From: Lentibacillus sp. JNUCC-1
GTDB lineage: Bacteria > Bacillota > Bacilli > Bacillales > Amphibacillaceae
Direction of reading: 5' to 3'
Assembly: GCF_009741735.1 (NCBI RefSeq)
Contig: NZ_WHOH01000001.1
Span: 2,108,001 to 2,172,000, forward strand
DNA: 64,000 bases
The position numbers and the translations under genes are program-made. This document shows positions 1 through 64,000 of this stretch, in pieces. The notes under the pieces are model-generated. The model was not told the origin of the DNA. It saw only the letters and a program-made list of their open reading frames with translations, and ran no database searches. Every line of letters starts with the position of its first letter. Position 1 is the first letter of the stretch.

Positions 1-1
1 G

Positions 2-400
2 TTTGGCATCAATGACTTCAAAAAACTCGATCGATATATCAAGGAAAAAGTCGGGAAATGGCGTGGAGTACAACTCCTGACTGAAAAAGATATTGAACAG
101 ATGGAGCGGGCTAAGGATCCTGCTGTCATTGCCCGAAAAAATCGGTTGTGGTGGTATATTCATGCCTCTATTTTTATCGTGGTACATTATATGTTTTGGC
201 TGAATGTCGGGGACCAGAGTCATAGTTTCATTTATTACCTGACTGACTTCTCCTGGTTTGCCAATGAAGGTGCGGAAGGGTCGCCTTATACGCATGAAAC
301 GATTGCCCAGATCAGTAAGGTGTGGTCCGTTGTCTTTGCAATAGATACGATTGCATCCTGGTCCTACACTGTCTTTCCCGATCAAAAAAAATCCGTATAA
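2..400 (+). CDS. 2TM-domain membrane protein, C-terminal part
   Basis: The reading frame is open from the first bases of the window, so the true start lies upstream. About 33 residues precede the first in-frame ATG (101). The visible part has a charged lead (FGINDFKKLDRYIKEK), then KNRLWWYIHASIFIVVHYMFW, where a basic stretch runs into a membrane helix, and a second hydrophobic helix near WSVVFAIDTIASW. This helix-loop-helix layout is typical of the '2TM' domain found alone or fused to bacterial regulators. I cannot see what lies N-terminal. A terminator follows directly, so it ends its transcription unit. Confidence 0.6.
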   Translation, partial: FGINDFKKLDRYIKEKVGKWRGVQLLTEKDIEQMERAKDPAVIARKNRLWWYIHASIFIVVHYMFWLNVGDQSHSFIYYLTDFSWFANEGAEGSPYTHETIAQISKVWSVVFAIDTIASWSYTVFPDQKKSV

Positions 401-412
401 CAACTGCTTTAC

Positions 413-443
413 AATGCTTCTTCTAATTGAGGAAGCATTTTTT
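413..443 (+). terminator. Intrinsic terminator of the 2TM gene
   Basis: Inverted repeat AATGCTTC / GAAGCATT separated by about 11 bases and followed by a T run, placed 13 bases after the stop codon. Confidence 0.85.
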
Positions 444-446
444 GTA

Positions 447-482
447 TTGACAATTTCGGAACGGCGTAATACACTACATTAC
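447..482 (+). promoter_or_regulatory. SigA promoter with overlapping GntR-type operator
   Basis: TTGACA at 447-452 and TACACT at 470-475 are separated by 17 bases. An inverted repeat, GTAAT-N7-ATTAC (466-482), covers the -10 region. The next gene encodes a YtrA-type GntR repressor, so autoregulation by occlusion of the -10 is the simplest reading (inference). Similar palindromes precede the second GntR-ABC operon at 38.6 kb. Confidence 0.7.
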
Positions 483-520
483 ACAACTAATGCACTGAAT
501 CACTTAAAGAAAGGGGGCGT

Positions 521-907
521 ATGCGCTTGCTTGATATGAATGGCACGAAACCCATTTACATACAAATTGCTGAGTGGATTGAAAATGAGATATTGAATGG
601 GCAGTTTAAGCCGCATGATAAAGTCCACTCCCAATATACGCTCGCCGACATGTTTAACATCAACCCCGCCACTGCTGCCAAGGGGTTAAATATGTTATTT
701 GAGGAAGACATTCTATACAACAAACGCGGTTTAGGAAAGTTCGTAACAGACCAGGCCCGAGACCGCGTTTTGGAGAAAAGAAAGAATGAAACATTAAAGC
801 GGATGCTTCGCGAAGTTGTGTCTGAAGCTCAGCATCTGCAAATTGATCATAAAGAATTGATCGATATGCTTCAGGAAACAATTGATGATTTTAAGGGGGA
901 GAAGTAA
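521..907 (+). CDS. GntR family (YtrA-type) transcriptional regulator
   Basis: A 128-residue protein: an N-terminal winged helix (PIYIQIAEWIENEILNGQF, then a helix-turn-helix through YTLADMFNINPATAAKGLNM and a wing GLGKFV), then a short helical tail instead of a large effector domain. This is the YtrA subfamily, which usually represses adjacent ABC transporter genes induced by cell-envelope antibiotics. AAGGGGG lies only three bases before the ATG at 521; TTG 527 and ATG 536 are possible alternatives. The stop codon abuts the start of the ATPase gene (TAAATG), so it is the first gene of a four-gene operon ending at 3349. Confidence 0.9.
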   Translation: MRLLDMNGTKPIYIQIAEWIENEILNGQFKPHDKVHSQYTLADMFNINPATAAKGLNMLFEEDILYNKRGLGKFVTDQARDRVLEKRKNETLKRMLREVVSEAQHLQIDHKELIDMLQETIDDFKGEK

Positions 908-1801
908 ATGGAGGCGCCAATTATACAGACAAAGACACTGGGAAAAACGTTTCATAGCAATTATGCACTTTGGGATTTAACGATTGAAATCAAGCCAAAT
1001 ACCATTACGGGCCTCATTGGGCGCAATGGAGCGGGTAAAACAACCCTGTTGAAAATCCTCGCGGGCTTCTTAAAAGAAACATCAGGAGAGGCTATGGTGT
1101 TTGGGAAACGGCCATTTACTAGTCTGGACGTCTCTGCAAACAGCATCTTAGTAGATGATCACATGGTCTTTCCTGATGCATTGACATTAGGTGAATTACT
1201 AAAAGAAGGCGAACGGTTTTATCATAACTGGGATATGGAATTTGCCCAGAAGCTGATGACTTACTTTGCCCTGCCTGCCAAACAAAAGCACAAGCGGCTG
1301 TCAAAAGGTAAGAAAACAACGTTCAATATTATTTTTGGGCTGGCGTCCCGTTCGCCTTTGACCATATTGGATGAGCCAACGACAGGGATGGATGCTTCGG
1401 TAAGGAAAGACTTCTACAGGCTGCTCTTAAAGGATTATCTCGCGCATCCGCGGACCATTATTGTATCAAGCCATTACTTAAATGAGCTGGACCATATGCT
1501 TGAAGATGTCCTTTTGCTTGATGAGGGGAAAAAGGTTCTCCACCTGCCCATAGAGGAGCTGCAGGAATATGCAGTGCGCCTGACAGGGCCGTCTGCTGTG
1601 CTTGGACAATGGTTGTATGATAAGACGGTGCATGATAAAAAACAGATCGCAACAGAGACAATGCAAGCGGTTGTCAAGCGTGACTTTCCGATAGATCAGG
1701 CTGAAAAAATGGGCATCCAAGTAGCCCCGATAAGCCCGAGTGATGCGTGTATATACCTGACAGCCAAAGCGAAAGGGGGAATTGATGATGTCTTCAAATA
1801 A
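908..1801 (+). CDS. ABC transporter ATP-binding protein (YtrB-like)
   Basis: A 297-residue cytoplasmic ATPase. The Walker A is GRNGAGKTT near residue 38, the signature is a degenerate LSKGKKTTF, Walker B is LTILDEPTTGMD and the H-loop is SSHYLNEL. The C-terminal 80 residues form a regulatory tail. The degenerate signature is usual for ATPases paired with YtrA-type regulators. It is followed, with overlap, by its permease. The likely role is export or extraction of envelope-active compounds (inference from context); the substrate is unknown. Confidence 0.9.
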   Translation: MEAPIIQTKTLGKTFHSNYALWDLTIEIKPNTITGLIGRNGAGKTTLLKILAGFLKETSGEAMVFGKRPFTSLDVSANSILVDDHMVFPDALTLGELLKEGERFYHNWDMEFAQKLMTYFALPAKQKHKRLSKGKKTTFNIIFGLASRSPLTILDEPTTGMDASVRKDFYRLLLKDYLAHPRTIIVSSHYLNELDHMLEDVLLLDEGKKVLHLPIEELQEYAVRLTGPSAVLGQWLYDKTVHDKKQIATETMQAVVKRDFPIDQAEKMGIQVAPISPSDACIYLTAKAKGGIDDVFK

Positions 1802-2540
1802 AGTGACGATGGGGCAAGTGGTTTGGAAACAGTATCGCTATAAACTGAAAGCATATCATCAGGTGTTTACCTCTCTCGTTGTGTTGCAGCTTATGGCATT
1901 GTTGTTTTCGAGCGGCCCTGTCAGTTCTAGTGGCGGCGGGGGATACGGCATGTATGTGTCCTTGAATTCATACACAGGTGATGTGATTTTAATTTTCACT
2001 TTTTTGTGGGTTACCATCAACGCCATAACTATGATGACACGAGCATATCGTGAAGATGATTTTCTCTTTGTCACTAACCACACATCTCAGCACATTGCTA
2101 ATATATTGTTTTTGATAACTGCAAGTGTGATCGGGGCTGTTACTGCTACTTTGGTCAATTACTTATATAGGATTTTGACATTTTATCTTACAGAAAAAGA
2201 CAATTTCATAGGGATGATTGATGACGTCTCACCTGTTTTAGATCCATTAATTGGTATTCTAGGCGCAACGTTTTATTTATTGATGTTTGGTGCGTTGGGG
2301 TATTTGATCGGGAGTATGGTTCAGCTGCATCGCGTATTTATCTTTTTACTTCCTGTACTGTTCGTTGGCGCTTTGTTTTTTGATGAATGGACTATAGATA
2401 CCTCAGTCATAGGGGAAATCTTTATATTTTATGCTGGAGAAACAAATCTGCTGTTATTTATCTTGAAAACAGCGATTACGGCTGTCGTGTTGTTTACCGG
2501 GGCGTTCTTCTTGTTAGGGAAAAAGGAGGTTAGAGCCTGA
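1788..2540 (+). CDS. ABC transporter permease
   Basis: About 250 residues with roughly six hydrophobic segments, for example FTSLVVLQLMALLFSS, VILIFTFLWVTINAITMM, IANILFLITASVIGAV and LLFILKTAITAVVLF. It overlaps the end of the ATPase gene and is in the same operon. AAAGGGGGA at 1772-1780 favours the ATG at 1788 over the TTG at 1782 or ATG at 1785. There is no recognisable substrate motif. It presumably forms the membrane half of the transporter with the ATPase at 908-1801. Confidence 0.8.
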   Translation: MSSNKVTMGQVVWKQYRYKLKAYHQVFTSLVVLQLMALLFSSGPVSSSGGGGYGMYVSLNSYTGDVILIFTFLWVTINAITMMTRAYREDDFLFVTNHTSQHIANILFLITASVIGAVTATLVNYLYRILTFYLTEKDNFIGMIDDVSPVLDPLIGILGATFYLLMFGALGYLIGSMVQLHRVFIFLLPVLFVGALFFDEWTIDTSVIGEIFIFYAGETNLLLFILKTAITAVVLFTGAFFLLGKKEVRA

Positions 2541-3349
2541 TGTTTGCTTTACAAAGTTTGATGCCAATTACCATTATGTTATTTGTAATTGCTATGGTTG
2601 TTGTGCTTGGCATTCGGATATCCAGACTTGGTAAAAGAAACGATGTGATTAGAAATTGGGTGCTCTCGTTGTATGCCATTGTTTTAGTAGCGGCGTTTGT
2701 CGTTTCATTTTTTCTCCCGCTTCAAGCTGAATCTGATGTCGTGTCGGAGCGGGTTTTTGAAAAAGAAAAGGTGCCGAGTTTATACATGACATCTGAGATG
2801 GATCATTTTAAGGATGAACTTCAGGATTACACGGTGGATGAATGGAAAATGGAAACAGATGCTCAAGAGTTGAATCTTATCGTTCATGGTGAAGAGCAGG
2901 ATAACTTGAATGTGGTTGTTGAGACTAAAAAAGAAAATGACGGTATAATTGAAGCAACGTTGTATGTGACCCCTAATGTGATTGAGGGAATTGATATCAC
3001 AACAGGGTTGATTCCAGAAACCTCGGTAAATCTGGAGAGTAACGGACTTATTGTGGAAACGCCAAGGCGAAAACAAGAAGAAATATCCATGATGAAGCAA
3101 GAGTTTACAATTAGGCAGTTTACTCAAGACGACTGGTTTGCCGAAATTAAAGAAGAGTTTTCAAATGACTCGCATTTTGATAGTGGGGATAGGATCGTGG
3201 CGAGTGAGGATGATCCTTGGATAGACGTGGAGGATGGACGAATGTTCAGTACTCAAATGCTTTACATCCGAATTCCTTCTGGCATGACTTTGGACCCTGT
3301 AGATCTTTACATTGACGAGTGGAGAAACGAGAGAGAGGAGCAGAATTAA
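2540..3349 (+). CDS. Membrane-anchored protein of the GntR-ABC operon, function unknown
   Basis: 269 residues. Two N-terminal membrane helices (PITIMLFVIAMVVVLGI and VLSLYAIVLVAAFVVSFFLP) are followed by an acidic, probably extracytoplasmic domain of about 200 residues with no family I recognise. The start overlaps the permease stop (TGATG), with AGGAGG ten bases upstream. The second GntR-ABC operon at 38.8 kb also carries a large secreted protein after its permease, so an extracytoplasmic accessory component looks like a shared design. Confidence 0.65.
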   Translation: MFALQSLMPITIMLFVIAMVVVLGIRISRLGKRNDVIRNWVLSLYAIVLVAAFVVSFFLPLQAESDVVSERVFEKEKVPSLYMTSEMDHFKDELQDYTVDEWKMETDAQELNLIVHGEEQDNLNVVVETKKENDGIIEATLYVTPNVIEGIDITTGLIPETSVNLESNGLIVETPRRKQEEISMMKQEFTIRQFTQDDWFAEIKEEFSNDSHFDSGDRIVASEDDPWIDVEDGRMFSTQMLYIRIPSGMTLDPVDLYIDEWRNEREEQN

Positions 3350-3354
3350 AGCTT

Positions 3355-3381
3355 CACACACACACACACACACACACACAC
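3355..3381. repeat. CA dinucleotide microsatellite
   Basis: Thirteen uninterrupted CA units, starting six bases after the stop codon of the operon's last gene. It is non-coding in this reading. A change in length would not alter the upstream protein but might affect the 3' UTR. Confidence 0.95.
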
Positions 3382-3404
3382 CTTAATGCTTCATTTATGA
3401 ATTT

Positions 3405-3543
3405 AATTTCTTCGTTCGGGCTGATAATTTCTTTGTTCATTAGGATTATTTCTCCGCTCGGGCCGATAATTTCTTCGTTCATTAGGATTATTTCTTCGCT
3501 CGGGCTGAAAATTTCTTCGCTCAAGCCGTTCATTACGACGCTC
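3405..3543. repeat. 21-bp-period motif array A
   Basis: Seven units start at 3405, 3426, 3447, 3468, 3489, 3510 and 3531, exactly 21 bases apart. The core on the minus strand is GARCGAAGAAAT; the remaining bases alternate between two spacer types (GGGCTGAT-like and ATTAGGAT-like). The array lies between the operon's stop codon and the bidirectional terminator that starts at 3544, so it is probably transcribed as 3' UTR. Because 21 is a multiple of three, it leaves spurious open frames. Confidence 0.9.
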
Positions 3544-3586
3544 AAAAGCTCATGCCAAGCACGAATCCCCTGGCATGAGCTTTTTC
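3544..3586. terminator. Bidirectional intrinsic terminator
   Basis: AAAAGCTCATGCCA pairs with TGGCATGAGCTTTT around a 13-base loop, with a T run on the plus strand and an A run (T on minus) at the other side. It sits between two convergent genes. Confidence 0.9.
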
Positions 3587-3602
3587 TATTTACTGGGAAA
3601 TC

Positions 3603-4199
3603 CTACCTCGACCGGTAAGGGTTGTCCTTTATCCAAAATCTATACGGGTAATCCTTCGCGGGCCCGGAGTTGTCTATGCCAATGCGTGGGCCTGTTGCGA
3701 TGTTTTCAACAGACGCCCCCTCCGCAATGATGAGTGGCGGCTGGAAAAATGTCCGGCCATAGTCACTCATCTCAATACCCATGGCTTTTGTGAGCTTGCC
3801 TGGCCCGTTGGTGAGATTTTTCATTTTATCAACAGGACGACGGGCCTGCATCAATTCGATGCCGTACACTGGCTCTACTGCCCGGATCAGGATGGCCTGG
3901 GGGTTGCCGGGTTCGGCGGCGACCACATTAATGAGGCAGTGGGTGTGCATGGTGTAGGTGTACACATGCCCGGGTTCGCTGAACATGATTTCTGTCCGCT
4001 TTGTCCGGCGTTTGCCGAAGCTATGTGCAGCCTGGTCATGCTCACCTAAGTATGCTTCTGTTTCCACGATAACACCAGCGGTTAGGCCTTCCTCGGTATC
4101 TTTCACAAGGATATGTCCGACCAGTGACCGAGCCAGTTCTAACGTCGGTTGTTGGTAAAATTCCGGCGGCAATGGTTGAAAAGGTGGCTGCAAATCCAT
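3603..4199 (-). CDS. mpg: 3-methyladenine DNA glycosylase, AAG/MPG type
   Basis: 198 residues, the usual length for bacterial AAG-type glycosylases, which excise alkylated and deaminated purines. Family landmarks are ARSLVGHILV, VETEAYLGEHDQAAHSFGKRRTKR, FSEPGHVYTYTMHTHCLINVV, AVEPVYGIELM and LTNGPGKLTKAMGI. The general-base Glu is in the VETEAY segment. It is monocistronic or paired with the gene at 4239-4733. A second, unrelated methyladenine glycosylase (tag) is at 58.1 kb, so two classes of alkylation repair enzyme sit in one window. Confidence 0.95.
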   Translation of the reverse strand: MDLQPPFQPLPPEFYQQPTLELARSLVGHILVKDTEEGLTAGVIVETEAYLGEHDQAAHSFGKRRTKRTEIMFSEPGHVYTYTMHTHCLINVVAAEPGNPQAILIRAVEPVYGIELMQARRPVDKMKNLTNGPGKLTKAMGIEMSDYGRTFFQPPLIIAEGASVENIATGPRIGIDNSGPAKDYPYRFWIKDNPYRSR

Positions 4200-4238
4200 A
4201 CATCAAGCACTCCTATTCCATACAGTTCATTTTTATAG

Positions 4239-4733
4239 TCACTCTTCCCGTTGATCGGCGCGTTTAATCGTTTGGACCAACAGCCTTCGAAAAGTATTCT
4301 TGTCCTCATCAGTAAGCGCCTTAGGACCTTTCGTTTTATAACCAGCGCGGCGTGCTTTGGCACCAGCATGACGCATGGTCAGGAGGCGGTCAATATTATC
4401 AGCCGTATAAGCAAAACCCTTATGATGCAGGACGTAGCAGCCTTTTGCCAAACATAGACTGGCGAGTCCGTAATCTTGTGTTATGACAATATCCCCCCGC
4501 GCAACGAGCCCCGTAATTCGGTAATCTGCGGCATCTGCTCCAGCATCGACATAGATTGTTTCAACACCAGGCTGTTTCTCATCATGTGAAAAATGGTTAA
4601 TACTTTTCACGAGCTTTACAGGTAAACCTTCCTTTTGAGCTTCTTCTATTACTATATTATTAACTGGACTTGCATCAGCATCCACAAAAATCATCACTGT
4701 TCCATCGCTCCCTAAGGTACATTCTTTCTCCAT
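4239..4733 (-). CDS. YaiI/YqxD family (DUF188) protein
   Basis: About 150 residues. The conserved core starts MIFVDADASPVNNIVIEEA and continues with IVITQDYGLASLCLAKG and LTMRHAGAKAR near the end, as in the YaiI/YqxD family, which resembles PIN-like nuclease folds with clustered acidic residues. Its function is not established. The longest frame begins at 4733; family proteins usually begin just before the VDAD motif, so GTG 4697 or ATG 4694 (after AGGGAG) are credible starts. It is probably cotranscribed with mpg. Confidence 0.85.
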   Translation of the reverse strand: MEKECTLGSDGTVMIFVDADASPVNNIVIEEAQKEGLPVKLVKSINHFSHDEKQPGVETIYVDAGADAADYRITGLVARGDIVITQDYGLASLCLAKGCYVLHHKGFAYTADNIDRLLTMRHAGAKARRAGYKTKGPKALTDEDKNTFRRLLVQTIKRADQREE

Positions 4734-4827
4734 CTAAGCGAATCCCCGTTCATTTGTCAAACATCGTTATAATTCTCTTCAATTGGCAAATACTACTTAT
4801 ATATTCGTAAAAAGGACGGGATGCAAA

Positions 4828-5274
4828 ATGAATCATTTAAAAATACTTGGAATTAAATTTATTGCAATTTCAGTATTGGTGCTTTCAATCTTTGGGATGA
4901 CAAACGCGACGACGATTCCTAATTTGCTGCTGATCAGTCTTATTATGACTGTAACGACATATGTCATTGGAGACGTGCTCATTTTGAGAACAGCGGGCAA
5001 TCTTACAGCAACCCTGAGCGATTTCGCCTTACTGTTTGTCGGGTTGTGGCTGCTTGGGAATTATTCGATTGGGACAGACCAGCCAATTATGGCACTTTCA
5101 CTAACGGCAGCATTTTTCATATCGTTCGTGGAACCTTTTATTCATCGGATGATTTTAGAACAAACAGAGGAGAAGACTACCGCGACCACACCAGCATGGA
5201 CTGGTCAACTTCAAACGGAATTTTCGGAAGAACTGGACCCAGGCGAACAAGAACCATCAGATGATAACAATTGA
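4828..5274 (+). CDS. yndM: YndM family (DUF2512) membrane protein
   Basis: 148 residues with four membrane helices (LGIKFIAISVLVLSIFGM, NLLLISLIMTVTTYVIG, FALLFVGLWLLGN, ALSLTAAFFISFVEPF) and an acidic C-terminal tail. This matches the small DUF2512 family of Bacillus; the function is unknown. The ATG at 4828 is preceded by AAGGACGGG. The TGA stop lies exactly at the right-end border of the TnpB element, so the last codons or the stop may come from the insertion. Confidence 0.8.
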   Translation: MNHLKILGIKFIAISVLVLSIFGMTNATTIPNLLLISLIMTVTTYVIGDVLILRTAGNLTATLSDFALLFVGLWLLGNYSIGTDQPIMALSLTAAFFISFVEPFIHRMILEQTEEKTTATTPAWTGQLQTEFSEELDPGEQEPSDDNN

Positions 5275-5433
5275 CACTCCCACAGCTAAAGCAGTGGGAT
5301 TCTCGAGTGCTAAGACGTTCGCGGTCCCTTTCGGTTTTGAACTAGCCTCAAGTTAAGGGGGCTGCCATGGCCCCGTCCAACTGCGTTATGAATTGTACCG
5401 CAATTGGCGGTATACCTGTTACCGGTACACGAG
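5275..5433 (-). ncRNA. Candidate omega/re-RNA of TnpB
   Basis: About 160 bases downstream of tnpB, reaching the right end, contain no gene but strong pairing, for example the palindromic GTACCGGTAAC and ACCGCCAATTGCGGT stretches and the terminal GTGGGATT/CCCAC hairpin. In characterised IS605 elements this region is the guide-RNA scaffold, and the guide is the flanking DNA beyond the right end. Here the guide would be the last bases of yndM on the minus strand. This is inference by position. Confidence 0.6.
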
Positions 5434-6504
5434 TTATATAACTTGTTTATGTTTGGAGATGCCTGACAGGGCTTTTGCGATATTGATGCTTGCATTTAAA
5501 TCCGCGTGGTTTTTATAGCTGCACTTTTTACATTTGAACCTCAAACCATTGCGGTTTTGCTTGTCACAATTTCCGCATTTACATGTTTGCGATGTATAAT
5601 TTGGCACGACATATTCAACCGTGATGCCTGCCATTTCTGCTTTATACTGAATGAATGTCTGAAGCTGATGGAAACTCCAATTGTTTAGGTTTCTGCCTGC
5701 TTCTTTTTTTGATTTAGCCATGCGAATACCTGTCAAATCTTCCATTCTGATCAGTCCAACACCGTTGGACCTGGCAAACCGTATGATTCGACGGGATATG
5801 GTATGATTCATTTCTCTCATCCAAAGGGACTCTTTATCTTTTGATTTTTTGATAGCTTGAAGTTTTTTCAGCTTGCCCAGCTGGCGTCTTCTTGAAGAAA
5901 ATCTTCTTCTTTTGAAGGCTATTTGATTGCCTTTAAAAAATAAACTTTTCGTGCCGACACTGCATGTGGCGATGTTTTTCAACCCAAGGTCAATACCCAA
6001 TACCTTCTCATTGGTCGTTTTTTCTACGTCATAGGAAATGGCAATTGTCACAAACCAGCGGCCTCTCTTTTTAAAAAGGTCAACCGTACCTTGTTTGGCT
6101 TCACCGTTTAAAATCTTATCGAGCCATTTTTGCTGAAACGGTCGGACGACCAAAGGCACGCCGATACGTTTTTCAAGTGTCGGGAAGCTGATTTTATAAA
6201 GCCTGTCATATTCTATTTTGGCGTTTTGGTTATTGAAAGCACACCAGAGCCGTTTATATTTTTTCGCTTTTTGGTGTCTCTTTTGACTTTTCACGTCCCG
6301 AATCGTTTGATTAACAACTGCTGAGGGCAGTTGTTTGTTGGATGAGAACAGCTTGAATACTTTGGATGTCGCTTTGTTCAGATCGTCATAAGTTAAAAGC
6401 CAATTAGCGAAATCCGTGTTTGTTTGTGTCATTGTTTGATACACATTTTGTTTTTCTATTGTCGGCTTTAGCAATTCTACTTTCAGAGAAATTGTTGGCA
6501 CCAT
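5434..6504 (-). CDS. tnpB: TnpB RNA-guided endonuclease
   Basis: 356 residues, full length for small TnpBs. The RuvC-like site is complete: D172 in GIDLGLKNIAT, E255 in RMEDLTGIR and D335 in KNHADLNASINIAKA. A zinc ribbon is formed by C310/C313 and C325/C328 (CKCGNC and KCKKC). A basic N-terminal half holds the RNA-binding part. GGAGGTGAA lies directly before the ATG. TnpB is an RNA-guided DNA nuclease that cuts using an RNA (omega or re-RNA) derived from the right end of the element; nothing here looks inactivated. Confidence 0.92.
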   Translation of the reverse strand: MVPTISLKVELLKPTIEKQNVYQTMTQTNTDFANWLLTYDDLNKATSKVFKLFSSNKQLPSAVVNQTIRDVKSQKRHQKAKKYKRLWCAFNNQNAKIEYDRLYKISFPTLEKRIGVPLVVRPFQQKWLDKILNGEAKQGTVDLFKKRGRWFVTIAISYDVEKTTNEKVLGIDLGLKNIATCSVGTKSLFFKGNQIAFKRRRFSSRRRQLGKLKKLQAIKKSKDKESLWMREMNHTISRRIIRFARSNGVGLIRMEDLTGIRMAKSKKEAGRNLNNWSFHQLQTFIQYKAEMAGITVEYVVPNYTSQTCKCGNCDKQNRNGLRFKCKKCSYKNHADLNASINIAKALSGISKHKQVI

Positions 6505-6710
6505 TTCACCTCCTCAACTGTATTATATCAAATCAAGAACATATGTTCCAGTTTTATTTTAATTGTTTTGAACCTTTTATTTTTAAGATCATGTCTTAAT
6601 ATATTCGCTCTCATCCCACACCTGAAGGAATGGGCTTTCCCGCTCATTAGTACGGTAATGGCTGTCTTGTGGTCCTAACAACGATATTCAGCTCGAAATT
6701 CCTGAGGGGC

Positions 6711-7610
6711 TCACTTGGCATTCCCTCTCTTTCCATACCGCTTTCTCCCGAAAAAGTTCACGATAAAGACGCTTGAAATTGCTATGGCGCCGCCAGTTAA
6801 TGAAAGCACACTCGGCCATTCATCCAGCCATATCCAGGCAATTAGAATGGCAATGGCAGGTTCCAGATACATCATTGCAGTAACCGGGCCGGCATTGCCG
6901 TATGATAGGGCCGTGGCCCACATGGCGTATGCAATAGCGGCAGGGAATATCCCCACAAACAAGGCTGCTATGTGAGCACCAGTCGTCGCTTCCATGAGAT
7001 TACCGCCGAGTCCGGGCATAAATACAAGCATTGGCAGGGTTCCGGCCCACGTGAAATAAGCCGTCAGTTCAATCGGTTTGTAACGTTTGAATAACGGTTT
7101 TTGGAACACAAAGAAAAAAGAGGTTGCGATCGTGCCTACAAGGACAATCAGCGTTCCTCCTGAAAGGGAGAACGCTGATTGTGATGATCCAAATGTAATA
7201 AGCAAAAGGCCAGAAAACCCGACACCTAACCCAATCCAGCTGAATAATTCCATCCGTTCTCTGAGAGCGATGGAGGCAATGATGGCAGTGAAGATGGGGG
7301 CAGAACCAACGATCAAACTGGCACTGCCTGCTGTGATGGTCTGGACACCAAACGTTAATGCAGAGTGATAAACCGTAATGCCCAAAAATCCAAGCACACC
7401 AATTCGAAGTAAATCTTTTTTTCGTGGAAGTTTTAAATGAACACCTGGCAGTAGGGCATACAGCATAAAAAGAGCTGATGCAACCAGAAAACGGACGAGC
7501 ACCAAATGGGCCGGTGTGTATCCGCCAAGCAGGCTTGCTTTTACACCGGCAAAAGACGAAGCCCAGATCACGATCACAAGTCCTGCAAGAAGTGTTGCAC
7601 GTTGGTTCAT
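6711..7610 (-). CDS. EamA/DMT family transporter
   Basis: 299 residues with about ten membrane helices in two EamA repeats; glycine-rich helix ends such as SASLIVGSAPIFTAIIASI and MMYLEPAIAILIAWIWL mark the ends of repeats 1 and 2. The drug/metabolite transporter superfamily exports metabolites or amino acids; the substrate cannot be assigned. The last residues are basic (GRKRYGKRG) and cytoplasmic. It has its own unit, oriented away from the TnpB element's left end. Confidence 0.88.
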   Translation of the reverse strand: MNQRATLLAGLVIVIWASSFAGVKASLLGGYTPAHLVLVRFLVASALFMLYALLPGVHLKLPRKKDLLRIGVLGFLGITVYHSALTFGVQTITAGSASLIVGSAPIFTAIIASIALRERMELFSWIGLGVGFSGLLLITFGSSQSAFSLSGGTLIVLVGTIATSFFFVFQKPLFKRYKPIELTAYFTWAGTLPMLVFMPGLGGNLMEATTGAHIAALFVGIFPAAIAYAMWATALSYGNAGPVTAMMYLEPAIAILIAWIWLDEWPSVLSLTGGAIAISSVFIVNFFGRKRYGKRGNAK

Positions 7611-7643
7611 ATGAAGCCTCCTTCCAGTTCTTTTACAAAAAGA

Positions 7644-7919
7644 TTAACCTGTATTTTTCAATATCGTGTGTGTGATTTTCGTTTGTTGGCGATCATGATA
7701 GACAGCACGGTGCATTTTATCAGGATTCATGCGCCCGATCACTTTACGCACCTGCTTGTTTCTTGTGACAACACGCTGATTGGCAGAATCGTTAAGTAAA
7801 TCTTGAAACCACTGTTCTTTTTTCAAATAAGCAATGTTTCGATTGATATCGTGTTCCTCAGGGTTTCGCATATCAATTGAAAAGAAAAGAACCTCAAGAA
7901 CATCGAGCAAAATCCACAT
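7644..7919 (-). CDS. Small protein of unknown function
   Basis: 91 residues: a hydrophobic N-terminus (MWILLDVLEVLFFSIDMR) followed by a strongly basic, hydrophilic remainder. GGGGTGAT stands just before the ATG, which supports translation. It lies between the AI-2E-type permease gene and the EamA gene on the same strand, only about 20 bases after the permease's stop. I do not recognise a family. Confidence 0.5.
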   Translation of the reverse strand: MWILLDVLEVLFFSIDMRNPEEHDINRNIAYLKKEQWFQDLLNDSANQRVVTRNKQVRKVIGRMNPDKMHRAVYHDRQQTKITHTILKNTG

Positions 7920-7940
7920 ACCATCACCCCAGCAGGAAAA

Positions 7941-9119
7941 TTAGGCGTTATGATCTCCCTTAATTTCATACTCTCCATACTCGTCACCGTAAAAGCGGTT
8001 GTACCGTCTCTTGAATTTCCCGTACAAATATTGCACGATCACTTTAACAATCGCATAGCCCGGGATCCCGAGAATCACCCCAACAAGTCCGAACAAATTC
8101 CCCGCAACCAGCAGTACGATAATGATCGTCAATGGGTGGATCTTCATTGTGCGGCCCATAATATTCGGCGAAATAAAATGACCCTCAAGAAATTGAACAG
8201 CTGCCCACACGATCGCAAGCTTTAAAAGCATAAATGGTGAGTCCACAATCGCAATAATCACAGCAGGCGAAATCGCAATCATAGGTCCTAGATATGGGAC
8301 AACACTGGTAACAGCTGCAATTATGGCAAGCGTCAGAGCAAACTCAAGTCCGATAACCAAATACCCGATGAACAAAAGCACACCGATACAAGTCGCTACA
8401 ATAATCTGGCCCTGAATATAAGATCCGACCTGCACGTCCATATTGTTCAAAATCTGATTCAAATCATTTCTGTATTTTGGCGGCAAAATATTAATGCAAT
8501 ATTGCTTGAATCGGTCCCCATCTTTCAGCAGGAAAAATAGAATAAATGGGAACGTCACTATCGCCACAACAATGTGGGTCAAGGTGCTGGCCACGTTGCG
8601 GATCCCTTCGACGGCGCCGCCCAAATAGGTCGTAATTTTAGAAGGAAGATCACTTAAATGACTGGTCACCCATTCATAGCCTTGATCATAATACGGACCA
8701 AGAAACGAATGGTTCACCCATTTTTGAAAATCATCGGCCATCTTTGTAATGTACTTAGGAAATTTCTGTGCCAGGTCTGTTACCTGCTCATCAATGGCAG
8801 GCGCCGAGAGTAAAATGACCCCTGTTAAAAGTCCGCTGATACCGAGAATAATGATAAGAATGCCCCATACGCGCTTAATATGCGCTTTTTCCAACAGATT
8901 AACAATAGGATTAATTAAGTAGTAAGCAATAAATGCCAGAATAACTGGCGGTACGATCGTCGAAAAGATAACAATTAATGGATGGAAGATAAACGATACT
9001 TTATTGTAAATATAGATTGTAATGCCAAGTAATATTAGTATGAGCAATCCATAAGCTAAATCACGGCCACCCATGAATTTCATAAAGCGACTGAATGTTT
9101 TTGTGTTCATTCGACTCAC
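7941..9119 (-). CDS. AI-2E family (PerM/YueF-type) transporter
   Basis: 392 residues with about eight membrane helices and the family's conserved blocks: FIAYYLINPIVNLLEK near the N-terminus, FPFILFFLLKDGDRF in the middle and VPYLGPMIAISPAVIIAI followed by GVILGIPGYAIVKVI at the C-terminal side. Despite the name, most members have no proven AI-2 transport; Na+/H+ antiport and general efflux have been reported in the family. The long, highly charged tail is cytoplasmic. It is transcribed with the small gene at 7644-7919. Confidence 0.9.
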   Translation of the reverse strand: MSRMNTKTFSRFMKFMGGRDLAYGLLILILLGITIYIYNKVSFIFHPLIVIFSTIVPPVILAFIAYYLINPIVNLLEKAHIKRVWGILIIILGISGLLTGVILLSAPAIDEQVTDLAQKFPKYITKMADDFQKWVNHSFLGPYYDQGYEWVTSHLSDLPSKITTYLGGAVEGIRNVASTLTHIVVAIVTFPFILFFLLKDGDRFKQYCINILPPKYRNDLNQILNNMDVQVGSYIQGQIIVATCIGVLLFIGYLVIGLEFALTLAIIAAVTSVVPYLGPMIAISPAVIIAIVDSPFMLLKLAIVWAAVQFLEGHFISPNIMGRTMKIHPLTIIIVLLVAGNLFGLVGVILGIPGYAIVKVIVQYLYGKFKRRYNRFYGDEYGEYEIKGDHNA

Positions 9120-9412
9120 CTTTTGGTATTGGATTTTTTACTTCATTGCAAGTACAGGATCTCTCTCTTAAATAACATTATAAAAGTTTTGCAGAAGATA
9201 CGCCATGTTCTGTGTGTACTTTGAAATTAAATATGGTATAAATTGGAAGGCAATAGCGATTATTATGTTACAATGATAACGATTTTATATTATTAAAACG
9301 GAAACCTTGCGAGCTATGTAGGTTTCGGATAGAATATATACGCCCGTGAATTAGGTCTAAAGACACGGGCACATGTAACTAACTTAAAAAATGGAAAGTA
9401 GGCGCCTAAGCA
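9120..9412. other. Divergent intergenic region with two hairpins before the cyclase gene
   Basis: 293 bases without a gene. Two stems lie on the cyclase side: GAAACC/GGTTTC (9301-9326) and GCCCGTG/CACGGGC (9342-9370). They would be in the 5' leader of the diguanylate cyclase mRNA. Neither carries the conserved bases of the c-di-GMP-I or -II riboswitches that I can recall, so I call it a structured leader of unknown role. Confidence 0.4.
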
Positions 9413-10860
9413 GTGATTCGCCATTTTGGACTGAAATTATTTATATTGATGATATCTTTTGCTTGTGTTGTAACAATAACAATCTTAACAGTAGATTATA
9501 ACAGATTGAAGGAAACAACTGAACATAATAATCAGCTCCGGCTTGAGAAAATTGAAGATTCCGCTGAGGCATCTCTACATACAATCGAAAAAGCGTATTA
9601 TTTCTTCGATCAAAACACGGCTGAGCAAATGAGAGAAACAACTGCTGAGCTTCTTAACCTGTATAAGACAGAACCTGATGTCAGATCATGGAATTATGCA
9701 GAACTTAAAGACCAGACGGGTATGGATATTTACATAATTGATAAACAGAACACCATTATTGCGAGCAGTTATGAACCAGATATAGGACTTAATTTTAATG
9801 CTTGTTGTTCCAAGCTCATTCCAATGCTGGAAGAAAGACGTCGTTTGAGAGAGTTCCACCATGACGGGATGGACATCGAACAGTCTAGCGGACGTGTTAA
9901 AAAGTACAGCTATGCGGGGACAGACGATGGGGAGTATTTAATACAACTGGGCAAATATCTGGATACTGATGATATTTTTCAGCAGTTTAACATCTTTGGT
10001 GAGATTAAAACATTGGTAGACAAATACGATCTCGTCGACGACATCCATGTGCTGAATCTGGGGGGCAGACATTTGGAATGCCAACTTCCGAGCAGCATCT
10101 GACCCCGGAGAGACGCAAAGCTTTTGAAGAAAGCCTTAATGTCAATCAAATTAGAGAGGTAAAAGGGAAAGACCTTACGACATTCAGATATGTCCCATAT
10201 GCTTCAGAATTCGATAAAGGCACGACGCAACAAAAAGCGATTGAAATTATATACAACCATGATGAACTAAATCAAACGCTGCTTCACTTTAAACGGGTTT
10301 TCCTAATCCAATTGCTTAGTGTGGTGGTTGTAAGCATATTGTTGTCTTATTTAATTGTCAAATGGGTATCGACTCCCATGCATCTGGCGTTTCACGATGA
10401 ATTGACAGGGCTCCGAAACCGGGCGGCATTTGCCGATTATAACCGGAAAGGCAATGTAAGCAAGAATGAGATGACAGCATTTATAATGATGGACCTAGAT
10501 AACTTTAAACAAGTCAATGATTATTTGGGCCATGATGAAGGTGACCGAATGCTACGGGAGGTCGCCCGGATTATTAACGAGAATCTGACTGCAAAAGACC
10601 AGGCATTCCGGTTTGGAGGCGATGAATTTTTGATTGTGGTGATAGACACAAATCGCTCTGGCGCTCATGAAGTTGCCGATAAGATAGCTCATGACGTTCA
10701 GCGACTTATTGCCGAAAATCAAGCATGGGCGAACCTGCACATCTCTGCCAGCCTCGGCCTATCATTTGCTCCCGACGACGGCACAAACGTCGAACAGCTA
10801 TGCAAAAAAGCCGACATCGCCATGTATCAATCCAAATACGCCACAAAGCACCAAGTTTAA
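9413..10860 (+). pseudogene. Membrane diguanylate cyclase (GGDEF), frameshifted
   Basis: Two overlapping frames together make one protein of about 480 residues. Part 1 (GTG 9413) has a membrane helix (LKLFILMISFACVVTITIL) and an extracytoplasmic sensor of about 200 residues; part 2 completes the sensor, then has a second helix (FLIQLLSVVVVSILLSYLIV) and a GGDEF domain with FRFGGDEFLIVV. The inhibitory RxxD site is absent (TAKD). The frame breaks at a G6 run (10060-10065); one more G restores a continuous sensor. The product would make c-di-GMP; the PilZ protein at 46.8 kb is a possible receptor. The break may be a sequencing error, a mutation or phase variation. Confidence 0.88.
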
Positions 10861-10889
10861 CAAACACCATCACTTAAAGAACAATCGAC

Positions 10890-11511
10890 ACAAAATGCGA
10901 ACCAGTGAAAACTTGAAATGACTGCTTCTGGCAACTAACCACCACAATGAGAGAATCGTGATTTGCGCTGCGGGAAGTCGCTTTAACTTTATAACAGCTC
11001 AAGTGCGACATCTGTTCAAGAAAATCACTTTCACAGTGTCTTCTAGCCGCGGGCACGGCCTCAGCCTCCTTGCCCCGGCAAGGGGTATGTCGACGTTGCC
11101 CGCAAAGGGCGGTTTTAGCCGACCCTCCTTAATGTACTCGCTGTGGGGTCTTCGGACTCGTGCTGTTCCCGCAGGAGTCGACTTCCCTCCGCTCCAATCA
11201 CTTTATGTTTGTCAATGGCTTGGACGATCCTTCTGCTTAAGAAGGCCAGCAGGAAGGTGAGCGCCACTCAACTAGCTCGGGGAAAACACGGAGACTCCCG
11301 TGGGAGCAAAAGCCTAAATGAGACCCCACAGCGACGAGCATAACCTCACCGAATACGCTACGAGTTGCGAGGAGTGCGACACCATTGAAGTAACTTGCAA
11401 CACGACGAGCAGATCTTTCAGCGCGAGGAGGCTCATCAGTGCCCACTGGACGCGGAGTGTTTTCCCCGAGCGGCTGCATGAGGCAGTCATAAGTTAGTTC
11501 GCAGTTTACCG
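10890..11511. repeat. Long inverted-repeat element, copy 1 (intact)
   Basis: About 600 non-coding, GC-rich bases. The outer ends are inverted: TGCGAACC near 10897 and TGACTGC at 10919 mirror GGCAGTCA at 11483-11490 and GTTCGCAG near 11499. The inner halves are also inverted relatives: CGCTGTGGGGTCT at about 11139 against AGACCCCACAGCG at about 11319, and CGGAGACTCCCGTGGGAG against CCCGCAGGAGTCGAC. The transcript could fold as one long hairpin. Copies 2 and 3 are at 22.2-26.3 and 34.4-34.9 kb. Similar GC-rich palindromic repeats are common in Bacillaceae intergenic regions. Confidence 0.85.
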
Positions 11512-11567
11512 CAATTGTGATTAGTAATTATAACGATTCGTACAACGAAAAACACAGGGAATCATGG

Positions 11568-12729
11568 TTATGACCCCTGTGCTGTTTGTTTTGTAGAACC
11601 CGCGCGGATGGCAAGAAGCGCGGTTCCAAAGGACAATATTACGAGCAAACCGCCTAACGTCGCATTGTGAACGACTGCCATTCGTTCGATGGCGATACCG
11701 CCAATAAAAGACCCAAATGCGATCCCAAAATGAAGAGCGGAGTTATTCAGGCTTTGCTGTATATCAGATGTTTCAGGAGCGGTTTGAATCAGGAAACTCT
11801 GCATCGCCGGCGTGATTGCCCAGCTCAACGCCCCCATATCACTGTCACAAGCAAGAAGAGACTGACTGCAAATGTGCTATAAGGTATAGCGAAGATCGAC
11901 AAAGCAAATAGTATAATACATCCAAGAATTGTTCGTCTGGTACCAAGTGTATCTGAAAGAGCGCCGCCGATTCCACCGCCACTGACCGCTGCAATTCCAA
12001 ACACGAAATAAACGACACTGATCATCGTTCCCTCAAGCCCCATCGTTTCGGTCAAAAAGGGGCGTAAATAGGCGTAAAGAGTTGTATGTCCAGCCAGGAA
12101 GAGAAACGTCGTCAAATGTGAAAAAAGCACATTCCGATTTTTCAGTGTGGCAAGCTGTGTCCGGATTGGTACGGGAGGGCGCGCCGGAACACGCTCCATC
12201 AAGATCATAACCCAATCATCGCAAGTATTGTCAGGATGGTGATTAATACAAACGGCGCCCGCCATCCAAAAGCATTGCCAATGACAAGGCCAATCGGAAC
12301 GCCAAGTACGAGGGAACCGCTCACACCCATTGACACCACGCCGATCGCCCGGCCGCGATATCTTGGTTCCACGACACTCGGTGCCATCACAAGACATAAA
12401 ATAATGAGCAGTGCCCCGCTGATCGCTGAAATGATCCGTCCAAGGAAAACAATCGAATAGGTCGGACTGAACACGGTTACGATGTTTCCTGCCAGAAACA
12501 CCACAAGCGACATCAGCGTGAGTTTTTTCCGTTCGATATTTGAAGTCATGTATAAAAGAATCGGTCCGGCAATCGCGAAGATAAGCGAGAATATCGTAAT
12601 TAAAAATCCTGCTTGACCCAGACTGATCTGCAAATCATCTGCTATGAGATCGAGTATGCCGCCGATGATTAATTCCACCATACCGACAACAAACGATACA
12701 ATCATAAAGAAGTAAACCTTTTTATCCAT
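11568..12729 (-). pseudogene. MFS transporter, broken by two frameshifts
   Basis: Three consecutive frames reconstruct one permease of about 385 residues and 12 helices (DHA1-like drug or sugar efflux group). The N-terminal piece (MDKKVYFFMIVSFVVGMVEL to ILAMIGL) ends near 12205; the middle piece (LMERVPARPPVPIRTQL to LLVTVIWG) runs to 11831; the last is GALSWAITPAMQSFLIQ to the stop at 11568. Each junction is repaired by adding one base in a C run (12211-12213, CCC; 11831-11835, CCCCC). With several identical defects elsewhere, assembly error is as likely as decay. A terminator hairpin overlaps its end. Confidence 0.85.
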
Positions 12730-12888
12730 CTTATATAACGCCTTTCTTTGTGAAAATCCTCATGTTGCCTTTCTTATGATATACGTAAACAGAAAGAAAT
12801 ACAAGCTGCGGGCCAGCAGTGAATACTTGAATGTTAGCGCATTTGCGCCAGTTTTGGTATCCTTAAATGAGAGAAAGGGGTGCACGCT

Positions 12889-12981
12889 ATGTTTGCTGCT
12901 TCAATTATTTTGGCCATAATAGCATTGGTCGGTGCCCTGCTTGCCTTTGTGATCACATTAAAGAATGCCAGAAGAAAGTAA
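12889..12981 (+). CDS. 30-residue single-helix membrane peptide
   Basis: ATG at 12889, preceded by GAAAGGGGTG with good spacing, encodes MFAASIILAIIALVGALLAF followed by a basic tail ending KNARRK. One membrane helix with a positive-inside C-terminus. It ends 33 bases before csaA and points the same way. I do not recognise it. The strong ribosome site and helix make a real small protein likely. Confidence 0.55.
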   Translation: MFAASIILAIIALVGALLAFVITLKNARRK

Positions 12982-13014
12982 ATATATATGACAAAATACT
13001 TAGGAGGTATGTTT

Positions 13015-13347
13015 ATGGCAACAATAGAAGATTTTATGGAGCTGGACATGCGAATCGGCACAGTGATCGAGGCTGAACCATTTCCTGAAGCGCGAAAACC
13101 TGCTATTAAATTAAAGGTGGATTTCGGTCCTGAACTGGGTATTAAGCAATCTTCTGCCCAGATTACGAAAAGGTACGAGCCCAAAGACCTCATTGGGCGG
13201 CAAGTGGCAGCGGTGGTAAACTTCCCACCTATGAGGATTGCTGGGTACAAATCCGAAGTACTGGTTGTTGGCGGCACCCCTGGAAAAGATGACGTGGTCT
13301 TGTTAAGGCCTGATGATCCAGTTGAAAATGGCACCAAAATTTCTTAA
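13015..13347 (+). CDS. csaA: CsaA, tRNA-binding domain chaperone
   Basis: 110 residues, one OB-fold tRNA-binding domain: [62 protein letters not shown]. subtilis CsaA is a homodimeric, export-related chaperone with this fold, related to the beta-prime-like EMAP domain. TAGGAGG stands seven bases before the ATG at 13015; an ATG at 13009 is too close to it. Length is exactly typical. Confidence 0.95.
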
Positions 13348-13408
13348 TAGGGTTATGGAGCAATTTTTGGTATACTGAAAGAGACCAATAAGGTCAAGGA
13401 GGACAATG

Positions 13409-14242
13409 ATGTTGAAGAAAGATAAAGAATTGCAAAAAGACGCTATGAATATGCTTAAATTGACCAGCAGGACATTTTACATACCAATTACATTGCTGAA
13501 ACCTGTTTTGAAAAACACTGTCGGATCAGCTTACCTTTGCATGCGCGCAATCGATGAAATTGAAGACCATGAAGATCTTGATAATGACACAAAAGCACGT
13601 TTGCTGGATGAAACACAAGTCCTTCTCGATCAGCCGCAATTCGACGAAAAAGCATATCGTAACCTACTCAAACCATATGAACATATATTGCCCGAAGTAT
13701 CTCTCAGACTTGCAGACTGGCTGACTGTATGTCCGCCGGAAATCGTGGGTAAGGTGAAATCTTCCACGAGTGAAATGGCGACGGGTATGGCCAAGTGGGC
13801 ACGCCAGGACTGGGACATCAAGACAAGAGAAGACTTGGATGATTATACTTATTATGTGGCTGGACTTGTTGGTGTCATGCTATCGGACATCTGGGAATGG
13901 TATGATGACACGAAAACTGACCGTGACTTGGCCATTGGCTATGGTCGTGGGCTTCAAGCGGTGAACATTCTGAGAAACCAGGATGAGGATTATGCTGAAC
14001 GAGGTGTCCGGTTTATCCCTGAAGGCTGGGGACGTGATGAGGTGTTCGCCTATGCTGAAAACAACCTTGCACTGGCTGATGAGTATATGAAAGCTATTAA
14101 GACACGCAACATTATGTTATTCTGTAAAATCCCTCTGGCACTGGCCAAAAAAACACTTGACGCTATGCGTAGCGGTCGAGAGAAAATGAGCCGTCAAGAA
14201 GTTGAATCTACCGTTGATCATATTATTGAAGAGAAAAATTAG
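13409..14242 (+). CDS. Squalene/phytoene synthase family protein (YisP-like)
   Basis: 277 residues of the trans-isoprenyl head-to-head synthase fold. The first aspartate-rich motif is RAIDEIEDHED; the second is QAVNILRNQDEDYAERGVRF. Typical synthases have RDxxED at the second motif; here the first Asp is Asn (RNQDED). In B. subtilis the homolog YisP acts as a farnesyl diphosphate phosphatase rather than a synthase, so the same may hold here (inference). AAGGAGG six bases before the ATG at 13409 sets the start. A terminator follows. Confidence 0.88.
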   Translation: MLKKDKELQKDAMNMLKLTSRTFYIPITLLKPVLKNTVGSAYLCMRAIDEIEDHEDLDNDTKARLLDETQVLLDQPQFDEKAYRNLLKPYEHILPEVSLRLADWLTVCPPEIVGKVKSSTSEMATGMAKWARQDWDIKTREDLDDYTYYVAGLVGVMLSDIWEWYDDTKTDRDLAIGYGRGLQAVNILRNQDEDYAERGVRFIPEGWGRDEVFAYAENNLALADEYMKAIKTRNIMLFCKIPLALAKKTLDAMRSGREKMSRQEVESTVDHIIEEKN

Positions 14243-14252
14243 TATGCTCTTG

Positions 14253-14284
14253 AAAACGCGTTTATGACATAAGCGCGTTTTTTC
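14253..14284 (+). terminator. Intrinsic terminator of the yisP-like gene
   Basis: AAAACGCG/CGCGTTTT around a 13-base loop, followed by T6. Confidence 0.9.
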
Positions 14285-14353
14285 ATTATGACAGAATGTG
14301 TTTAGTCACGAATCAACTCTTCTTCATACACTGAATGATGAGGAGGGATGATG

Positions 14354-14548
14354 ATGTATCAGCTTGTGTTATTGTACCTGGCAGCGATGTTGGCAGGATT
14401 TGCGCTTGCAAATGTTCCAGCATCAGCAGCGATCACACAAGGCATTGCTGATTTTCTGGCAATCGTCGGCAGTCTGGCTGTCGTTGTATTCGCCGCTGTT
14501 TTGATTTACCTCGGGGTTAAGTCCCTAATCACTAGAATGAGTGGCTAG
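14354..14548 (+). CDS. Small two-helix membrane protein
   Basis: About 64 residues: one helix LVLLYLAAMLAGFALANV and a second FLAIVGSLAVVVFAAVLIYLGV with a short basic end (KSLITRMSG). GAGGAGGG precedes three successive ATGs (14348, 14351, 14354); spacing favours 14354. It has its own terminator. No family recognised. Confidence 0.7.
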   Translation: MYQLVLLYLAAMLAGFALANVPASAAITQGIADFLAIVGSLAVVVFAAVLIYLGVKSLITRMSG

Positions 14549-14563
14549 TCCGGCACTCAAGGT

Positions 14564-14600
14564 AAAAAAGGTGCCCTGATTTTATCAGGTGCACCTTTTT
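14564..14600 (+). terminator. Intrinsic terminator
   Basis: AAAAAAGGTGC-CCTGA / TCAGG-TGCACCTTTTT stem with a four-base loop; a T run on both strands makes it usable for the convergent gene as well. Confidence 0.9.
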
Positions 14601-14611
14601 AAAATCTTTGT

Positions 14612-15105
14612 TTAATAGCACTGGAAAGATCTGATGCGATCGAGATCAATGCCATAATAAACCCAACGGTTTCCGTACCACCTGTATCCTGCGATTGATT
14701 CACGACCGATGTAGACCGGATAGAACCAGAACGAATGTCTTCTCAGCCAAATATACGTGTAGCGGTACATACATCCGCGGATAGATCCGGGGTCAACAGC
14801 TTTAAGCTGATATTGTGATTCTTGCGGTGTAAAGGAAGGGGGAGGACTGCTTGGTGGGCCACCAGTAGGGCCGCCTCCTGGCTGACCGGGAAACCCGCCC
14901 CCGGCTGTCCTGGGAATGGCTCACCAGGGAATTCCGGCATCGGACCGCCTGGATAACCACCTGGCCCCGGATAGCCGGGGTAGTTGGGGTAACCACCATA
15001 CGGATTGCCAGGAAATAAGCCCTGAAAAAATCCGCCTAGAAATTGACCTGTATTGAATTGACGCTCATCATCATGCGGTGGAAAATTGTGCTCGAAATCA
15101 TTCAT
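14612..15105 (-). pseudogene. Pro/Gly-rich protein with conserved C-terminal domain, frameshifted
   Basis: The N-terminal part (MNDFEHNFPPHDDERQFNTG, then PYGGYPNYPGYPGP-type repeats) runs out of frame near 14890-14902. In the next frame the protein goes on as GQPGGGPTGGPPSSPPP, QYQLKAVDPGSIRGCMYRYT and YIWLRRHSFWFYPVYIGRES, ending in IDLDRIRSFQCY at 14612. One extra G or C in the runs at 14888-14890 or 14898-14902 restores about 165 residues. The AVDPG..RGC.Y..TY.WL..G block looks like a small conserved Bacillus domain of unknown role; the Pro/Gly part resembles spore or surface proteins. A ribosome site (AAGGAGG) precedes the start. Confidence 0.75.
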
Positions 15106-15369
15106 AAATTTATCCTCCTTGAAGCTTTCTCCTTATAACATATGGTGCAATTGTCCAAAGTGGGATGACTTCCGGGAATAATGGGCTAAGTCCCAAAGAA
15201 AAAGAAATAACATGAAACTTCCCATTCATGTATATCGTATTAAAGAGCACACGGATTGATGGACACCTATAATTGAATATTGATCGATACTTTTATGTTC
15301 ATATGGTATATTGTTCATAATGTGTTCATCACCGGAACATAGAATCATAGGGTATGGGAGGATTGAAAG

Positions 15370-15795
15370 ATGAAGAGAACAGCGGAAGTCATTCTGAGTA
15401 TTGTGGGGGCTGTTGTTTATGCTGGCCTTGCAATTGTAGGAATATTCATTCGCATGATCGGAAGTAATGAAGACATAAAAAATGACGTTACTTCTGAAAT
15501 GATCAATGAAGATCCAACGATGTCTGCTCAAGAGGTTAATGACCTTCTGGACGTTGTAGGCGGCTTGGGCTGGTACGTCATTGTCGTATCGATTATCGCA
15601 ATTATTTTAGGGATTGTGGCGATGTTTATGCTCAAGGGCAATAAGATGCCGAAAGCAGCCGGGATTATTCTCATTGTAACAGCCGTAATAAGTACAATCG
15701 CGACAGCATTCATGGGATTATTCTGTGCACTTTTCTATCTGATTGCCGGTATTATGGCACTGGTCAGAAAGCCGCCACGTACAGTGGAAATGTAA
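15370..15795 (+). CDS. DUF4064-type membrane protein
   Basis: 141 residues with four helices: ILSIVGAVVYAGLAIVGIFI, YVIVVSIIAIILGIVAMFML, AAGIILIVTAVISTIATA and MGLFCALFYLIAGIMALV. An acidic extracytoplasmic loop (SNEDIKNDVTSEMINEDP) sits between helices 1 and 2. This layout and the 'MKRTAEVILSIVG' start are characteristic of the small DUF4064 family in Firmicutes; the function is unknown. GGGAGGATTGAAAG precedes the ATG. It is monocistronic, with a strong terminator. Confidence 0.85.
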   Translation: MKRTAEVILSIVGAVVYAGLAIVGIFIRMIGSNEDIKNDVTSEMINEDPTMSAQEVNDLLDVVGGLGWYVIVVSIIAIILGIVAMFMLKGNKMPKAAGIILIVTAVISTIATAFMGLFCALFYLIAGIMALVRKPPRTVEM

Positions 15796-15843
15796 CACCC
15801 AAAAGGCGTGATCCCCCTTTAAGGGATTACGCCTTTTTGGTGT
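15795..15843 (+). terminator. Intrinsic terminator
   Basis: A near-perfect stem of about 20 bp (ACACCCAAAAGGCGTGATCC against the mirror arm ending GCCTTTTTGGTGT) with a seven-base loop. Confidence 0.9.
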
Positions 15844-15923
15844 ATAAAAAACCGCTTTCAAAAAGATGTTTCGCTTTTTTAGTTTTTGCGTTATATTGTT
15901 AGGTAGTAGAGAGGAGAGGTCTT

Positions 15924-16208
15924 ATGGAAAATCCAAAACAAACGATTGATCAACGCTTTGAAATCGCCAATAAAGAAGCGCTGATCGGCGTTGGACTTGT
16001 TTTATTCAATTTTATTTGGTGGTATGGTTTTGCATATGGCCTGGGAGATGCGTCACCTGAAGAGTATTCATACATATTGGGTCTTCCAGAGTGGTTCTTT
16101 TACAGCTGTGTGATCGGTTTTGTTGTTATGGTCTTGCTTGTGACCATTGTTGTAAAAGGGTTTTTCACCGATATGCCGCTTGAAGATGAGGAGGATCCGT
16201 CCGAATGA
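15924..16208 (+). CDS. yhdT: YhdT family membrane protein
   Basis: 94 residues, two membrane helices (ALIGVGLVLFNFIWWYGFAYG and WFFYSCVIGFVVMVLLVTIVV) and an acidic tail. The FNFIWWYGFAYGLG block is diagnostic for YhdT (DUF997), a small protein that is encoded directly before the pantothenate symporter gene panF in many bacteria. The stop overlaps the panF start by four bases (ATGA), giving tight coupling; it probably assists PanF. Confidence 0.9.
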   Translation: MENPKQTIDQRFEIANKEALIGVGLVLFNFIWWYGFAYGLGDASPEEYSYILGLPEWFFYSCVIGFVVMVLLVTIVVKGFFTDMPLEDEEDPSE

Positions 16209-17647
16209 ATGCACAGGCATTATTTCCATTGGTTTTATTGCTGTTAATCATTTTCGTTTCCGGTCTCTGGGTATCCAGACGTTTGCAAACATCAACATCA
16301 TTTTTACATGACTATTTTCTCGGCGGCCGCAGCATGGGCGGGTTTATGCTCGCCATGACCATGACAGCTACATATGGCAGTGCCAGCAGCTTCATTGGCG
16401 GTCCTGGAACGGCTTATGTTCAAGGACTGGGCTGGGTGCTGCTCGCGATGACTCAGGTTGCCACAGGTTATTTCGTACTTATGGTTCTGGGCAAAAAATT
16501 CGCCATAGTGACGCGTCGTTTTGATTCAGTAACGATGGTTGACTTCTTGAAAGAACGCTACCAGTCAAAATGGGTAGTGCTTCTCTCAGCAATCAGCATT
16601 ATTTTATTTTTGTTCTCGGTAATGGCTGCTCAATGGATCGGGGGCGCACGTCTCATTGAATCCTTGACAGGGCTGTCTTATCTCGGAGCCTTATTTATCT
16701 TTGCTGCATCGGTTCTGATCTATGTCACGATCGGAGGATTCCGTGCCGTTGCACTTACAGACGCCATACAGGGAACGATTATGTTTGTTGGGACGCTTAT
16801 TTTACTCTTTGCGGTCATTATGGCAGGTGGGGGGATCCCCAACATCATGGCAGCCCTCCAGGCAGAGAACCCCAACCTGGTTACACCGTACGGGGCTGAG
16901 AAAACATTGACACCGGCCTATGTATCCTCTTTTTGGATTCTAGTCGGCGTCGGCGTTGTTGCCCTACCGCAAATCGCTGTCAGGGCGATGTCATATAAAA
17001 GCACCCGGGCCATGCACCGGGGGATTATCATTGGAACGGTTGTTGTTGGATTTATTATGCTGAATATGCATTTAATCGGTGTGTTTGCCCGTCCCATTCT
17101 ACCAGGTATAGAAGTCGGAGATAAAGTCATGCCACTCATTGCGCTTGAAGTGATGCCGCCGTGGCTCGCGGGTGCGGTTCTGGCAGCTCCGATGGCGGCC
17201 ATCATGTCTACAGTGGATTCACTGCTTCTTCTGGTCAGTTCATCCGTTGTCAAGGATGTCTATTTGAACTATATTGATCCAAAAGCGTCGGGTAAGCGCA
17301 TTAAAGGAATGAGTATCGGGATTACCGCTCTACTCGGCGTCATCGTTTTTATTATGGCGATTGACCCACCGCAATTAATTATCTGGCTGAATCTATTTGG
17401 ATTTGGCGGCCTGGAAGCTGTATTCCTCTGGCCCGTTATCATGGGATTGTATTGGAAAAAGGGTAACAAATATGGGGCATTAACATCCATGTTTGTCGGC
17501 CTCGGTCTATATATCGTGTCTTATTACTATTTCCCAAGCCCATTCGGCCTTCACACAGTTGTCATGCCGGTCGTTGCATCTTTCGTGGCCTACGTGCTGG
17601 TTAGTCTGGCGACAGTAAGGAAGACGGGGCTTGCTACGGGTATTTGA
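16205..17647 (+). CDS. panF: Sodium/pantothenate symporter
   Basis: 480 residues of the solute:sodium symporter family, about 13 membrane helices. Landmarks: DYFLGGRSMGGFMLAMTM near residue 40, TATYGSASSFIGGPG, IGGFRAVALTDAIQG in the middle, and VLAAPMAAIMSTVDSLLLL, which includes the sodium-site Ser residues. Pairing with yhdT and close similarity in pattern to E. coli PanF support pantothenate as the substrate, feeding coenzyme A synthesis. The frame is complete. Confidence 0.93.
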   Translation: MNAQALFPLVLLLLIIFVSGLWVSRRLQTSTSFLHDYFLGGRSMGGFMLAMTMTATYGSASSFIGGPGTAYVQGLGWVLLAMTQVATGYFVLMVLGKKFAIVTRRFDSVTMVDFLKERYQSKWVVLLSAISIILFLFSVMAAQWIGGARLIESLTGLSYLGALFIFAASVLIYVTIGGFRAVALTDAIQGTIMFVGTLILLFAVIMAGGGIPNIMAALQAENPNLVTPYGAEKTLTPAYVSSFWILVGVGVVALPQIAVRAMSYKSTRAMHRGIIIGTVVVGFIMLNMHLIGVFARPILPGIEVGDKVMPLIALEVMPPWLAGAVLAAPMAAIMSTVDSLLLLVSSSVVKDVYLNYIDPKASGKRIKGMSIGITALLGVIVFIMAIDPPQLIIWLNLFGFGGLEAVFLWPVIMGLYWKKGNKYGALTSMFVGLGLYIVSYYYFPSPFGLHTVVMPVVASFVAYVLVSLATVRKTGLATGI

Positions 17648-17733
17648 TTATTGAATAACGATTTACATCTGGGTCAGTCTCGTTCTCTGAAAAGGATAAG
17701 ACTGGCCCATCTAATATTGAGGGAGGTTTAAAA

Positions 17734-17919
17734 ATGGCAGGATCTCTGATAGGTTCTATTATTCTCTGGATTATAGGCCTATTCATTTTGTATATCGTCA
17801 TTTCTACTGCTGTAAAAGATGGCATTAACAAATCATTTGTTGGCCAATTTATAGAAGAGAAACATGAGATTAAAGAGACCAAGAAATCATTCCTCGATCA
17901 TGATTTGGATAATGAATAA
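17734..17919 (+). CDS. Small single-helix membrane protein
   Basis: 61 residues: an N-terminal membrane helix (LIGSIILWIIGLFILYIVIS) and a charged C-terminal part rich in Lys and Glu (FIEEKHEIKETKKSF). GGGAGG stands upstream with good spacing. A dyad (TGGGTCAGTCT...AGACTGGCCCA, 17670-17710) lies between panF and this gene; it has no long T run, so it may be a weak terminator or processing site. No function known. Confidence 0.65.
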   Translation: MAGSLIGSIILWIIGLFILYIVISTAVKDGINKSFVGQFIEEKHEIKETKKSFLDHDLDNE

Positions 17920-18010
17920 TAAGATGAGTTGCTAAGGAAGTTTATGCCTATTTTTATCGAGATAATAGAGGTTGGCAGATGGTCACCTTAATAATAACTT
18001 GGAGGTTACT

Positions 18011-18166
18011 ATGCTAAAAGAAGCAACATCACAAGAAGCGATTGAAGCTGAAAGTCTCGCGTTATTACTCTGGCAGGGACAGCCATTGAAATCGTTTGTT
18101 CAGGAAATGACTGACCTTATTGATAAGACTGTTAACGAACTCAGTTGTGAAAAAGTGGCATCGTAA
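18011..18166 (+). CDS. 51-residue hypothetical protein
   Basis: Start chosen at ATG 18011 because TTGGAGG lies directly before it. The product (MLKEATSQEAIEAESLALLL to SCEKVAS) is acidic and helical, with a hydrophobic patch LALLLWQGQPL. No membrane helix or family recognised. Confidence 0.5.
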   Translation: MLKEATSQEAIEAESLALLLWQGQPLKSFVQEMTDLIDKTVNELSCEKVAS

Positions 18167-18252
18167 AATAATTCTGTTGGTGAATTCTTAAATCATTCAT
18201 ATTTGTCTACATAGCCAGTTCATGTATAAAAGATTAAGAGGAGGTGGGGGCA

Positions 18253-18642
18253 ATGAGCGGCATTGTATTGTTTGACGGGGTTTGTCATTTTTGTGATGCG
18301 AGTGTGCAGTTTATAATCAAGCGAGACCCTCACCGTCACTTTAAGTTTGCTTCGTTGCAAAGTGAAGTAGGGGAGCGTCTGCTTCTTGAGTATGGTGTGC
18401 CTCAGGATACCGATAGTTTTGTCCTTATCGATCAAGGGAGGGCCTTTATTCAATCAACAGCTGCTTTGAAAATGTGTCGCTATCTGCGTTTCCCTTGGAA
18501 GATCTTCTATGCATTTTTGCTCGTGCCCAGGCCGATTAGAGACTTTTTCTATAATGTGGTTGCGAAAAACAGGTATCGCTGGTTTGGCAAGAAAGAAGCG
18601 TGCACATTGCCAACTGTGGAAGATAAAGAACGTTTTTTATAA
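18253..18642 (+). CDS. Thiol-disulfide oxidoreductase, DCC family
   Basis: 130 residues of the DCC family (DUF393). It starts IVLFDGVCHFCDASVQFIIKRDP, with the family's Asp and the CxxC pair C-H-F-C; later YLRFPWKIFYAFLLVPRPIRDFFYNVVAKNRYRWFGK is the typical aromatic and basic block. AGGAGG is nine bases before the ATG at 18253. Predicted redox activity rests on the CxxC motif; the partner is unknown. Confidence 0.92.
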   Translation: MSGIVLFDGVCHFCDASVQFIIKRDPHRHFKFASLQSEVGERLLLEYGVPQDTDSFVLIDQGRAFIQSTAALKMCRYLRFPWKIFYAFLLVPRPIRDFFYNVVAKNRYRWFGKKEACTLPTVEDKERFL

Positions 18643-18740
18643 GTCTCTGGACTGAGACAAAATCATTCCGACGCTTGGTGCTTCATTGAAAAGGCTTATG
18701 TATACTTAATATAAGACCAAAAAGATGGGGCGGGGTGACG

Positions 18741-19763
18741 ATGGAGAAAAAAAGTGTTTTTAAAACGGTGGTAGACAGCATCTGGAAGGAAGTTCACGAT
18801 ACTCCTGAAAAGACGATAAAGGAGGCCTCTGTTGAAATTGGTGATCTTACGGATTTGATGATAGAAACAGACATGACCAATGTAGAGGTTAAGCTTCACA
18901 ATCAAGACAGAGTGGATATGGTATTGGAGAGTTTTGCTGAAGGACCTGAACTGGAACACGACTTCGATGATCACCAGGGCCGGATCTATGCCAAACGTTC
19001 CGACCAAAAGAAAAGAAACTTTCATTTTGGTTTTTTACCTGCATGTCGTCTGCAAGTTACGGTTCCGGCTGATGTTGCAGAACGCTGGTCGGTTAAAACA
19101 ACATCCGGCAATATTCAAATGGGTGAAATTCAGGCTGAAGTGATTGCATTGCAAGCCACTTCCGGTAATATTGAGCTAGCTGAAATAAACGCCCCGGAAA
19201 TATCATTAAAAGCTTCTTCAGGAAATATGCAAATGCACCATATACAATGTGATCAAGCAGAAGTTATATTGAGTTCGGGGAATATGAACATCCTAAACTT
19301 GAAAACAAATTCATTGCTGCTGAAAGCGTCCTCAGGAAATATGCGATTAGAGCAAATTCGAGTTGGGGACAAGGTGGAATGCAAACTATCGTCTGGGCAT
19401 ATCAGAGGTGAAAATATTCAAGCGGCTGAGTGGACGGTTAAATTATCCTCAGGTCATGCGAAAATACATGGTTTTAGCGGTCATGCTATGGGGCGTATCA
19501 GCTCTGGTAAACTGGATTTCGGTGTTAAAGGAGACAGCTCGCTTGATTTAACGTCCACAAGCGGTCATATCAGCGTTACGTTTGAAGAAACGCCAGATGC
19601 TGCCTTTAACATATCAGCGCCTCCTGAAAACATCAGTACAAACTTATCATTTGAACATGTTCATAGGCAGGGTGCGAGGCAGACAGCTGTCATTGGCAAT
19701 GGGACACAGTCTTTTAAACTGAAAACCTCAACAGGGCGCATCAGAATCTCGGACTCCAGATAG
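18741..19763 (+). CDS. DUF4097 family protein, beta-solenoid
   Basis: About 340 residues. After a helical start, the core has at least nine repeats built around TTSGNIQMGEIQ, ATSGNIELAEIN, ASSGNMQMHHIQ, SSGNMNILNL, ASSGNMRLEQI, SSGHIRGENI and SSGHAKIHGF, about 20 residues apart. This is the right-handed solenoid of DUF4097 (putative adhesin, YvlB-like in Bacillus). There is no signal peptide or anchor, so it is probably cytoplasmic; YvlB-type proteins are linked to envelope stress genes. ATG 18741 after GGGGCGGGG is the likely start. A terminator follows. Confidence 0.85.
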   Translation: MEKKSVFKTVVDSIWKEVHDTPEKTIKEASVEIGDLTDLMIETDMTNVEVKLHNQDRVDMVLESFAEGPELEHDFDDHQGRIYAKRSDQKKRNFHFGFLPACRLQVTVPADVAERWSVKTTSGNIQMGEIQAEVIALQATSGNIELAEINAPEISLKASSGNMQMHHIQCDQAEVILSSGNMNILNLKTNSLLLKASSGNMRLEQIRVGDKVECKLSSGHIRGENIQAAEWTVKLSSGHAKIHGFSGHAMGRISSGKLDFGVKGDSSLDLTSTSGHISVTFEETPDAAFNISAPPENISTNLSFEHVHRQGARQTAVIGNGTQSFKLKTSTGRIRISDSR

Positions 19764-19773
19764 GTCATCACAA

Positions 19774-19813
19774 AATAATCCCCAAGTGCAACGGCAGCAC
19801 TTAGGGGATTATT
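19774..19813. terminator. Bidirectional intrinsic terminator
   Basis: AATAATCCCCAAGTGC pairs with GCACTTAGGGGATTATT around a seven-base loop, between convergent genes. Confidence 0.93.
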
Positions 19814-19822
19814 CTATCGTAT

Positions 19823-21822
19823 TTAATTTTTCGTTTCTGTCCTGTTGAGTTCATCCCTGGAAAACGAGACAAAGTATTCAAGCGTTTCAGGATTCTTCAA
19901 AGAACCATGATTGACGACTTTATCAGGAGATTGCCCCATTAAAATCTTTTTAATCGGCACCTCAAGCTTCTTGCCGTTTAACGTCACAGGTAAATCGGAC
20001 ACCTCATAAATCGCTGTTGGCGCATGGCGTGGTGAACATTGGGTTCTGATTTCTTTTACAATGAATTGCTTTACCTCATCGGTCAGTTCATAACCGTCCT
20101 TCATTTGAACAAACAAGGGCACAAAGGAATCATCTCCATATGGGACGTCAACGATCAAACTGTCAGCAATGCCCGAGACGGTGTCAACGGCCCTGTAGAT
20201 CTCACTCGTGCCAATCCGGATGCCGCCTTTGTTAATGGTGGCGTCTGAGCGGCCATAGATCACACATGTGCCCTGTCGGTAACTTTCAAGTAATCACCAT
20301 GCCGCCAAATTCCGTCATACATATCAAAATAACTGTCATGCATGCGGCTGCCGTCAGGATCATTCCAAAAATAGATCGGCATGGACGGGAAAGGTTCTGT
20401 CAGAACAAGTTCTCCAACGTCTTCAATCAATGGGCGCCCCTCGTCATCAAAGCTTTCAATCTTTGCACCTAGCCCGCGGCATTGGAGCTCCCCTGCATAC
20501 ACCGGCAATGTAGGCACGCCAAGAATAAATGCCGTACAAACATCTGTCCCACCGCTGGCTGATGCAATCCAGAGATCTTCTTTTACATGATCATAACACC
20601 ATTGGAAACCCTCAGGCGGAAGGGGTGATCCGGTTGAACTGATATTTTTTAAATGGGATAAGTCATATTGTGCGCCTGGATTCAATGTATCATCTTTCAT
20701 GCATGCGGTGATATAGCTGGCACTCGTTCCAAAGACGGTCATCTTTGTTTCCTCAGCGAACGCCCATAGCATTTTCACATCGGGATAACCAGGGCTCCCG
20801 TCATATAAAATGATCCTACTGCCTGTAAGCAAACCGCCCACAAGAAAGTTCCACATCATCCAACCGGTCGTTGTAAACCAGAAAAAGCGTTCATCAGGTC
20901 CGAGATCCATATGGAAGGTGAGAGCTTTCAGGTGTTCAAGCAAAATCCCGCCCTGGCTTTGTACAATCGGTTTTGGTGCACCAGTTGTGCCGGAAGAAAA
21001 GAGTACCCATAACGGATCATTAAATGGCACACGGGTATAAGTCACCTCGCTGTCATTTGCGTGTTGAACGATATCCTCCCAATGGACAGGCTGTTTTAAC
21101 TGAGAAAAATCAGCATCTTTATTTAAAAATGGGATGGTGATCGTGGCTTCGAGTGTCGGCAGTTCGTCTTGAATTTGTTCAATGGTATCCAACCTGTTAA
21201 AAGCTTTGCCATTATAGCTGTATCCATCGACGGTGATCATCACTTTTGGTTCAATTTGTTTGAATCGGTCAATGACACTCTCAGTGCCGAAGTCAGGTGA
21301 AGCACTCGACCAGATGGCTCCAAGACTGGCCACGGCTAAAAACGAGGCAATGGTTTCATGTATATTCGACACGTACGCTACCACTCGATCGCCTTTTCGT
21401 ACACCGAGCATTTTTAACGTCTGTTGAACCGCGGCCGTGTTTCGGTAGAGCTCACCCCAAGAGAGTTCCGCCGTATTTCGCATTTCAGAAGCGTGAATAA
21501 TTGCCGGTTCATCCCAATTGCGGTCCCGGAAAATATGCTCTGTGTAATTGACGGTCGTCTCCGGGAACCAACGTGCTCCAGGCATGCCGTGTGTCGTGAG
21601 TACGGTTTTGTATGGATGATCTGACTGCAGGTCAAAGTAATCCCAGATCGACGCCCAGAATCCTTCAATATCGTTGACAGACCACTTCCATAGATCGTGA
21701 TAACCGCTGAAATCCTTCCCCTGTTTGTCTTTAAGCCATTGCATATAGGTCTGTATGTTGGAGGCTTGTTTTCGCTTGGAATCAGGCTCCCACAACAATG
21801 TGCCTTCCTTAATATGTGACAT
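19823..21822 (-). pseudogene. Acetoacetyl-CoA synthetase, frameshifted
   Basis: Acetoacetate-CoA ligase of the ANL superfamily, about 665 residues when joined. The first part (MSHIKEGTLLWEPDSKRKQA to HGDYLKVTDR) has the AMP-binding loop LFSSGTTGAPKP and GGTDVCTAF; the second (VIYGRSDATINKGGIRIGTS to the end) has the C-terminal lysine region NGKKLEVPIKK. The break is at CCC 20271-20273; one more C gives TDRGTCVIYGRSD, a natural continuation. ATG 21822 follows GGGGAG. A cre-like site lies upstream. Without repair, the catalytic C-domain would be missing. Confidence 0.9.
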
Positions 21823-21863
21823 ATCATCCACTCCCCATCATCTATCTGTACCTTCCATTATAT

Positions 21864-21877
21864 TGGAAACGTTTACC
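21864..21877 (-). promoter_or_regulatory. Possible CcpA cre site
   Basis: TGGAAACGTTTACC, 42 bases before the acetoacetyl-CoA synthetase start, fits the cre palindrome with two mismatches. Carbon catabolite control of acyl-CoA synthetase genes is known in Bacillus. Confidence 0.4.
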
Positions 21878-22052
21878 GACTGCAAAGAGATCATTACCTC
21901 AAAACAAGCCAAGCCCAAGACTGATTAACACATCCACAAACTTCCCATCTCAGTAGACACAAACAGCGAACCAAAGAAAACTTTATAAACCTACATAAAA
22001 ATTCTCGGGGAAGTTTTAAGTTACGACTTATATGGCAATTTCATGTGATTTT

Positions 22053-22145
22053 CCGATATATGAGTTGAAAACGCCGATATACACTTCAAAAATTCCGATA
22101 TAACCTCAGAATTTCCGATATCGCATGCAAAATTTCCGATATATC
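22053..22145. repeat. 21-bp-period motif array B
   Basis: CCGATAT cores start at 22053, 22074, 22095, 22115 and 22136 (spacings 21, 21, 20, 21) with A/T-rich sequence such as GCAAAATTT before them. It lies upstream of the synthetase gene and just before the second inverted-repeat element. It shares its core with array E at 50.7 kb. Confidence 0.88.
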
Positions 22146-22170
22146 CAAATTGAACCATATATGTTTGTGA

Positions 22171-22349
22171 GAGCGTCGTGATTTCCGCTGCGGGAAGTCG
22201 CTTTAACTTTATCACAGCTCAAGTGCGACATCTGTTCAAGAAAACCACTTAAACAGTGTCTTCTAGCCGCGGGCACGGCCTCAGCCTCCTTGCCCCGGCA
22301 AGGGGTATGTCGACGTTGCCCGCAAAGGGCGGTCTTAGTCGACCCTCCC
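22171..22349. repeat. Inverted-repeat element copy 2, left fragment
   Basis: GTGATTTCCGCTGCGGGAAG through GGTCTTAGTCGACCCTCC is nearly identical to 10958-11130 of copy 1. It stops at the IS110-family insertion; the next bases of the element reappear at about 24210. Confidence 0.9.
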
Positions 22350-22813
22350 TCTATATAATTAAAATATCTCCAAAATGCTCTTACTTTCTTAGAATTACTC
22401 AAACACTTCATTGACATATTGAATGCGGGTTGAGTATCAGGTGTTGATTTCGGAAATTTCGGACGTAGTCTATGCCATCCTAACGCCCAAATTGTGAACA
22501 TTTGGTGACAAGAGACGTGATAACCGTGCTGAAAATCTCCACACAACTTATGGTCGCTCACCCTCCCATGTATCACGGGATTATTATCCATACATTCCTT
22601 CGTCCTGCGTATCCACAAGGTGGAGGTCGGAAATGCTCCTTAGCTGGGTCTATTGCCCGAATGGGTTAAATAAGCTCCGACTCTGCACTATTGGTGTTTG
22701 TTCAATCCTAAGGCCATCAGATGCATTTGTTGAAACATCCCAAATGAATTAAAAAGGTTTATTAATCGCTCATTCAGAACCACTTATCTACGTGGAGTAG
22801 TTAACATCAATAT
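22350..22813 (-). ncRNA. Candidate bridge/seek RNA region of the IS110-family element
   Basis: About 460 bases between the transposase stop and the element border contain no plausible gene. In IS1111-type members the guide RNA is encoded on this side; in IS110-type members it lies before the transposase, where here only about 110 bases are available. Exact RNA ends cannot be drawn by eye. Confidence 0.4.
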
Positions 22814-24097
22814 TCATGCCACCTGACTTGTTTGTAATTCAGGTAGTCCTTGTAGTAGTTTACTTCCATCAAATTCACACTGCTTCGTGCCAATGGCGAA
22901 TAAGACACGTATCAACTTACCGCACAAAGCGATCAGAGATTGTTGCTTTTTCAAAGGACGATCGGGACGCGTGGTGTAATAATGATGCAATGTCTTGAAC
23001 GTCGAATTATGTGCTACCAGTGGGCGCACAGCTAAATAGATCGCTCTTCTCAATCGCTTGCGTCCACGCTTGTCTATTCGTGTTTGCCCTTTGAATTTAC
23101 CCGAGCTGTGTTCTTTTAAGGATAGACCAGCCATACTTACAATTTGCTGGGGATGACTGTAGTTGGAGAGGTCTCCGACCTCGGCGAAAAACGTGGCCAC
23201 TGTCGTGGGACCAATGCCTTTAATAGCCATCATTTCTTTAGCTCCAGGTAGATCTGTTATAAGTGTTTCGATCTCTTTATCCAATGACACAAGTTGTTGG
23301 TTGTACAATTCATATTGATCAAGCAGAGTCTGTAATTCCTGCCTGGCAAAGCGCAAACCTATCTGAACACCAATGCTTTTCTGGGCAGCTTGGACAAGCT
23401 GATTGGCACGTTTGATGCCCACACCACTTTTAACGACTGTTTTCCACGTTGAAAGCACGTCTTCAGGGGTCATATCCTGAATATCAGATGGGAATGGGAA
23501 TTCACGCAGTGTACAAATAGCTGTCTTACCATTCCAGTCATTAAACACATCATCAAACTCCGGAAAATACCGTTGTATGGCGTTTTGGATGCGTCCTTCG
23601 ACAATCATCAGCTGTTTGGTGAGTTGATCTCGTAATTTAATCCCTTCCCTTAACTCGGCATAAACACCGTCAAGAAGGTTCGGTACAGAGTATCGACCAT
23701 CCTTAACCATCTGTGCAATAACACGTGCGTCTTTCGTATCATTTTTTGTGGGCGAATTGTCGTCCAGCTCTTTGCTTTTTTTAACATGCATCGGGTTAAC
23801 TAACACAAAGTCATAACCTTTGGCGTTCAGGTAGTAGGCTAGACTCTTCCAAAAGTGGCCAGTCGGTTCAACGCCAAACATGACATGTGTCTTTTGGTTT
23901 TCCTCTTGAAGCCTAGCTACCCAATCAAGCAGCTTTTGATAACCGTGTATTCGATTTTCAAAGATCAATCGTTTGCCAAATTCAATACCTCGATAATCTT
24001 GTGCGCGAGCTACGTGTTTGTCTTTTGCGATGTCAATCCCCACGATCAATGTGGATTCTGTGATTTGCGCGATTTTGTGATTTTGGTTATAATTCAT
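22814..24097 (-). CDS. IS110-family transposase (DEDD recombinase)
   Basis: 427 residues. The N-terminal RuvC-like DEDD domain has LIVGIDIAKDKHVARAQ (D22), GVEPTGHFWKSL with the Glu, and SPTKNDTKDARVIAQM with two Asp. The C-terminal transposase_20 domain contains MMAIKGIGPTTVATFFAEVG, and SMAGLSLKEHSSGKFKGQ with the catalytic-type serines. ATG 24097 follows AAGGAGGA, so the 28 residues upstream are not used. IS110 enzymes recombine DNA guided by a bridge/seek RNA. All motifs are intact, so it may be active. Confidence 0.93.
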   Translation of the reverse strand: MNYNQNHKIAQITESTLIVGIDIAKDKHVARAQDYRGIEFGKRLIFENRIHGYQKLLDWVARLQEENQKTHVMFGVEPTGHFWKSLAYYLNAKGYDFVLVNPMHVKKSKELDDNSPTKNDTKDARVIAQMVKDGRYSVPNLLDGVYAELREGIKLRDQLTKQLMIVEGRIQNAIQRYFPEFDDVFNDWNGKTAICTLREFPFPSDIQDMTPEDVLSTWKTVVKSGVGIKRANQLVQAAQKSIGVQIGLRFARQELQTLLDQYELYNQQLVSLDKEIETLITDLPGAKEMMAIKGIGPTTVATFFAEVGDLSNYSHPQQIVSMAGLSLKEHSSGKFKGQTRIDKRGRKRLRRAIYLAVRPLVAHNSTFKTLHHYYTTRPDRPLKKQQSLIALCGKLIRVLFAIGTKQCEFDGSKLLQGLPELQTSQVA

Positions 24098-24209
24098 TGC
24101 GAGTCCTCCTTGGTATTTATTTAATTCGGGGTCATGATCATGACACCCTGTACTATACCAAGAGGGCTCTTTTCTGTTCAAACCTCAAATTTCTTCATTA
24201 CAGGAATGC

Positions 24210-24296
24210 TCCTTAATGTACTCGCTGTGGGGTCTTCGGACTCGTGCTGTTCCCGCAGGAGTCGACTTCCCTCCGCTCCAATCACTTTATGTTATT
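24210..24296. repeat. Inverted-repeat element copy 2, middle fragment
   Basis: TTAATGTACTCGCTGTGGGG to CTCCAATCACTTTATG is the continuation of copy 2, matching 11129-11208 of copy 1. It lies between the IS110- and IS3-family insertions. Confidence 0.9.
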
Positions 24297-24376
24297 AAGT
24301 GGCCCCCCTCTGTTAGGATAGTTGTCGTACGAGGCAAACGTGGTATGATTAACTAAATAACACGGAGGTCATCGTA

Positions 24377-24886
24377 ATGACAAATAATGGGATACGTTAT
24401 TCAGAAGAACGAAAGGCTGCGATAGTGAAGCGGATGATGCCACCACAAAATGAATCCGTAAAGGCATTAAGTGAGGAAGTAGGTATTTCCGACGCAACGT
24501 TGTATAAATGGCGGAAAGAGGCCAGGGAGTCAGGTGCGGCAACACCTGGAAACGGACAAAACAGCGACCGTTGGTGCAGTGAAGATAAGTTTTTGATTGT
24601 TATGGAAACATATGCCATGAATGAGGAGGAGATAGCGGAGTATTGCCGCAAGAAAGGCTTGTACCGTGAACAGATTAATGCTTGGCAACAAGTTTGCCTT
24701 CAGGCAAACGGCAATGCTTTTAACCAAGCCAAAGCGTTAACTGGACAACTAAAAGAGGAAAAACAGCGATCCAAAACATTGGAAAAGGATCTTCAAAAAA
24801 AGGAGAAGGCGCTGGCAGAAGCTGCCGCATTGTTACTCCTAAGAAAAAAGGCCCGAGCGATTTGGGGGGACCAAGAGGACGAATGA
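24377..24886 (+). CDS. IS3-family OrfA (DNA-binding subunit)
   Basis: 169 residues. A helix-turn-helix (VKALSEEVGISDATLYKWRK) is followed by a second HTH-like region and a long coiled coil (AKALTGQLKEEKQRSKTLEK) that probably mediates multimerisation. CACGGAGG stands before the ATG. OrfA alone usually acts as a regulator; the active transposase is the OrfAB fusion made by -1 frameshifting at 24844-24850. Confidence 0.92.
   Translation: MTNNGIRYSEERKAAIVKRMMPPQNESVKALSEEVGISDATLYKWRKEARESGAATPGNGQNSDRWCSEDKFLIVMETYAMNEEEIAEYCRKKGLYREQINAWQQVCLQANGNAFNQAKALTGQLKEEKQRSKTLEKDLQKKEKALAEAAALLLLRKKARAIWGDQEDE
24844..24850 (+). other. Programmed -1 frameshift site (A6G)
   Basis: A-AAA-AAG in the OrfA frame, the canonical IS3-type slippery heptamer. 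A -1 shift here enters exactly the frame of OrfB. GGGGGGA at 24864-24870 downstream could help pausing. Confidence 0.85.
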
Positions 24887-25938
24887 TAGGCCCACCAGAT
24901 CGCGCACGTGCCGTGGAATTGATTCAAGAAGCTAATCGAAATGGCGCACGTCTTTCAAAGGCATGTGAAGAATTGCATATTCATGTGCGGACCTATCAGC
25001 GGTGGGTGTCTGAAGGCGATGTCAAAGTCGATCAACGCCCGCATGCCAAACGGCCCACGCCTAAAAATAAACTATCGGAAGAAGAAAGGGCAGAAATTTT
25101 AGAAGTTGTGAACCGAGAAGAATATGCCGATTTACCTCCTACTCAGATTGTGCCGCAACTGGCCGATCAGGAGAAGTATATCGCATCTGAATCGACCTTC
25201 TATCGCGTACTGCGTGAAGAAGAAATGCAGAATCATCGTGGCCGCAGTCAGAAGCCCAAAAGACGGGTTCCTGAAAGCCATCTAGCAACTGCGCCGAACC
25301 AAGTTTGGACATGGGATATCACATGGCTTGGGGGGCCTGTGAAAGGACTGTTCTACCGACTGTATTTGATTCTTGACCTGTTCAGTCGCAAAGCTGTGGG
25401 TTGGGAAGTATGGGAATCAGAGGAGGCCCAATACGCTGAGAAACTCGTAAAGAAAGCTGTGCTTAAAGAGGGGATAAAAGGCAGCCCTTTGGTACTACAC
25501 TCTGATAATGGCAGCCCTATGAAGGCCGCGACATTCCTTGGGTTACTTGAGACCTTGGGCATTCAAAGCTCGTTCTCTAGGCCGCGCGTAAGCAATGACA
25601 ATCCATTTTCGGAGGCAATGTTCCGCACACTTAAGTACCGTCCTGAGTTCCCTCATAAAGGGTTTGCTTCCTTGGAGGATGCGAGAAAGTGGGCAGGACA
25701 GTTTATTAAGTGGTACAACGAGGTTCATTTACACAGCGGTTTAAATTTCGTGACCCCTGCACAATGCCATAGTGGAGAATTTAAAGATATATTGGCAAAA
25801 AGGCATGACGTATATGAACAAGCAAAGCAACATCATCCAGAACGCTGGGGCGCAAGAAACACAAGGGATTGGTCACCTCATGAAGAGGTTGCATTGAATC
25901 CTATGCGTGAAGAGACTTTATTGGCTATAGGAGATTAA
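24862..25938 (+). CDS. IS3-family OrfB (DDE integrase domain)
   Basis: About 358 residues; expressed as the C-terminal part of OrfAB. After an HTH_21-like region (STFYRVLREEEMQNHRGRSQ) comes the rve integrase core: first Asp in VWTWDITWL, second in VLHSDNGSPM, Glu in NPFSEAMFRTLKYRPEFP, spaced as in a DDE enzyme. The frame is intact. The GTG/ATG starts near 24862 have no ribosome site, as expected for a frameshift product. A 21-bp hairpin follows. Confidence 0.92.
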   Translation: MGGPRGRMIGPPDRARAVELIQEANRNGARLSKACEELHIHVRTYQRWVSEGDVKVDQRPHAKRPTPKNKLSEEERAEILEVVNREEYADLPPTQIVPQLADQEKYIASESTFYRVLREEEMQNHRGRSQKPKRRVPESHLATAPNQVWTWDITWLGGPVKGLFYRLYLILDLFSRKAVGWEVWESEEAQYAEKLVKKAVLKEGIKGSPLVLHSDNGSPMKAATFLGLLETLGIQSSFSRPRVSNDNPFSEAMFRTLKYRPEFPHKGFASLEDARKWAGQFIKWYNEVHLHSGLNFVTPAQCHSGEFKDILAKRHDVYEQAKQHHPERWGARNTRDWSPHEEVALNPMREETLLAIGD

Positions 25939-25957
25939 TAGAATGGGTTTTTTATCA

Positions 25958-26010
25958 CCTGATGATTTGAAATGAAAGAATGGTTTTCCCTTTCATTTCA
26001 AATCATCAGG
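25958..26010. terminator. Long hairpin downstream of the IS3-family orfB
   Basis: CCTGATGATTTGAAATGAAAG pairs over its full 21 bases with the mirror arm at 25990-26010 around an 11-base loop. It has no T run, so it may block readthrough transcription or translation rather than terminate. Confidence 0.7.
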
Positions 26011-26094
26011 GCAGCAAGCAAAGCGCGGTAGCTATGGTCATATGGCGTGAAATTTAAAGAAGCTAAACTGCTTCATGCGACAACTATGTTGACA

Positions 26095-26318
26095 AACACC
26101 GTGGCTTGGACGGTTTTACTCACATAAGAGTTAGAGAATAACCTCTCATATCTAGCTCGGGGAAAATACGGAGACTCCTGTGGGAGCAAAAGCCTAGATG
26201 AGACCCCACAGCGCGCAGCGCGAGGAGGCTCATCAGCGCCCACTGGACGCGGAGTGTTTTCCCCGAGCGGTTGCCAGTGGCAGTCATTAGATCTGTATAG
26301 TTAGTTCGCAGTTTACTT
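26095..26318. repeat. Inverted-repeat element copy 2, right fragment
   Basis: From GTGGCTTGGACGG through TAGCTCGGGGAAAATACGG and AGGAGGCTCATCAGCGCCCA to TAGTTCGCAGTTTAC, matching 11215-11510 of copy 1. It completes the copy interrupted at 22350 and 24311. Confidence 0.88.
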
Positions 26319-26351
26319 ATACTGTAATTTAGCAAGGGTTATATTGGAATC

Positions 26352-26394
26352 AAACAAAACTCCGGTCTAATGTGATTAGGCCGGAGTTTTGTTT
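26352..26394. terminator. Bidirectional intrinsic terminator
   Basis: AAACAAAACTCCGGTCTAAT pairs with ATTAGGCCGGAGTTTTGTTT around a short loop; A and T runs are on both sides. It serves sspP on the minus strand. Confidence 0.9.
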
Positions 26395-26429
26395 ATACAT
26401 AATCTGAAGTGATCTTCAGGTTGAAGAAG

Positions 26430-26582
26430 TCACATATCGTGTGATGCACCTTTTTTCTGTCGTGTGTGGTTCCGCTGTTTGACTTTATGGGAGCCGTCGA
26501 GTGGTTCACCATACGGTTGTTCCGGGCTTTTGGGCAAATTGGGTTTATCTTGCTGTTTTGGACCTTTACGGTTTTTAGTCAT
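26430..26582 (-). CDS. sspP: Small acid-soluble spore protein P
   Basis: 50 residues, MTKNRKGPKQQDKPNLPKSP then EPLDGSHKVKQRNHTRQKKG and the end ASHDM. The pattern GEPL.GS.KVK.RNHTRQ....SHDM is that of SspP, a minor spore-core protein of Bacillus. AAAGGAG stands before the ATG. It supports a spore former. Expression would be expected in the forespore. Confidence 0.9.
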   Translation of the reverse strand: MTKNRKGPKQQDKPNLPKSPEQPYGEPLDGSHKVKQRNHTRQKKGASHDM

Positions 26583-26600
26583 GTTTAAAACTCCTTTCGA

Positions 26601-26849
26601 TTAATCTTTTCTAAGACCAAACTGGATAAACGTCCTCTCATCCTCAACGAGTCCGCATGATGCACATTGAATTCTGTGTTTAGGACCATTGTATGCGGTA
26701 TGGAAAACTTCAACGGCTGATCCATCCGAATAATCATTGAGGACATCTCCTGTTTCAGGATCGAGCCGAACAGGATTAGCCACCTGTTCGATGATGTTGA
26801 ATCTGGATCGGTTTGTTTTGCAGTTTGGACAACGATAAGGTTGGCTCAT
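26601..26849 (-). CDS. Small zinc-ribbon protein
   Basis: 82 residues with two CxxC pairs: [16 protein letters not shown] near the start and [16 protein letters not shown] near the end, as in a zinc ribbon. The middle is acidic. GGAGGTG before ATG 26849 fixes the start. No specific family recognised; typical of small nucleic-acid-binding or structural zinc proteins in Bacillus. It may be cotranscribed with sspP, 18 bases downstream. Confidence 0.75.
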
Positions 26850-26979
26850 ACTGAACACCTCCATCTATAGTATTTGAAGATGTCCTGGATATTATGAGAA
26901 AAAATGCAAGTTGACAGGTGCACCTAACAATTTTAGAATGTATCAGTGGACATTAGTGCTTTTGAAAGAAGGAATACGT

Positions 26980-27849
26980 ATGAAAAATGAAACAAAGGGA
27001 AAACAGCTTGGCAAGGATTATGCCCTGATTATTCTTGGCGCGACTCTGGTGGCGCTGTCGTATAATATGTTTTTATTACCCTCTAAACTGGCAGCTGGCG
27101 GCATTTCCGGGGTCAGTACAGTTTTGAATGAAATGTTTGGCTGGAGCCCGAGTGTAACGCAATTTCTGATTAACGCTCCAATTTTTGTCATCGGATGGCT
27201 GATTATGGGGAAAGATTTTGGTTTTAAAACCTTGGTTGGAACATTTTGGGTTCCGTTTATTATTGGACTGACGGCAAATATTCCCTACACCATTACCAAT
27301 CCGCTCCTAGGTGCTATATACGGAGCGATTGTGCTTGGGGCAGGCCTAGGAATCGTCTACCGTGGCGGGGGCTCAACAGGTGGCACCGCAGCCATCGCTC
27401 AAGTTTTGAAAAAAGCAACCGGCCTCTCAAGTGGCTATTCTCAGCTCGCGGTTGATGGCATTGTGGTTGTAAGCTCAATCATCGTGTTTAACCTGGAATT
27501 GACTTTATTTGCTTTAATGTGTATTTATTTGACGAGCAAGGTGATTGATAAAGTGCAGCTGCAAACAACCTCTTCCAAACTGATCCTGATCATTACGGAA
27601 AATGAAGCGAACGTGCAGCGCATGATCAGGGAGGATCTGGACAGAGGCTTGACTAAAGTCAGGTCTGTCGGCGGTTATTCCAATCAGGATAAAACGATGA
27701 TCCTGTGTGTTGCTGAACAAACAGAAGCTGTGAAATTGCGTAATATGCTTTTAACTGAGGAACCAACTGCTTTTGTTGTTTTCCTTAATGCCTCTGAAAT
27801 CCTTGGTCGCGGATTTTCACTAGATAAATACTATGGACAGAAACTATAG
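26980..27849 (+). CDS. YitT family membrane protein
   Basis: 289 residues: five or six membrane helices of the YitT (DUF161) domain with LLPSKLAAGGISGVSTVLNE and GIVYRGGGSTGGTAAIAQV, then a cytoplasmic DUF2179 domain (KLILIITENEANVQRMIRED to FLNASEILGRGF). Bacillus has several paralogs; the role is unknown. The ATG at 26980 follows GAAGGAA. Terminator shared with the convergent yueI. Confidence 0.92.
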   Translation: MKNETKGKQLGKDYALIILGATLVALSYNMFLLPSKLAAGGISGVSTVLNEMFGWSPSVTQFLINAPIFVIGWLIMGKDFGFKTLVGTFWVPFIIGLTANIPYTITNPLLGAIYGAIVLGAGLGIVYRGGGSTGGTAAIAQVLKKATGLSSGYSQLAVDGIVVVSSIIVFNLELTLFALMCIYLTSKVIDKVQLQTTSSKLILIITENEANVQRMIREDLDRGLTKVRSVGGYSNQDKTMILCVAEQTEAVKLRNMLLTEEPTAFVVFLNASEILGRGFSLDKYYGQKL

Positions 27850-27859
27850 ATCAAAATGG

Positions 27860-27894
27860 AACAGCCCTGATGCTGCGGCGCATCGGGGCTGTTT
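27860..27894. terminator. Bidirectional intrinsic terminator
   Basis: AACAGCCCTGATG / CATCGGGGCTGTTT with an eight-base loop between yitT and yueI; it overlaps the yueI stop codon. Confidence 0.9.
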
Positions 27895-28369
27895 ATTTAT
27901 AAGAGGAGAATAGGCGCTTTATTTTGCCGAGCAAAGAACCATTGTCTTTTTGGGGTTTCGGATTATTGCTCACGACTTCATCTTCAACAAAAATGTCTTC
28001 ACGGTCGATGGCGAAATCGTACGTTAATACTGCACCAATGTCTGTATCTGTTTCTTCATTGGTTATGACTGTGTAAGCAACATTATATTTGTTCGCCAAG
28101 TCTTTTTCAGCTTTTAAAAACCGATATGAGATTGTGCCATTAATCAACAACGTCGCATCTGGATGTTCTTTCAACGCTTCTTCAAGCTTGGCCAGACTTT
28201 TGTCGGTCATGACTTGTCCTTTTGTAAGGGCAAGGACAATTCTTTCCCTCAGTGTGCCGAGAAAGTAGGCACGTTCGCCTTCTTTTGGACGACGGGGACC
28301 ATGGATACCTTCTGTTAAATAATCATCTACATTCTTTTTACTCATGCTGTTGGTCTCACTTCCATTCAT
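27893..28369 (-). CDS. yueI: YueI family (DUF1694) protein
   Basis: 158 residues. VDDYLTEGIHGPRRPKEGER, YFLGTLRERIVLALTKGQVM and DATLLINGTISYRFLKAEKD are hallmarks of the YueI family, soluble proteins of unknown function in Firmicutes. ATG 28369 or the internal ATG at 28345 (MSKKNVDDY) could start it. The C-terminus is basic (GKIKRLFSSYK). Confidence 0.88.
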   Translation of the reverse strand: MNGSETNSMSKKNVDDYLTEGIHGPRRPKEGERAYFLGTLRERIVLALTKGQVMTDKSLAKLEEALKEHPDATLLINGTISYRFLKAEKDLANKYNVAYTVITNEETDTDIGAVLTYDFAIDREDIFVEDEVVSNNPKPQKDNGSLLGKIKRLFSSYK

Positions 28370-28420
28370 TTTCTATCTTGATTGTAAGGATTAGCACTTG
28401 CAGTTGCAAATTTTATGTAA

Positions 28421-28449
28421 TGCAAAAGCGGCATAGAGCCGCTTTTGCA
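28421..28449 (-). terminator. Terminator of yfhD
   Basis: TGCAAAAGCGGC/GCCGCTTTTGCA hairpin, T run on the minus strand. Confidence 0.85.
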
Positions 28450-28452
28450 ATG

Positions 28453-28629
28453 TTAATTTCGGGTTTTATTACGCTGATCAGCTGCTTTTCGTCTTGCCAG
28501 CGCTTTTTGATCTTCGCTGTCCGCGAGTTCTGTACTGAATTCAATATCGGCGCCGTCGGTCAATTCTTGTTTCGGCGTCTGGGCCATGATGTTTCTGCCC
28601 TTTGATTTTTTATGCTCGTCTCTGCCCAT
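28453..28629 (-). CDS. YfhD family small protein
   Basis: 58 residues: MGRDEHKKSKGRNIMAQTPK, then DIEFSTELADSEDQKALARRK and AADQRNKTRN. The combination of a basic start, 'LAQTPK' and 'EFS.ELAD.ED..A..R...AD.R' is the YfhD pattern of Bacillaceae, often expressed in sporulation. AAAAGGGG before ATG 28629 sets the start. Confidence 0.85.
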   Translation of the reverse strand: MGRDEHKKSKGRNIMAQTPKQELTDGADIEFSTELADSEDQKALARRKAADQRNKTRN

Positions 28630-28730
28630 GCAATTCAACCCCTTTTTGTTGTTCACACTTATTATGAACAAAACTTCACCAAAATATGTGGGTATAATCT
28701 GGACAAAGTGTTACATACTACAAATGAAAA

Positions 28731-28758
28731 ACCCGGAATGGAGTGCTCCATACCGGGT
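28731..28758 (-). terminator. Terminator of ltaS
   Basis: ACCCGGAATGGAG / CTCCATACCGGGT hairpin with a T run on the minus strand, just after the ltaS stop. Confidence 0.88.
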
Positions 28759-28764
28759 GTTGGT

Positions 28765-30690
28765 TTATTCTTCTTTTTCATAACGGTAGTTGCTCGTGTC
28801 TACAGGTTCCCACTCATCATTGGGCGTGTAGAATCTGAGCAGGTCCCCGTAAAGGACTGTGTCGGAAAGCTCAAGTTCTCTTTTGACCGTTTCGTCCATC
28901 TCTTGCATTTCTTTAGTGGGGTTTTCGATGGCTTCCCCAGTTTCAGTGTCATAGAAGACACCAGCAACTTTGCTGTATTCCGGTGTCATAAAGTCACCGT
29001 TACGGAATGGAACGAACTCTTTATGACCTTCAGAAAACATGTCAGTACCGAATTGAATATAGTCTTGAGCATCAATGCCAAGCAGATGGAGCAATGTCGG
29101 CATGACGTCCATTTGTCCGGCATAATCATCGACAGTACCTTTACCGTCAACGCCAGGTACTTTAATCATATATGGCACACGCTGCAGTTGCGCACTCTTA
29201 TATGGTGTAATTTCTTCGCCAAGCAATTCTTGCATTGCACGGTTGTGGTTTTGCGAAATGCCATAGTGATCGCCGTAAATCATGATGATGGAATCCTCAT
29301 ACAACCCTGATTCTTTCAGGTCGTTGAAGAATTGTTCAAGGGATTCATCCAGATAACGAGCTGTCTGGAAATATCGGTCTACCGACCCATCACCTGTTTC
29401 AGCTGGTGCAATCGTAGCATCCTCTTCATCAATCAGATAAGGATGGTGATGAGTGAGGGTCATCATGTGTGCGTAAAACGGTTCAGACATTGATTCAAGA
29501 TACGGCATAGACTCTTTGAAGAAAGGCTTATCCTTTAGTCCATAACCGATAACTTGTTCTTCACTCATGTTGTAATAGGCTGAATCATAAAACTCATCAA
29601 TAGCAAAAGATTTATAGATTTGGTCCCTGTTCCAGAACGATTTATTGTCACCATGGAACACAGCTGACGTGTATCCTTGCTGTTGTTTCATGATAGCAGG
29701 GAGAGCCTGGTACGTGTTGTTGCCTTTTGTAACAAAGGCTGCACCTTGAGGCAATCCATACATGGAGTTATCCATGATGAACTCAGCATCTGCTGTCTTT
29801 CCTTGTTCTGTCTGGTGGAAGAAGTTTTCGTAGTACGTAAAGTCTTTACTCTGGTCATGTACAAGAGAATTTATAAATGGTGTTACTTCTTCACCATGAA
29901 GCTTGTAATCTATTAGGAACGACTGAAACGATTCTAAATGGATCTTAATTACATTTTTGCCTTCACCGACACCGAATAAGTCTTCGTTCGGTTCAGCGTA
30001 TTTATTTTTGGTATAGTTTTCGACTTCAGTGATATCACTGCTGTCTGCAAGTACGCGCTGCGTAGATGTTTTGACATTTTGAATCGCATCATACACTGTA
30101 AAGTTGTATGCACCGAGATACTTCACGATATAGTTACGGTCAAATGTCCGCTCCAAAAGCTGTGGACGGTCGGCCTCAGCAAGACTCAGGTTCACGACAA
30201 ATGCAAGCATACCCGCCATAATGATCAGCATAGGCTTGCGTTTTTGCATCCGCATTGGGGACCAGTTCGGCTTTGCCCATATATACATGGCCACCAACAA
30301 TACGATATCGACAAGATATAGTAGGTCATGCCATGCTACAAGACTTGCAATACTGCCGCCCAGACTGCCAAAGTTGCTTGTTTGCGTCAGGGTCGGGATT
30401 GTAATGAAGTCTGTATTAAAACGATAGAATACGACGTTAGCATATAATAGAAAGCTCATCAGACCGTGAAGAATGATCACGAACAAGCCTGCTTTTCGTC
30501 CTTTTGCGAACAAGGCAATGCCTAACAAAATCAAGGCTGAGCTTAAAGGATTAAAGAATAATAGAAACTGCTGCATGCTGTTTTGTATATCCAGATTAAA
30601 TTCGTATAGATAGATGAGATAGGATTTTAACCAGATTGCTAGAACAGCAACAGTAAAAAATCCGATTTTTGAAGACATGACGTTCTTCAT
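28765..30690 (-). CDS. ltaS: Lipoteichoic acid synthase family protein
   Basis: 641 residues. Five N-terminal membrane helices precede an extracellular sulfatase-like domain. Catalytic Thr is in HQTEQGKTADAEF (T299), metal residues include E253 in IHLESFQSF, YGDHYGISQNHN and the MTLTHHHPY block. LtaS polymerises glycerol phosphate from phosphatidylglycerol on a lipid anchor. Bacillus has several paralogs (LtaS, YfnI, YqgS, YvgJ); which one this is cannot be told by eye. GAGGTG before ATG 30690 fits. Confidence 0.93.
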   Translation of the reverse strand: MKNVMSSKIGFFTVAVLAIWLKSYLIYLYEFNLDIQNSMQQFLLFFNPLSSALILLGIALFAKGRKAGLFVIILHGLMSFLLYANVVFYRFNTDFITIPTLTQTSNFGSLGGSIASLVAWHDLLYLVDIVLLVAMYIWAKPNWSPMRMQKRKPMLIIMAGMLAFVVNLSLAEADRPQLLERTFDRNYIVKYLGAYNFTVYDAIQNVKTSTQRVLADSSDITEVENYTKNKYAEPNEDLFGVGEGKNVIKIHLESFQSFLIDYKLHGEEVTPFINSLVHDQSKDFTYYENFFHQTEQGKTADAEFIMDNSMYGLPQGAAFVTKGNNTYQALPAIMKQQQGYTSAVFHGDNKSFWNRDQIYKSFAIDEFYDSAYYNMSEEQVIGYGLKDKPFFKESMPYLESMSEPFYAHMMTLTHHHPYLIDEEDATIAPAETGDGSVDRYFQTARYLDESLEQFFNDLKESGLYEDSIIMIYGDHYGISQNHNRAMQELLGEEITPYKSAQLQRVPYMIKVPGVDGKGTVDDYAGQMDVMPTLLHLLGIDAQDYIQFGTDMFSEGHKEFVPFRNGDFMTPEYSKVAGVFYDTETGEAIENPTKEMQEMDETVKRELELSDTVLYGDLLRFYTPNDEWEPVDTSNYRYEKEE

Positions 30691-30885
30691 ATTTTATTCA
30701 CCTCGAAAGTTTTCATTCTCCTTGAGAACTTCATAGCAAGATACTATTGTAATCAATTTTCCTCTGAATTGCAATATCTCTTAGCACAAATCCACCAATT
30801 CCCAGGAAAATAGGTCTTTGTATGGAGGCTTTGTGACAAAAGGTAAGTCAGTATTACGGTATTCCCTTTTGTATGCATTTTTAAA

Positions 30886-30921
30886 CTTTAGTCGCCTACC
30901 GTGATGGACAGGCGACTAAAG
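30886..30921 (-). terminator. Terminator of the cotF-like gene
   Basis: CTTTAGTCGCCT / AGGCGACTAAAG with a 12-base loop, directly after the stop; T-rich on the minus strand. Confidence 0.85.
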
Positions 30922-30931
30922 AGGTTTGACT

Positions 30932-31546
30932 TTAATGCGGCATAGTGTTTTGAACAGGGGCAAAGCTGTTCAGATACATTTGCAGATCCTGATCTTTTAA
31001 CTGAGGGACCTGATAATACTGATGCTTGTTCTGATATAAGAAGACCTCATACGCAAGCTCAATCATATTCGGTACACTGTCTGCAAACACACGCCTGAGA
31101 ACCGGGTTCGTCGCCTCAAGTGCTGTCATGGTAAATCCAGATGCACATGCTTTCAGCTGCCCCATCATGAATCCTGAGACACACTGATCATTAATTTCCG
31201 TCGGCGACTGAGCCGGTGTCTTCGGCTGGCCCGGTTGGGTGCCATACACGACGTCATTTTCCATTTGCATGTTATAGGTTTGCGTTGGAACCTTAGGATC
31301 TTGCCCGGTTTTCAATGTTTCTACGATTGTGTTATACAATTGTGTCATATACGTTTTGTGGCGCTGATGAATGTCTTTGAGTTCGGGATCCTGAATATGC
31401 TGTTCATAAAGCATATACTGTTCCAGACCTCCAACTAAGGTCGAAATGGCTTCATGTGAATCGAATAGTTCATGCCCGCCATGGTTCTGCTGCGGTGGCA
31501 TGTTCGGGGACTGCTGCATGTTCTGGTTTTGTTGTTGGTTTGGCAA
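30932..31546 (-). CDS. CotF-like spore coat protein
   Basis: About 204 residues. A Gln/Asn/Met-rich N-terminus (QQQNQNMQQSPNMPPQQNHG) is followed by a helical bundle: EAISTLVGGLEQYMLYEQHI, and CVSGFMMGQLKACASGFTM, NPVLRRVFADSVPNMIELAY and VFLYQNKHQYYQVPQL, as in the CotF ferritin-like coat family. AGGAGG lies inside the longer frame, eight bases before TTG 31546, so translation probably starts there. Confidence 0.85.
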   Translation of the reverse strand: MPNQQQNQNMQQSPNMPPQQNHGGHELFDSHEAISTLVGGLEQYMLYEQHIQDPELKDIHQRHKTYMTQLYNTIVETLKTGQDPKVPTQTYNMQMENDVVYGTQPGQPKTPAQSPTEINDQCVSGFMMGQLKACASGFTMTALEATNPVLRRVFADSVPNMIELAYEVFLYQNKHQYYQVPQLKDQDLQMYLNSFAPVQNTMPH

Positions 31547-31730
31547 TAGAAAAACCTCCTGTAAATTTGTCATGTTTATGTTTGGTCATTTGGCTCATAT
31601 TATGCATGCATCCTTTTTACTTTATGATTCGGGTTTAAAAAACATGCAGACCAAACATGTAAAATGTTTCACAAACGAAATGAACCCATGTATAATCAAA
31701 ACGATATGGATACAAAAAAGAGGTGTACAT

Positions 31731-31982
31731 ATGTCAGATAAACCAAACGGTCCAAAAGAAGACTATGTAGAAGTCTGGGCTGATTTAATAAAAATTAAAG
31801 ATCTTGTGTTGAGTCTGTTCATCAGCAGTGTGACGACACTTGGCGGATATTTGATTGCGCCTGATGAGCCGCCGAAGCCACTTATTTTTGGTTTGATTGG
31901 TGCAATTGTTGGATTTGTAATTGCAAGTGTAATCATCAAGCCAAAGCGCACATTCAAATACGTTGAGGAGGAGCAGGAGTAA
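31731..31982 (+). CDS. Small membrane protein paired with a TctA-type permease
   Basis: 83 residues with two helices (LVLSLFISSVTTLGGYLIA and PLIFGLIGAIVGFVIASVII) and charged ends. AAGAGGTG precedes ATG 31731. The stop overlaps the permease start (TAATG), so both are translationally coupled. It may stand in for TctB, the small membrane subunit of tripartite tricarboxylate transporters, although it has two helices rather than four. Confidence 0.75.
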   Translation: MSDKPNGPKEDYVEVWADLIKIKDLVLSLFISSVTTLGGYLIAPDEPPKPLIFGLIGAIVGFVIASVIIKPKRTFKYVEEEQE

Positions 31983-33334
31983 TGGAACTGGAATTAATTT
32001 TACAAATGATTGCAGCCGCCATGGTGGGCGCTGTGCTCTATACCATCATCGGTATTGCTCCAGGCACCGATGAAACGGCCGTGCTTGCTCCTGTGACCCT
32101 CGTACTTGTGTTGGCAGGTTTCGAGCCGGTTGTCATTCTTACATTTTTCATGTCAGCCATCATAGCAAAAAAGCTGACTGATTCTATTCCTGTTGCGGTA
32201 GCGGGCATTCCCGGCGGGGTAATGTCGGCGCCGATGGTCGACTACGCCATGATACTGAAGAAGCACGGTATGCCGGATGTGAGTATAAGAAAGATGGCTT
32301 CAGGATCCGTTCTTGGGACCATAATTGCCATCCCGACCAGTTTATTGCTGGCAAGCGCTTTAATCCCCTTGCAGGATTTAATAGCTGAATATTCGGGGCA
32401 GGTTTTTTTAGGCGGCGCAATCTTTTTGGCACTCATGACGAAAAACCGCGGACTTGCCCTGTTGTCCATTGTCCCATTTGCATTTCTAATCCAAGGTTTG
32501 CGCCAGCTGTATTGGAAAACGGGAATTGTACCAGAGGGCACGACTGTGTTTATTTCTTTTTTCTTGGGTATTACAATCGGACCTGTTATTTTAAAGCTGT
32601 TTGAGCTGCTGATTCCGCATATTCGCAATAAAATGCCCCGTTATGGACTTAAACATATCTCGTTATATAAAACAGAACGAGGGAAAGGATTTCCGAACCC
32701 ATTTAAAATTCTTGATAAAAAGGAAATCGGATCAACCTCTATGGCATCGTTTCTTGGGGTTCTTACTTTTTTTATGAGCCCTGTGGGGATGACGATTTTT
32801 CTTGGGGAAGCTCTGACAAGTCATATTAAGAACCCTGTGAAAAAAGCGACTAGAGCAATCTCCGCTATGGATGGTTTGACGAACGCTTCTTACATAGCCG
32901 GAACGCTTATCCCATTAATCGCCATAGGGCTTCCGCTTTCCCCGACTGCAATCGGACCGGCCAACGCATTGTTTAAGGCGCCACCGGTGTTTACGGAAGA
33001 GCATAATATGCACCATCTGCTCTCAATGGGAGATTTTATTTTTGCCAGCGTAATCGGTGCTGTGGTTGCGATTGCGCTCACGTATTATGTCACAATTAAG
33101 TATGCTCAGCCCATTTGTGCTTTTGTGTTTAAACGTGTACCTCATGAAGCTATGTTGGGGTTATTCTTCGGTCTCGTTTTAATGCTTGCTTTTATGGAAG
33201 CAGGTGTCGTTAATATATTCGGTGTTCTGTTAATCGGACTTGTGGCAGGATTCCTTCACAGAAAAGGGATCAACTATGGGGTGCAATTCATGGTTCTCTA
33301 TGCCGCCCCATGGCTTGTCTCGTTATTTTTCTGA
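31982..33334 (+). CDS. TctA-type tripartite tricarboxylate transporter permease
   Basis: 450 residues, about 11 membrane helices. The N-terminal block TIIGIAPGTDETAVLAPVT, and AVAGIPGGVMSAPMVDYAMI, correspond to the G-x-x-PG glycine motifs of TctA (DUF112). A second copy occurs around IAIGLPLSPTAIGPANALF. In TTT systems a periplasmic-binding TctC delivers the carboxylate; no TctC is seen here. AAGAGG-type coupling with the upstream gene. The substrate is unknown. Confidence 0.82.
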   Translation: MELELILQMIAAAMVGAVLYTIIGIAPGTDETAVLAPVTLVLVLAGFEPVVILTFFMSAIIAKKLTDSIPVAVAGIPGGVMSAPMVDYAMILKKHGMPDVSIRKMASGSVLGTIIAIPTSLLLASALIPLQDLIAEYSGQVFLGGAIFLALMTKNRGLALLSIVPFAFLIQGLRQLYWKTGIVPEGTTVFISFFLGITIGPVILKLFELLIPHIRNKMPRYGLKHISLYKTERGKGFPNPFKILDKKEIGSTSMASFLGVLTFFMSPVGMTIFLGEALTSHIKNPVKKATRAISAMDGLTNASYIAGTLIPLIAIGLPLSPTAIGPANALFKAPPVFTEEHNMHHLLSMGDFIFASVIGAVVAIALTYYVTIKYAQPICAFVFKRVPHEAMLGLFFGLVLMLAFMEAGVVNIFGVLLIGLVAGFLHRKGINYGVQFMVLYAAPWLVSLFF

Positions 33335-33354
33335 TTATAATATGAATGAACTCT

Positions 33355-33388
33355 AAACGCTCAGTGCTTAATTCTGAGCGTTTTTATT
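33355..33388 (+). terminator. Intrinsic terminator of the permease gene
   Basis: AAACGCTCAG / CTGAGCGTTT with a nine-base loop and T5. Confidence 0.9.
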
Positions 33389-33471
33389 ATTTAGTGAAAC
33401 TTTCTAAGGCGATCGTCCGTCATATAAGTAAGTAATGATTCGAATATTTGAGAAAAAAGGGGGGGCGCTCG

Positions 33472-34383
33472 GTGTACAAGCATATCATGTGGTCAGGTCT
33501 TGCTTTCTTATTAATTGTTGCTGGTTGTGGAGCAAATTCAGGGAATACGAATACAGAAGAAAGTGCGGAAAAGGATTGGGAAGTTGGATCGGGTGACTTA
33601 TCTGATTCTGTGACAACAGGAAATGTAGTTGCACAGCCGATACTGCCGCCTCCCTCGGAAGCTGGCGACCAATTACTCGAAAACACCACATATCAGCTTC
33701 CGAGCGGCAAATGGTTTTTGCACAATGGAGATGGTGTTCTAGGGTTCAGCATGCCGGCTGGGACCATGCATCCTGGGGATCAGTGGTCGATTGATTTGAT
33801 TGCTCATGAACGTGATGCCGTAAATGTAAACAAAGATGTTCGTATCAAGTTAGATGAGGTCGGAGAGGAATTTGAAACGCAAGAAGTTATTTTGGATGAA
33901 ACCATTTACCTTGAAACAGTGGAGGGCACACATACCATTATGCATGGGCGGGTGCCGACAGAAAGGGACTCAAGCTATGTTTTCAGTGTGCAGGTTTTGC
34001 GCGAAAACGGTCTTGTGGAAGATACACTCGTTTCCTATATACATGTTCCTGTAAAAGAAGTAAACGCTGCATTGACCATTGACCAGACAAATTTCAGTAC
34101 ATCTGCTGATGAAGCCCATATCAAAATGGAGAATGATGGGCCGACCGTTATATCTTTGGGAAAGTATTATCAGATTGAGAAGAGAGTGGATGAAACGTGG
34201 CGGGTTGTCCCATTGGAACGCTCATTTAACGACATTGGAATAGCAGTAGAACCGCGCGGGAATTATGAACAAACGGTCCCAATTGATGATCTTCCACCCG
34301 GAACCTACCGAGTCGTAAAAACAATCTGGATAGACGGCTTTGAAGAAGAATGTGACCTGGCAGTAGAATTTGAAATAACCTAG
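33472..34383 (+). CDS. Lipoprotein with C-terminal Ig-like domain
   Basis: About 303 residues. Signal peptide with lipobox LIVAGC; the mature part starts with an acidic spacer (SGNTNTEESAEKDWE). The C-terminal 100 residues (ALTIDQTNFSTSADEAHIKM, then YYQIEKRVDETWRVVPLE and PPGTYRVVKTIW) match a bacterial Ig-like (Big_14-type) domain. AAGGGGGGG before GTG 33472 suggests that start rather than TTG 33448. Membrane-attached, extracytoplasmic; role unknown. Confidence 0.82.
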   Translation: MYKHIMWSGLAFLLIVAGCGANSGNTNTEESAEKDWEVGSGDLSDSVTTGNVVAQPILPPPSEAGDQLLENTTYQLPSGKWFLHNGDGVLGFSMPAGTMHPGDQWSIDLIAHERDAVNVNKDVRIKLDEVGEEFETQEVILDETIYLETVEGTHTIMHGRVPTERDSSYVFSVQVLRENGLVEDTLVSYIHVPVKEVNAALTIDQTNFSTSADEAHIKMENDGPTVISLGKYYQIEKRVDETWRVVPLERSFNDIGIAVEPRGNYEQTVPIDDLPPGTYRVVKTIWIDGFEEECDLAVEFEIT

Positions 34384-34396
34384 AAGCACAGATTCC

Positions 34397-34910
34397 GTAG
34401 ACTGCGAACTAAAAAGCATAATAGATCAAAACCCATCAATGTATATAAGAGCACCGTGATTTTCGCTGGGGGAAGTCGCTTTAACTTTATCACAGCTCAA
34501 GTGCGACATCTGTTCAAGAACCCCACTTTCACAGGGTCTTCTAGCCTCGGGCACGGCCTCAGCCTCCTTGCCCCGGCAAGGGGTATGTCGACGTTGTCCG
34601 CAAAGGACGGTCTTAGTCGACCATCCTTAATGTACGCGCTGTGGGGTCTTCGGACTCGTGCTGTTCCCACAGGAGTCGACTTCCCTCCGCTCCAATCACT
34701 CTATGTTTATTGATTGCTTGGACGGTTTTGCTCTTATTAGAAATGTGAAAGGGAAGCACTCCTCACTTAGCTCGGGGAAAATACGGAGACTCCAGTGGGA
34801 GAAAAAGCCTCGGTGAGACCCCGGAGCGCGGTAGCGCGAGGAGGCTCAGCAGCGCCCACGGAACGCGGAGTGTTTTCCCCGAGCGGTTGCCAGAAGCAAT
34901 CATTCCAAGT
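34397..34910. repeat. Inverted-repeat element copy 3
   Basis: Starts with AGACTGCGAACTAA, the mirror of TTAGTTCGCAG at the right end of other copies. It contains CACAGCTCAAGTGCGACATC, CCCCGGCAAGGGGTATGTCG, CGCTGTGGGGTCTTCGG and, on the other half, TAGCTCGGGGAAAATACGG and GAGGAGGCTCAGCAGC. Sequence divergence from copy 1 is modest and includes paired changes. No coding potential. Confidence 0.88.
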
Positions 34911-34983
34911 ACTGTTCGTTAAGCGTGCTAATTGTGAAGGTAACTTTCTTTTAAAACAGGAGTCATGGTAAAAAACTCATTAA

Positions 34984-35016
34984 AAAACACGCCTGGTGTG
35001 GTGGACAGGCGTGTTT
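34984..35016 (-). terminator. Terminator of the COX-like gene
   Basis: AAACACGCCTG / CAGGCGTGTTT with a ten-base loop, T-rich on the minus strand. Confidence 0.88.
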
Positions 35017-35019
35017 GTG

Positions 35020-35412
35020 TTATTGATCTTCTTCGGTTTTCATGAATGTCAAGATGGCAAATAGCAGGAAGCTGATCATTAGAATTGAGCCGCCGACGAT
35101 GAAACCGATGAGGGGGAATGGGCCGTCTATGCCAAATGGTCTTACGTAATACAGCCACATGCCGCCCGTCAGCCCAACAGCTCCAATGATAGCAGTCCAA
35201 ACATGGAACTTTGCCAACAGCTTATTTGCTGGTGTAAAGATTTTATAAAACACGGCCCAAGCAAATAAACTTAACCATCCGACTACAAGAATATGGGCGT
35301 GTACCGATTTGAATTCCAATCCGCCTGATCCGGCCATATGTGAACCGAGAAAAGCACCACCCAAGGCAAATAATGCCGAAACCCTCAATAATAGTTTGCT
35401 ATATCCATTCAT
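35020..35412 (-). CDS. Four-helix membrane protein resembling a heme-copper oxidase fragment
   Basis: 130 residues: VSALFALGGAFLGSHMAG, then VHAHILVVGWLSLFAWAVFYKI, HVWTAIIGAVGLTGGMWLYYV and LIGFIVGGSILMISFLLFAI. The HAHILVVGW..LF..AVFYKI segment resembles the helix with the H-x-H..GW motif in NorB/cytochrome oxidase subunit I, and single-copy small proteins of this kind occur in Bacillus. It could bind heme; this is inference from the His pattern. Confidence 0.6.
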   Translation of the reverse strand: MNGYSKLLLRVSALFALGGAFLGSHMAGSGGLEFKSVHAHILVVGWLSLFAWAVFYKIFTPANKLLAKFHVWTAIIGAVGLTGGMWLYYVRPFGIDGPFPLIGFIVGGSILMISFLLFAILTFMKTEEDQ

Positions 35413-35489
35413 ATAAAGTCCCCTCCAAATAATCTCCTATCATGAATCCTACTATACACGAAGATTATGAACGGAACATGAACAAATGA

Positions 35490-36527
35490 TTAAACCTGGT
35501 GTTTTTTTACCATATCCATGATCTTTTCCACTGCATCATCGGCATTGCGAGCTGTTATGATAATCTTTTGATCGTCGGTGTAATGGCTGATGCTGTGTTC
35601 ATATCTTGGATCATAATAATACTTCAGCAGCAGTTCAATGGCTTCAGGATACCGTTCATGAATCAGATGTGTCTCGACCTCTTTGGCTACCGGCGTATGA
35701 ATATGTTTTTTGATCAGCGAAAAAGCTTCCATAAACGCTTCCGGAGCGTCCCATGGGTGATAATCTTCGAGGATGTTGTTCACACGTTCAGAAATGGGCA
35801 ATTCAATGAATAATTGCTTGCCCGTCTCTTTTTGATGGAAAAAGGCGTCCGGCAAAACGACTTTCCCGATGCGCTTGCTTTCGCCTTCGATAAATATATG
35901 GCTTTTTTGCTGATAAGCCGTTAGCTTTTCAAACAATAAAGCATCAAATGTTTTTTGATTGGCTGGCTTCAAACCAATATGGCCAAAAATAGATCCCCGG
36001 TGACCTGCCATACCTTCAAGATCAATAACCGGTTCCCCTAATGCTTCGAGTTTATGCAAGATCGTTGTTTTTCCGGAGCCAGTATAACCGTTTAACACAA
36101 AAAGATCTGGATGTATGGGGGCTTGATCCAGGTGATTGACGATCCATTTGCGGTAGGAACGGTAGCCGCCTTTAAGCCGACTTACTTGAATGCCCATAAG
36201 GTCGAGCACCGTTGCGGCGGTTTTACTCCGCATGCCGCCCCGCCAGCAGAAAACTGCCATATCTGAATCAAGTGCTTTAAATTGTTCGATAAACGCCGGG
36301 AGCTTCGCTGAAAAAATTTCAAGCCCGCGTTGTTTGGCCACCTCGGAACCAGCTTGCTTATATAAAGTGCCGACTTCAGCACGTTCCTCATTATTGAAAA
36401 TAGGAATATTGATGCTGCCTGGGATAGTCGCCTCCTGGTACTCTTTTGGAGAGCGGACATCGATTAATGCCAGTGGATGCTTTTTGTGTTCTTCCAATAT
36501 TTTCTCAATGCTTATATCATGAATCAT
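35490..36527 (-). CDS. mnmH: tRNA 2-selenouridine synthase
   Basis: About 345 residues. The N-terminal rhodanese domain has DVRSPKEYQEATIPGSINIP and the active Cys in AVFCWRGGMRSK (C97 in the longer frame); the C-terminal P-loop domain has NGYTGSGKTTILHKLE. MnmH (SelU) converts 2-thiouridine in certain tRNA anticodons to 2-selenouridine through a geranylated intermediate, using selenophosphate. ATG 36527 follows AAAGGTG. It is directly downstream of selD, its selenophosphate source. Confidence 0.95.
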   Translation of the reverse strand: MIHDISIEKILEEHKKHPLALIDVRSPKEYQEATIPGSINIPIFNNEERAEVGTLYKQAGSEVAKQRGLEIFSAKLPAFIEQFKALDSDMAVFCWRGGMRSKTAATVLDLMGIQVSRLKGGYRSYRKWIVNHLDQAPIHPDLFVLNGYTGSGKTTILHKLEALGEPVIDLEGMAGHRGSIFGHIGLKPANQKTFDALLFEKLTAYQQKSHIFIEGESKRIGKVVLPDAFFHQKETGKQLFIELPISERVNNILEDYHPWDAPEAFMEAFSLIKKHIHTPVAKEVETHLIHERYPEAIELLLKYYYDPRYEHSISHYTDDQKIIITARNADDAVEKIMDMVKKHQV

Positions 36528-36579
36528 GCTAAACACCTTTCTTTGAGTTGCGGCATTGCGCTTACAATGGTGTGTCTTT

Positions 36580-37620
36580 TTACGTCACAATGATCTGCCC
36601 GGGGGTTTCCGTCACCTCGCCGATGATGGCTGCTTCAATACCGTTTGCTTGCAATTTTTCGAGGAGATCATTTGCTTCTGTGATGTCTACAGCAGCAAGT
36701 AAACCTCCAGAAGTTACAGCATCAGAGAGCAACCATTTCCGTGTGTCAGTCATATCGTAGGGGTACTTAATCCGATCTTTCACATGATTAAAGTTGTTTT
36801 TTGAGCCACCTGGAATAACGCCTGTTTGAGCCAACTCTTCGGCTCTCGGCAAGACAGGTACATCTTCGTGATAGATGGTCAGGCCGACGTCGCTTGCTTC
36901 GGCCATTTCCATGGCGTGGCCCATCAGCCCGAAGCCGGTCACATCTGTTGAAGCATGAACTGTGTGGTCATTCATCGTTTCTGCCGCTGTTTTATTCAGC
37001 GTTGTCATCACTTCGGTTACATGCTGAATTTCATCGTTTGTCAAAAGACCTCTTTTCAGAGCGGTTGTCATAATGCCGACACCAATTGGTTTCGTCAAAA
37101 TAAGCTTGTCACCTGGACGTGCCCCAGCATTTGTACGAATACGATCCGGGTGGATGGTGCCTGTCACCGCCAGACCAAATTTCGGCTCCTGGTCATCAAT
37201 GGAATGGCCGCCGACAAGGGCCACATCTGCCTCAGAAAGCTTGTCACCGGCGCCTCTGAGAATTTCTGTTAAAATGGCATTATCTAATTCCGCAATCGGG
37301 AATGCTACGATGTTGAGTGCTGTAACGGGGGTCCCGCCCATTGCATATACGTCACTGATCGCATTGGCGGCTGCGACCTGTCCGAAATCGTATGGGTCAT
37401 CAACAATTGGAGTGAAGAAGTCGAGGGTCTGCACGATGGCAAGGTCGTCGGTCAGCCGGTAGACCCCAGCATCGTCACTCGTATCGAGGCCGACAAGGAG
37501 ATCAGGATGGGCAGGTTTTTGCGGTAAAGACTTAAGCACATTCGAAAGATCTGCGGGGCCAATCTTGCAGCCACATCCGCCCTTCGAAGTCAGTGATGTT
37601 AATTTGATCTGTTCAGTCAA
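36580..37620 (-). CDS. selD: Selenide, water dikinase
   Basis: 346 residues. The catalytic segment is TSKGGCGCKIGP (C16, K19), a Cys-type enzyme with no selenocysteine. ATP-site blocks: LDTSDDAGVYRL, VAAANAISDVYAMGG, LVGGHSIDDQEPKFGLAVTG and STDVTGFGLMGHAMEMAE. It makes selenophosphate from selenide and ATP. It starts with TTG 37620 after AAAGG. With mnmH downstream, the pathway visible here is tRNA selenation, not selenoprotein synthesis (no selA/selB in the window). Confidence 0.96.
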   Translation of the reverse strand: MTEQIKLTSLTSKGGCGCKIGPADLSNVLKSLPQKPAHPDLLVGLDTSDDAGVYRLTDDLAIVQTLDFFTPIVDDPYDFGQVAAANAISDVYAMGGTPVTALNIVAFPIAELDNAILTEILRGAGDKLSEADVALVGGHSIDDQEPKFGLAVTGTIHPDRIRTNAGARPGDKLILTKPIGVGIMTTALKRGLLTNDEIQHVTEVMTTLNKTAAETMNDHTVHASTDVTGFGLMGHAMEMAEASDVGLTIYHEDVPVLPRAEELAQTGVIPGGSKNNFNHVKDRIKYPYDMTDTRKWLLSDAVTSGGLLAAVDITEANDLLEKLQANGIEAAIIGEVTETPGQIIVT

Positions 37621-37706
37621 TTTGATCAGCCTTTCTGTATCATTCTTTCCTTATTATATCAGAGCTTCCCCGAGTTATCCCAATCAGACCTTTTTCCAGG
37701 AGGTCC

Positions 37707-38471
37707 TCAGCCGACAGGCAGATCTATGTCCAGTTCGATTGGGCAATGGTCGCTTCCAAAAATGTGTGGATGTGCAGCGGCATTTTCAAGGTTGTCTCTT
37801 AAGCGTTCAGAAACGATAAAGTAATCGATCCGCCAGCCGATGTTCCGCTCCCGAACAGTTTTCATGTAAGACCACCATGTGTAAATGTCTGTTTCATCCG
37901 GATGGAAATGACGAAGCGTATCAATGAATCCAGCGTTGAGAAGCCGGGTCATCTTGCTTCGCTCAGCGTCAGTAAATCCGGAGTTTCCGTAATTGGTCTT
38001 ATAATTCCTAATGTCGATTTCTTTGTGTGCCACGTTCATATCGCCGCACAAGATAACGGGTTTCTTTTTGTCCAAATTTTGTATGTGTTTGTAAAAGGCA
38101 TCTTCCCACTCGAGTCGTACATCCAATCTAGCGAGGTCCCGCTGTGAATTCGGGGTGTAGACGGTGACGAGATAAAAGTGCTCATATTCAAGCGTAATGA
38201 TTCGGCCTTCAGATTGGCTGGGGGCTTCCCCGAGTCCATAAAGGACATCTATTGGTTCATATTTAGTGAAAACAGCTGTACCGGAATAGCCTTTCCGCTC
38301 AGCGTAGTTCCAGTATTGATAATAGCCAGGCATATCCAGTTCAATTTGCCCCTCTTGTAATTTGATTTCCTGGACACAGAAAATATCTGCTTGCACAGTG
38401 TTGAAATAATCCATAAACCCTTTTCTGACACAAGCTCTTAGTCCATTGACATTCCATGAAATGAGTTTCAT
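37707..38471 (-). CDS. exoA: Exodeoxyribonuclease III (AP endonuclease)
   Basis: 254 residues of the ExoIII/APE1 family: MKLISWNVNGLRACVRKGFM, CVQEIKLQ with the metal Glu, VYTPNSQRDLARLDVR, GDMNVAHKEIDIRN with Asp/Asn, and IDYFIVS with GSDHCPIELDI at the end (catalytic Asp-His). It cuts abasic sites left by glycosylases such as Mpg and Tag in this window. Complete length. Confidence 0.96.
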   Translation of the reverse strand: MKLISWNVNGLRACVRKGFMDYFNTVQADIFCVQEIKLQEGQIELDMPGYYQYWNYAERKGYSGTAVFTKYEPIDVLYGLGEAPSQSEGRIITLEYEHFYLVTVYTPNSQRDLARLDVRLEWEDAFYKHIQNLDKKKPVILCGDMNVAHKEIDIRNYKTNYGNSGFTDAERSKMTRLLNAGFIDTLRHFHPDETDIYTWWSYMKTVRERNIGWRIDYFIVSERLRDNLENAAAHPHIFGSDHCPIELDIDLPVG

Positions 38472-38627
38472 ATGCTACCAACTTCCTCTCCATAGTAACC
38501 TTACCATTTTAACATACATGTGCCGTGTGAAACTTGGAATGAGATTTTCTTTGGTGAAGGGACTGGGGCTATCCAAGCAAGAACTGTTTCTATCATAGGA
38601 AGGATTTACCCTTCCGTTAAATTTGTC

Positions 38628-38662
38628 TTGACTTTCAAGTGTATGATGCATATAATACACTT
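38628..38662 (+). promoter_or_regulatory. SigA promoter with GntR-type operator O1
   Basis: TTGACT (38628-38633), 17-base spacer, TATAAT (38651-38656). The inverted repeat AAGTGTAT-N10-ATACACTT (38637-38662) covers the spacer and -10. Near-consensus promoter under a repressor-type operator. Confidence 0.85.
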
Positions 38663-38729
38663 AGATGGTGTATTAACTCCTTGATACAGCTTCATAGCAA
38701 AGGTAAACAGTTATATTTTTTTGTGTTAT

Positions 38730-38751
38730 GTGTATGAACCAATTAATACAC
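38730..38751 (+). promoter_or_regulatory. GntR-type operator O2
   Basis: GTGTAT-N10-ATACAC, the same half-sites and spacing as O1, 93 bases downstream of it and 23 bases before the gene. Two sites could allow looping by the regulator. Confidence 0.7.
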
Positions 38752-38774
38752 ACACTGATAAGAGGTGAAGTCGT

Positions 38775-39851
38775 ATGACGTTAAAATTTAATACACGAGA
38801 TCCGGTCTATTTGCAGGTCATTCGCCATTTTAAAACCCAGATCGCGACTGGGGAGCTGGAGCCGGGTGATGAAATCCCATCACGGCGGGAGTTGGCGAAT
38901 ACCCTTAAGATCAATCCAAACACGGCGCAACGGGCGTACAAGGAAATGGAGGAAGAAGGCTTGATACGGACCGAACGAAATACGCCAAGCAAAATTACGA
39001 ATGATGAAGCCATGATTCAACATGTACGCCAGGAGCTGCTTACGACAGCCGTGGAAGAATTTGTTCAGGCGGTCAGACCGGTTAATGTACCTCTTGAGGA
39101 GCTGATTGAGCTGATTAAAACAAAATATCCGTCACCGGACGTGAAAAAGGAGGGCCACCCCATGATTGAAGTGAAGAATATGACGAAGAAATTCGGGTTT
39201 AAAACTGTGCTGCAAGATGTTTCGTTTACAGCGGAAAAAGGTGAAATTACGTGTTTGATCGGTGTGAACGGTGTTGGAAAAACGACCATCATGAATGCGA
39301 TTATGAATCTGACACCAATCAATAAAGGCCAGATATTAATTGATGGAAACAAACTCAATAAAAAGACATATGAAAAAGTGACTTTTATTCCAGATGCGAT
39401 CACGATGCTGCCACAAATGAAGATTGGTGAAGCGATGGATTTCATGGCGGACTTTTATGAAAGCTGGAATGCGGAACGTGCCAATGAAATGCTTGGTTTC
39501 TTTCGTTTAAACAAAGATGACCGGATCAGCACACTGTCAAAAGGTAACACGGCAAAGGCAAACCTGCTGATGGGTCTCGCTTTGGATGTGGATTATGTGC
39601 TTATGGATGAGCCGTTTTCCGGGATTGATATGTTCAGCCGGGAGCAGATCGCGGAAGTGTTCACAAGTCATTTGATTGAAGACCGAGGCGTTATCATCAC
39701 GACTCATGAAATTCAGGATATTGAACATCTGATTGACAAAGCCGTCCTTTTAGATGAGGGCACGGTCTATCGGTCATTTAATGTAGAAGACATCAGAGAA
39801 AACGAGGGCAAATCAATTATAGACGTGATGCGGGAGGTGTATAGAGGATGA
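38775..39851 (+). CDS. GntR regulator fused in frame to ABC ATPase
   Basis: 358 residues. Residues 1-125 are a YtrA-type GntR regulator (DPVYLQVIRHFKTQIATGEL, IPSRRELANTLKINPNTAQR); from about residue 130 (MIEVKNMTKKFGFKT) it is an ABC ATPase with Walker A GVNGVGKTT, signature LSKGNTAKA, Walker B VLMDEPFSGID and ITTHEIQD. Normally these are two genes. AAGGAGG and an ATG at 39162 still lie at the junction, and one extra base in GGG (39152-39154) or CCCC (39158-39161) would end GntR at TGA 39167. So it is either a real fusion or another one-base deletion. Confidence 0.88.
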   Translation: MTLKFNTRDPVYLQVIRHFKTQIATGELEPGDEIPSRRELANTLKINPNTAQRAYKEMEEEGLIRTERNTPSKITNDEAMIQHVRQELLTTAVEEFVQAVRPVNVPLEELIELIKTKYPSPDVKKEGHPMIEVKNMTKKFGFKTVLQDVSFTAEKGEITCLIGVNGVGKTTIMNAIMNLTPINKGQILIDGNKLNKKTYEKVTFIPDAITMLPQMKIGEAMDFMADFYESWNAERANEMLGFFRLNKDDRISTLSKGNTAKANLLMGLALDVDYVLMDEPFSGIDMFSREQIAEVFTSHLIEDRGVIITTHEIQDIEHLIDKAVLLDEGTVYRSFNVEDIRENEGKSIIDVMREVYRG

Positions 39852-40681
39852 TGCGTTATTTAAAACTGGTCAACTTTGAATTTAATCGAATTGCGAAAGT
39901 GTATGTTGTTTTGTTGGGCATCGTTCTGACTTCTCAAATGATCGCTGTCATTACAGCATCCAGAAATTATTTAAAAGATGCTAATGAGTCATTAAATGTC
40001 GAGATGATGTCTCAAGCAGACTTTCTCTCGACGTATGGACATATGACATTTCACAATGTGGTTCGTTCTCTGTGGTTTGGAGGACCTATCGCCTTGTGTA
40101 TCGCTGCCGTTGCGTTTTATATATTCTTCATATGGTATAGAGACTGGTTTGGCAAAAACACATTTGCCTATCGCCTGTTAACGTTGCCGACATCACGGCT
40201 GAATGTTTTGTATGCCAAACTGACAACTATTCTTATGATGACGTTTGGATTTATCGCATTTCAGTTTATTATCTACCAGGTGGAAGCTAGAGTGATGCAA
40301 TGGATGGTTCCCAAAGATTTCCGCATGGATATGAGTTTCCATGAAGTAGTCAGATCTATGCTTGACCTGGGGATTTTATTTCCGGAAGAACCCCTCGCAT
40401 TTCTGTTTACTTATGGTGCTGGAGTCGTCGTAGTTGTGACATTATTTACAGGCATCTTATTTGAGAGAAGTTTTCGCTGGAAAGGCATTATTGGCGCTGT
40501 AGCGTACGGGTTTATTGCTGGGTTGGTTTTCTTCTTGCCGTTGATTTTACATGAAACTGTGATGCAGCAATTTTTCTATCCAACTGAACTGGTATTGTTA
40601 ACAGTATTGGCAGGTGTCATTGTCTTAGCAGGATCACTTGCTATGAGTGGTTATTTACTGAATAAAAAAATACGCATTTAA
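39848..40681 (+). CDS. ABC transporter permease of the second GntR-ABC operon
   Basis: 277 residues with six or seven membrane helices (VYVVLLGIVLTSQMIAVITA, LCIAAVAFYIFFIWY, ILMMTFGFIAFQFIIY, GAGVVVVVTLFTGILF, GAVAYGFIAGLVFFLPLIL, LLTVLAGVIVLAGSLAM). The start overlaps the ATPase stop. Different in sequence from the permease at 1.8 kb. Partner of the ATPase at 38775-39851. Confidence 0.85.
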   Translation: MMRYLKLVNFEFNRIAKVYVVLLGIVLTSQMIAVITASRNYLKDANESLNVEMMSQADFLSTYGHMTFHNVVRSLWFGGPIALCIAAVAFYIFFIWYRDWFGKNTFAYRLLTLPTSRLNVLYAKLTTILMMTFGFIAFQFIIYQVEARVMQWMVPKDFRMDMSFHEVVRSMLDLGILFPEEPLAFLFTYGAGVVVVVTLFTGILFERSFRWKGIIGAVAYGFIAGLVFFLPLILHETVMQQFFYPTELVLLTVLAGVIVLAGSLAMSGYLLNKKIRI

Positions 40682-40696
40682 GGAGGTATCCAAATC

Positions 40697-41917
40697 ATGA
40701 AAAAATACTGGAAATCCATAGCCATTACAATGATCATTGTGCTTGGACTCGGAACATTTTATTTGCAAGTAGCATTGGCCTCAGGCGGTAATCCTAATTT
40801 TACGATAAAAACCATTGAGGGAGATAAAGCAAAAGCAGAAAATCTGCGTATAGATGGTTATTATTCAACAGATACCATTGACGAAAATATAACCATTACA
40901 CAAGAGGGTTCGAAGTACATGAGTGATTATTCCTATTGGGAACGGTTGAACGGAATTAATCATGATCCAATGTATAAACGGCTGACGACCGAATATCGCG
41001 GATTCATGCGCGGGAAAAGCCCTTGGATGGGCAGCATGTATGAAGATGACAGTTATTTGGCATACGCTGCCGTGGAGTACGACTTTCGTTCGTTCGAGAC
41101 TGGAGATTTCACCTTTAATTTGGCTGTTCTTGATAAAAAAGCTGACAAGGAAAATGAGTTTTCTTATCTAATGGAAGGTGCGAATAAAGTCAATCATGCG
41201 TCCATCGAAAGTGTGGAAAAGGTTGGCGACGAATTAAAAGTGTTTGCCACCCTATTTAAGCGGACGGGTGAGGAAGAGCTTCATCTATATGTATTTGATC
41301 TGAACAGTCAGGAGCTCGTCGATGACCAACCATTGGATCAAATTGACCCTTCTAAACAACAAGAATATGAGACGTATATTCGCTTGCTTCATGTGACTGA
41401 TCCGCTTGCACCGAAAGATTATGTTGTGTTTCGTAAAGAGGTGCTAGATCACAGTACAGTAGAGTTTAGTGATAAAGGTGATCAAATCCAGCAACCTGAG
41501 GTGATCGAAAGTGATCTGGTTGTTTTTAACCTTGAAACTGAAGAAACTGAGAACCTTGATCTTCCTAAGCGCTTAGAGGACAAAAGCCAAGTCGATCTAT
41601 TTGATGGGGAAAATTTGTATTTTGTTGAAACAGACGATACTGGAATGACAATCGTTAAATATAACATTGACAAGCAGGAGATTATCAATGAGCTAGAGGT
41701 AGAAATGAAAGATGCAGAGAGACTGAGAAACTTTTCTAACATGACTATAAAAGGGGATAAACTATATCTCCTCCTGAATGATCCGGCGTCTGACACCACA
41801 CCGAAAATTTATGCCCTTAATACCGAAACAGGGGAAACGGTTTTTGAAGGGGAAGTTACAGCTGAAGATCTTCCGGAAAAATACAATCTGGAAATATATG
41901 AATTTATTGTGCAGTAA
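40697..41917 (+). CDS. Secreted or membrane-anchored protein of the GntR-ABC operon
   Basis: 406 residues: an N-terminal signal/anchor (SIAITMIIVLGLGTFYLQVALA), then an acidic extracytoplasmic domain with WD/beta-propeller-like strand pattern (LVVFNLETEETENLDLPK, GENLYFVETDDTGMTIVKYN, IYALNTETGETVFEGEV). The late repeats suggest a propeller of 'Y-N-x-x-T/D-G-E' blades. AGGAGG precedes the ATG. Function unknown; likely works with the ABC transporter. Confidence 0.7.
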   Translation: MKKYWKSIAITMIIVLGLGTFYLQVALASGGNPNFTIKTIEGDKAKAENLRIDGYYSTDTIDENITITQEGSKYMSDYSYWERLNGINHDPMYKRLTTEYRGFMRGKSPWMGSMYEDDSYLAYAAVEYDFRSFETGDFTFNLAVLDKKADKENEFSYLMEGANKVNHASIESVEKVGDELKVFATLFKRTGEEELHLYVFDLNSQELVDDQPLDQIDPSKQQEYETYIRLLHVTDPLAPKDYVVFRKEVLDHSTVEFSDKGDQIQQPEVIESDLVVFNLETEETENLDLPKRLEDKSQVDLFDGENLYFVETDDTGMTIVKYNIDKQEIINELEVEMKDAERLRNFSNMTIKGDKLYLLLNDPASDTTPKIYALNTETGETVFEGEVTAEDLPEKYNLEIYEFIVQ

Positions 41918-41999
41918 TGACAGACCGTATCAGGGGGAGGGAGTTCTCCTCCTTGATTCGGCTGATACATCTACAACTGTTTGAAGGGGGAGATATGTT

Positions 42000-42401
42000 T
42001 TGAAAAAATTGGGGCTCCTATTAATTAGCGCTATGCTTTTATTGGCGGCATGCGATTTGAGTAATGCTGACCGTAATTCAGGTGTAGAAGAGGCGATCCA
42101 TGCAAGAATGCAGTCTGGAGAAACAGACACGATTCAGCTGGGGCATTTAACAGATTTTGAATGGGACGAAGCCTTTTTGTTTACACCGTATACTCCGGAA
42201 GATTCTATTAAAGATGAAGTTGGCATTAAAGACCCGAGCGGTATCAGTTATCGTGATGATATACAGTTGCTGGTTTTTGCCAAGGATGAAAAGGCTGTTC
42301 AATATGTAGAGGTTTCACGGGAATTTGGCGATCTGACCCGGCCAAATCATCGGAAATTGAAACCAAAGAATGATATGCTGCGTATCTACAAAGACGAATA
42401 G
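42000..42401 (+). CDS. Lipoprotein of unknown function
   Basis: 133 residues; TTG start after AAGGGGGAG. Lipobox MLLLAAC, mature acidic domain containing AIHARMQSGETDTIQLGHLT and FEWDEAFLFTPYTPEDSI, then YVEVSREFGDLTRP. Neighbouring lipoprotein 42421-42864 and the secreted protein before it make a set of three surface proteins following the ABC genes. Confidence 0.8.
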   Translation: MKKLGLLLISAMLLLAACDLSNADRNSGVEEAIHARMQSGETDTIQLGHLTDFEWDEAFLFTPYTPEDSIKDEVGIKDPSGISYRDDIQLLVFAKDEKAVQYVEVSREFGDLTRPNHRKLKPKNDMLRIYKDE

Positions 42402-42420
42402 TTGATAGAAGAGGGGAGTA

Positions 42421-42864
42421 ATGTGCATGTTGAGAAGAATCGCCCTGCTTGCCATTGTTTGCAGTATTGGCTTTATAGCTGGCTGTCCGATGAAGTCAGA
42501 AACGATGTCACTCCTCGATGAAAAAGTTGCTGTGGTGAAGATTTCTAAGTCAAAGGGAGACGGTGGCATTAATGAAGATTACTTCCTATCGTTTGAGAAC
42601 CCGGCGGAACTGGAATTTCTCCAAAAAGCGATAACAACGGCGGAAAAAGCATCTGACAAAATTGTGCCGAATCCGGATTATGATGTGCTGGTGGAATATG
42701 GATCCAAATCTGACGGTGGCCTGCCTACTCACGGTCTGCATCTGACCCTTGGCAAGAAGGGACAGGCCAGTCAATTCATGTACATTGAAGATGATATGGT
42801 TTATCTAACCACACCGGAAGTGACCAACAAGCTGCGTGAGCTTATACTTGATACCAAATCGTAA
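42421..42864 (+). CDS. Lipoprotein of unknown function
   Basis: 147 residues. Signal peptide LRRIALLAIVCSIGFIAGC with lipobox FIAGC. The mature domain (EKVAVVKISKSKGDGGINED, FENPAELEFLQKAITTAEK, PDYDVLVEYGSKSDGGLPTH) has a beta pattern seen in small lipoproteins of Bacillus; no function can be assigned. GAGGGGAG suggests ATG 42421 or 42427. Last gene before the terminator at 42865. Confidence 0.78.
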   Translation: MCMLRRIALLAIVCSIGFIAGCPMKSETMSLLDEKVAVVKISKSKGDGGINEDYFLSFENPAELEFLQKAITTAEKASDKIVPNPDYDVLVEYGSKSDGGLPTHGLHLTLGKKGQASQFMYIEDDMVYLTTPEVTNKLRELILDTKS

Positions 42865-42903
42865 AAAAGCCTAATCCTGTATTGTGTGAGGATCAGGCTT
42901 TTT
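42865..42903 (+). terminator. Intrinsic terminator
   Basis: AAAAGCCTAATCCT / AGGATCAGGCTTTT, end of the GntR-ABC operon; A-rich and T-rich flanks. Confidence 0.88.
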
Positions 42904-42931
42904 GCTCGAAGGAACGAATACCCAAATATCC

Positions 42932-43264
42932 TCATCCCATATGCCGGTAAACTTTCTCAACTTTCTCTTCAAACAAATCCATATGAACAATCCGGGCTTC
43001 ACGGATGTATTCTTTTCCCTCAACAAACAAAAGGAGCACGGGAACGGTAAAAATTGAAAAACGCCCGGCGACTGCTGCCACCTGGTCCGCGTCTATATGC
43101 GCACAGCTGATATTTGGATAGCGTTCCATCATCTCTTCCACTTGCGGGAGAAGACCATGGCAGACACTGCATCCTTCACGGGAAATATAGAGAAATGCAA
43201 GTGAGTGCTCGTCTATAAACGTATCGATCGCTTCAATTGATGTCAGTCTGGTAAATGGTGACAT
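42932..43264 (-). CDS. Thioredoxin family protein
   Basis: 110 residues: FLYISREGCSVCHGLLPQVE with the CxxC pair, HIDADQVAAVAGRFSIFTVP ending in the cis-Pro, and VLLLFVEGKEYIREARIV. Short thioredoxin-like fold; the unusual CSVC centre suggests a specialised redox or chaperone role rather than housekeeping thioredoxin (CGPC). Cytoplasmic. It is divergent from the next gene. Confidence 0.9.
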   Translation of the reverse strand: MSPFTRLTSIEAIDTFIDEHSLAFLYISREGCSVCHGLLPQVEEMMERYPNISCAHIDADQVAAVAGRFSIFTVPVLLLFVEGKEYIREARIVHMDLFEEKVEKVYRHMG

Positions 43265-43391
43265 ATATTTGAACCTCCATTCTGAATGAGATTATAGCAC
43301 AGGTATATAATGGGACGGTTTACTTGTGCTCAGGTGGTTTCGTTATAATTTAACCGCTTCAGGCATATAATGTACCAGGTGGTGACGTTGT

Positions 43392-43604
43392 ATGAATATT
43401 CATTGGCATGACTGGTTTAAGCCGACAAACTCTTTCTCGGCATTGATCTTAGCAGTCAGTGTTATTGCGGTTGTGTCGTGGATGGTCTGGGTTGAGAATA
43501 AGCAAAATGGCAAACTCCCCATGAAGGAGATAGGTTCAGGAATCGGTATGATTATGATTGTAATAATGGCACTCTCTTTGATAGAGTTCTATAAATATGT
43601 TTAA
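43392..43604 (+). CDS. Small two-helix membrane protein
   Basis: 70 residues: ALILAVSVIAVVSWMVWV and IGSGIGMIMIVIMALSLIEF joined by a basic loop (ENKQNGKLPMKE). GGTGGTGACG before the ATG. Followed directly by a terminator shared with cotZ. No family recognised. Confidence 0.65.
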   Translation: MNIHWHDWFKPTNSFSALILAVSVIAVVSWMVWVENKQNGKLPMKEIGSGIGMIMIVIMALSLIEFYKYV

Positions 43605-43638
43605 AAAAACCAAAGGCCAGCTGCTGGCCTTTGGTTTG
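43605..43638. terminator. Bidirectional intrinsic terminator
   Basis: CCAAAGGCCAGC/GCTGGCCTTTGG stem between convergent genes; A and T runs on both sides. Confidence 0.9.
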
Positions 43639-43646
43639 ATTGTGTT

Positions 43647-44198
43647 TTAGCCGTTAACAAGCATGGATGCAGGGAGTGGGTTAACCGGGTCCAGACATTG
43701 GATGGCACAGAAGCAATCTAGATCAAGAGTGAGACAGATGCCCGTTGCCATAAGGTTTCTAGCTCTTTCACCATACGCATCTTCGAAAAAGCCACACACT
43801 GTATCTGCTTCTTGTTTAACAACTTCATCAGCGTTGTTAACCCCAGTCAGTAACTCAACACGAACACAATTCTCATCTTCGTCAGTGAATCCTTTAACTC
43901 TTAGGATCGGGGATTGAATACAGTTCAAAAATGTGTCATTCGTACCCTCGATTACATCGGTAAATACACCGCTCGGCATAAACGGCTGACAGTCACCTTT
44001 ACAGTATAGAATGAAAGGGATTGTGGAAAAACCTGTACGCCCTGGCTGGGCTGCAGGAGATAACAATTCGCTTATCGATTTTTCACAACTCGTTGTACAA
44101 CATCCGTTACCGTTATTGTTGGCCACCTCGTCTTGCGCCCGGATAATGCCTCTCACCGTTTCGTAAACACAATTATGATGCCCGTGATATTTAGTCAT
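43647..44198 (-). CDS. cotZ: Spore coat protein CotY/CotZ family
   Basis: 183 residues, cysteine-rich. CVYETVRGIIRAQDEVANNN, GCCTTSCEKSISELLSPAA, TIPFILYCKGDCQPFMPSGV, VEL..G at the centre, ATGICLTLDLDCFCAIQCLD near the end. This is the CotY/CotZ/ExsY family, which self-assembles into disulfide-linked crust layers of spores. The initial Met is preceded by GGAGAG. It fits with sspP and cotF in a spore former. Confidence 0.92.
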   Translation of the reverse strand: MTKYHGHHNCVYETVRGIIRAQDEVANNNGNGCCTTSCEKSISELLSPAAQPGRTGFSTIPFILYCKGDCQPFMPSGVFTDVIEGTNDTFLNCIQSPILRVKGFTDEDENCVRVELLTGVNNADEVVKQEADTVCGFFEDAYGERARNLMATGICLTLDLDCFCAIQCLDPVNPLPASMLVNG

Positions 44199-44511
44199 AA
44201 CTACACTCTCTCCTTTAAATTGATTTTTGATACATTAATACTCTATGGAAACCAAACTTCTATGGTTGTACAAAAGTCTATTTTTAGTGGAAATTGTGCG
44301 ATTGGTTCATAGGTTAGCCAAAATGTGCACTTACACCAGCCACTCCGCCGTCATGGTTGTACACTAGATACATATATATAGTAGAAATTCATGCAAGACT
44401 TGTAAGGATTTAATATGATGACCCACAACCCATATGAACGTGTTCTTTAAACCGGCTGATCACCGGTTTTTTTGTTTTTTTAGGGGCGTTTCTATTTTTG
44501 TTTCCTAAAAC
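44199..44511. other. Non-coding stretch with a direct repeat and a possible micro-gene
   Basis: Two diverged copies of a 40-base sequence (44261-44299, 44352-44394) share ATGGTTGTACA, then A/T-rich bases and GTRGAAATT-TGC. A tiny frame (44418-44450, MTHNPYERVL) with TAAGGATT before it ends in the terminator stem AAACCGG/CCGGTTT (44449-44475). No upstream plus-strand gene otherwise explains this terminator. Confidence 0.4.
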
Positions 44512-44553
44512 TTGACCCAGGTCAAAGAACACCATCACAATCCATCCTATAAT
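44512..44553 (+). promoter_or_regulatory. CRP/FNR-type operator at -41.5 of the metal-export promoter
   Basis: The perfect palindrome TTGACCCAGGTCAA minus its centre (TTGACC-CA-GGTCAA form, 44512-44525) is centred at 44518.5. A TATAAT at 44548-44553 with start near 44560 puts the centre at -41.5, the class II activation position. There is no -35 box at the right distance, as expected for an activator-dependent promoter. Confidence 0.65.
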
Positions 44554-44585
44554 GAAGACAGAATCAAACAAAGGAGAGATGGATT

Positions 44586-44795
44586 ATGAAAACAGTTAAA
44601 TTCCAATTAGAGCCACTCACTTGCCCGTCATGCATCAACAAGATTGAAAAAGCATTGGGAAAAATGAATGGCGTAACTGATGCTAAAGTATTGTTCAATT
44701 CCAGCAAAGTGAAAGCGACCATTGATGAGGGCCAGGTTACTGCAGACGAGGTTGAGCGTACGATTGAAAAATTGGGTTATCCGGTACAAAAGTAA
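44586..44795 (+). CDS. Heavy-metal-associated domain chaperone (CopZ-like)
   Basis: 69 residues of one HMA ferredoxin-like fold: VKFQLEPLTCPSCINKIEKA with the CxxC as C-P-S-C, then GVTDAKVLFNSSKVKATIDE. Usual copper chaperones have MxCxxC with other middle residues (CSGC/CQHC); CPSC is unusual. It is cotranscribed with the P1B ATPase and probably delivers the metal. Preceded by AAAGGAGAG. Confidence 0.9.
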   Translation: MKTVKFQLEPLTCPSCINKIEKALGKMNGVTDAKVLFNSSKVKATIDEGQVTADEVERTIEKLGYPVQK

Positions 44796-44810
44796 AGGGA
44801 GATGGGTCAA

Positions 44811-46703
44811 ATGAAAAACGTTAAGCAGGTGCATATTGTCATTGCTGCCGGGAGTCTGCTTCTCCTGGCAGCGATCAGTCACATGGCCGGTTTGGATATT
44901 TGGAAAAATGCTGCCTTAATTGGTGCTACGGTTGCAGCTGGGTACACCATTATGATCAAGGCGCTCCAGTCGCTTCGAATGAAAGCATTCAGTATTGAAC
45001 TGCTGGTCACGATCGCTGTTATTGGCGCACTGATCATTGGAGAGTATGTAGAGTCGGCAGCTGTTACGTTCTTGTTTCTATTTGGGGCGTACCTTGAAGC
45101 GCGCACATTGGAAAAAACGCGTTCATCTTTGAAAACATTAATGGACCTTGCGCCGGATGAGGCTGTGGTTTTAATAGATGGAAAGCGAAACACTGTCCCG
45201 GTTGAAGAGATTGAAAAAGGTGACAGAGTCCTCATCCAGTCAGGCGGAAAAATTGCCATCGACGGCACGATTGTATCCGGTCAGGCGTTTGTAAACGAGG
45301 CCGCTATTACGGGTGAATCGGTTCCCATTAATAAGACGACAGGAGATCAAGTATATAGCGGTGCGATTATTGACAACGGCTATTTGGAAGTCACCGCAGA
45401 CAAAATTGGTGATGAAACCACATTTGCCAAGATCATCGAACTGGTGGAAGAAGCACAGGAATCTAAGGCGAAAACACAGAAATACCTTGAACGCTTTGCA
45501 GGCGTCTATACCCCAGGCATTCTCGTCTTATCGATCATTGTCTTTTTATTTACCAGAAACATCGAAATGACGCTTACTTTCCTCGTTATTGCCTGCCCTG
45601 GAGCGCTTGTCATATCAGCACCCGTGTCACTTGTGGCTGGCATTGGTAACGGAGCCCGTAACGGCGCACTTCTAAAAGGCGGGGAGGTTATGGAGCGCCT
45701 GGCTAAAGTTGATGTGGTTGTATTTGATAAAACCGGGACATTGACAAAAGGCAAACCTGAAGTCCGTAGCGTCCAGGCTTTCAACATAAGTGAAGATGAA
45801 CTGCTTAAAACAGCAGCCGAAGTGGAAGTGATTTCGGAGCATCATCTTGGACGCACCATTGTTGAAGCAGCCCGAAAACGGGGCCTAAACCCAACAAATA
45901 AGCCTGAAAATTTTACTGTGGAAAAAGGGCATGGTCTCCATGCTGACATTGCTGGACGTCATGTTGTCGTCGGTAATCGAAAGTTAATAGGACGCCACGG
46001 TATCACGATTCCTACTGAAGTTAACGCCTATGCAACTCAGGAAGAAAGACAAGGAACAACCGCTATATTTGTTGCAATTGCTGGTCGTATTGCAGGGGTC
46101 ATTTCCATTGCTGATGCGATTCGAGAAGAGGCAGCTGATATGATCAGCCAGTTAAAATCGTTGGGCATCAAGAAAACGGTCATGCTGACAGGGGATAACA
46201 AGCACACAGCTGAGAAAGTCGCCGGGCAGCTGGGCATTGACTTCGTGCAGGCAGAAATGCTCCCTGGAAATAAAGTTGAGCACATCAAACGGTTAAAAAA
46301 AGCCGGCCATCAAGTTGCCATGGTAGGTGACGGCATTAACGACGCGCCAGCTATTGCGCTGGCAGACGTTGGGATTGCGATGGGTGCTGCTGGAACAGAT
46401 GCTGCAATGGAAACGGCAGATGTCGTGCTCATGGCAGATCGCCTGGAGAAAATCCCCTACGCCTATGCACTTTCCGAAGCAACCGTCCGCAACATGAAGC
46501 AGAATATGTTCTTCGCTGTCGGGACAGTGGGGCTTTTACTTGCAGGTGTATTACTTGGCAAAGTGTTCCTCGCCTCCGGTATGCTGATTCATGAAGCGAG
46601 CGTTCTCCTGGTCATTCTAAATGCGCTCCGCCTAATTCGCTTTCGTTCAGAGGCTAAAAGACAACGTAATAATGAAAAACCCGGTTTTTCATATGCCGCA
46701 TAA
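44811..46703 (+). CDS. P1B-type metal-exporting ATPase
   Basis: About 630 residues with no N-terminal HMA domain. Helices near 20-120 and 240-300 flank the A-domain (AAITGESVPI); phosphorylation motif VVFDKTGTLTKG; hinge MVGDGINDAPAI. The metal motif is ACPGALVISAPVS, i.e. CPG where CPC, CPH, SPC or TPC is usual, and the HP locus reads SEHHLG instead of SEHPLG. The substrate (Zn, Cd, Fe or Cu) cannot be assigned. AAAGGGAG favours ATG 44811 over 44802. The chaperone gene is 15 bases upstream. Confidence 0.92.
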   Translation: MKNVKQVHIVIAAGSLLLLAAISHMAGLDIWKNAALIGATVAAGYTIMIKALQSLRMKAFSIELLVTIAVIGALIIGEYVESAAVTFLFLFGAYLEARTLEKTRSSLKTLMDLAPDEAVVLIDGKRNTVPVEEIEKGDRVLIQSGGKIAIDGTIVSGQAFVNEAAITGESVPINKTTGDQVYSGAIIDNGYLEVTADKIGDETTFAKIIELVEEAQESKAKTQKYLERFAGVYTPGILVLSIIVFLFTRNIEMTLTFLVIACPGALVISAPVSLVAGIGNGARNGALLKGGEVMERLAKVDVVVFDKTGTLTKGKPEVRSVQAFNISEDELLKTAAEVEVISEHHLGRTIVEAARKRGLNPTNKPENFTVEKGHGLHADIAGRHVVVGNRKLIGRHGITIPTEVNAYATQEERQGTTAIFVAIAGRIAGVISIADAIREEAADMISQLKSLGIKKTVMLTGDNKHTAEKVAGQLGIDFVQAEMLPGNKVEHIKRLKKAGHQVAMVGDGINDAPAIALADVGIAMGAAGTDAAMETADVVLMADRLEKIPYAYALSEATVRNMKQNMFFAVGTVGLLLAGVLLGKVFLASGMLIHEASVLLVILNALRLIRFRSEAKRQRNNEKPGFSYAA

Positions 46704-46714
46704 ATTTGCTTACC

Positions 46715-46753
46715 ATTACGCCACAGCTTTTCGAAGCAGTGGCGTAATTTTTT
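46715..46753 (+). terminator. Intrinsic terminator of the metal-export operon
   Basis: ATTACGCCAC / GTGGCGTAAT with a loop of 14 and T6. Confidence 0.9.
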
Positions 46754-46825
46754 CTATAAACTGCGCTTGTAATTAAAATCCATATTATTTATGATTAGGA
46801 TATCATGGGAGTAAGGGTGATGTTC

Positions 46826-47194
46826 ATGCGATATAGAAGAAATGAAGGGTTCCGTCTGGAGTTTGGACAACCGCTTGATATACAATTCCGGCTTGAAGAC
46901 GGAAATGGAGAAAGGACTGTTTCTTCTTCCGGCGATGCGAAAATGCTTGACATCAGTCTCCAAGGCATGAAAATCGAGACAGACTTGAACATGCCGGCAA
47001 ACCGTCCCAGCATGAGCATACTGGTTGATTATCGTATACATAAAAACAACTACCAGACCCGCGGCCAAATCGTGTGGAAGAAGCCGCGAGCTAATCAGTG
47101 GCAGTATGGCATTCAATTTTCCCATGAAGAAGAAATTGAAACACAATTGCTTAAGGACTTGAAAGCATTCGCTAAAGATCAGGAACATGCGTAA
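46826..47194 (+). CDS. PilZ-domain c-di-GMP binding protein
   Basis: About 122 residues. The c-di-GMP motif pair is present: RYRRNEGFRLEF (RxxxR) at the start and MLDISLQGMKIET (D-x-S-x-x-G) at the middle; GQIVWKKPRANQWQYGIQF completes the barrel. Stand-alone PilZ proteins act as effectors of c-di-GMP. AAGGGTG ahead of ATG 46826 favours it over 46805. A frameshifted diguanylate cyclase is at 9.4 kb. Downstream is ddl, on the same strand. Confidence 0.88.
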   Translation: MRYRRNEGFRLEFGQPLDIQFRLEDGNGERTVSSSGDAKMLDISLQGMKIETDLNMPANRPSMSILVDYRIHKNNYQTRGQIVWKKPRANQWQYGIQFSHEEEIETQLLKDLKAFAKDQEHA

Positions 47195-47292
47195 ACGTTT
47201 GATGTCGTCGAAAAACAGGTAAGTATTATCATTGCATCATGATTTGAATAGTATGTGGGTAGACACCCATTTTTGACAAGGAGATATGAATA

Positions 47293-48396
47293 ATGGACAA
47301 AAGAAAAGTCGGTATTATTTTCGGGGGGAAGTCTGCCGAACATGAGGTTTCCCTGCAGTCTGCCAAGAACATTGTGGATGCGATCGATCAAGACAAATAT
47401 GAAGTTCTGCTGATTGGTATTGATAAGGCAGGTAAGTGGCATGTGAGTGATCCTTCGTCCTATTTACTCAATGCCGATAACCCAAAACGTATCGCATTGA
47501 AAAAATCCGAGGATCCGGTAGCTGTGGTGCCAGGGTCAAGTGAGGCACAAATGATTCATGCAGCAGATGCTTCTGTGCTGGATCAAGTGGATGTTGTATT
47601 TCCGATTGTACACGGCACACTCGGTGAGGACGGCAGCCTGCAAGGTATGCTGCGAATCGCCAACCTGCCATTTGTCGGGCCGAGCGTTCTCAGTTCAGCA
47701 GTCTGCATGGATAAAGATATTGCCAAACGTCTCCTCGCAGATGCAGGCATTCATGTGGCAAAAGGAATGGCATTCACACGCGCAGAGCGGAAGAAGATAA
47801 ATTTTGATACTGCAAAAGCAAAACTTGGTGTGCCGATGTTCATTAAGCCTGCAAATCAAGGCTCATCAGTCGGCGTCAGCAAAGTCACCTCAAAAGCGGA
47901 ATTCAACGTTGCAATTGACCAAGCCTTTGATTATGACCACAAGCTTGTTATTGAAGAAGCTGTTGTCGGACGCGAAATTGAATGTTCCGTCCTGGGCAAT
48001 GCCGATCCAAAGGCGTCTTTACCTGGTGAGATTTTACCCCAGACTGAATTCTATTCCTATGAATCGAAATACATCGATGAAAAAGGTGCCGACCTCGCAG
48101 CCCCGGCCGATTTATCTGACGAAGATGTGGCAAGGGTTCAAGATGCGGCCATTAAAGCTTTCCAGGCTCTACAATGCGAAGGTCTCGCCCGTGTCGACTT
48201 TTTCCTGACTGAAGCAGGCGATATTTATGTGAATGAAGTCAACACGTTGCCAGGATTCACCAAGATCAGCATGTATCCGAAACTGTGGGAAATCAGCGGC
48301 GTGCCTTATACAGAGCTGATTACACGTTTGATTGAACTTGCTGTGGAGCGGCATGAAGCAGATGCCAAGTTGAAAAGTACTGTATGGGATGATTAA
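47293..48396 (+). CDS. ddl: D-alanine--D-alanine ligase
   Basis: 367 residues, ATP-grasp. VGIIFGGKSAEHEVSLQSAK, VVFPIVHGTLGEDGSLQGML, FVGPSVLSSAVCMDKDIAKR, FIKPANQGSSVGVSKV and VNEVNTLPGFTKISMYPKLW are in order. The active-site ligand E in EHEVS and the omega loop YSYESKYIDE are present (Y in the D-Ala-D-Ala type). It makes the peptidoglycan dipeptide. AAGGAG precedes the ATG. Complete. Confidence 0.96.
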   Translation: MDKRKVGIIFGGKSAEHEVSLQSAKNIVDAIDQDKYEVLLIGIDKAGKWHVSDPSSYLLNADNPKRIALKKSEDPVAVVPGSSEAQMIHAADASVLDQVDVVFPIVHGTLGEDGSLQGMLRIANLPFVGPSVLSSAVCMDKDIAKRLLADAGIHVAKGMAFTRAERKKINFDTAKAKLGVPMFIKPANQGSSVGVSKVTSKAEFNVAIDQAFDYDHKLVIEEAVVGREIECSVLGNADPKASLPGEILPQTEFYSYESKYIDEKGADLAAPADLSDEDVARVQDAAIKAFQALQCEGLARVDFFLTEAGDIYVNEVNTLPGFTKISMYPKLWEISGVPYTELITRLIELAVERHEADAKLKSTVWDD

Positions 48397-48445
48397 TGAT
48401 TGAAGCGAGCGGAGCACACTTCTATGGGGGGTGTGCTCTTTGTTT

Positions 48446-48600
48446 GGTAGAAAGAGTTGTTCCTTTGATAGACGGGGGTTTTGCTCCGATAGATTGTAAG
48501 ATTCGTTTGATAGAGAATATTTTTGCTCGGATAGAGTATGTGCTTCATTTGATAGAAGATGCATTCGCTTGGATAGAGATGTTTCTTCGTTGGATAGCTT
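48446..48600. repeat. 21-bp-period motif array C
   Basis: Eight units with RGATAG-like cores start at 48446, 48467, 48488, 48509, 48530, 48551, 48572 and 48593, exactly 21 bases apart. Each core is preceded by a TTCGYT/TTTGCTC-type sequence. The array sits between the ddl stop and a terminator at 48609, so it is probably transcribed as the ddl 3' UTR. Confidence 0.92.
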
Positions 48601-48608
48601 TCACACAA

Positions 48609-48656
48609 AAAAAGCCAGAAGGAAGTCGCGTGGCTGGATGGCTTCCTTCTGGCTTT
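48609..48656. terminator. Bidirectional intrinsic terminator
   Basis: AAAGCCAGAAGGAAG / CTTCCTTCTGGCTTT, long stem with a 16-base loop between convergent ddl and nitroreductase genes. Confidence 0.9.
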
Positions 48657-48666
48657 ATTATTGAAG

Positions 48667-49227
48667 TTAATCTTGATAACTCGTAAATTTCTCATCAAGG
48701 GACATGCGCTCTTTTTTCGCTGGCGGCGTGTCGAAATAGCCAAGATGGACAAAACCGGCGATCTTTTCATTGGGTCCGGCCCCGACAATTTGTTTAACCG
48801 CTTCATCATAGATATGTGAATTGGTTTTCCAGACAGCGCCGAGCTCCTTCTCCCAGGCAAGCAGCCAGAAGTTTTGAATCATGCTGGCAACTGCACCAAA
48901 GTTTTCTTCCCACTGTTTCTGAGAATCGGCTTCATCCATAAGTACCACGAGAATGGCACTGGGTTCACGCAACACCATCTCCCGGTTCGCCTGGCGTTCT
49001 TCCGGATAGGTGGCCGCCACTTTTTTAGCAAAGTCAGGCAGTTGGTCGGCTCCGACAAATACAAAGCGCCAGGGCTGCCGCATCTTGTGCGTTGGGGCCC
49101 AAATGGCATCTTCCAGTAGTTCACGGACTACCGCTTCTTTAACCTCCTGATCGTTATAGCCTTTCTTAACCGCTCGGCGTTCACGGATGACTTGCACCAG
49201 AGCTGATTTTTCCTTTGTTTGTTCCAT
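48667..49227 (-). CDS. Nitroreductase family protein
   Basis: 186 residues: VIRERRAVKKGYNDQEVKEA, AIWAPTHKMRQPWRFVFVGA, a basic helix with FGAVASMIQNFWLLAWEKEL and a C-terminal GFVHLGYFDTPPAKKERMSL. This is an FMN-dependent nitroreductase of the YdjA-like kind, which is usually small and dimeric. The physiological substrate is unknown. It starts at ATG 49227; its upstream region holds array D. Confidence 0.9.
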   Translation of the reverse strand: MEQTKEKSALVQVIRERRAVKKGYNDQEVKEAVVRELLEDAIWAPTHKMRQPWRFVFVGADQLPDFAKKVAATYPEERQANREMVLREPSAILVVLMDEADSQKQWEENFGAVASMIQNFWLLAWEKELGAVWKTNSHIYDEAVKQIVGAGPNEKIAGFVHLGYFDTPPAKKERMSLDEKFTSYQD

Positions 49228-49361
49228 TAATATCCATGCCTCCCACAGTGAACTTTATAGGGGTGTTGAGTTAATTGAGAATTATTTTCAATTATATTGT
49301 ATATGATTGGGAGAGGAATGGCAAATGAAGGTCTTTTTAACTGTGGGGTGAGAGGGGCGAA

Positions 49362-49470
49362 GAAATAAAACAGGTGAGTGGAGAAATAAAAGGGCTGAGT
49401 GAAGAAATAAAAATAAAGTGTAAGAGCGAAGAAATAAAGTACATCAGCAAAGAAAAAAATAAAAGACGAA
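49362..49470. repeat. 21-bp-period motif array D
   Basis: GAAATAAA-type cores start at 49362, 49383, 49404, 49431 and 49452 (spacings 21, 21, 27, 21). Each is preceded by GARCGAA-like sequence, so the core is GAGCGAAGAAATAAA. It lies between the divergent nitroreductase and PfoR-like genes. The same core as array A on the opposite strand. Confidence 0.85.
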
Positions 49471-49642
49471 TAAACCAAGATGGAACCCTTTACGCCGCTC
49501 CTCAGCTCAGCAAAAATTACAAACCAGTCCAAAGTAACACTTGATTGTACAGGCCATTCACGTAATAATATACAAGAGTGCATAGAGAGAGAAGTCACAC
49601 CATTAATGTGAATTAGTTCACAAACAAAGGGGAACGGGTAAT

Positions 49643-50680
49643 ATGAAAGCGTTTTTAAAAAAGAAAGGGGTCACACTGTCACCAAAGGATTATCTGATTA
49701 CAGCGTTAAGCTACATGGCGCTAGGGCTGTTTTCATCATTGATTATTGGACTGATCATCAAAACTGCCGGTGAACAGATGGTTGCGCTTGGTTGGAGGAG
49801 CTTGGGCGCATCTGCCATTGAAATGGGTACCTTTGCCATGGATCCGAAAATTATGGGTGGCGCAATTGGCGTGGCGATTGCTTATGGTTTAAAAGCCCCA
49901 CCGCTCGTTATGTTTTCGGCATTGTTTGCTGGGGCGTTTGGTGCGAATTTGGGAGGCCCCGCCGGCAGCTATGTCACTGCCTTGTTCGCGATTGAATTTG
50001 GAAAAATGGTTTATAAGACAACACGAGTAGATATTTTGGTAACGCCGCTCGTCACGATTGTTATCGGATTTCTGGTGGGAACATTCATCGGACCGCCCAT
50101 CAACACGTTTATGGTCTGGTTTGGTGAGATCATCAATTGGTCCACCAACAGGCAGCCGCTTGTCATGGGCATTCTTGTCGCGGTTTTGATGGGATGGGCT
50201 TTAACGGCACCGATATCCAGTGTTGCGATCGCATTCATGCTTTCAATAGACGGACTCGCGGCCGGGGCTGCTGCCATTGGCTGTTCTGCTCAGATGATCG
50301 GGTTCGCAGCGGCAAGCTACAGGGACAACGGATTCGGCGGATTCCTCGCACAAGGCATCGGGACATCAATGCTGCAAGTCGCCAATATTCTCAGGAAACC
50401 GCTGATCATTCTCCCGCCAACGATCGCCGGTGCCGGACTCGCCCCGTTAGCAACGGTGTGGCTAAAACTTGAAAATAACACAGCCGGCGCCGGCATGGGG
50501 ACAAGCGGTCTTGTCGGACAGATTATGACGTTTGAGACAATGGGCTTCACATGGGAAATTCTAATTGCCATCCTGATGCTTCATATCGTCGCTCCAGCTC
50601 TGATTAGCTTGGCCCTTGCCGAATGGTTCCGGAAAAAAGGCTGGATTAAGTCGGGAGATATGCGGATTGAAACGGAATAA
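49643..50680 (+). CDS. PfoR-like PTS EIIC-family membrane protein
   Basis: 345 residues with about nine membrane helices: YLITALSYMALGLFSSLIIG, IMGGAIGVAIAYGLKAPPLV, ALFAGAFGANLGGPAGSY and ILPPTIAGAGLAPLATVWLK. The organisation follows EIIC/PfoR family proteins; no EIIA or EIIB is adjacent, so it is probably an orphan transporter. AAAGGGGAAC before the ATG. It was named from the perfringolysin regulator but is now considered a sugar or polyol permease. Confidence 0.8.
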   Translation: MKAFLKKKGVTLSPKDYLITALSYMALGLFSSLIIGLIIKTAGEQMVALGWRSLGASAIEMGTFAMDPKIMGGAIGVAIAYGLKAPPLVMFSALFAGAFGANLGGPAGSYVTALFAIEFGKMVYKTTRVDILVTPLVTIVIGFLVGTFIGPPINTFMVWFGEIINWSTNRQPLVMGILVAVLMGWALTAPISSVAIAFMLSIDGLAAGAAAIGCSAQMIGFAAASYRDNGFGGFLAQGIGTSMLQVANILRKPLIILPPTIAGAGLAPLATVWLKLENNTAGAGMGTSGLVGQIMTFETMGFTWEILIAILMLHIVAPALISLALAEWFRKKGWIKSGDMRIETE

Positions 50681-50698
50681 ATGATTATAATGCGTTTT

Positions 50699-50796
50699 CG
50701 CCGATATATCATGCAAAATCGCCGATATATGAGAGGAAACCGCCGATATCCATCTAGAATTCGCCGATATATGACTGCAAATCGCCGATATATTTT
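50699..50796. repeat. 21-bp-period motif array E
   Basis: Five perfect CGCCGATAT cores start at 50699, 50720, 50741, 50762 and 50783, all 21 apart. It starts 18 bases after the PfoR-like gene's stop. GCAAAT or GGAAAC precedes most cores. Shares its core with array B. Confidence 0.92.
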
Positions 50797-50971
50797 AAAT
50801 GGACATGCATAGGCCGTGTCTATCCCAGCGTTAGACAATAATTGTTGCCAAAAGCGTATGTCGGTGAGACATCTGGAACCAAAAACAAGACTACAAAGCC
50901 GCGTTCTTGGCATTTTTGCGAGCGTTATCCTATCATGGTAAATAAGTACTCAACCAACTGGAGGCGATTAC

Positions 50972-51423
50972 ATGGATCAATTTATGAAGCGAGCTGTGGA
51001 ACTGGCAGCCGATACAGTCAGAGAAGGCGGTCAGCCATTTGGCGCTGTGCTCGTAAAAGACGGAGAGGTCATAACAGAAGGTGCCAATGAGGTGCATAAA
51101 GTATACGATGTCAGCGCCCATGCCGAACTTGTGGCCATCCGCAAAGCACAGGAAAAGCTGCAAACACACGACTTATCAGGTTATGTCATGTATGCAAGCG
51201 GTGAGCCGTGCCCGATGTGTTTGACCGCTATGTTTTACGCGGGATTACAGAAGGCTATTATTGTTCTCCTATGGAAGAAGCGGCTGATGTTGGTCTTGGG
51301 GCTTCTGTAACTTTATATGATGACTTCACGAAGCCTAAAGACAAGCGTACGGTTAAAATGAAGCATATGCCACTTGAACAGGGTCAGGAAAATCCTATGA
51401 CACTTTTTAACGAAAAAGCATAA
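50972..51423 (+). pseudogene. Guanine deaminase/cytidine deaminase-like, frameshifted
   Basis: About 150 residues when joined. First frame: MDQFMKRAVELAADTVREGG, GAVLVKDGEVITEGANEVHK, the zinc motif SAHAELVAIRK and YASGEPCPMCLTAMFYAGLQ. Second frame: YYCSPMEEAADVGLGASVTL through TLFNEKA. The break is near 51255, where a T (GCTTATTATT) restores one protein. HAE and PCxxC make it a zinc CDA-fold deaminase, best matching GuaD-type guanine deaminases. As it stands, the C-terminal part is lost. Confidence 0.88.
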
Positions 51424-51449
51424 TTTCAACCAGAAAGGACGGACGACCG

Positions 51450-52313
51450 ATGCATCCATTAATCCAAACAGCGCTGGACAAAACAGGTGACACGACCACG
51501 ATCCAATCAGCGACAAGCGTTCAAGGCGGATCAATTAATGAAAGCTTCCGTGTGGAGACAGAGGCGTCCGTCTATTTCATTAAATATCACGAAGCGGCAC
51601 CGGAGCGGTTTTTCGAACTGGAAGCTAAGGGGCTAGAGCTCATTCGTAACACGGGTACTATTAATGCGCCCCTAGCCTTTACCTACCAAGACAAACCGGG
51701 TGAATCATTCCTCGTTCTTGAATGGATCGAAGGCCGTGAGACAAAAGGAACTCAAGCTGTCCTCGGTGAAAAACTAGCAGCACTGCACAGCACATCAGCT
51801 GAGCAACATGGGTTCCATGACAATACATATATCGGGCTCCTAGACCAGCCAAATGACCTCTACGATAATTGGCTGTCTTACTATCGTGACAAACGCCTTG
51901 GCGGCCAGCTGGATTACGGCATCCACCATGGCACCATTACCGGGCACCGCCGTGACTTATTAGAAAAATTACTTACCCGTCTGGAGACATGGATCCCTGA
52001 AAACGTAACCCCGTCTCCGCTACACGGTGATTTATGGGGCGGCAATTGGCTGGCGGGCCCGGGTGGTGAACCCTATCTGATTGACCCGTCTTTTTTATAC
52101 GGTGATCGGTATTTCGAATTGGCATTCACCGAGTTGTTCGGTGGCTTCTCCAAATCATTCTATGACGCCTATGCTGCCAATGCGCCTATAAGTTCCGATT
52201 ACGAAACGGTCAAACCATTGTATCAGCTGTACTATCTGCTTGTTCACTTAAATATTTTCGGCGAAATGTATGGGGCCCGGGTGGATGAAGTTTTAGAACG
52301 GTATGTCGGGTGA
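51450..52313 (+). CDS. Fructosamine kinase family protein
   Basis: 287 residues, aminoglycoside/choline kinase-like fold. The core motif SPLHGDLWGGNWLAGPGGEP has the catalytic H-x-D-x-x-x-x-N, followed by LIDPSFLYGDRYFELAFTEL with the metal Asp (DP). It begins with ESFRVETEASVYFIKYHEAA, the FN3K-like N-lobe lysine. Phosphorylates ketoamines to remove sugar from glycated proteins or amines. AAAGGACG precedes the ATG. It is in the same orientation as the deaminase gene, 27 bases after it. Confidence 0.9.
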   Translation: MHPLIQTALDKTGDTTTIQSATSVQGGSINESFRVETEASVYFIKYHEAAPERFFELEAKGLELIRNTGTINAPLAFTYQDKPGESFLVLEWIEGRETKGTQAVLGEKLAALHSTSAEQHGFHDNTYIGLLDQPNDLYDNWLSYYRDKRLGGQLDYGIHHGTITGHRRDLLEKLLTRLETWIPENVTPSPLHGDLWGGNWLAGPGGEPYLIDPSFLYGDRYFELAFTELFGGFSKSFYDAYAANAPISSDYETVKPLYQLYYLLVHLNIFGEMYGARVDEVLERYVG

Positions 52314-52399
52314 CCTTCACATTTGTGTGATATCCATCACTGACAAACAGCATGAGTGCGTTATACTGGAAACTAGACAGATGTGTGGAGGTCCGTAAT

Positions 52400-52852
52400 A
52401 TGACATTATACGAAATTCTTATTTTTATTCATATATTAGCGGCCATTCTTGGTATGGGACCTGGCTTTGTTATGACATTCATTATTGATCGCGCAACCAC
52501 TATGACAGAGCTCCGACACGGTTTCGCACTGCGTCGTCGTATTCATATGTTTATCATTGTCGGCGCTGTTTTGCTGCTGGTCACAGGCATCGGCATGGCG
52601 CTTATCAACACGGCTCTGTTGCACCAAGGGTGGTATATTCTCAGCCTGATCTTATTCTTCGCGATCCTCGCTGCCGGCCCCTTGCTGCTTCGGCCTTTGA
52701 TGACACCGATTAAAGTGATCTTGAGAACCCATAAGAGTGAAGCCATTCCCGCCGAATACAAACAGCTCTCCAAAAAGTTGTTTATCGTCGAACACGCAAC
52801 CAACGTACTCATCATCGTCATTATTGTGCTCATGGTTTTAAAACCTTTTTGA
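52400..52852 (+). CDS. DUF2269 family membrane protein
   Basis: 150 residues with four helices: YEILIFIHILAAILGMGPGFV, HMFIIVGAVLLLVTGIGMAL, GWYILSLILFFAILAAGPLL and EHATNVLIIVIIVLMVLK. The FIHILAA.LG.GPGF block at the start is the DUF2269 signature. Unknown function. GGAGG precedes ATG 52400, so the 16 residues upstream are not used. Confidence 0.85.
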   Translation: MTLYEILIFIHILAAILGMGPGFVMTFIIDRATTMTELRHGFALRRRIHMFIIVGAVLLLVTGIGMALINTALLHQGWYILSLILFFAILAAGPLLLRPLMTPIKVILRTHKSEAIPAEYKQLSKKLFIVEHATNVLIIVIIVLMVLKPF

Positions 52853-52855
52853 ATG

Positions 52856-52897
52856 AAAAGGAAGTCGTCAAACATTGGTGGCTTCCTTTTTCTTTTT
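52856..52897 (+). terminator. Intrinsic terminator
   Basis: AAAAGGAAG / CTTCCTTTT with T-rich tail. Confidence 0.88.
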
Positions 52898-53015
52898 AGA
52901 AGACATAGTCTAAAATGTTTACGAAAGAAACAGCCAGTGCTATAATGGTTGGCAATTATTTTCACCGTTTAATTCCCTTAAAGCAGGGAATGCCAAAACA
53001 AAGGAGGCCATGGGT

Positions 53016-53540
53016 ATGCGAAAAGTAACGTTGGAAGAAGTGTTTAATCATCCGGTGACGCAAAAATATGTAGGGCGTTCAGGCATGGCCCATGCTATTT
53101 CGGTTGCGGAATATGCTTACATTTTCGCCGGGCAATACGGTGTTGACCCCGACAGAGCCACGAAAGCCGCGTTGTTGCATGATGTTGGCCATTACACATG
53201 GTATCGTGAAGGGGAATGGGACTATGAGCTGTATAAAGAAAATGATATTCATGCGATTAAGGGTGCCAACAGGGCTCATAAATTGCTTGTGAGAATCGGC
53301 GAGTACCCACAAGCTGCAAAAGATATCGCCATTGCCATCCTCCTGCACACAGATTCTTACCTCCCAAAAGGCAGCCTCGAATTGAATGCACTTCAGCAAG
53401 TTGTGGCACTTGCCGACGAAGCCGACGAACAAAAGGGCGGCAAGCATCATTATAAAACCATTTCACACGAGGCAGCACTTGAGCGCATTCGGGCCCTTGA
53501 TGCTGCCATTGATCAAAAAATGGCACAGGAAAATGTGTGA
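53016..53540 (+). CDS. HD-domain phosphohydrolase
   Basis: 174 residues. Metal-binding His-Asp set: MAHAISVAEYAYIFAGQYGV (H), ALLHDVGHYTW (HD), ILLHTDSYLPKG (H) and VALADEADEQKGG (D). Small HD proteins are metal-dependent phosphohydrolases, often on nucleotides. AGGAGG before ATG 53016 gives the start (53010 is too close). A large terminator follows. Confidence 0.88.
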   Translation: MRKVTLEEVFNHPVTQKYVGRSGMAHAISVAEYAYIFAGQYGVDPDRATKAALLHDVGHYTWYREGEWDYELYKENDIHAIKGANRAHKLLVRIGEYPQAAKDIAIAILLHTDSYLPKGSLELNALQQVVALADEADEQKGGKHHYKTISHEAALERIRALDAAIDQKMAQENV

Positions 53541-53544
53541 TTAC

Positions 53545-53610
53545 GAAAAAAGCTGATCAGCGGCTGGACTCTCTTTGGTTAGAGTGTGCAGCCTGTGATC
53601 AGCTTTTCTT
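53545..53610. terminator. Bidirectional terminator
   Basis: AAAAGCTGATCAGCGGCTG...CAGCCTGTGATCAGCTTTT, an arm of about 19 bp with an inner mini-hairpin (CTCTCTTTGGTTAGAG), between convergent genes. Confidence 0.88.
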
Positions 53611-54483
53611 ATCGGCTTCCAAGTACTCAAGGAAGTAATCGCTTAAATTCTTCCTACCATAAGCGCGGGCCAAAATGTCCTTCGTCATAATGTCCAGGAA
53701 AAACTTCCCCAGGGCATACTGCTTTTTATTGAAGATTTTTAGAACAGGAAGTAAGACCAACAAGAGTGGAGCCGGGATGTTAAAATATCGTTCTTTTTTT
53801 CGAAGGACCCCAAACGCGATTGCCCCAATTTCTGCATGCCGATACTCATGAGGTCCCCCGACTTCGAGTACAGTATCATCATGTTCCCGTAGAGCTGAAA
53901 CGCAAAAATCGGCAAGATCTTCGCCGTGAATAGGATTAACACGGTTTTCTCCTTTATCACGCAGAAATACCCGGCCTTTCTGGGCCATTTTCAGGTATTC
54001 AGTCATGTCCGAGAAATAGCCAGTGGGTTTCACAACGATATAATTGAGCCCGGAGTTCCTGAGTTCACGGACAAAGGCTGATTTTGCGTTAACGATGGGG
54101 TTATTCATTTGGCGATCGCCACAAACATGGATATACATGAATTTCCCCACGTTTTCTTTCTGAGCTTCATGAAGCAAATGGAGGTTTCCTTGATAGTCTA
54201 CATCATGAAATGTGAGAGAGCCCTTTTGGCGTGTGAGGCCGACCGCAGAACAGACAAAATCAACACCTTCACAAACGCCTTTGATCGACTCCGACTCAGT
54301 GACATCACCCACCCACACGTCATCAACTAAGTGATCGACAGCAGGTTCTAAAAATGGGCCAGTCTTGGAAAGTTTTTGTTCATTCCGGACTAAAGCCCGT
54401 ACATTATACCCTTCCTTTTTGAAGGTCTGTACAAGATGTTTTCCCAAATAGCCCGTAGCCCCGGCAACGAGAACTTTTGGCAT
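53599..54483 (-). CDS. NAD(P)-binding SDR, NmrA/NDUFA9-like
   Basis: 294 residues: MPKVLVAGATGYLGKHLVQT, the Rossmann GxxGxxG. Then YNVRALVRNEQKL, SIKGVCEGVDFVCSAVGLTR, LNYIVVKPTGYFSDMTEY and NRVNPIHGEDLADFCVSALR. It lacks the YxxxK catalytic pair of classical reductases and matches atypical extended SDRs related to NDUFA9/NmrA, which are redox sensors or assembly factors. AGGAGTGGTGAC before ATG 54483 gives the start. Confidence 0.88.
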   Translation of the reverse strand: MPKVLVAGATGYLGKHLVQTFKKEGYNVRALVRNEQKLSKTGPFLEPAVDHLVDDVWVGDVTESESIKGVCEGVDFVCSAVGLTRQKGSLTFHDVDYQGNLHLLHEAQKENVGKFMYIHVCGDRQMNNPIVNAKSAFVRELRNSGLNYIVVKPTGYFSDMTEYLKMAQKGRVFLRDKGENRVNPIHGEDLADFCVSALREHDDTVLEVGGPHEYRHAEIGAIAFGVLRKKERYFNIPAPLLLVLLPVLKIFNKKQYALGKFFLDIMTKDILARAYGRKNLSDYFLEYLEADKKS

Positions 54484-54537
54484 GTCACCACTCCTTCCTG
54501 AAACAGGGACCATTTCAATCTCTGTCAGGCTAGCAGA

Positions 54538-55608
54538 TTATCCTTCTCCCAAATATTGATCGAGTGTTTGTCCGCTTTCCCTGAGTTGTTGAGCAGCTTG
54601 CTTTCCGACATAACGCAAGTGCCAAGGTTCATATTGGTATTGGGTGATGTCTTCTTTGCCTTTCGGATAGCGAATGATGAACCCGAAATCAGCTGCATGT
54701 TCTTTCACCCATTGACCTTCAGGGGTTTTACCAAAATCTGTGACCAAGCGAAAGTTGACGGATTCACTGGTAATGTCCATGGTAAGCCCTGACTGGTGTT
54801 CACTTTCGCCAGGGCGGGCGCTGAAGTTGTTGGCTGCTTCTTCACCGTGCTTTTCGGCGTAATTGTTGAATAGGCGAACTTGGGTGTCATATGCCCTGTA
54901 ACCGGACTGGGCGTACAAGGTATGGCCGGCTTTTTCTGCTGCTTTGAATAGGTCTTCAAGAGCATCGGCAGCGACTATCCGCATTTTTTTCTTTGGCAAA
55001 TCCTCTTCAAATGGAAAACGAACGTCAGGAACTTTGAGATCGATTGGTGTATAGTCGGCTGGTAACGCGTGCGATTTATTAACTAATGCGAGCTGATCGT
55101 AGGGATTTGTGATAACAGGCGTGCCTCTTTCGTTCGATCCCGAGACTGGCTGAGCCTCGTGTACAGGCAATTTGTTCCCGGGTGTAACCTTGGCAGCGAA
55201 TGTTTCTTGGTCCAGTTCTGTCAAGGCCTCGCGCGTTTCCGCGTTATAAACGCCAAGCGCCATAATGGGATCAAGTTGCAACTGGATATCAGTAATAGCA
55301 TTGGTCGTAGCCATGTCATAGGTGCCGCTTGCGTCCATATCATAGCCGAGCTTTATTAAAGATTGCTGCAGTTCGCTTACAGCATCCCCCGTGTCTTGTT
55401 TCTGAAGATGAGCATCCGGCCAGACAAGTGCTTCTTGCTCTCCCATGTCATTATCTTCTCCCTTATCATTCGTATCAGCCGTTTCTGTGGGCTGTTCATT
55501 TGTGTTCTTATTGATATTTTCTTGATTGTTATTGTCAGCAGGGGCACAGGCTGTTCCTGCTATGAGTAAAAAAGTGATCATAATCGTTAATCGTGTGTAT
55601 GTTTTCAA
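54538..55608 (-). CDS. VanY/DacB-type D-Ala-D-Ala carboxypeptidase lipoprotein
   Basis: 356 residues. Lipobox LIAGTAC; a Gln/Asn/Glu-rich spacer; a peptidoglycan-binding PG_binding_1 domain (QDTGDAVSELQQSLIKLGYD, YNAETREALTEL); then a VanY domain: YAQSGYRAYDTQVRLFNNYA, the zinc ligands ESEHQSGLTMDIT and YEPWHLRYVG. It trims D-Ala from peptidoglycan pentapeptide. Anchored on the outer face of the membrane. This metallopeptidase goes with the ddl at 47.3 kb in cell-wall metabolism. Confidence 0.93.
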   Translation of the reverse strand: MKTYTRLTIMITFLLIAGTACAPADNNNQENINKNTNEQPTETADTNDKGEDNDMGEQEALVWPDAHLQKQDTGDAVSELQQSLIKLGYDMDASGTYDMATTNAITDIQLQLDPIMALGVYNAETREALTELDQETFAAKVTPGNKLPVHEAQPVSGSNERGTPVITNPYDQLALVNKSHALPADYTPIDLKVPDVRFPFEEDLPKKKMRIVAADALEDLFKAAEKAGHTLYAQSGYRAYDTQVRLFNNYAEKHGEEAANNFSARPGESEHQSGLTMDITSESVNFRLVTDFGKTPEGQWVKEHAADFGFIIRYPKGKEDITQYQYEPWHLRYVGKQAAQQLRESGQTLDQYLGEG

Positions 55609-55769
55609 GGTTTGTCTCTCCCAATCCTATGCAAATTGCTTCCAAATTATATTGTCGCATATAATATTTGCCCCGACAATAGCAACTTCTGGTCATTCCA
55701 ACCCGGAGCCGCACATCCCTATCGCCCACCACATACACTGTCGGTACAATTGCTGAGGGAGCGAAGGGT

Positions 55770-56978
55770 ATGGATGGCTATGAACCAACTGAAAATCGCT
55801 TAAAACTCATGTCGGGAATTCTGTTCTGGTGTGCACTCGTTGTCGTCTCCAGCGCTTATGTCACGACGCCTTTGACAGGCATTTTTGAGCAGGGATTTGA
55901 CGTGTCCTCAACGCGAGCGGTGCTGCCGACAAGCCTTTTTTCCTTGTTTTATGCGCTGGGATTTTTATTTTTTGGTCCCGTTTCAGATCGATTTGGCCGA
56001 AAAGAAACACTCGTAGCCGGGTTTGCCTCGTTAACCATCGCAACCCTTTGCACAGGGATGGTTAGTCAGTTCGGCACATTTCTGTTTTGGCGCAGTGTGC
56101 AGGGATTTGCAGCAGCCTGTTTTGCACCAACAGCACTCGCCTATGTGTTTGACGTTTATCCCAGGCGAAAGATCGGAGGAGTGGTTGGACTCATCAGTTT
56201 TGGCTACGTTGCGTCGGGAATCTTTGGGCAAGTGGTTGCTGAATGGATTGGTCAAACGTTTGATTGGCACTTGGTCTTTTACCTGTTCACGATCTTTTAT
56301 GCCGCTTCTTTTATTGCCATCATCGCCCTTCTGCCGCTCGCCAAAAGACAGGTCAAACATCAACAGGCTGTTCGGCATTTCTTACATGGAACGAAAACAG
56401 TGTTTCAGCATCGCGGATTGTTAAAGTGTTACTGCATTACCGTTCTGCTTTTGCTCATTTTTATTGGCATGTATACGATCCTAGGCGATATGCTCGTCCG
56501 CGCACCTTTTAATCTGGATGATGGTGCTGTCATGATGGTCCGTGCTGCCGGTTTGATCGGAATGCTCTGTTCACTCTTTGCTGGAAAATTTATTACAGCT
56601 TTCGGAAAAGAACGGATCTTGCAATCAGGATTGTTATTATCGGTAGGCGGACTGCTCATGCTTGGTCTCGTTAACGGGGTGGGATTGATCACCTTAGCAA
56701 GCATCATATACGTCGCCGGAATGTCACTCATCTTTCCAGCGATTATGATGATGATCGGCGATTTTTCCGGCGGGGTGCGGGGCGTGGCCAATGCGTGGTA
56801 TGCATTTATCCTGTTTGCCGGGGCTACAGTCGGACCCATGTGCGCGGTTGGTATTGCTGAGATCACTGGACCCCGTTTGGCAGTTGTGCTCCTGGGCGGT
56901 GTGCTCGCTATTGCGTTGGGGATTGCGTTGACGTTTAAACAATATGGTGATGAGAGGAAGGACGGATTACATGAGTAA
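55770..56978 (+). CDS. MFS transporter
   Basis: 402 residues, 12 helices. Motif A: GPVSDRFGRKETLVAGFAS, between helices 2 and 3; motif C-like region with GVVGLISFGYVASGIFGQVV. Major facilitator superfamily, DHA1 class (drug efflux or metabolite export). ATG 55770 follows GAGCGAAGGG. No operon partner; array F lies right after its stop. Confidence 0.88.
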   Translation: MDGYEPTENRLKLMSGILFWCALVVVSSAYVTTPLTGIFEQGFDVSSTRAVLPTSLFSLFYALGFLFFGPVSDRFGRKETLVAGFASLTIATLCTGMVSQFGTFLFWRSVQGFAAACFAPTALAYVFDVYPRRKIGGVVGLISFGYVASGIFGQVVAEWIGQTFDWHLVFYLFTIFYAASFIAIIALLPLAKRQVKHQQAVRHFLHGTKTVFQHRGLLKCYCITVLLLLIFIGMYTILGDMLVRAPFNLDDGAVMMVRAAGLIGMLCSLFAGKFITAFGKERILQSGLLLSVGGLLMLGLVNGVGLITLASIIYVAGMSLIFPAIMMMIGDFSGGVRGVANAWYAFILFAGATVGPMCAVGIAEITGPRLAVVLLGGVLAIALGIALTFKQYGDERKDGLHE

Positions 56979-57013
56979 GTTTCTAGTAATACAAGCAAGA
57001 GTACCTCTTTCGC

Positions 57014-57174
57014 GAGCACAAGGGAACGGAATGTGAGAAAGGGCAGTCGGATACGAGAGCAAAACGGGTTCAAACGAGAGAAAGGCAGTCGGGTACGGGA
57101 GCAAAACGGGTTCAAACGAGAGCAAGGCAGTCGGGTACGGGAGCAACACCACTTCAAACGAGAGCAAGAGCATC
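57014..57174. repeat. 21-bp-period motif array F
   Basis: GAGCAAR/GAGAAAG cores start at 57014, 57035, 57057, 57078, 57099, 57120, 57141 and 57162 (one spacing of 22, others 21). The spacers alternate between two sequences (GCAGTCGGGTACG and ACGGGTTCAAACGA), so the higher-order period is 42. It begins 36 bases after the MFS gene stop and ends 80 bases before the rhodanese gene. Confidence 0.92.
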
Positions 57175-57253
57175 TAGACTGTGAACAACACTCTTAAACA
57201 CAAACCAAGCCTTCACATGTTATACTGAATAAAACATAACTTGGAGGGTGCAT

Positions 57254-58090
57254 ATGTCTTACATTATTAGTGTCGACCGTTTGAAAAATCGTCTGGAAAA
57301 CAATTTGAATAATACGTTGATCGTTGACGTTCGTTTTCAGCTGAATGACGAGAACGCAGGCCAGAAAACATATCTCGAGAGTCATATTCCCGGTGCCGTA
57401 TATTTGGATTTGAAAAAAGATCTGTCCGCGAAACCAGCTAAACACGGAGGCACTCATCCCCTGCCCGACACAGACACGTTCGCTGCCAAGATGGGAAACA
57501 TTGGCATCGATGAAGAGACAACAGTTGTTGTGTATGATCAGAATAACGGAATGTTTGCCCCGCGTTTTTGGTGGATGTTGCACCATTTAGGTCATGATAA
57601 AGTTTACGTTCTTGACGGAGGCTTTGATGCATGGGTAGAAGCGGGTTATGAAACGACTGCCGAAATTCCAGATTTGAACCCAACAACATTTACACCAAAC
57701 CCGAGACAAGATGAGACAGTGGATATAGATGATGTGAAACAAAGAAGTGACGATGTTCTGCTTATTGACTCCCGCTCACACGAACGCTATATGGGCGAGA
57801 ACGAACCGATGTACAGCAGAGCGGGTCACATCCCAGGTGCCAAGAACTACTTCTGGAAAAATGTCTTGGATGAAAAAGGCAACTGGAAAACAAAAGACGA
57901 TTTAGCTGAGAATTTTAAAGACATTCCTAAAGACACTGAAGTCATTGTTTCTTGCGGGTCTGGTGTGTCTGCATGCCCAAACGTGCTTGGTTTAAAGGCA
58001 GCCGGTTACACCAACGTCAAACTGTATCCCGGCAGTTTCAGCGACTGGATTTCTTATGAAGAAATCCCCGTTAATAAAGGGGAAGAGTAA
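57254..58090 (+). CDS. Thiosulfate/3-mercaptopyruvate sulfurtransferase (two rhodanese domains)
   Basis: 278 residues. Two rhodanese domains: the first (LIVDVRFQLNDENAGQKTYL, HIPGAVYLDLKKDLS) has lost the catalytic Cys; the second (LLIDSRSHERYMGENEPMYS, GHIPGAKNYFW) has the active-site loop VSCGSGVSAC. CGSGVSAC is the SseA-type loop, suggesting 3-mercaptopyruvate sulfurtransferase. TTGGAGGG precedes ATG 57254. Its stop overlaps the tag start (TAATG). Confidence 0.92.
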   Translation: MSYIISVDRLKNRLENNLNNTLIVDVRFQLNDENAGQKTYLESHIPGAVYLDLKKDLSAKPAKHGGTHPLPDTDTFAAKMGNIGIDEETTVVVYDQNNGMFAPRFWWMLHHLGHDKVYVLDGGFDAWVEAGYETTAEIPDLNPTTFTPNPRQDETVDIDDVKQRSDDVLLIDSRSHERYMGENEPMYSRAGHIPGAKNYFWKNVLDEKGNWKTKDDLAENFKDIPKDTEVIVSCGSGVSACPNVLGLKAAGYTNVKLYPGSFSDWISYEEIPVNKGEE

Positions 58091-58668
58091 TGCTCGAGCG
58101 CTGCCAATGGGCGGGCCCGGACCCGCTCTATATTGAATATCACGACCATGAATGGGGCAGACCGCATCATGAAGATCGCCATCTGTTTGAGATGCTTTGT
58201 TTGGAAGGGGCTCAAGCAGGTTTGAGCTGGATCACAATACTAAAGCGCCGTGACAATTATCGCCGAGCCTTTGATGAATTTGATCCCAAGCTCGTCAGCC
58301 AATACGATGAAGCAAAAATTCAGTCTCTGCTCAAAGATGAAGGCATCATACGGAACGAGCGCAAGATCCGTTCTGTTGTTAAAAACGCCCAAGCCTTCCT
58401 CCGCATCCAAGAAGCATACGGTAGCTTTGACGCCTACATATGGCAATTTGTCGGAGGCACACCCGTGTTAAACAACTGGCCGACTCATGAAGATGTTCCG
58501 GCGTATACAGAAGAATCCACCGCCATGAGCAAAGACTTGAAAAAGCGCGGCTTCTCATTTGTCGGTCCCACGATCTGCTATGCGTACATGCAAGCAACCG
58601 GTATGGTGAACGACCACACCATGAACTGCTTTTTGTATCATGGGAAGAAGGATGAAGCACAGGCATAA
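58090..58668 (+). CDS. tag: DNA-3-methyladenine glycosylase I
   Basis: 192 residues: RCQWAGPDPLYIEYHDHEWG, then LFEMLCLEGAQAGLSWITIL (catalytic Glu in EGAQAGLSW), FDPKLVSQYDEAKIQSLLKD, and the helix-hairpin-helix region FSFVGPTICYAYMQATGMVN and DHTMNCFLY, with zinc-ligand His/Cys residues. Tag removes 3-methyladenine. It is translationally coupled with the rhodanese gene. Confidence 0.95.
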   Translation: MLERCQWAGPDPLYIEYHDHEWGRPHHEDRHLFEMLCLEGAQAGLSWITILKRRDNYRRAFDEFDPKLVSQYDEAKIQSLLKDEGIIRNERKIRSVVKNAQAFLRIQEAYGSFDAYIWQFVGGTPVLNNWPTHEDVPAYTEESTAMSKDLKKRGFSFVGPTICYAYMQATGMVNDHTMNCFLYHGKKDEAQA

Positions 58669-58669
58669 T

Positions 58670-58735
58670 AAAAAGCTGAACACTTCGGCAATCCGCTTTG
58701 AAAAAAAGGGGATGCCAAGTGTTCAGCTTTTATTT
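58670..58735 (+). terminator. Intrinsic terminator of tag
   Basis: AAAAAGCTGAACACTT...AAGTGTTCAGCTTTTATTT stem. Confidence 0.88.
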
Positions 58736-58807
58736 GTGTCGTGAATAAGAGTAATGAAATTTTACCTTCTGTGCATGCGTTCCATTTTTGTTTCTATCTT
58801 GTAAGAT

Positions 58808-58924
58808 GAACGTCTTCAATTGGAAAAGGACAACGCGTCCCTGCAAGAGCAGCAGATGCAAGCCATTAATGATGTCCAGAAGCGGCTTACAGATATTGAA
58901 GGTATTTTAAAAGAAGTGGGTTGA
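58808..58924 (+). pseudogene. C-terminal coiled-coil fragment of a small membrane/PspB-like protein
   Basis: The frame reads ERLQLEKDNASLQEQQMQA, then DVQKRLTDIEGILKEVG and stop, a short coiled coil with no start (a stop codon lies just upstream). It resembles the C-terminal helix of short Bacillus proteins ending 'RLQTIEKILKEVE'. It looks like the remnant of a gene whose N-terminal part has been lost. Confidence 0.45.
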
Positions 58925-58991
58925 CCGTTTTGATAAAAATAGTAAACGAAAGCACCAGCCTCCTGAAATGGGCGCTGGTGCTTTGACAGTA

Positions 58992-59124
58992 TATCCAGGT
59001 TATAGAGGACTTTATCCTGAAAAAGAGTGCGGTATCCAGGTTTTCATAAGGTATATCCACAAAAAATATGATATATCCAGGATTTCGCCGCACTTATCCA
59101 GGTTCTTGACCATTATATCCAGGT
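58992..59124. repeat. 21-bp-period motif array G
   Basis: TATCC(AGGTT) cores start at 58992, 59013, 59033, 59054, 59074, 59095 and 59116 (spacings 21, 20, 21, 20, 21, 21). The minus-strand core reads AACCTGGATATA. It lies between the remnant above and ybjQ. Confidence 0.9.
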
Positions 59125-59182
59125 TTCGTTCACGCCGTCAGCAAAGTCCACAAGCCAAGGCCCAACATCCAAGCGAACCCAC

Positions 59183-59503
59183 TTACTCCACCACAACCGC
59201 TGTCCCATAAGCAATCACTTCGGCAGCGGAGTTCATCACCTGTGACGTCTGGTAGCGTGCAGCAACAATCGCGTTGGCGCCGAGTTGTTGAGCCTCTTCA
59301 ATCATTCTTTCGCGGGAAATGTTACGCGCCTGTTTCATGAGATCGGAGTAGCCTTCGATCTCACCACCTACCAACGTCTTCAAACCCGCACCGATATCAC
59401 GGCCGACATGCCGTGTCTGAACAGTGCTCCCTTGAACAAGTCCCTTCACCTCTTTAATGGTCTTGCCAGGAATATCGTTCATTGTGACGATTAACATCCA
59501 CAT
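59183..59503 (-). CDS. YbjQ family (UPF0145) protein
   Basis: 106 residues: MWMLIVTMNDIPGKTIKEVK, GLVQGSTVQTRHVGRDIGAG, ISRERMIEEAQQLGANAIVA and ARYQTSQVMNSAAEVIAYGT, the signature of the UPF0145 YbjQ family, pentamers of unknown function. GAGGGGTGC gives ATG 59503. Confidence 0.92.
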   Translation of the reverse strand: MWMLIVTMNDIPGKTIKEVKGLVQGSTVQTRHVGRDIGAGLKTLVGGEIEGYSDLMKQARNISRERMIEEAQQLGANAIVAARYQTSQVMNSAAEVIAYGTAVVVE

Positions 59504-59579
59504 GCACCCCTCTTCAATTGTTACCATCCTTACGCAAGAACCTGCCCATAAGTTTCACTTCACCCAACTTATGGCCGCC

Positions 59580-59613
59580 ACAAAAAAAGCAGCCACAAAA
59601 AGTGACTGCTTCA
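59580..59613 (-). terminator. Terminator of the chemoreceptor gene
   Basis: AAGCAGTCAC...GTGGCTGCTTTTTTT on the minus strand, just after the stop of the chemoreceptor gene. Confidence 0.8.
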
Positions 59614-59617
59614 AGAT

Positions 59618-61378
59618 TCAAAGCTTGAATGCCTTTATTTCATCATTCATCTGTTCAGCCAACGCGGCCAATTGATGAGCGCTCTCTGACACTTCCTCCA
59701 TCGAACTTGATGTCTCCTGTGCTGAGGCTGCAGCTTGTTCAACGCCAGCTGCTGATTCTTCAGACACAGATGCAATGTCTTCAATTAAATTGTTCATGTT
59801 CCCGCCATTTTGAGCAATCTCCTGCAGATTCTCTGAAATTCCATGGATCTTATCAGCCATGTCCGCCACCGCCTCATTAATCGTCGTAAAGCTTTTGCCA
59901 GTGGCTTCCATTTGCTCTGACCCGGTCTTGACTTCATCATAGCCTGTATTCAGGGACACGACGACATGACTCGTTTCATTTTGGATGTTGTCAACGATGT
60001 AGGTGATTTCCGTAACAGAATTGGCAACCTGCTCAGCCAGTTTTCGTACCTCATCAGCTACTACAGCAAATCCTTTGCCATGCTCACCAGCACGGGCAGC
60101 TTCGATCGCCGCGTTTAAAGACAAGAGATTTGTCTGATCAGCGATATCCTTAATCACCAACACAAGTTTTGAGATTTCATCAGAATGCTTGTCCAGCCCT
60201 TGAACTTTCTCGACGGCATCTGTCACGATGTCATCAATACGCTTCATTTGTGCTGTCGACTGCTCCATCATTGAGGCCCCGTCTGTGGTCAGGCGGGAAA
60301 CGTCCTGAGAGGTACGGGCGATCTCTTGGCCGTTTTTCTCAGATGCCTGGATCCGTTGCAGAAAATCACTCATTTCCTCAGACAAATGAGAAGCCGAATT
60401 GGCTTGTGTTTCTGCACCTGTTGACAATTCTTCCATCGTTGAAGCTACTTGTTCATTGCCGGCCTTCACTTCTTCAGCAGCACGGTTCAGGGCTGTGCTT
60501 TGGTTCGACACTCTGCCGGATACGTTAGAAACATTACCGACGATCTGCCGTATGTTTGTTTTCATTTGATTCACTGCAGCGGCCAATTGCCCAATTTCGT
60601 CACGGCTGCTGTAATCAACATCGGCAACAGCCAGATTCCCTTTTGCCACCTCAGACGTGGTCACAACAACTTTTTTCAAATTAGATGTCACAGATTTGCT
60701 GACAAAATACATAAATATAATTCCAATGATAAGTGCAGCTGCAATGACGCCTGTAAGCACCCAAATCGCTGATCCGATGTTTTGATTCGCATTCGTAACG
60801 AGACCAGATTGCTCTTTGTGCATCATCTTGGTAAGCTCTGTCACTTTTTCAATGTTGGCGGATGTGGCTTCTGCAACACTATTATTCTGTTTCATCGCCG
60901 TTGACATATTATTATTCTCAACTGCATTCACCACAGCATTCAGAAATAGCTGATCAATCTTTTCATTGTCAGACCTGATTTCAGCAAAGATCTCTTTCAT
61001 CTCAGCAGAAGAGAACCGGCCCTCCATTTGATTCTCAAGCTGGATCAGTGACTCCTGGGTTTCTTGAAAAGATGTTCGGTATTTATCGCTTGTGGTGGAA
61101 ACATAGTAGGAGACATCAAGGTATTTGTTCTGCATGAGTGTAGCAATTTCCAGCATGCTATTGATATTCTTGCCCTCGTCCTCAATCGTTCCGACATCAT
61201 TCTGCCCCTCCTGCAGCTGGTAGAATGCCAGACTGCCAGCTGTAATAAACAGAACACCAATCAATAAGAAGACTGCTGTATACTTCCGCCCGATCGACAG
61301 ATTACGCCAAGCCCCACTTTTCCTCTTTTCTGATTTCTTTTTGTGCACTTTCTTTTTCTTTAACAGACTCTTTTTCAT
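59618..61378 (-). CDS. Methyl-accepting chemotaxis protein
   Basis: 586 residues. A basic N-terminus ([20 protein letters not shown]), helix [17 protein letters not shown], an extracytoplasmic four-helix sensor of about 150 residues, helix [19 protein letters not shown], a HAMP domain, and a long signalling coiled coil whose tip has [44 protein letters not shown] sequence (tip motif EAARAGE). It senses an unknown ligand and controls CheA. ATG 61378 follows GGGGG. Confidence 0.95.
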
Positions 61379-61528
61379 GACACGCATCCCCCAGTTAATA
61401 TGTATATCTTTATCTAATATCGGCATTACGAACTAAGTATTAAGTACTATTTTGATTTTGTCAAAAATAAGTAAAAATAATAGTGTGAATGTTGTTGGCG
61501 ACTAAATAAAGATATTTTCAAATAATTA

Positions 61529-61557
61529 TTGACAAAATAGGAATAATGTGGTAGATT
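61529..61557 (+). promoter_or_regulatory. Promoter of the tracrRNA
   Basis: TTGACA (61529-61534), 17-base spacer, TAGATT (61552-61557). Predicted start near 61564, just upstream of the structured RNA. Confidence 0.8.
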
Positions 61558-61563
61558 AATGGT

Positions 61564-61735
61564 AACGGCCTTGGGGAAGGTCGGAAGTATCATATCACAT
61601 CAAGGTTTACAGGTAAGTTATTATGGTAAGGCATTAAGCCGTGGCGTTGGGGATCGCCTAGCTCCGCATTCATTTGCGGAGTTCCCCACCTATTGCTTTG
61701 AACTCAGACTAAAGTTGCTTTTAGTCTTTTTTTAT
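61564..61735 (+). ncRNA. tracrRNA of the type II-C CRISPR system
   Basis: A structured region between promoter and cas9. It contains TTATTATGGTAAGGCATTAA (anti-repeat-like, recalling the 3' part of the GeoCas9 scaffold) then GGCGTTGGGGATCGCC (61643-61658), the stem CTCCGCATTCATTTGCGGAG (61662-61681) and GTTCCCCAC pairing with the TTGGGGAT region. GACTAAA/TTTAGTC (61707-61726) plus T7 is an intrinsic terminator. The match to the Geobacillus Cas9 guide scaffold is from memory, not alignment. Confidence 0.85.
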
Positions 61736-61774
61736 ACCCAAAATGAGTTTGTTATTAGAGCAGGAGGGATGAGA

Positions 61775-64000
61775 ATGAGATATAGTATTGGACTGGATAT
61801 TGGCATTACGTCTGTAGGCTGGGCTGTTATTAATCTTGATAAAGAGCGAATCCAGGACTTAAGTTCACGAATGTTTGATGTGGCTGAGAACCCTAAAAAT
61901 GGTTCATCATTGGCAGCACCAAGACGAGAGGCACGGTCTTCAAGGAAAACGATCAGAAGACGTCGGTATCGAGTGGGAAGAGTCCGCAAGATGATTCTCG
62001 ATAAAGGATTGTTGTCGAAGGTACAGGCAGAACAATTGTATGATTGGAAAGATGGAGACCTGGATATATGGCTGATCAGAATGAATGCACTTGAGCGACA
62101 GTTATCAGATCGCGAGTTTGCTAGAATCCTCATACATTATGCCAAGAATCGGGGTTTTAAATCCAACCGGAAAAGTGAAGCCAGTGAAAAAGAAGGCGGG
62201 CAGCTTCTTCAGGCTGTAAGAGCCAACAAAGAATTAATGAAAGAGAACAATTACAATACCGTGGCTGAAATGCTAATGCTCGATGATAAATTCCAAGGTC
62301 ATAAACGAAATAAGGGCGGTGACTATTCACATGTCATTGCCAGAAGTGAAATTGAAGAAGAAATACATACCGTGTTTGAGAAGCAGCGAGAGTATGGACA
62401 TCCCTTTGCTACAGCAGAAAATGAAGACGCATACATATCCATCTGGGCCTCCCAACGTCCATTTGCCACTCAAGATGACATTGTTAAGAAGATCGGCACT
62501 TGCACTTTTGAGCCAAATGAAAAACGGGCACCAAAATTCTCCTATACCTTTGAACGATTTCGTGCCCTCGATAAAATCAATCGCCTTAAAATAATTTCCG
62601 ATACGGCATCACCACGCTTTCTGTCAGACGAAGAGCGCGATGCTATTTTGAATACATTGATGAATAAAAAGCAAGTCAAGTATCAAGAACTCCGAAAAAC
62701 GTTGAATTTGGCTGACCATGAGCGTTTCAATGAACTATTCTATGATCTGAATGAAGCGAATACTAAAAACGAAAACAAGGTATTTTTGTCACTTGAAGGC
62801 ATATGGAAAATGAAACAAGCTGTTAAATCTGCCAGTAACATCATGCCCGAAACCATTCGACCGATTGATTACGACACATTTGGTTATGCTTTGACCGTAT
62901 TTAAAGACGACCCGGATATTCGGGCTTATTTAAAGAATGAATATGTGAATACAAATGGTAAAAAAGTCAGCAACCTTTCCAATCAAGCTTATGATGAAGC
63001 ATTAATATCAGAGTTATTGAATCTGTCTTTTTCTAAGTTTGGCCATTTATCCTTTAAAGCTCTGAATAACATCTTGCCCTACATTGAAGATGGTTTACAG
63101 TATTATGAAGCATGTGAAAAAGCCGGTTACAATTTTAATCAGCGTGTTGGTCAGAAAAAGCATGCCCTTCTACCTGTGATTCCAACAAAGGATATCGCCA
63201 ATCCCGTAGTAATCAGAGCATTGTCCCAGACTAGGAAGGTTGTCAATTCAATTATTAAACGCTTTGGCCCTCCGTCATTTATTTATATTGAAATGGCACG
63301 GGATATGGGGCGACATTACACAGAACGGCGAGAAATTGAAAAGCAATTCAACAAAAACAGGCAAGTAAACGATAAGGCAAAAGAACGCATTCAAGAACTG
63401 CATCCTCAGCTTAGCGATCCACGGGGTCATGATATTCTGAAGTTCAAATTATGGGAAGAACAAAATGGGTGTTGTGCCTATTCTATGAAATCTATTACAA
63501 TGGATCATTTACTCGATCCCGGTTACACAGAAGTGGATCACATTATTCCATACAGTCGCAGCTTTGATGACAGTAATGCGAATAAGGTACTTGTGCTGAC
63601 AAGTGAAAACCAAAATAAGAGAAATCAGACCCCTTATGAATGGTTTGGCAATGACGTTGTGAAATGGGATGAGTTTACGTCTTATGTGAACACGTTAAAA
63701 GTACGCAAGAAGAAAAAGAATTTACTGCTTAAGAAGAACTTTGACGAAGATGAAGCAGAGCAATTCAAATCACGCCATCTCAATGATACACGTTACATCA
63801 CCCGGTTTCTCAAAGGTTTTATTGAGGACAATCTTCAGTTTCGTGAAGAAGAAGGTAAGAAACAACATGTCCATACCGTAAATGGTGCTTACACGTCATT
63901 AATGCGAAAACGTTGGGGTTTCAATAAAAACAGACAGGAAAATGACCTGCACCATGCCCTTGACGCCGCAATTGTCGCAGTAAGTTTACCTAATCAACAA
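61775..64000 (+). CDS. cas9: Cas9, type II-C, partial (5' part)
   Basis: The frame is open to the window end (742 codons seen). RuvC-I MRYSIGLDIGITSVGWAVIN with D8; bridge helix APRRREARSSRKTIRRRRYRV-type Arg-rich region; recognition lobe with WASQRP and FEPNEKRAPKFSYTF; RuvC-II IYIEMARDMG (E506); HNH VDHIIPYSRSFDD (catalytic His near 589) with NKVLVLTSENQNKRNQTPYE; RuvC-III LHHALDAAIVA (D730). All catalytic residues seen are intact. The sequence is closest in pattern to Geobacillus-type Cas9 (about 1,090 residues), so about 350 residues and any cas1/cas2 and array lie beyond the window. Confidence 0.95.
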   Translation, partial: MRYSIGLDIGITSVGWAVINLDKERIQDLSSRMFDVAENPKNGSSLAAPRREARSSRKTIRRRRYRVGRVRKMILDKGLLSKVQAEQLYDWKDGDLDIWLIRMNALERQLSDREFARILIHYAKNRGFKSNRKSEASEKEGGQLLQAVRANKELMKENNYNTVAEMLMLDDKFQGHKRNKGGDYSHVIARSEIEEEIHTVFEKQREYGHPFATAENEDAYISIWASQRPFATQDDIVKKIGTCTFEPNEKRAPKFSYTFERFRALDKINRLKIISDTASPRFLSDEERDAILNTLMNKKQVKYQELRKTLNLADHERFNELFYDLNEANTKNENKVFLSLEGIWKMKQAVKSASNIMPETIRPIDYDTFGYALTVFKDDPDIRAYLKNEYVNTNGKKVSNLSNQAYDEALISELLNLSFSKFGHLSFKALNNILPYIEDGLQYYEACEKAGYNFNQRVGQKKHALLPVIPTKDIANPVVIRALSQTRKVVNSIIKRFGPPSFIYIEMARDMGRHYTERREIEKQFNKNRQVNDKAKERIQELHPQLSDPRGHDILKFKLWEEQNGCCAYSMKSITMDHLLDPGYTEVDHIIPYSRSFDDSNANKVLVLTSENQNKRNQTPYEWFGNDVVKWDEFTSYVNTLKVRKKKKNLLLKKNFDEDEAEQFKSRHLNDTRYITRFLKGFIEDNLQFREEEGKKQHVHTVNGAYTSLMRKRWGFNKNRQENDLHHALDAAIVAVSLPNQQ

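Follow-up and report, generated by a model that had tools for sequence, protein, structure and literature searches.

The close direct repeats of prokaryotes have been treated in general terms (PMC4060949, in the part of it available to us), and the kind of element nearest to the arrays described here is the interspersed intergenic direct repeat, such as STAR. According to the accessible part of PMC3532100, the function and mode of spread of the STAR elements of Staphylococcus aureus are unknown, and purifying selection is suspected; like our arrays, they lie dispersed between genes as direct repeats in which copies of a short core, variable in number, alternate with other sequence. Yet, as that same part has it, STAR possesses one 14-bp GC-rich core with at least 40 bp between copies, whereas the arrays use many words at a period of 20–21 (PMC3532100). 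In the window, i.e., the whole 64,000-nucleotide stretch of Lentibacillus sp. JNUCC-1 analysed, the STAR core T(G/A/T)TGTTG(G/T)GGCCC(C/A) has a single one-mismatch match (at 49088, outside the arrays), with 3.89 matches expected at up to two mismatches. LytTR operators resemble the arrays in being direct repeats (here of 8–9 bp units) at two-helical-turn intervals, but consist of two or three sites near promoters, while the arrays form rows of 5–44 at gene ends (PMC11347149, available portion). LytTR as a universal binder was rejected on the finding that two array-bearing genomes (G018 and G022) have no PF04397 match at E ≤ 0.001. RemA is a LytTR-related ring protein of Bacilli for which DNA wrapping over several weak AT-rich sites was proposed, with protected stretches about every 10 bp as opposed to the array period of 20–21 (PMC8481266, consulted in part). 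Two PF04025 matches are present in each of the 23 family genomes out of 23, JNUCC-1 included, and RemA genes also occur where CCGATAT arrays were not found; the presence of RemA is thus not discriminating, and RemA as the binder is neither supported nor excluded.

Plasmid iterons are likewise rows of direct repeats, of about the array unit length and bound by an initiator; the arrays differ in being many per chromosome, and no replication gene was detected among their typed neighbours in the window (the neighbour at 2540–3349 has no Pfam match). REP/BIME, ERIC, BOX and MITE-type repeats are dispersed, intergenic and often near gene ends, but are palindromic or carry inverted ends, whereas the arrays are direct repeats with no inverted ends in six copies. 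CRISPR arrays, with a period of about 58–81 and interspaces of 25–60 (PMC6344855, available part), are set apart from ours by the period of 20–21. Searched at the gathering score, Rfam gave one match in the window (Bacillaceae-1, 34570–34632), at no array, and a literature search that left most subscription journals outside it returned no description of these arrays.

The earlier note on this DNA had reported seven intergenic arrays, and all seven (A–G) are present where it placed them. The features of the window are as follows.

3402..3543, minus strand: array A, 7 units; core ATTTCTTCG(C/T)TC on the plus and CGAAGAAAT on the minus strand; alternating 42-bp super-period
3544..3585, no strand assigned: terminator-like hairpin that immediately follows array A in the numbering, read by eye
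21951..22348, plus strand: dispersed repeat of about 400 bp that includes array B; its right half (22155–22348) recurs without an array
22051..22145, plus strand: array B, 5 units; core CCGATAT
48411..48439, plus strand: terminator-like hairpin preceded by the D-Ala-D-Ala ligase gene and followed by array C
48461..48600, minus strand: array C, 7 units; core GATAGA on the plus and TCTATC on the minus strand; flanked by two hairpins
48608..48658, no strand assigned: hairpin AAAGCCAGAAGGAAG...CTTCCTTCTGGCTTT, following array C in the numbering
49360..49462, plus strand: array D, 6 units; core GAAGAAATAAA; in a divergent gap
50696..50793, plus strand: array E, 5 units; core CGCCGATATA; starts 16 bases past the PTS EIIC stop
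about 57030..57190, plus strand: array F, at least 7 units (7 from 57053); core ACGAGAGCAA; alternating 42-bp super-period
58950..58985, no strand assigned: terminator-like hairpin directly 5' of array G, seen by eye
58991..59127, plus strand: array G, 7 units with 20- and 21-base steps; core TATATCCAGG

Array D is the least regular of the seven, with steps of 23 and 19 bases. An array related to A lies at 702–822 of locus L038, the class of array C occurs at no fewer than 25 places on contig C1, and a pattern search located the class of G elsewhere. The hairpin word of 48608..48658 has 8 occurrences in 1.19 Mb, 5 of them at most 200 bp from an array.

When self-identity was computed in 100-bp windows, 21, 42, 57 and 63 were the only lags between 6 and 80 ever to exceed 55% (57 at 27 positions). 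Tandem Repeats Finder recovered five of the seven arrays (A, B, D, E and F), and our array detector, which demands a 10-base core in at least 4 copies and tolerates up to 2 mismatches per step, likewise picked up five (A, B, E, F and G); C and D did not reach its threshold and were entered by hand in the positional array set. Chains of three or more identical 7-mers at a period of 21 formed 33 regions in 394,790 bases (the window plus further DNA of the same genome, partly picked around hits) vs. 0 in each of three block shuffles, so the 21-base periodicity exceeds that of shuffled DNA in the very check that the earlier note had proposed. Weak predicted frames overlie arrays A and C (59 and 80 codons) and mechanical ORFs overlap C–F; since 20 and 21 occur together as unit lengths, we regard these frames as spurious. 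A coding reading was ruled out by the same mixture and by the presence of a long predicted frame over just one array in 70, the 44-unit array at position 3344 of L046.

We determined that the arrays constitute a genome-wide family with two-turn spacing, as had been supposed: 640,000 unbiased bases of the genome contain 27 arrays at a period of 20–21 by one detector, and other periods in this sample are limited to multiples, one match at 16–17 and one at 44–46. Extrapolation gives roughly 155 arrays for this genome of 3.7 Mb. Unit length is 20 or 21 in 298 of 303 cases, a figure limited by the choice of arrays at spacing 20–22. The arrays typically comprise 5–8 units and up to 44, and some consist of 12–44 near-identical 20-bp copies; the suggestion of a repeat expanding with a fixed register holds in part, given these long arrays and the gain or loss of whole units.

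The core test covered 26 arrays of the 640-kb sample, 22 of them diverged (at least 15% mismatch). In 17 of these 22 the conserved columns are concentrated in six adjacent ones beyond permutation (P < 0.01), which bears out the view that the core is kept while the spacers vary; the other 5 fell short of P < 0.01 in the same test. The conserved six-base word is TCTATC/CTATCC/GATAGA in 14 of the 26 arrays, in line with the recurrence of cores noted before, and TATCCA/CTGGAT in 4. Classing the cores of a single genome took nine labels, so that recognition by one protein would have to be broad or paralogous. Ten flank-chosen copies of B that retain the array differ at 7/336 core, 28/531 spacer and 102/1008 left-flank positions; over all 18 flank-chosen matches, many without an array, the identity values for core, spacer and flank (0.67, 0.63 and 0.70) hardly differ. 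Three paralogous C arrays show 4/120 differences in the core, 32/334 in the remainder and 100/442 in the 150 columns past the array. In arrays found by their core, identity is 0.98 in the core, 0.53–0.63 in the spacer and 0.31–0.32 in the flank, or 0.96, 0.59 and 0.30 with all 14 elements of one relative genus (g15), the two core values being inflated by this mode of finding.

As for position, 65 arrays present 5 start sides within 100 bp vs. 17.7 ± 2.9 at random in the same gaps, i.e., start codons are avoided, and 39 stop sides vs. 31.6 ± 3.2, which upholds the proposed tie to gene ends. Convergent gaps hold 21/66 arrays, compared with 61/406 gaps overall, while divergent gaps are under-used (9/66 vs. 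102/406). The arrays of this genome show no strand preference (18 with transcription, 18 against), and their neighbour genes in the window share no common function. A hairpin lies at most 80 bp away from 33/70 arrays vs. 56/234 control gaps. There is little or no excess RNA structure in the arrays themselves: the mean energy z over 45 arrays is −0.65 on the plus and −0.15 on the minus strand (16% and 7% below −2), and z ranges from −0.39 to 0.97 on the six strands of C, E and F. Intrinsic curvature gave no signal in 48 arrays (mean z 0.00 vs. column-permuted arrays), and A/T autocorrelation at lags 8–12 is weak (0.01–0.11). Strand runs are seen for class C (20/24 neighbours alike, P 0.0007, local duplicates included), reach P 0.054 for class E and are without signal for classes G, H and B. 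Replication polarity was rejected, as core orientation flips within one arm, the GC skew of sampled pieces placing the origin between 1.7 and 2.0 Mb of C1. Chromosomal domains by core class were likewise dismissed: the count of 31 vs. 16.9 expected becomes 14 vs. 11.0 (P 0.18) once same-class arrays less than 10 kb apart are collapsed.

CCGATAT arrays were found in 9 of 46 among other genera of the family, and 31 loci of other taxa contain no array with related words. Five relatives share the gene order around C, and in two of them (L079 and L080) the interval that separates the ligase gene from the nitroreductase gene, where C lies, also carries an array; its word, ATCAGCAGAAGA, resembles by eye the TATCAGAGCAAGA of C. 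Downstream of glmM, the detector was passed in 3 of 27 species. No CCGATAT triple is present in G001, the closest relative, and on its contig L082 the places of C, D and E are all without an array. Cerasibacillus quisquiliarum (L083) possesses an array with another word upstream of a PTS gene, which is not the D place because the gene order differs. A second class of arrays, with a period of 51–52 (five turns), was also observed in relatives.

Array B has a particular context, as its 400-bp repeat adjoins an IS110-type transposase gene and a related right half lies at 34433–34626, overlapping the Rfam match. Of 18 places matching the left flank of B, 10 keep the array. The claim that no coding gene or known IS explains the arrays therefore fails for B, which belongs to a dispersed element. 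Several transposase sites are found at the ends of Tn7 and Mu, and the arrays could be such ends or targets of mobile elements, or gene-shuffling recombination sites. In favor of this, besides the context of B, are the sharply bounded five-unit elements of about 107 bp in g15 and a gene flanked in G015 by a pair of near-identical elements, the corresponding place in G132 having a single element and lacking the gene. However, no inverted pair joins both ends in the six copies tested (some lie inside), no plasmid match was obtained for array E or the B element, and the viral collection yielded 7 and 2 stretches for two patterns, which makes this explanation highly unlikely; a plasmid or phage origin has no support from the same searches (9 viral stretches in all). 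The similarity to LytTR operators would suit arrays that each control a neighbouring gene, yet the avoidance of start codons, the under-use of divergent gaps, the lack of a common function among window neighbours and the two array-bearing genomes without a LytTR domain render such a role distinctly unlikely. An RNA element acting past the stop codon would agree with the nearby hairpins, the slightly negative energies on the plus strand and the orientation of g15 elements in tandem gaps (8 with vs. 2 against transcription, counted by hand), but is very improbable given the even strand use in JNUCC-1, the energies of C, E and F and the lack of any Rfam match at a window array.

A selfish or neutral dispersed satellite, spreading among harmless intergenic sites and growing by slippage or unequal exchange, would owe the sameness of its cores to recent spread or gene conversion. 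The avoidance of start codons, rapid gain and loss between species, the near-identical 12–44-copy arrays, the mutated cores of B copies and the loss of significant class clustering on collapsing all fit it. Nevertheless, slippage makes many periods and the arrays have nearly one, change within arrays spares one word, which gene-conversion tracts of 6–10 bases could hardly do, and words recur in separate genera, so that we regard this origin as rather doubtful.

Among the readings of the earlier note, a putative phased protein-binding platform fits best. Intrinsic bending finds no support in the curvature values. We infer that each array would be a row of sites, spaced by two helical turns, at which a protein would bind double-stranded DNA sequence-specifically, a reading to which we give, as a whole, about an even chance. 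The core would be the site and the spacer would merely set the distance; with this spacing, candidate subunits are predicted to sit on one helix face and touch, probably binding cooperatively. The sequence features that point this way are the period of 20–21, the spared core word, its recurrence across arrays and genera, and the intergenic lean to gene ends. Such rows would serve local chromosome organisation or mark transcription-unit boundaries rather than control single promoters. The arrays multiply through the copying of entire arrays into new places, as with the sharply bounded elements of about 107 bp in g15, and through gain or loss of whole units, and between species their words drift or are replaced.

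A wider possibility, tentative and somewhat improbable, is a chromosome-organising system built on helical phase in many Bacillaceae of the family, in which one protein family would dock at the seams of transcription units on words integral turns apart, two (20–21 bp) or, in other genera, also five (51–52 bp). The vocabulary would be common to the genera and each species would have its own fast-shifting subset, as if protein and words co-evolved; the drifted word at the C place of two other species would be a case in point.

The arrays are an abundant non-coding feature in several genera of one bacterial family, and their very narrow spacing rule is suggestive of a lattice of proteins along a single face of the helix. 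Should no binder exist, the length rule would itself have to be explained by some mechanism, because slippage has no preference for two helical turns. A binder, if there is one, would be a nucleoid or boundary protein of Bacilli that has so far gone unrecognised, and the arrays would provide ready baits for it.

The seven intergenic arrays with a 21-base period reported in the earlier note are real. All were located by direct reading of the sequence; lags 21, 42 and 63 stand out in the autocorrelation over the window (57 briefly), and Tandem Repeats Finder recovered 5/7. A detector of chains (10-base core in 4 or more copies, period p ± 1, no more than 2 mismatches per step) returned 5/7, C and D lying below its threshold. 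Neither Rfam nor STAR matches were found at these arrays. Array A is immediately preceded by a run of 13.5 CA dinucleotides (3355-3381). The class words, i.e., the conserved cores of the units, read as one family when aligned by eye.

Window arrays and class words, aligned by eye in one common orientation
A, 3402-3543: GCCCGAGCGAAGAAAT
B, 22051-22145 (within the ~400-bp dispersed B element, 21951-22348), and E, 50696-50793: TATCGGCGATTT
C, 48461-48600, after the D-Ala-D-Ala ligase gene: TATCCAAGCAAGAAC
D: CTGAGTGAAGAAATAA
F: TACGAGAGCAAGAAC
G: TATCCAGAATTT
Class absent from the window: ATATCCGAGATTGAA

The original observation is confirmed and extends beyond the window. The window spans 2108001-2172000 of contig NZ_WHOH01000001.1. 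In two contiguous blocks of the same genome (3,687,469 bases, three contigs), together 640,000 bases and chosen blind to matches, the detector, run with a tolerance of one base, found 27 arrays at each of p = 20 and p = 21, 18 at p = 22 and 5 at p = 19. Almost no period other than multiples (39–43 and 59–64) accompanied them: one match fell at 16–17 and one at 44–46, with zero at the remaining periods within 11–65. Scaled up, this unbiased sample gives roughly 155 arrays per genome. Our catalogue, partly chosen around matches, holds 70 arrays in 1,194,790 bases, most commonly of 5 units (22/70) and at most of 44. Unit lengths in arrays of up to 12 units are 21 in 244/303, 20 in 54/303 and other in 5/303, a tally resting on arrays preselected at spacing 20–22. 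In the compared genome G022, the ends of contigs C4 and C5 fall inside or just past homogeneous 20-bp arrays; thus, assemblies may break at arrays and the counts may be too low.

Among relatives, CCGATAT triples occur in 17/159 family genomes and 9/46 genera; none were found in the closest relative (G001), which has one array of a different word in 80 kb. CAGCAGRAGAAA, GAAGTTCACAA and GCGCGAYTTT were each found in two genera. Named Bacillales loci (n = 49; 962,367 bases) contain 7 arrays, one further match at 24–26 and matches at 38–43, while 31 named loci of other taxa (401,226 bases) gave zero arrays and one match at 35–37. Twenty further genera (362,522 bases) yielded 2 arrays at 20–21 (3 at p = 22), 4 at 51–52 and one match at 65. 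The reversed control pattern (TATAGCC triples) gave 32 matches in genome G104, apparently an array of another word, and 0 in the remaining genomes of the 159.

A second class has a period of 51–52, about five helical turns (14 arrays counted); none were detected in the unbiased 640 kb. An inverted pair, e.g., TGTCCGTAAGA...TCTTACGGACA, seemingly lies inside each unit in L239, L088 and L092.

Arrays of period 51–52 in compared loci (L) and genomes (G)
L239, 3211-3412
L088, 12809-13046
L092, 17730-17927
L280, 18528-18856
L281, 15300-15816
L236, 6384-6919 and 14150-14702
L201, 4053-4694
G113, after glmM (52-bp period)

The fairest comparison of core and spacer is permutation within arrays of the unbiased sample. 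Mismatch to the array's own consensus is 15% or more in 22 of 26 such arrays. Of those, 17 have their conserved columns bunched in six adjacent ones beyond permutation (P < 0.01); 5/22 miss that mark. The conserved word is TCTATC, CTATCC or GATAGA in 14/26 and TATCCA or CTGGAT in 4/26. Ten B copies chosen by flank and retaining the array differ from their consensus at 7/336 core, 28/531 spacer and 102/1008 left-flank positions; over all 18 B flank matches, many without an array, the values hardly differ (core 0.67, spacer 0.63, flank 0.70). Three paralogous C arrays, which differ by whole units, show 4/120 differences in the core, 32/334 elsewhere and 100/442 beyond the array, and one orthologous pair after glmM shows 0/35 in core and 13/52 in spacer. 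In core-found arrays, identity is 0.98 in core, 0.53–0.63 in spacer and 0.31–0.32 in flank (0.96, 0.59 and 0.30 with all 14 elements of the relative genus g15), the core values being inflated because arrays were picked by core.

At the C place, the gene order (D-Ala-D-Ala ligase/nitroreductase) is common to 5/7 relatives examined. Two of these five, Lentibacillus sp. CBA3610 and L. halodurans, have an array there whose word, ATCAGCAGAAGA, is by eye near C's TATCAGAGCAAGA; none was seen in the other three, L. saliphilus, Cerasibacillus terrae and Virgibacillus chiguensis. After glmM in genus g15, a CCGATAT array occurs in G015 and G132 and one with GCTGA-GTTCACAA in G122, with apparently two such units in G130 and one in G121; at other loci among 27, the detector returned no 20–21 array. 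The g15 elements are ~107 bp long with sharp edges, five units (steps 20, 21, 21, 21) and unalignable flanks. In G015 (L211, 2629-3930), two near-identical elements flank a 324-codon gene; the matching place in G132 (L230, 10588) has a single element without this gene. Although ascertainment biased the identity figures, selection is favoured by the unbiased within-array test and by the array retained between the ligase and nitroreductase genes.

Arrays with both neighbours known (n = 66) lie in 21 convergent, 36 tandem and 9 divergent gaps, versus 61, 243 and 102 of 406 control gaps of at least 150 bp (Fisher P = 0.002 for the convergent excess, 0.04 for the divergent deficit). Under random placement of 65 arrays in the same gaps, 17.7 ± 2.9 start sides and 31.6 ± 3.2 stop sides would fall within 100 bp, versus 5 and 39 observed (P = 0.016 for stops). 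In tandem gaps of this genome, 18 arrays run with and 18 against transcription; genus g15 has 8 with and 2 against (hand count). Hairpins occur 80 bp or less from 33/70 arrays versus 56/234 control gaps, and a dispersed hairpin-forming word (CACTTCCCGAATTTTGTCGA/TTCGGGAAGTG) occurs near several arrays (contig NZ_WHOH01000001.1 about 905200-905800 (L184); L190, 881; L180, 4436). Clustering of classes along the chromosome was not significant once arrays within 10 kb were collapsed.

For arrays C, E and F (six strands), RNA folding was no better than that of shuffles; against column-permuted versions, 45 arrays gave mean z of −0.65 and −0.15, a slight lean on one strand. No curvature beyond permuted versions was detected in 48 arrays, and no plasmid matched array E or the element around B. 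This element has as its right half a ~190-bp dispersed repeat (window 22155-22348, 10948-11128 and 34433-34626; many places in the sampled genome) that overlaps an Rfam Bacillaceae-1 match (34570-34632). The repeat adjoins the non-coding end (22344-22600) of an IS110-type transposase gene (22344-24181), with further copies of this end in L045 and L046 (99.6–100% identity).

The nearest known kind is STAR (PMC3532100), likewise an interspersed intergenic direct repeat, from which the arrays differ in word, spacing, word number and taxonomic reach. LytTR operators are described as having the same geometry (PMC11347149), and DNA wrapping is proposed for RemA, an octameric ring protein found in Bacilli and related to LytTR (PMC8481266). 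Neither explains the array distribution, since the array-bearing G018 and G022 yielded no LytTR domain and two RemA-like proteins occur in each of 23 family genomes. The fixed number of helical turns, kept words, free spacers and lack of strand preference in this genome would fit a putative protein that recognises the word and contacts neighbouring bound copies along the array. A platform for such a DNA-binding protein, as the earlier note suggested, is the best supported reading of the sequence, though unproven; the putative binder may comprise several paralogues. From their position alone, we infer a boundary or structural role for the arrays.
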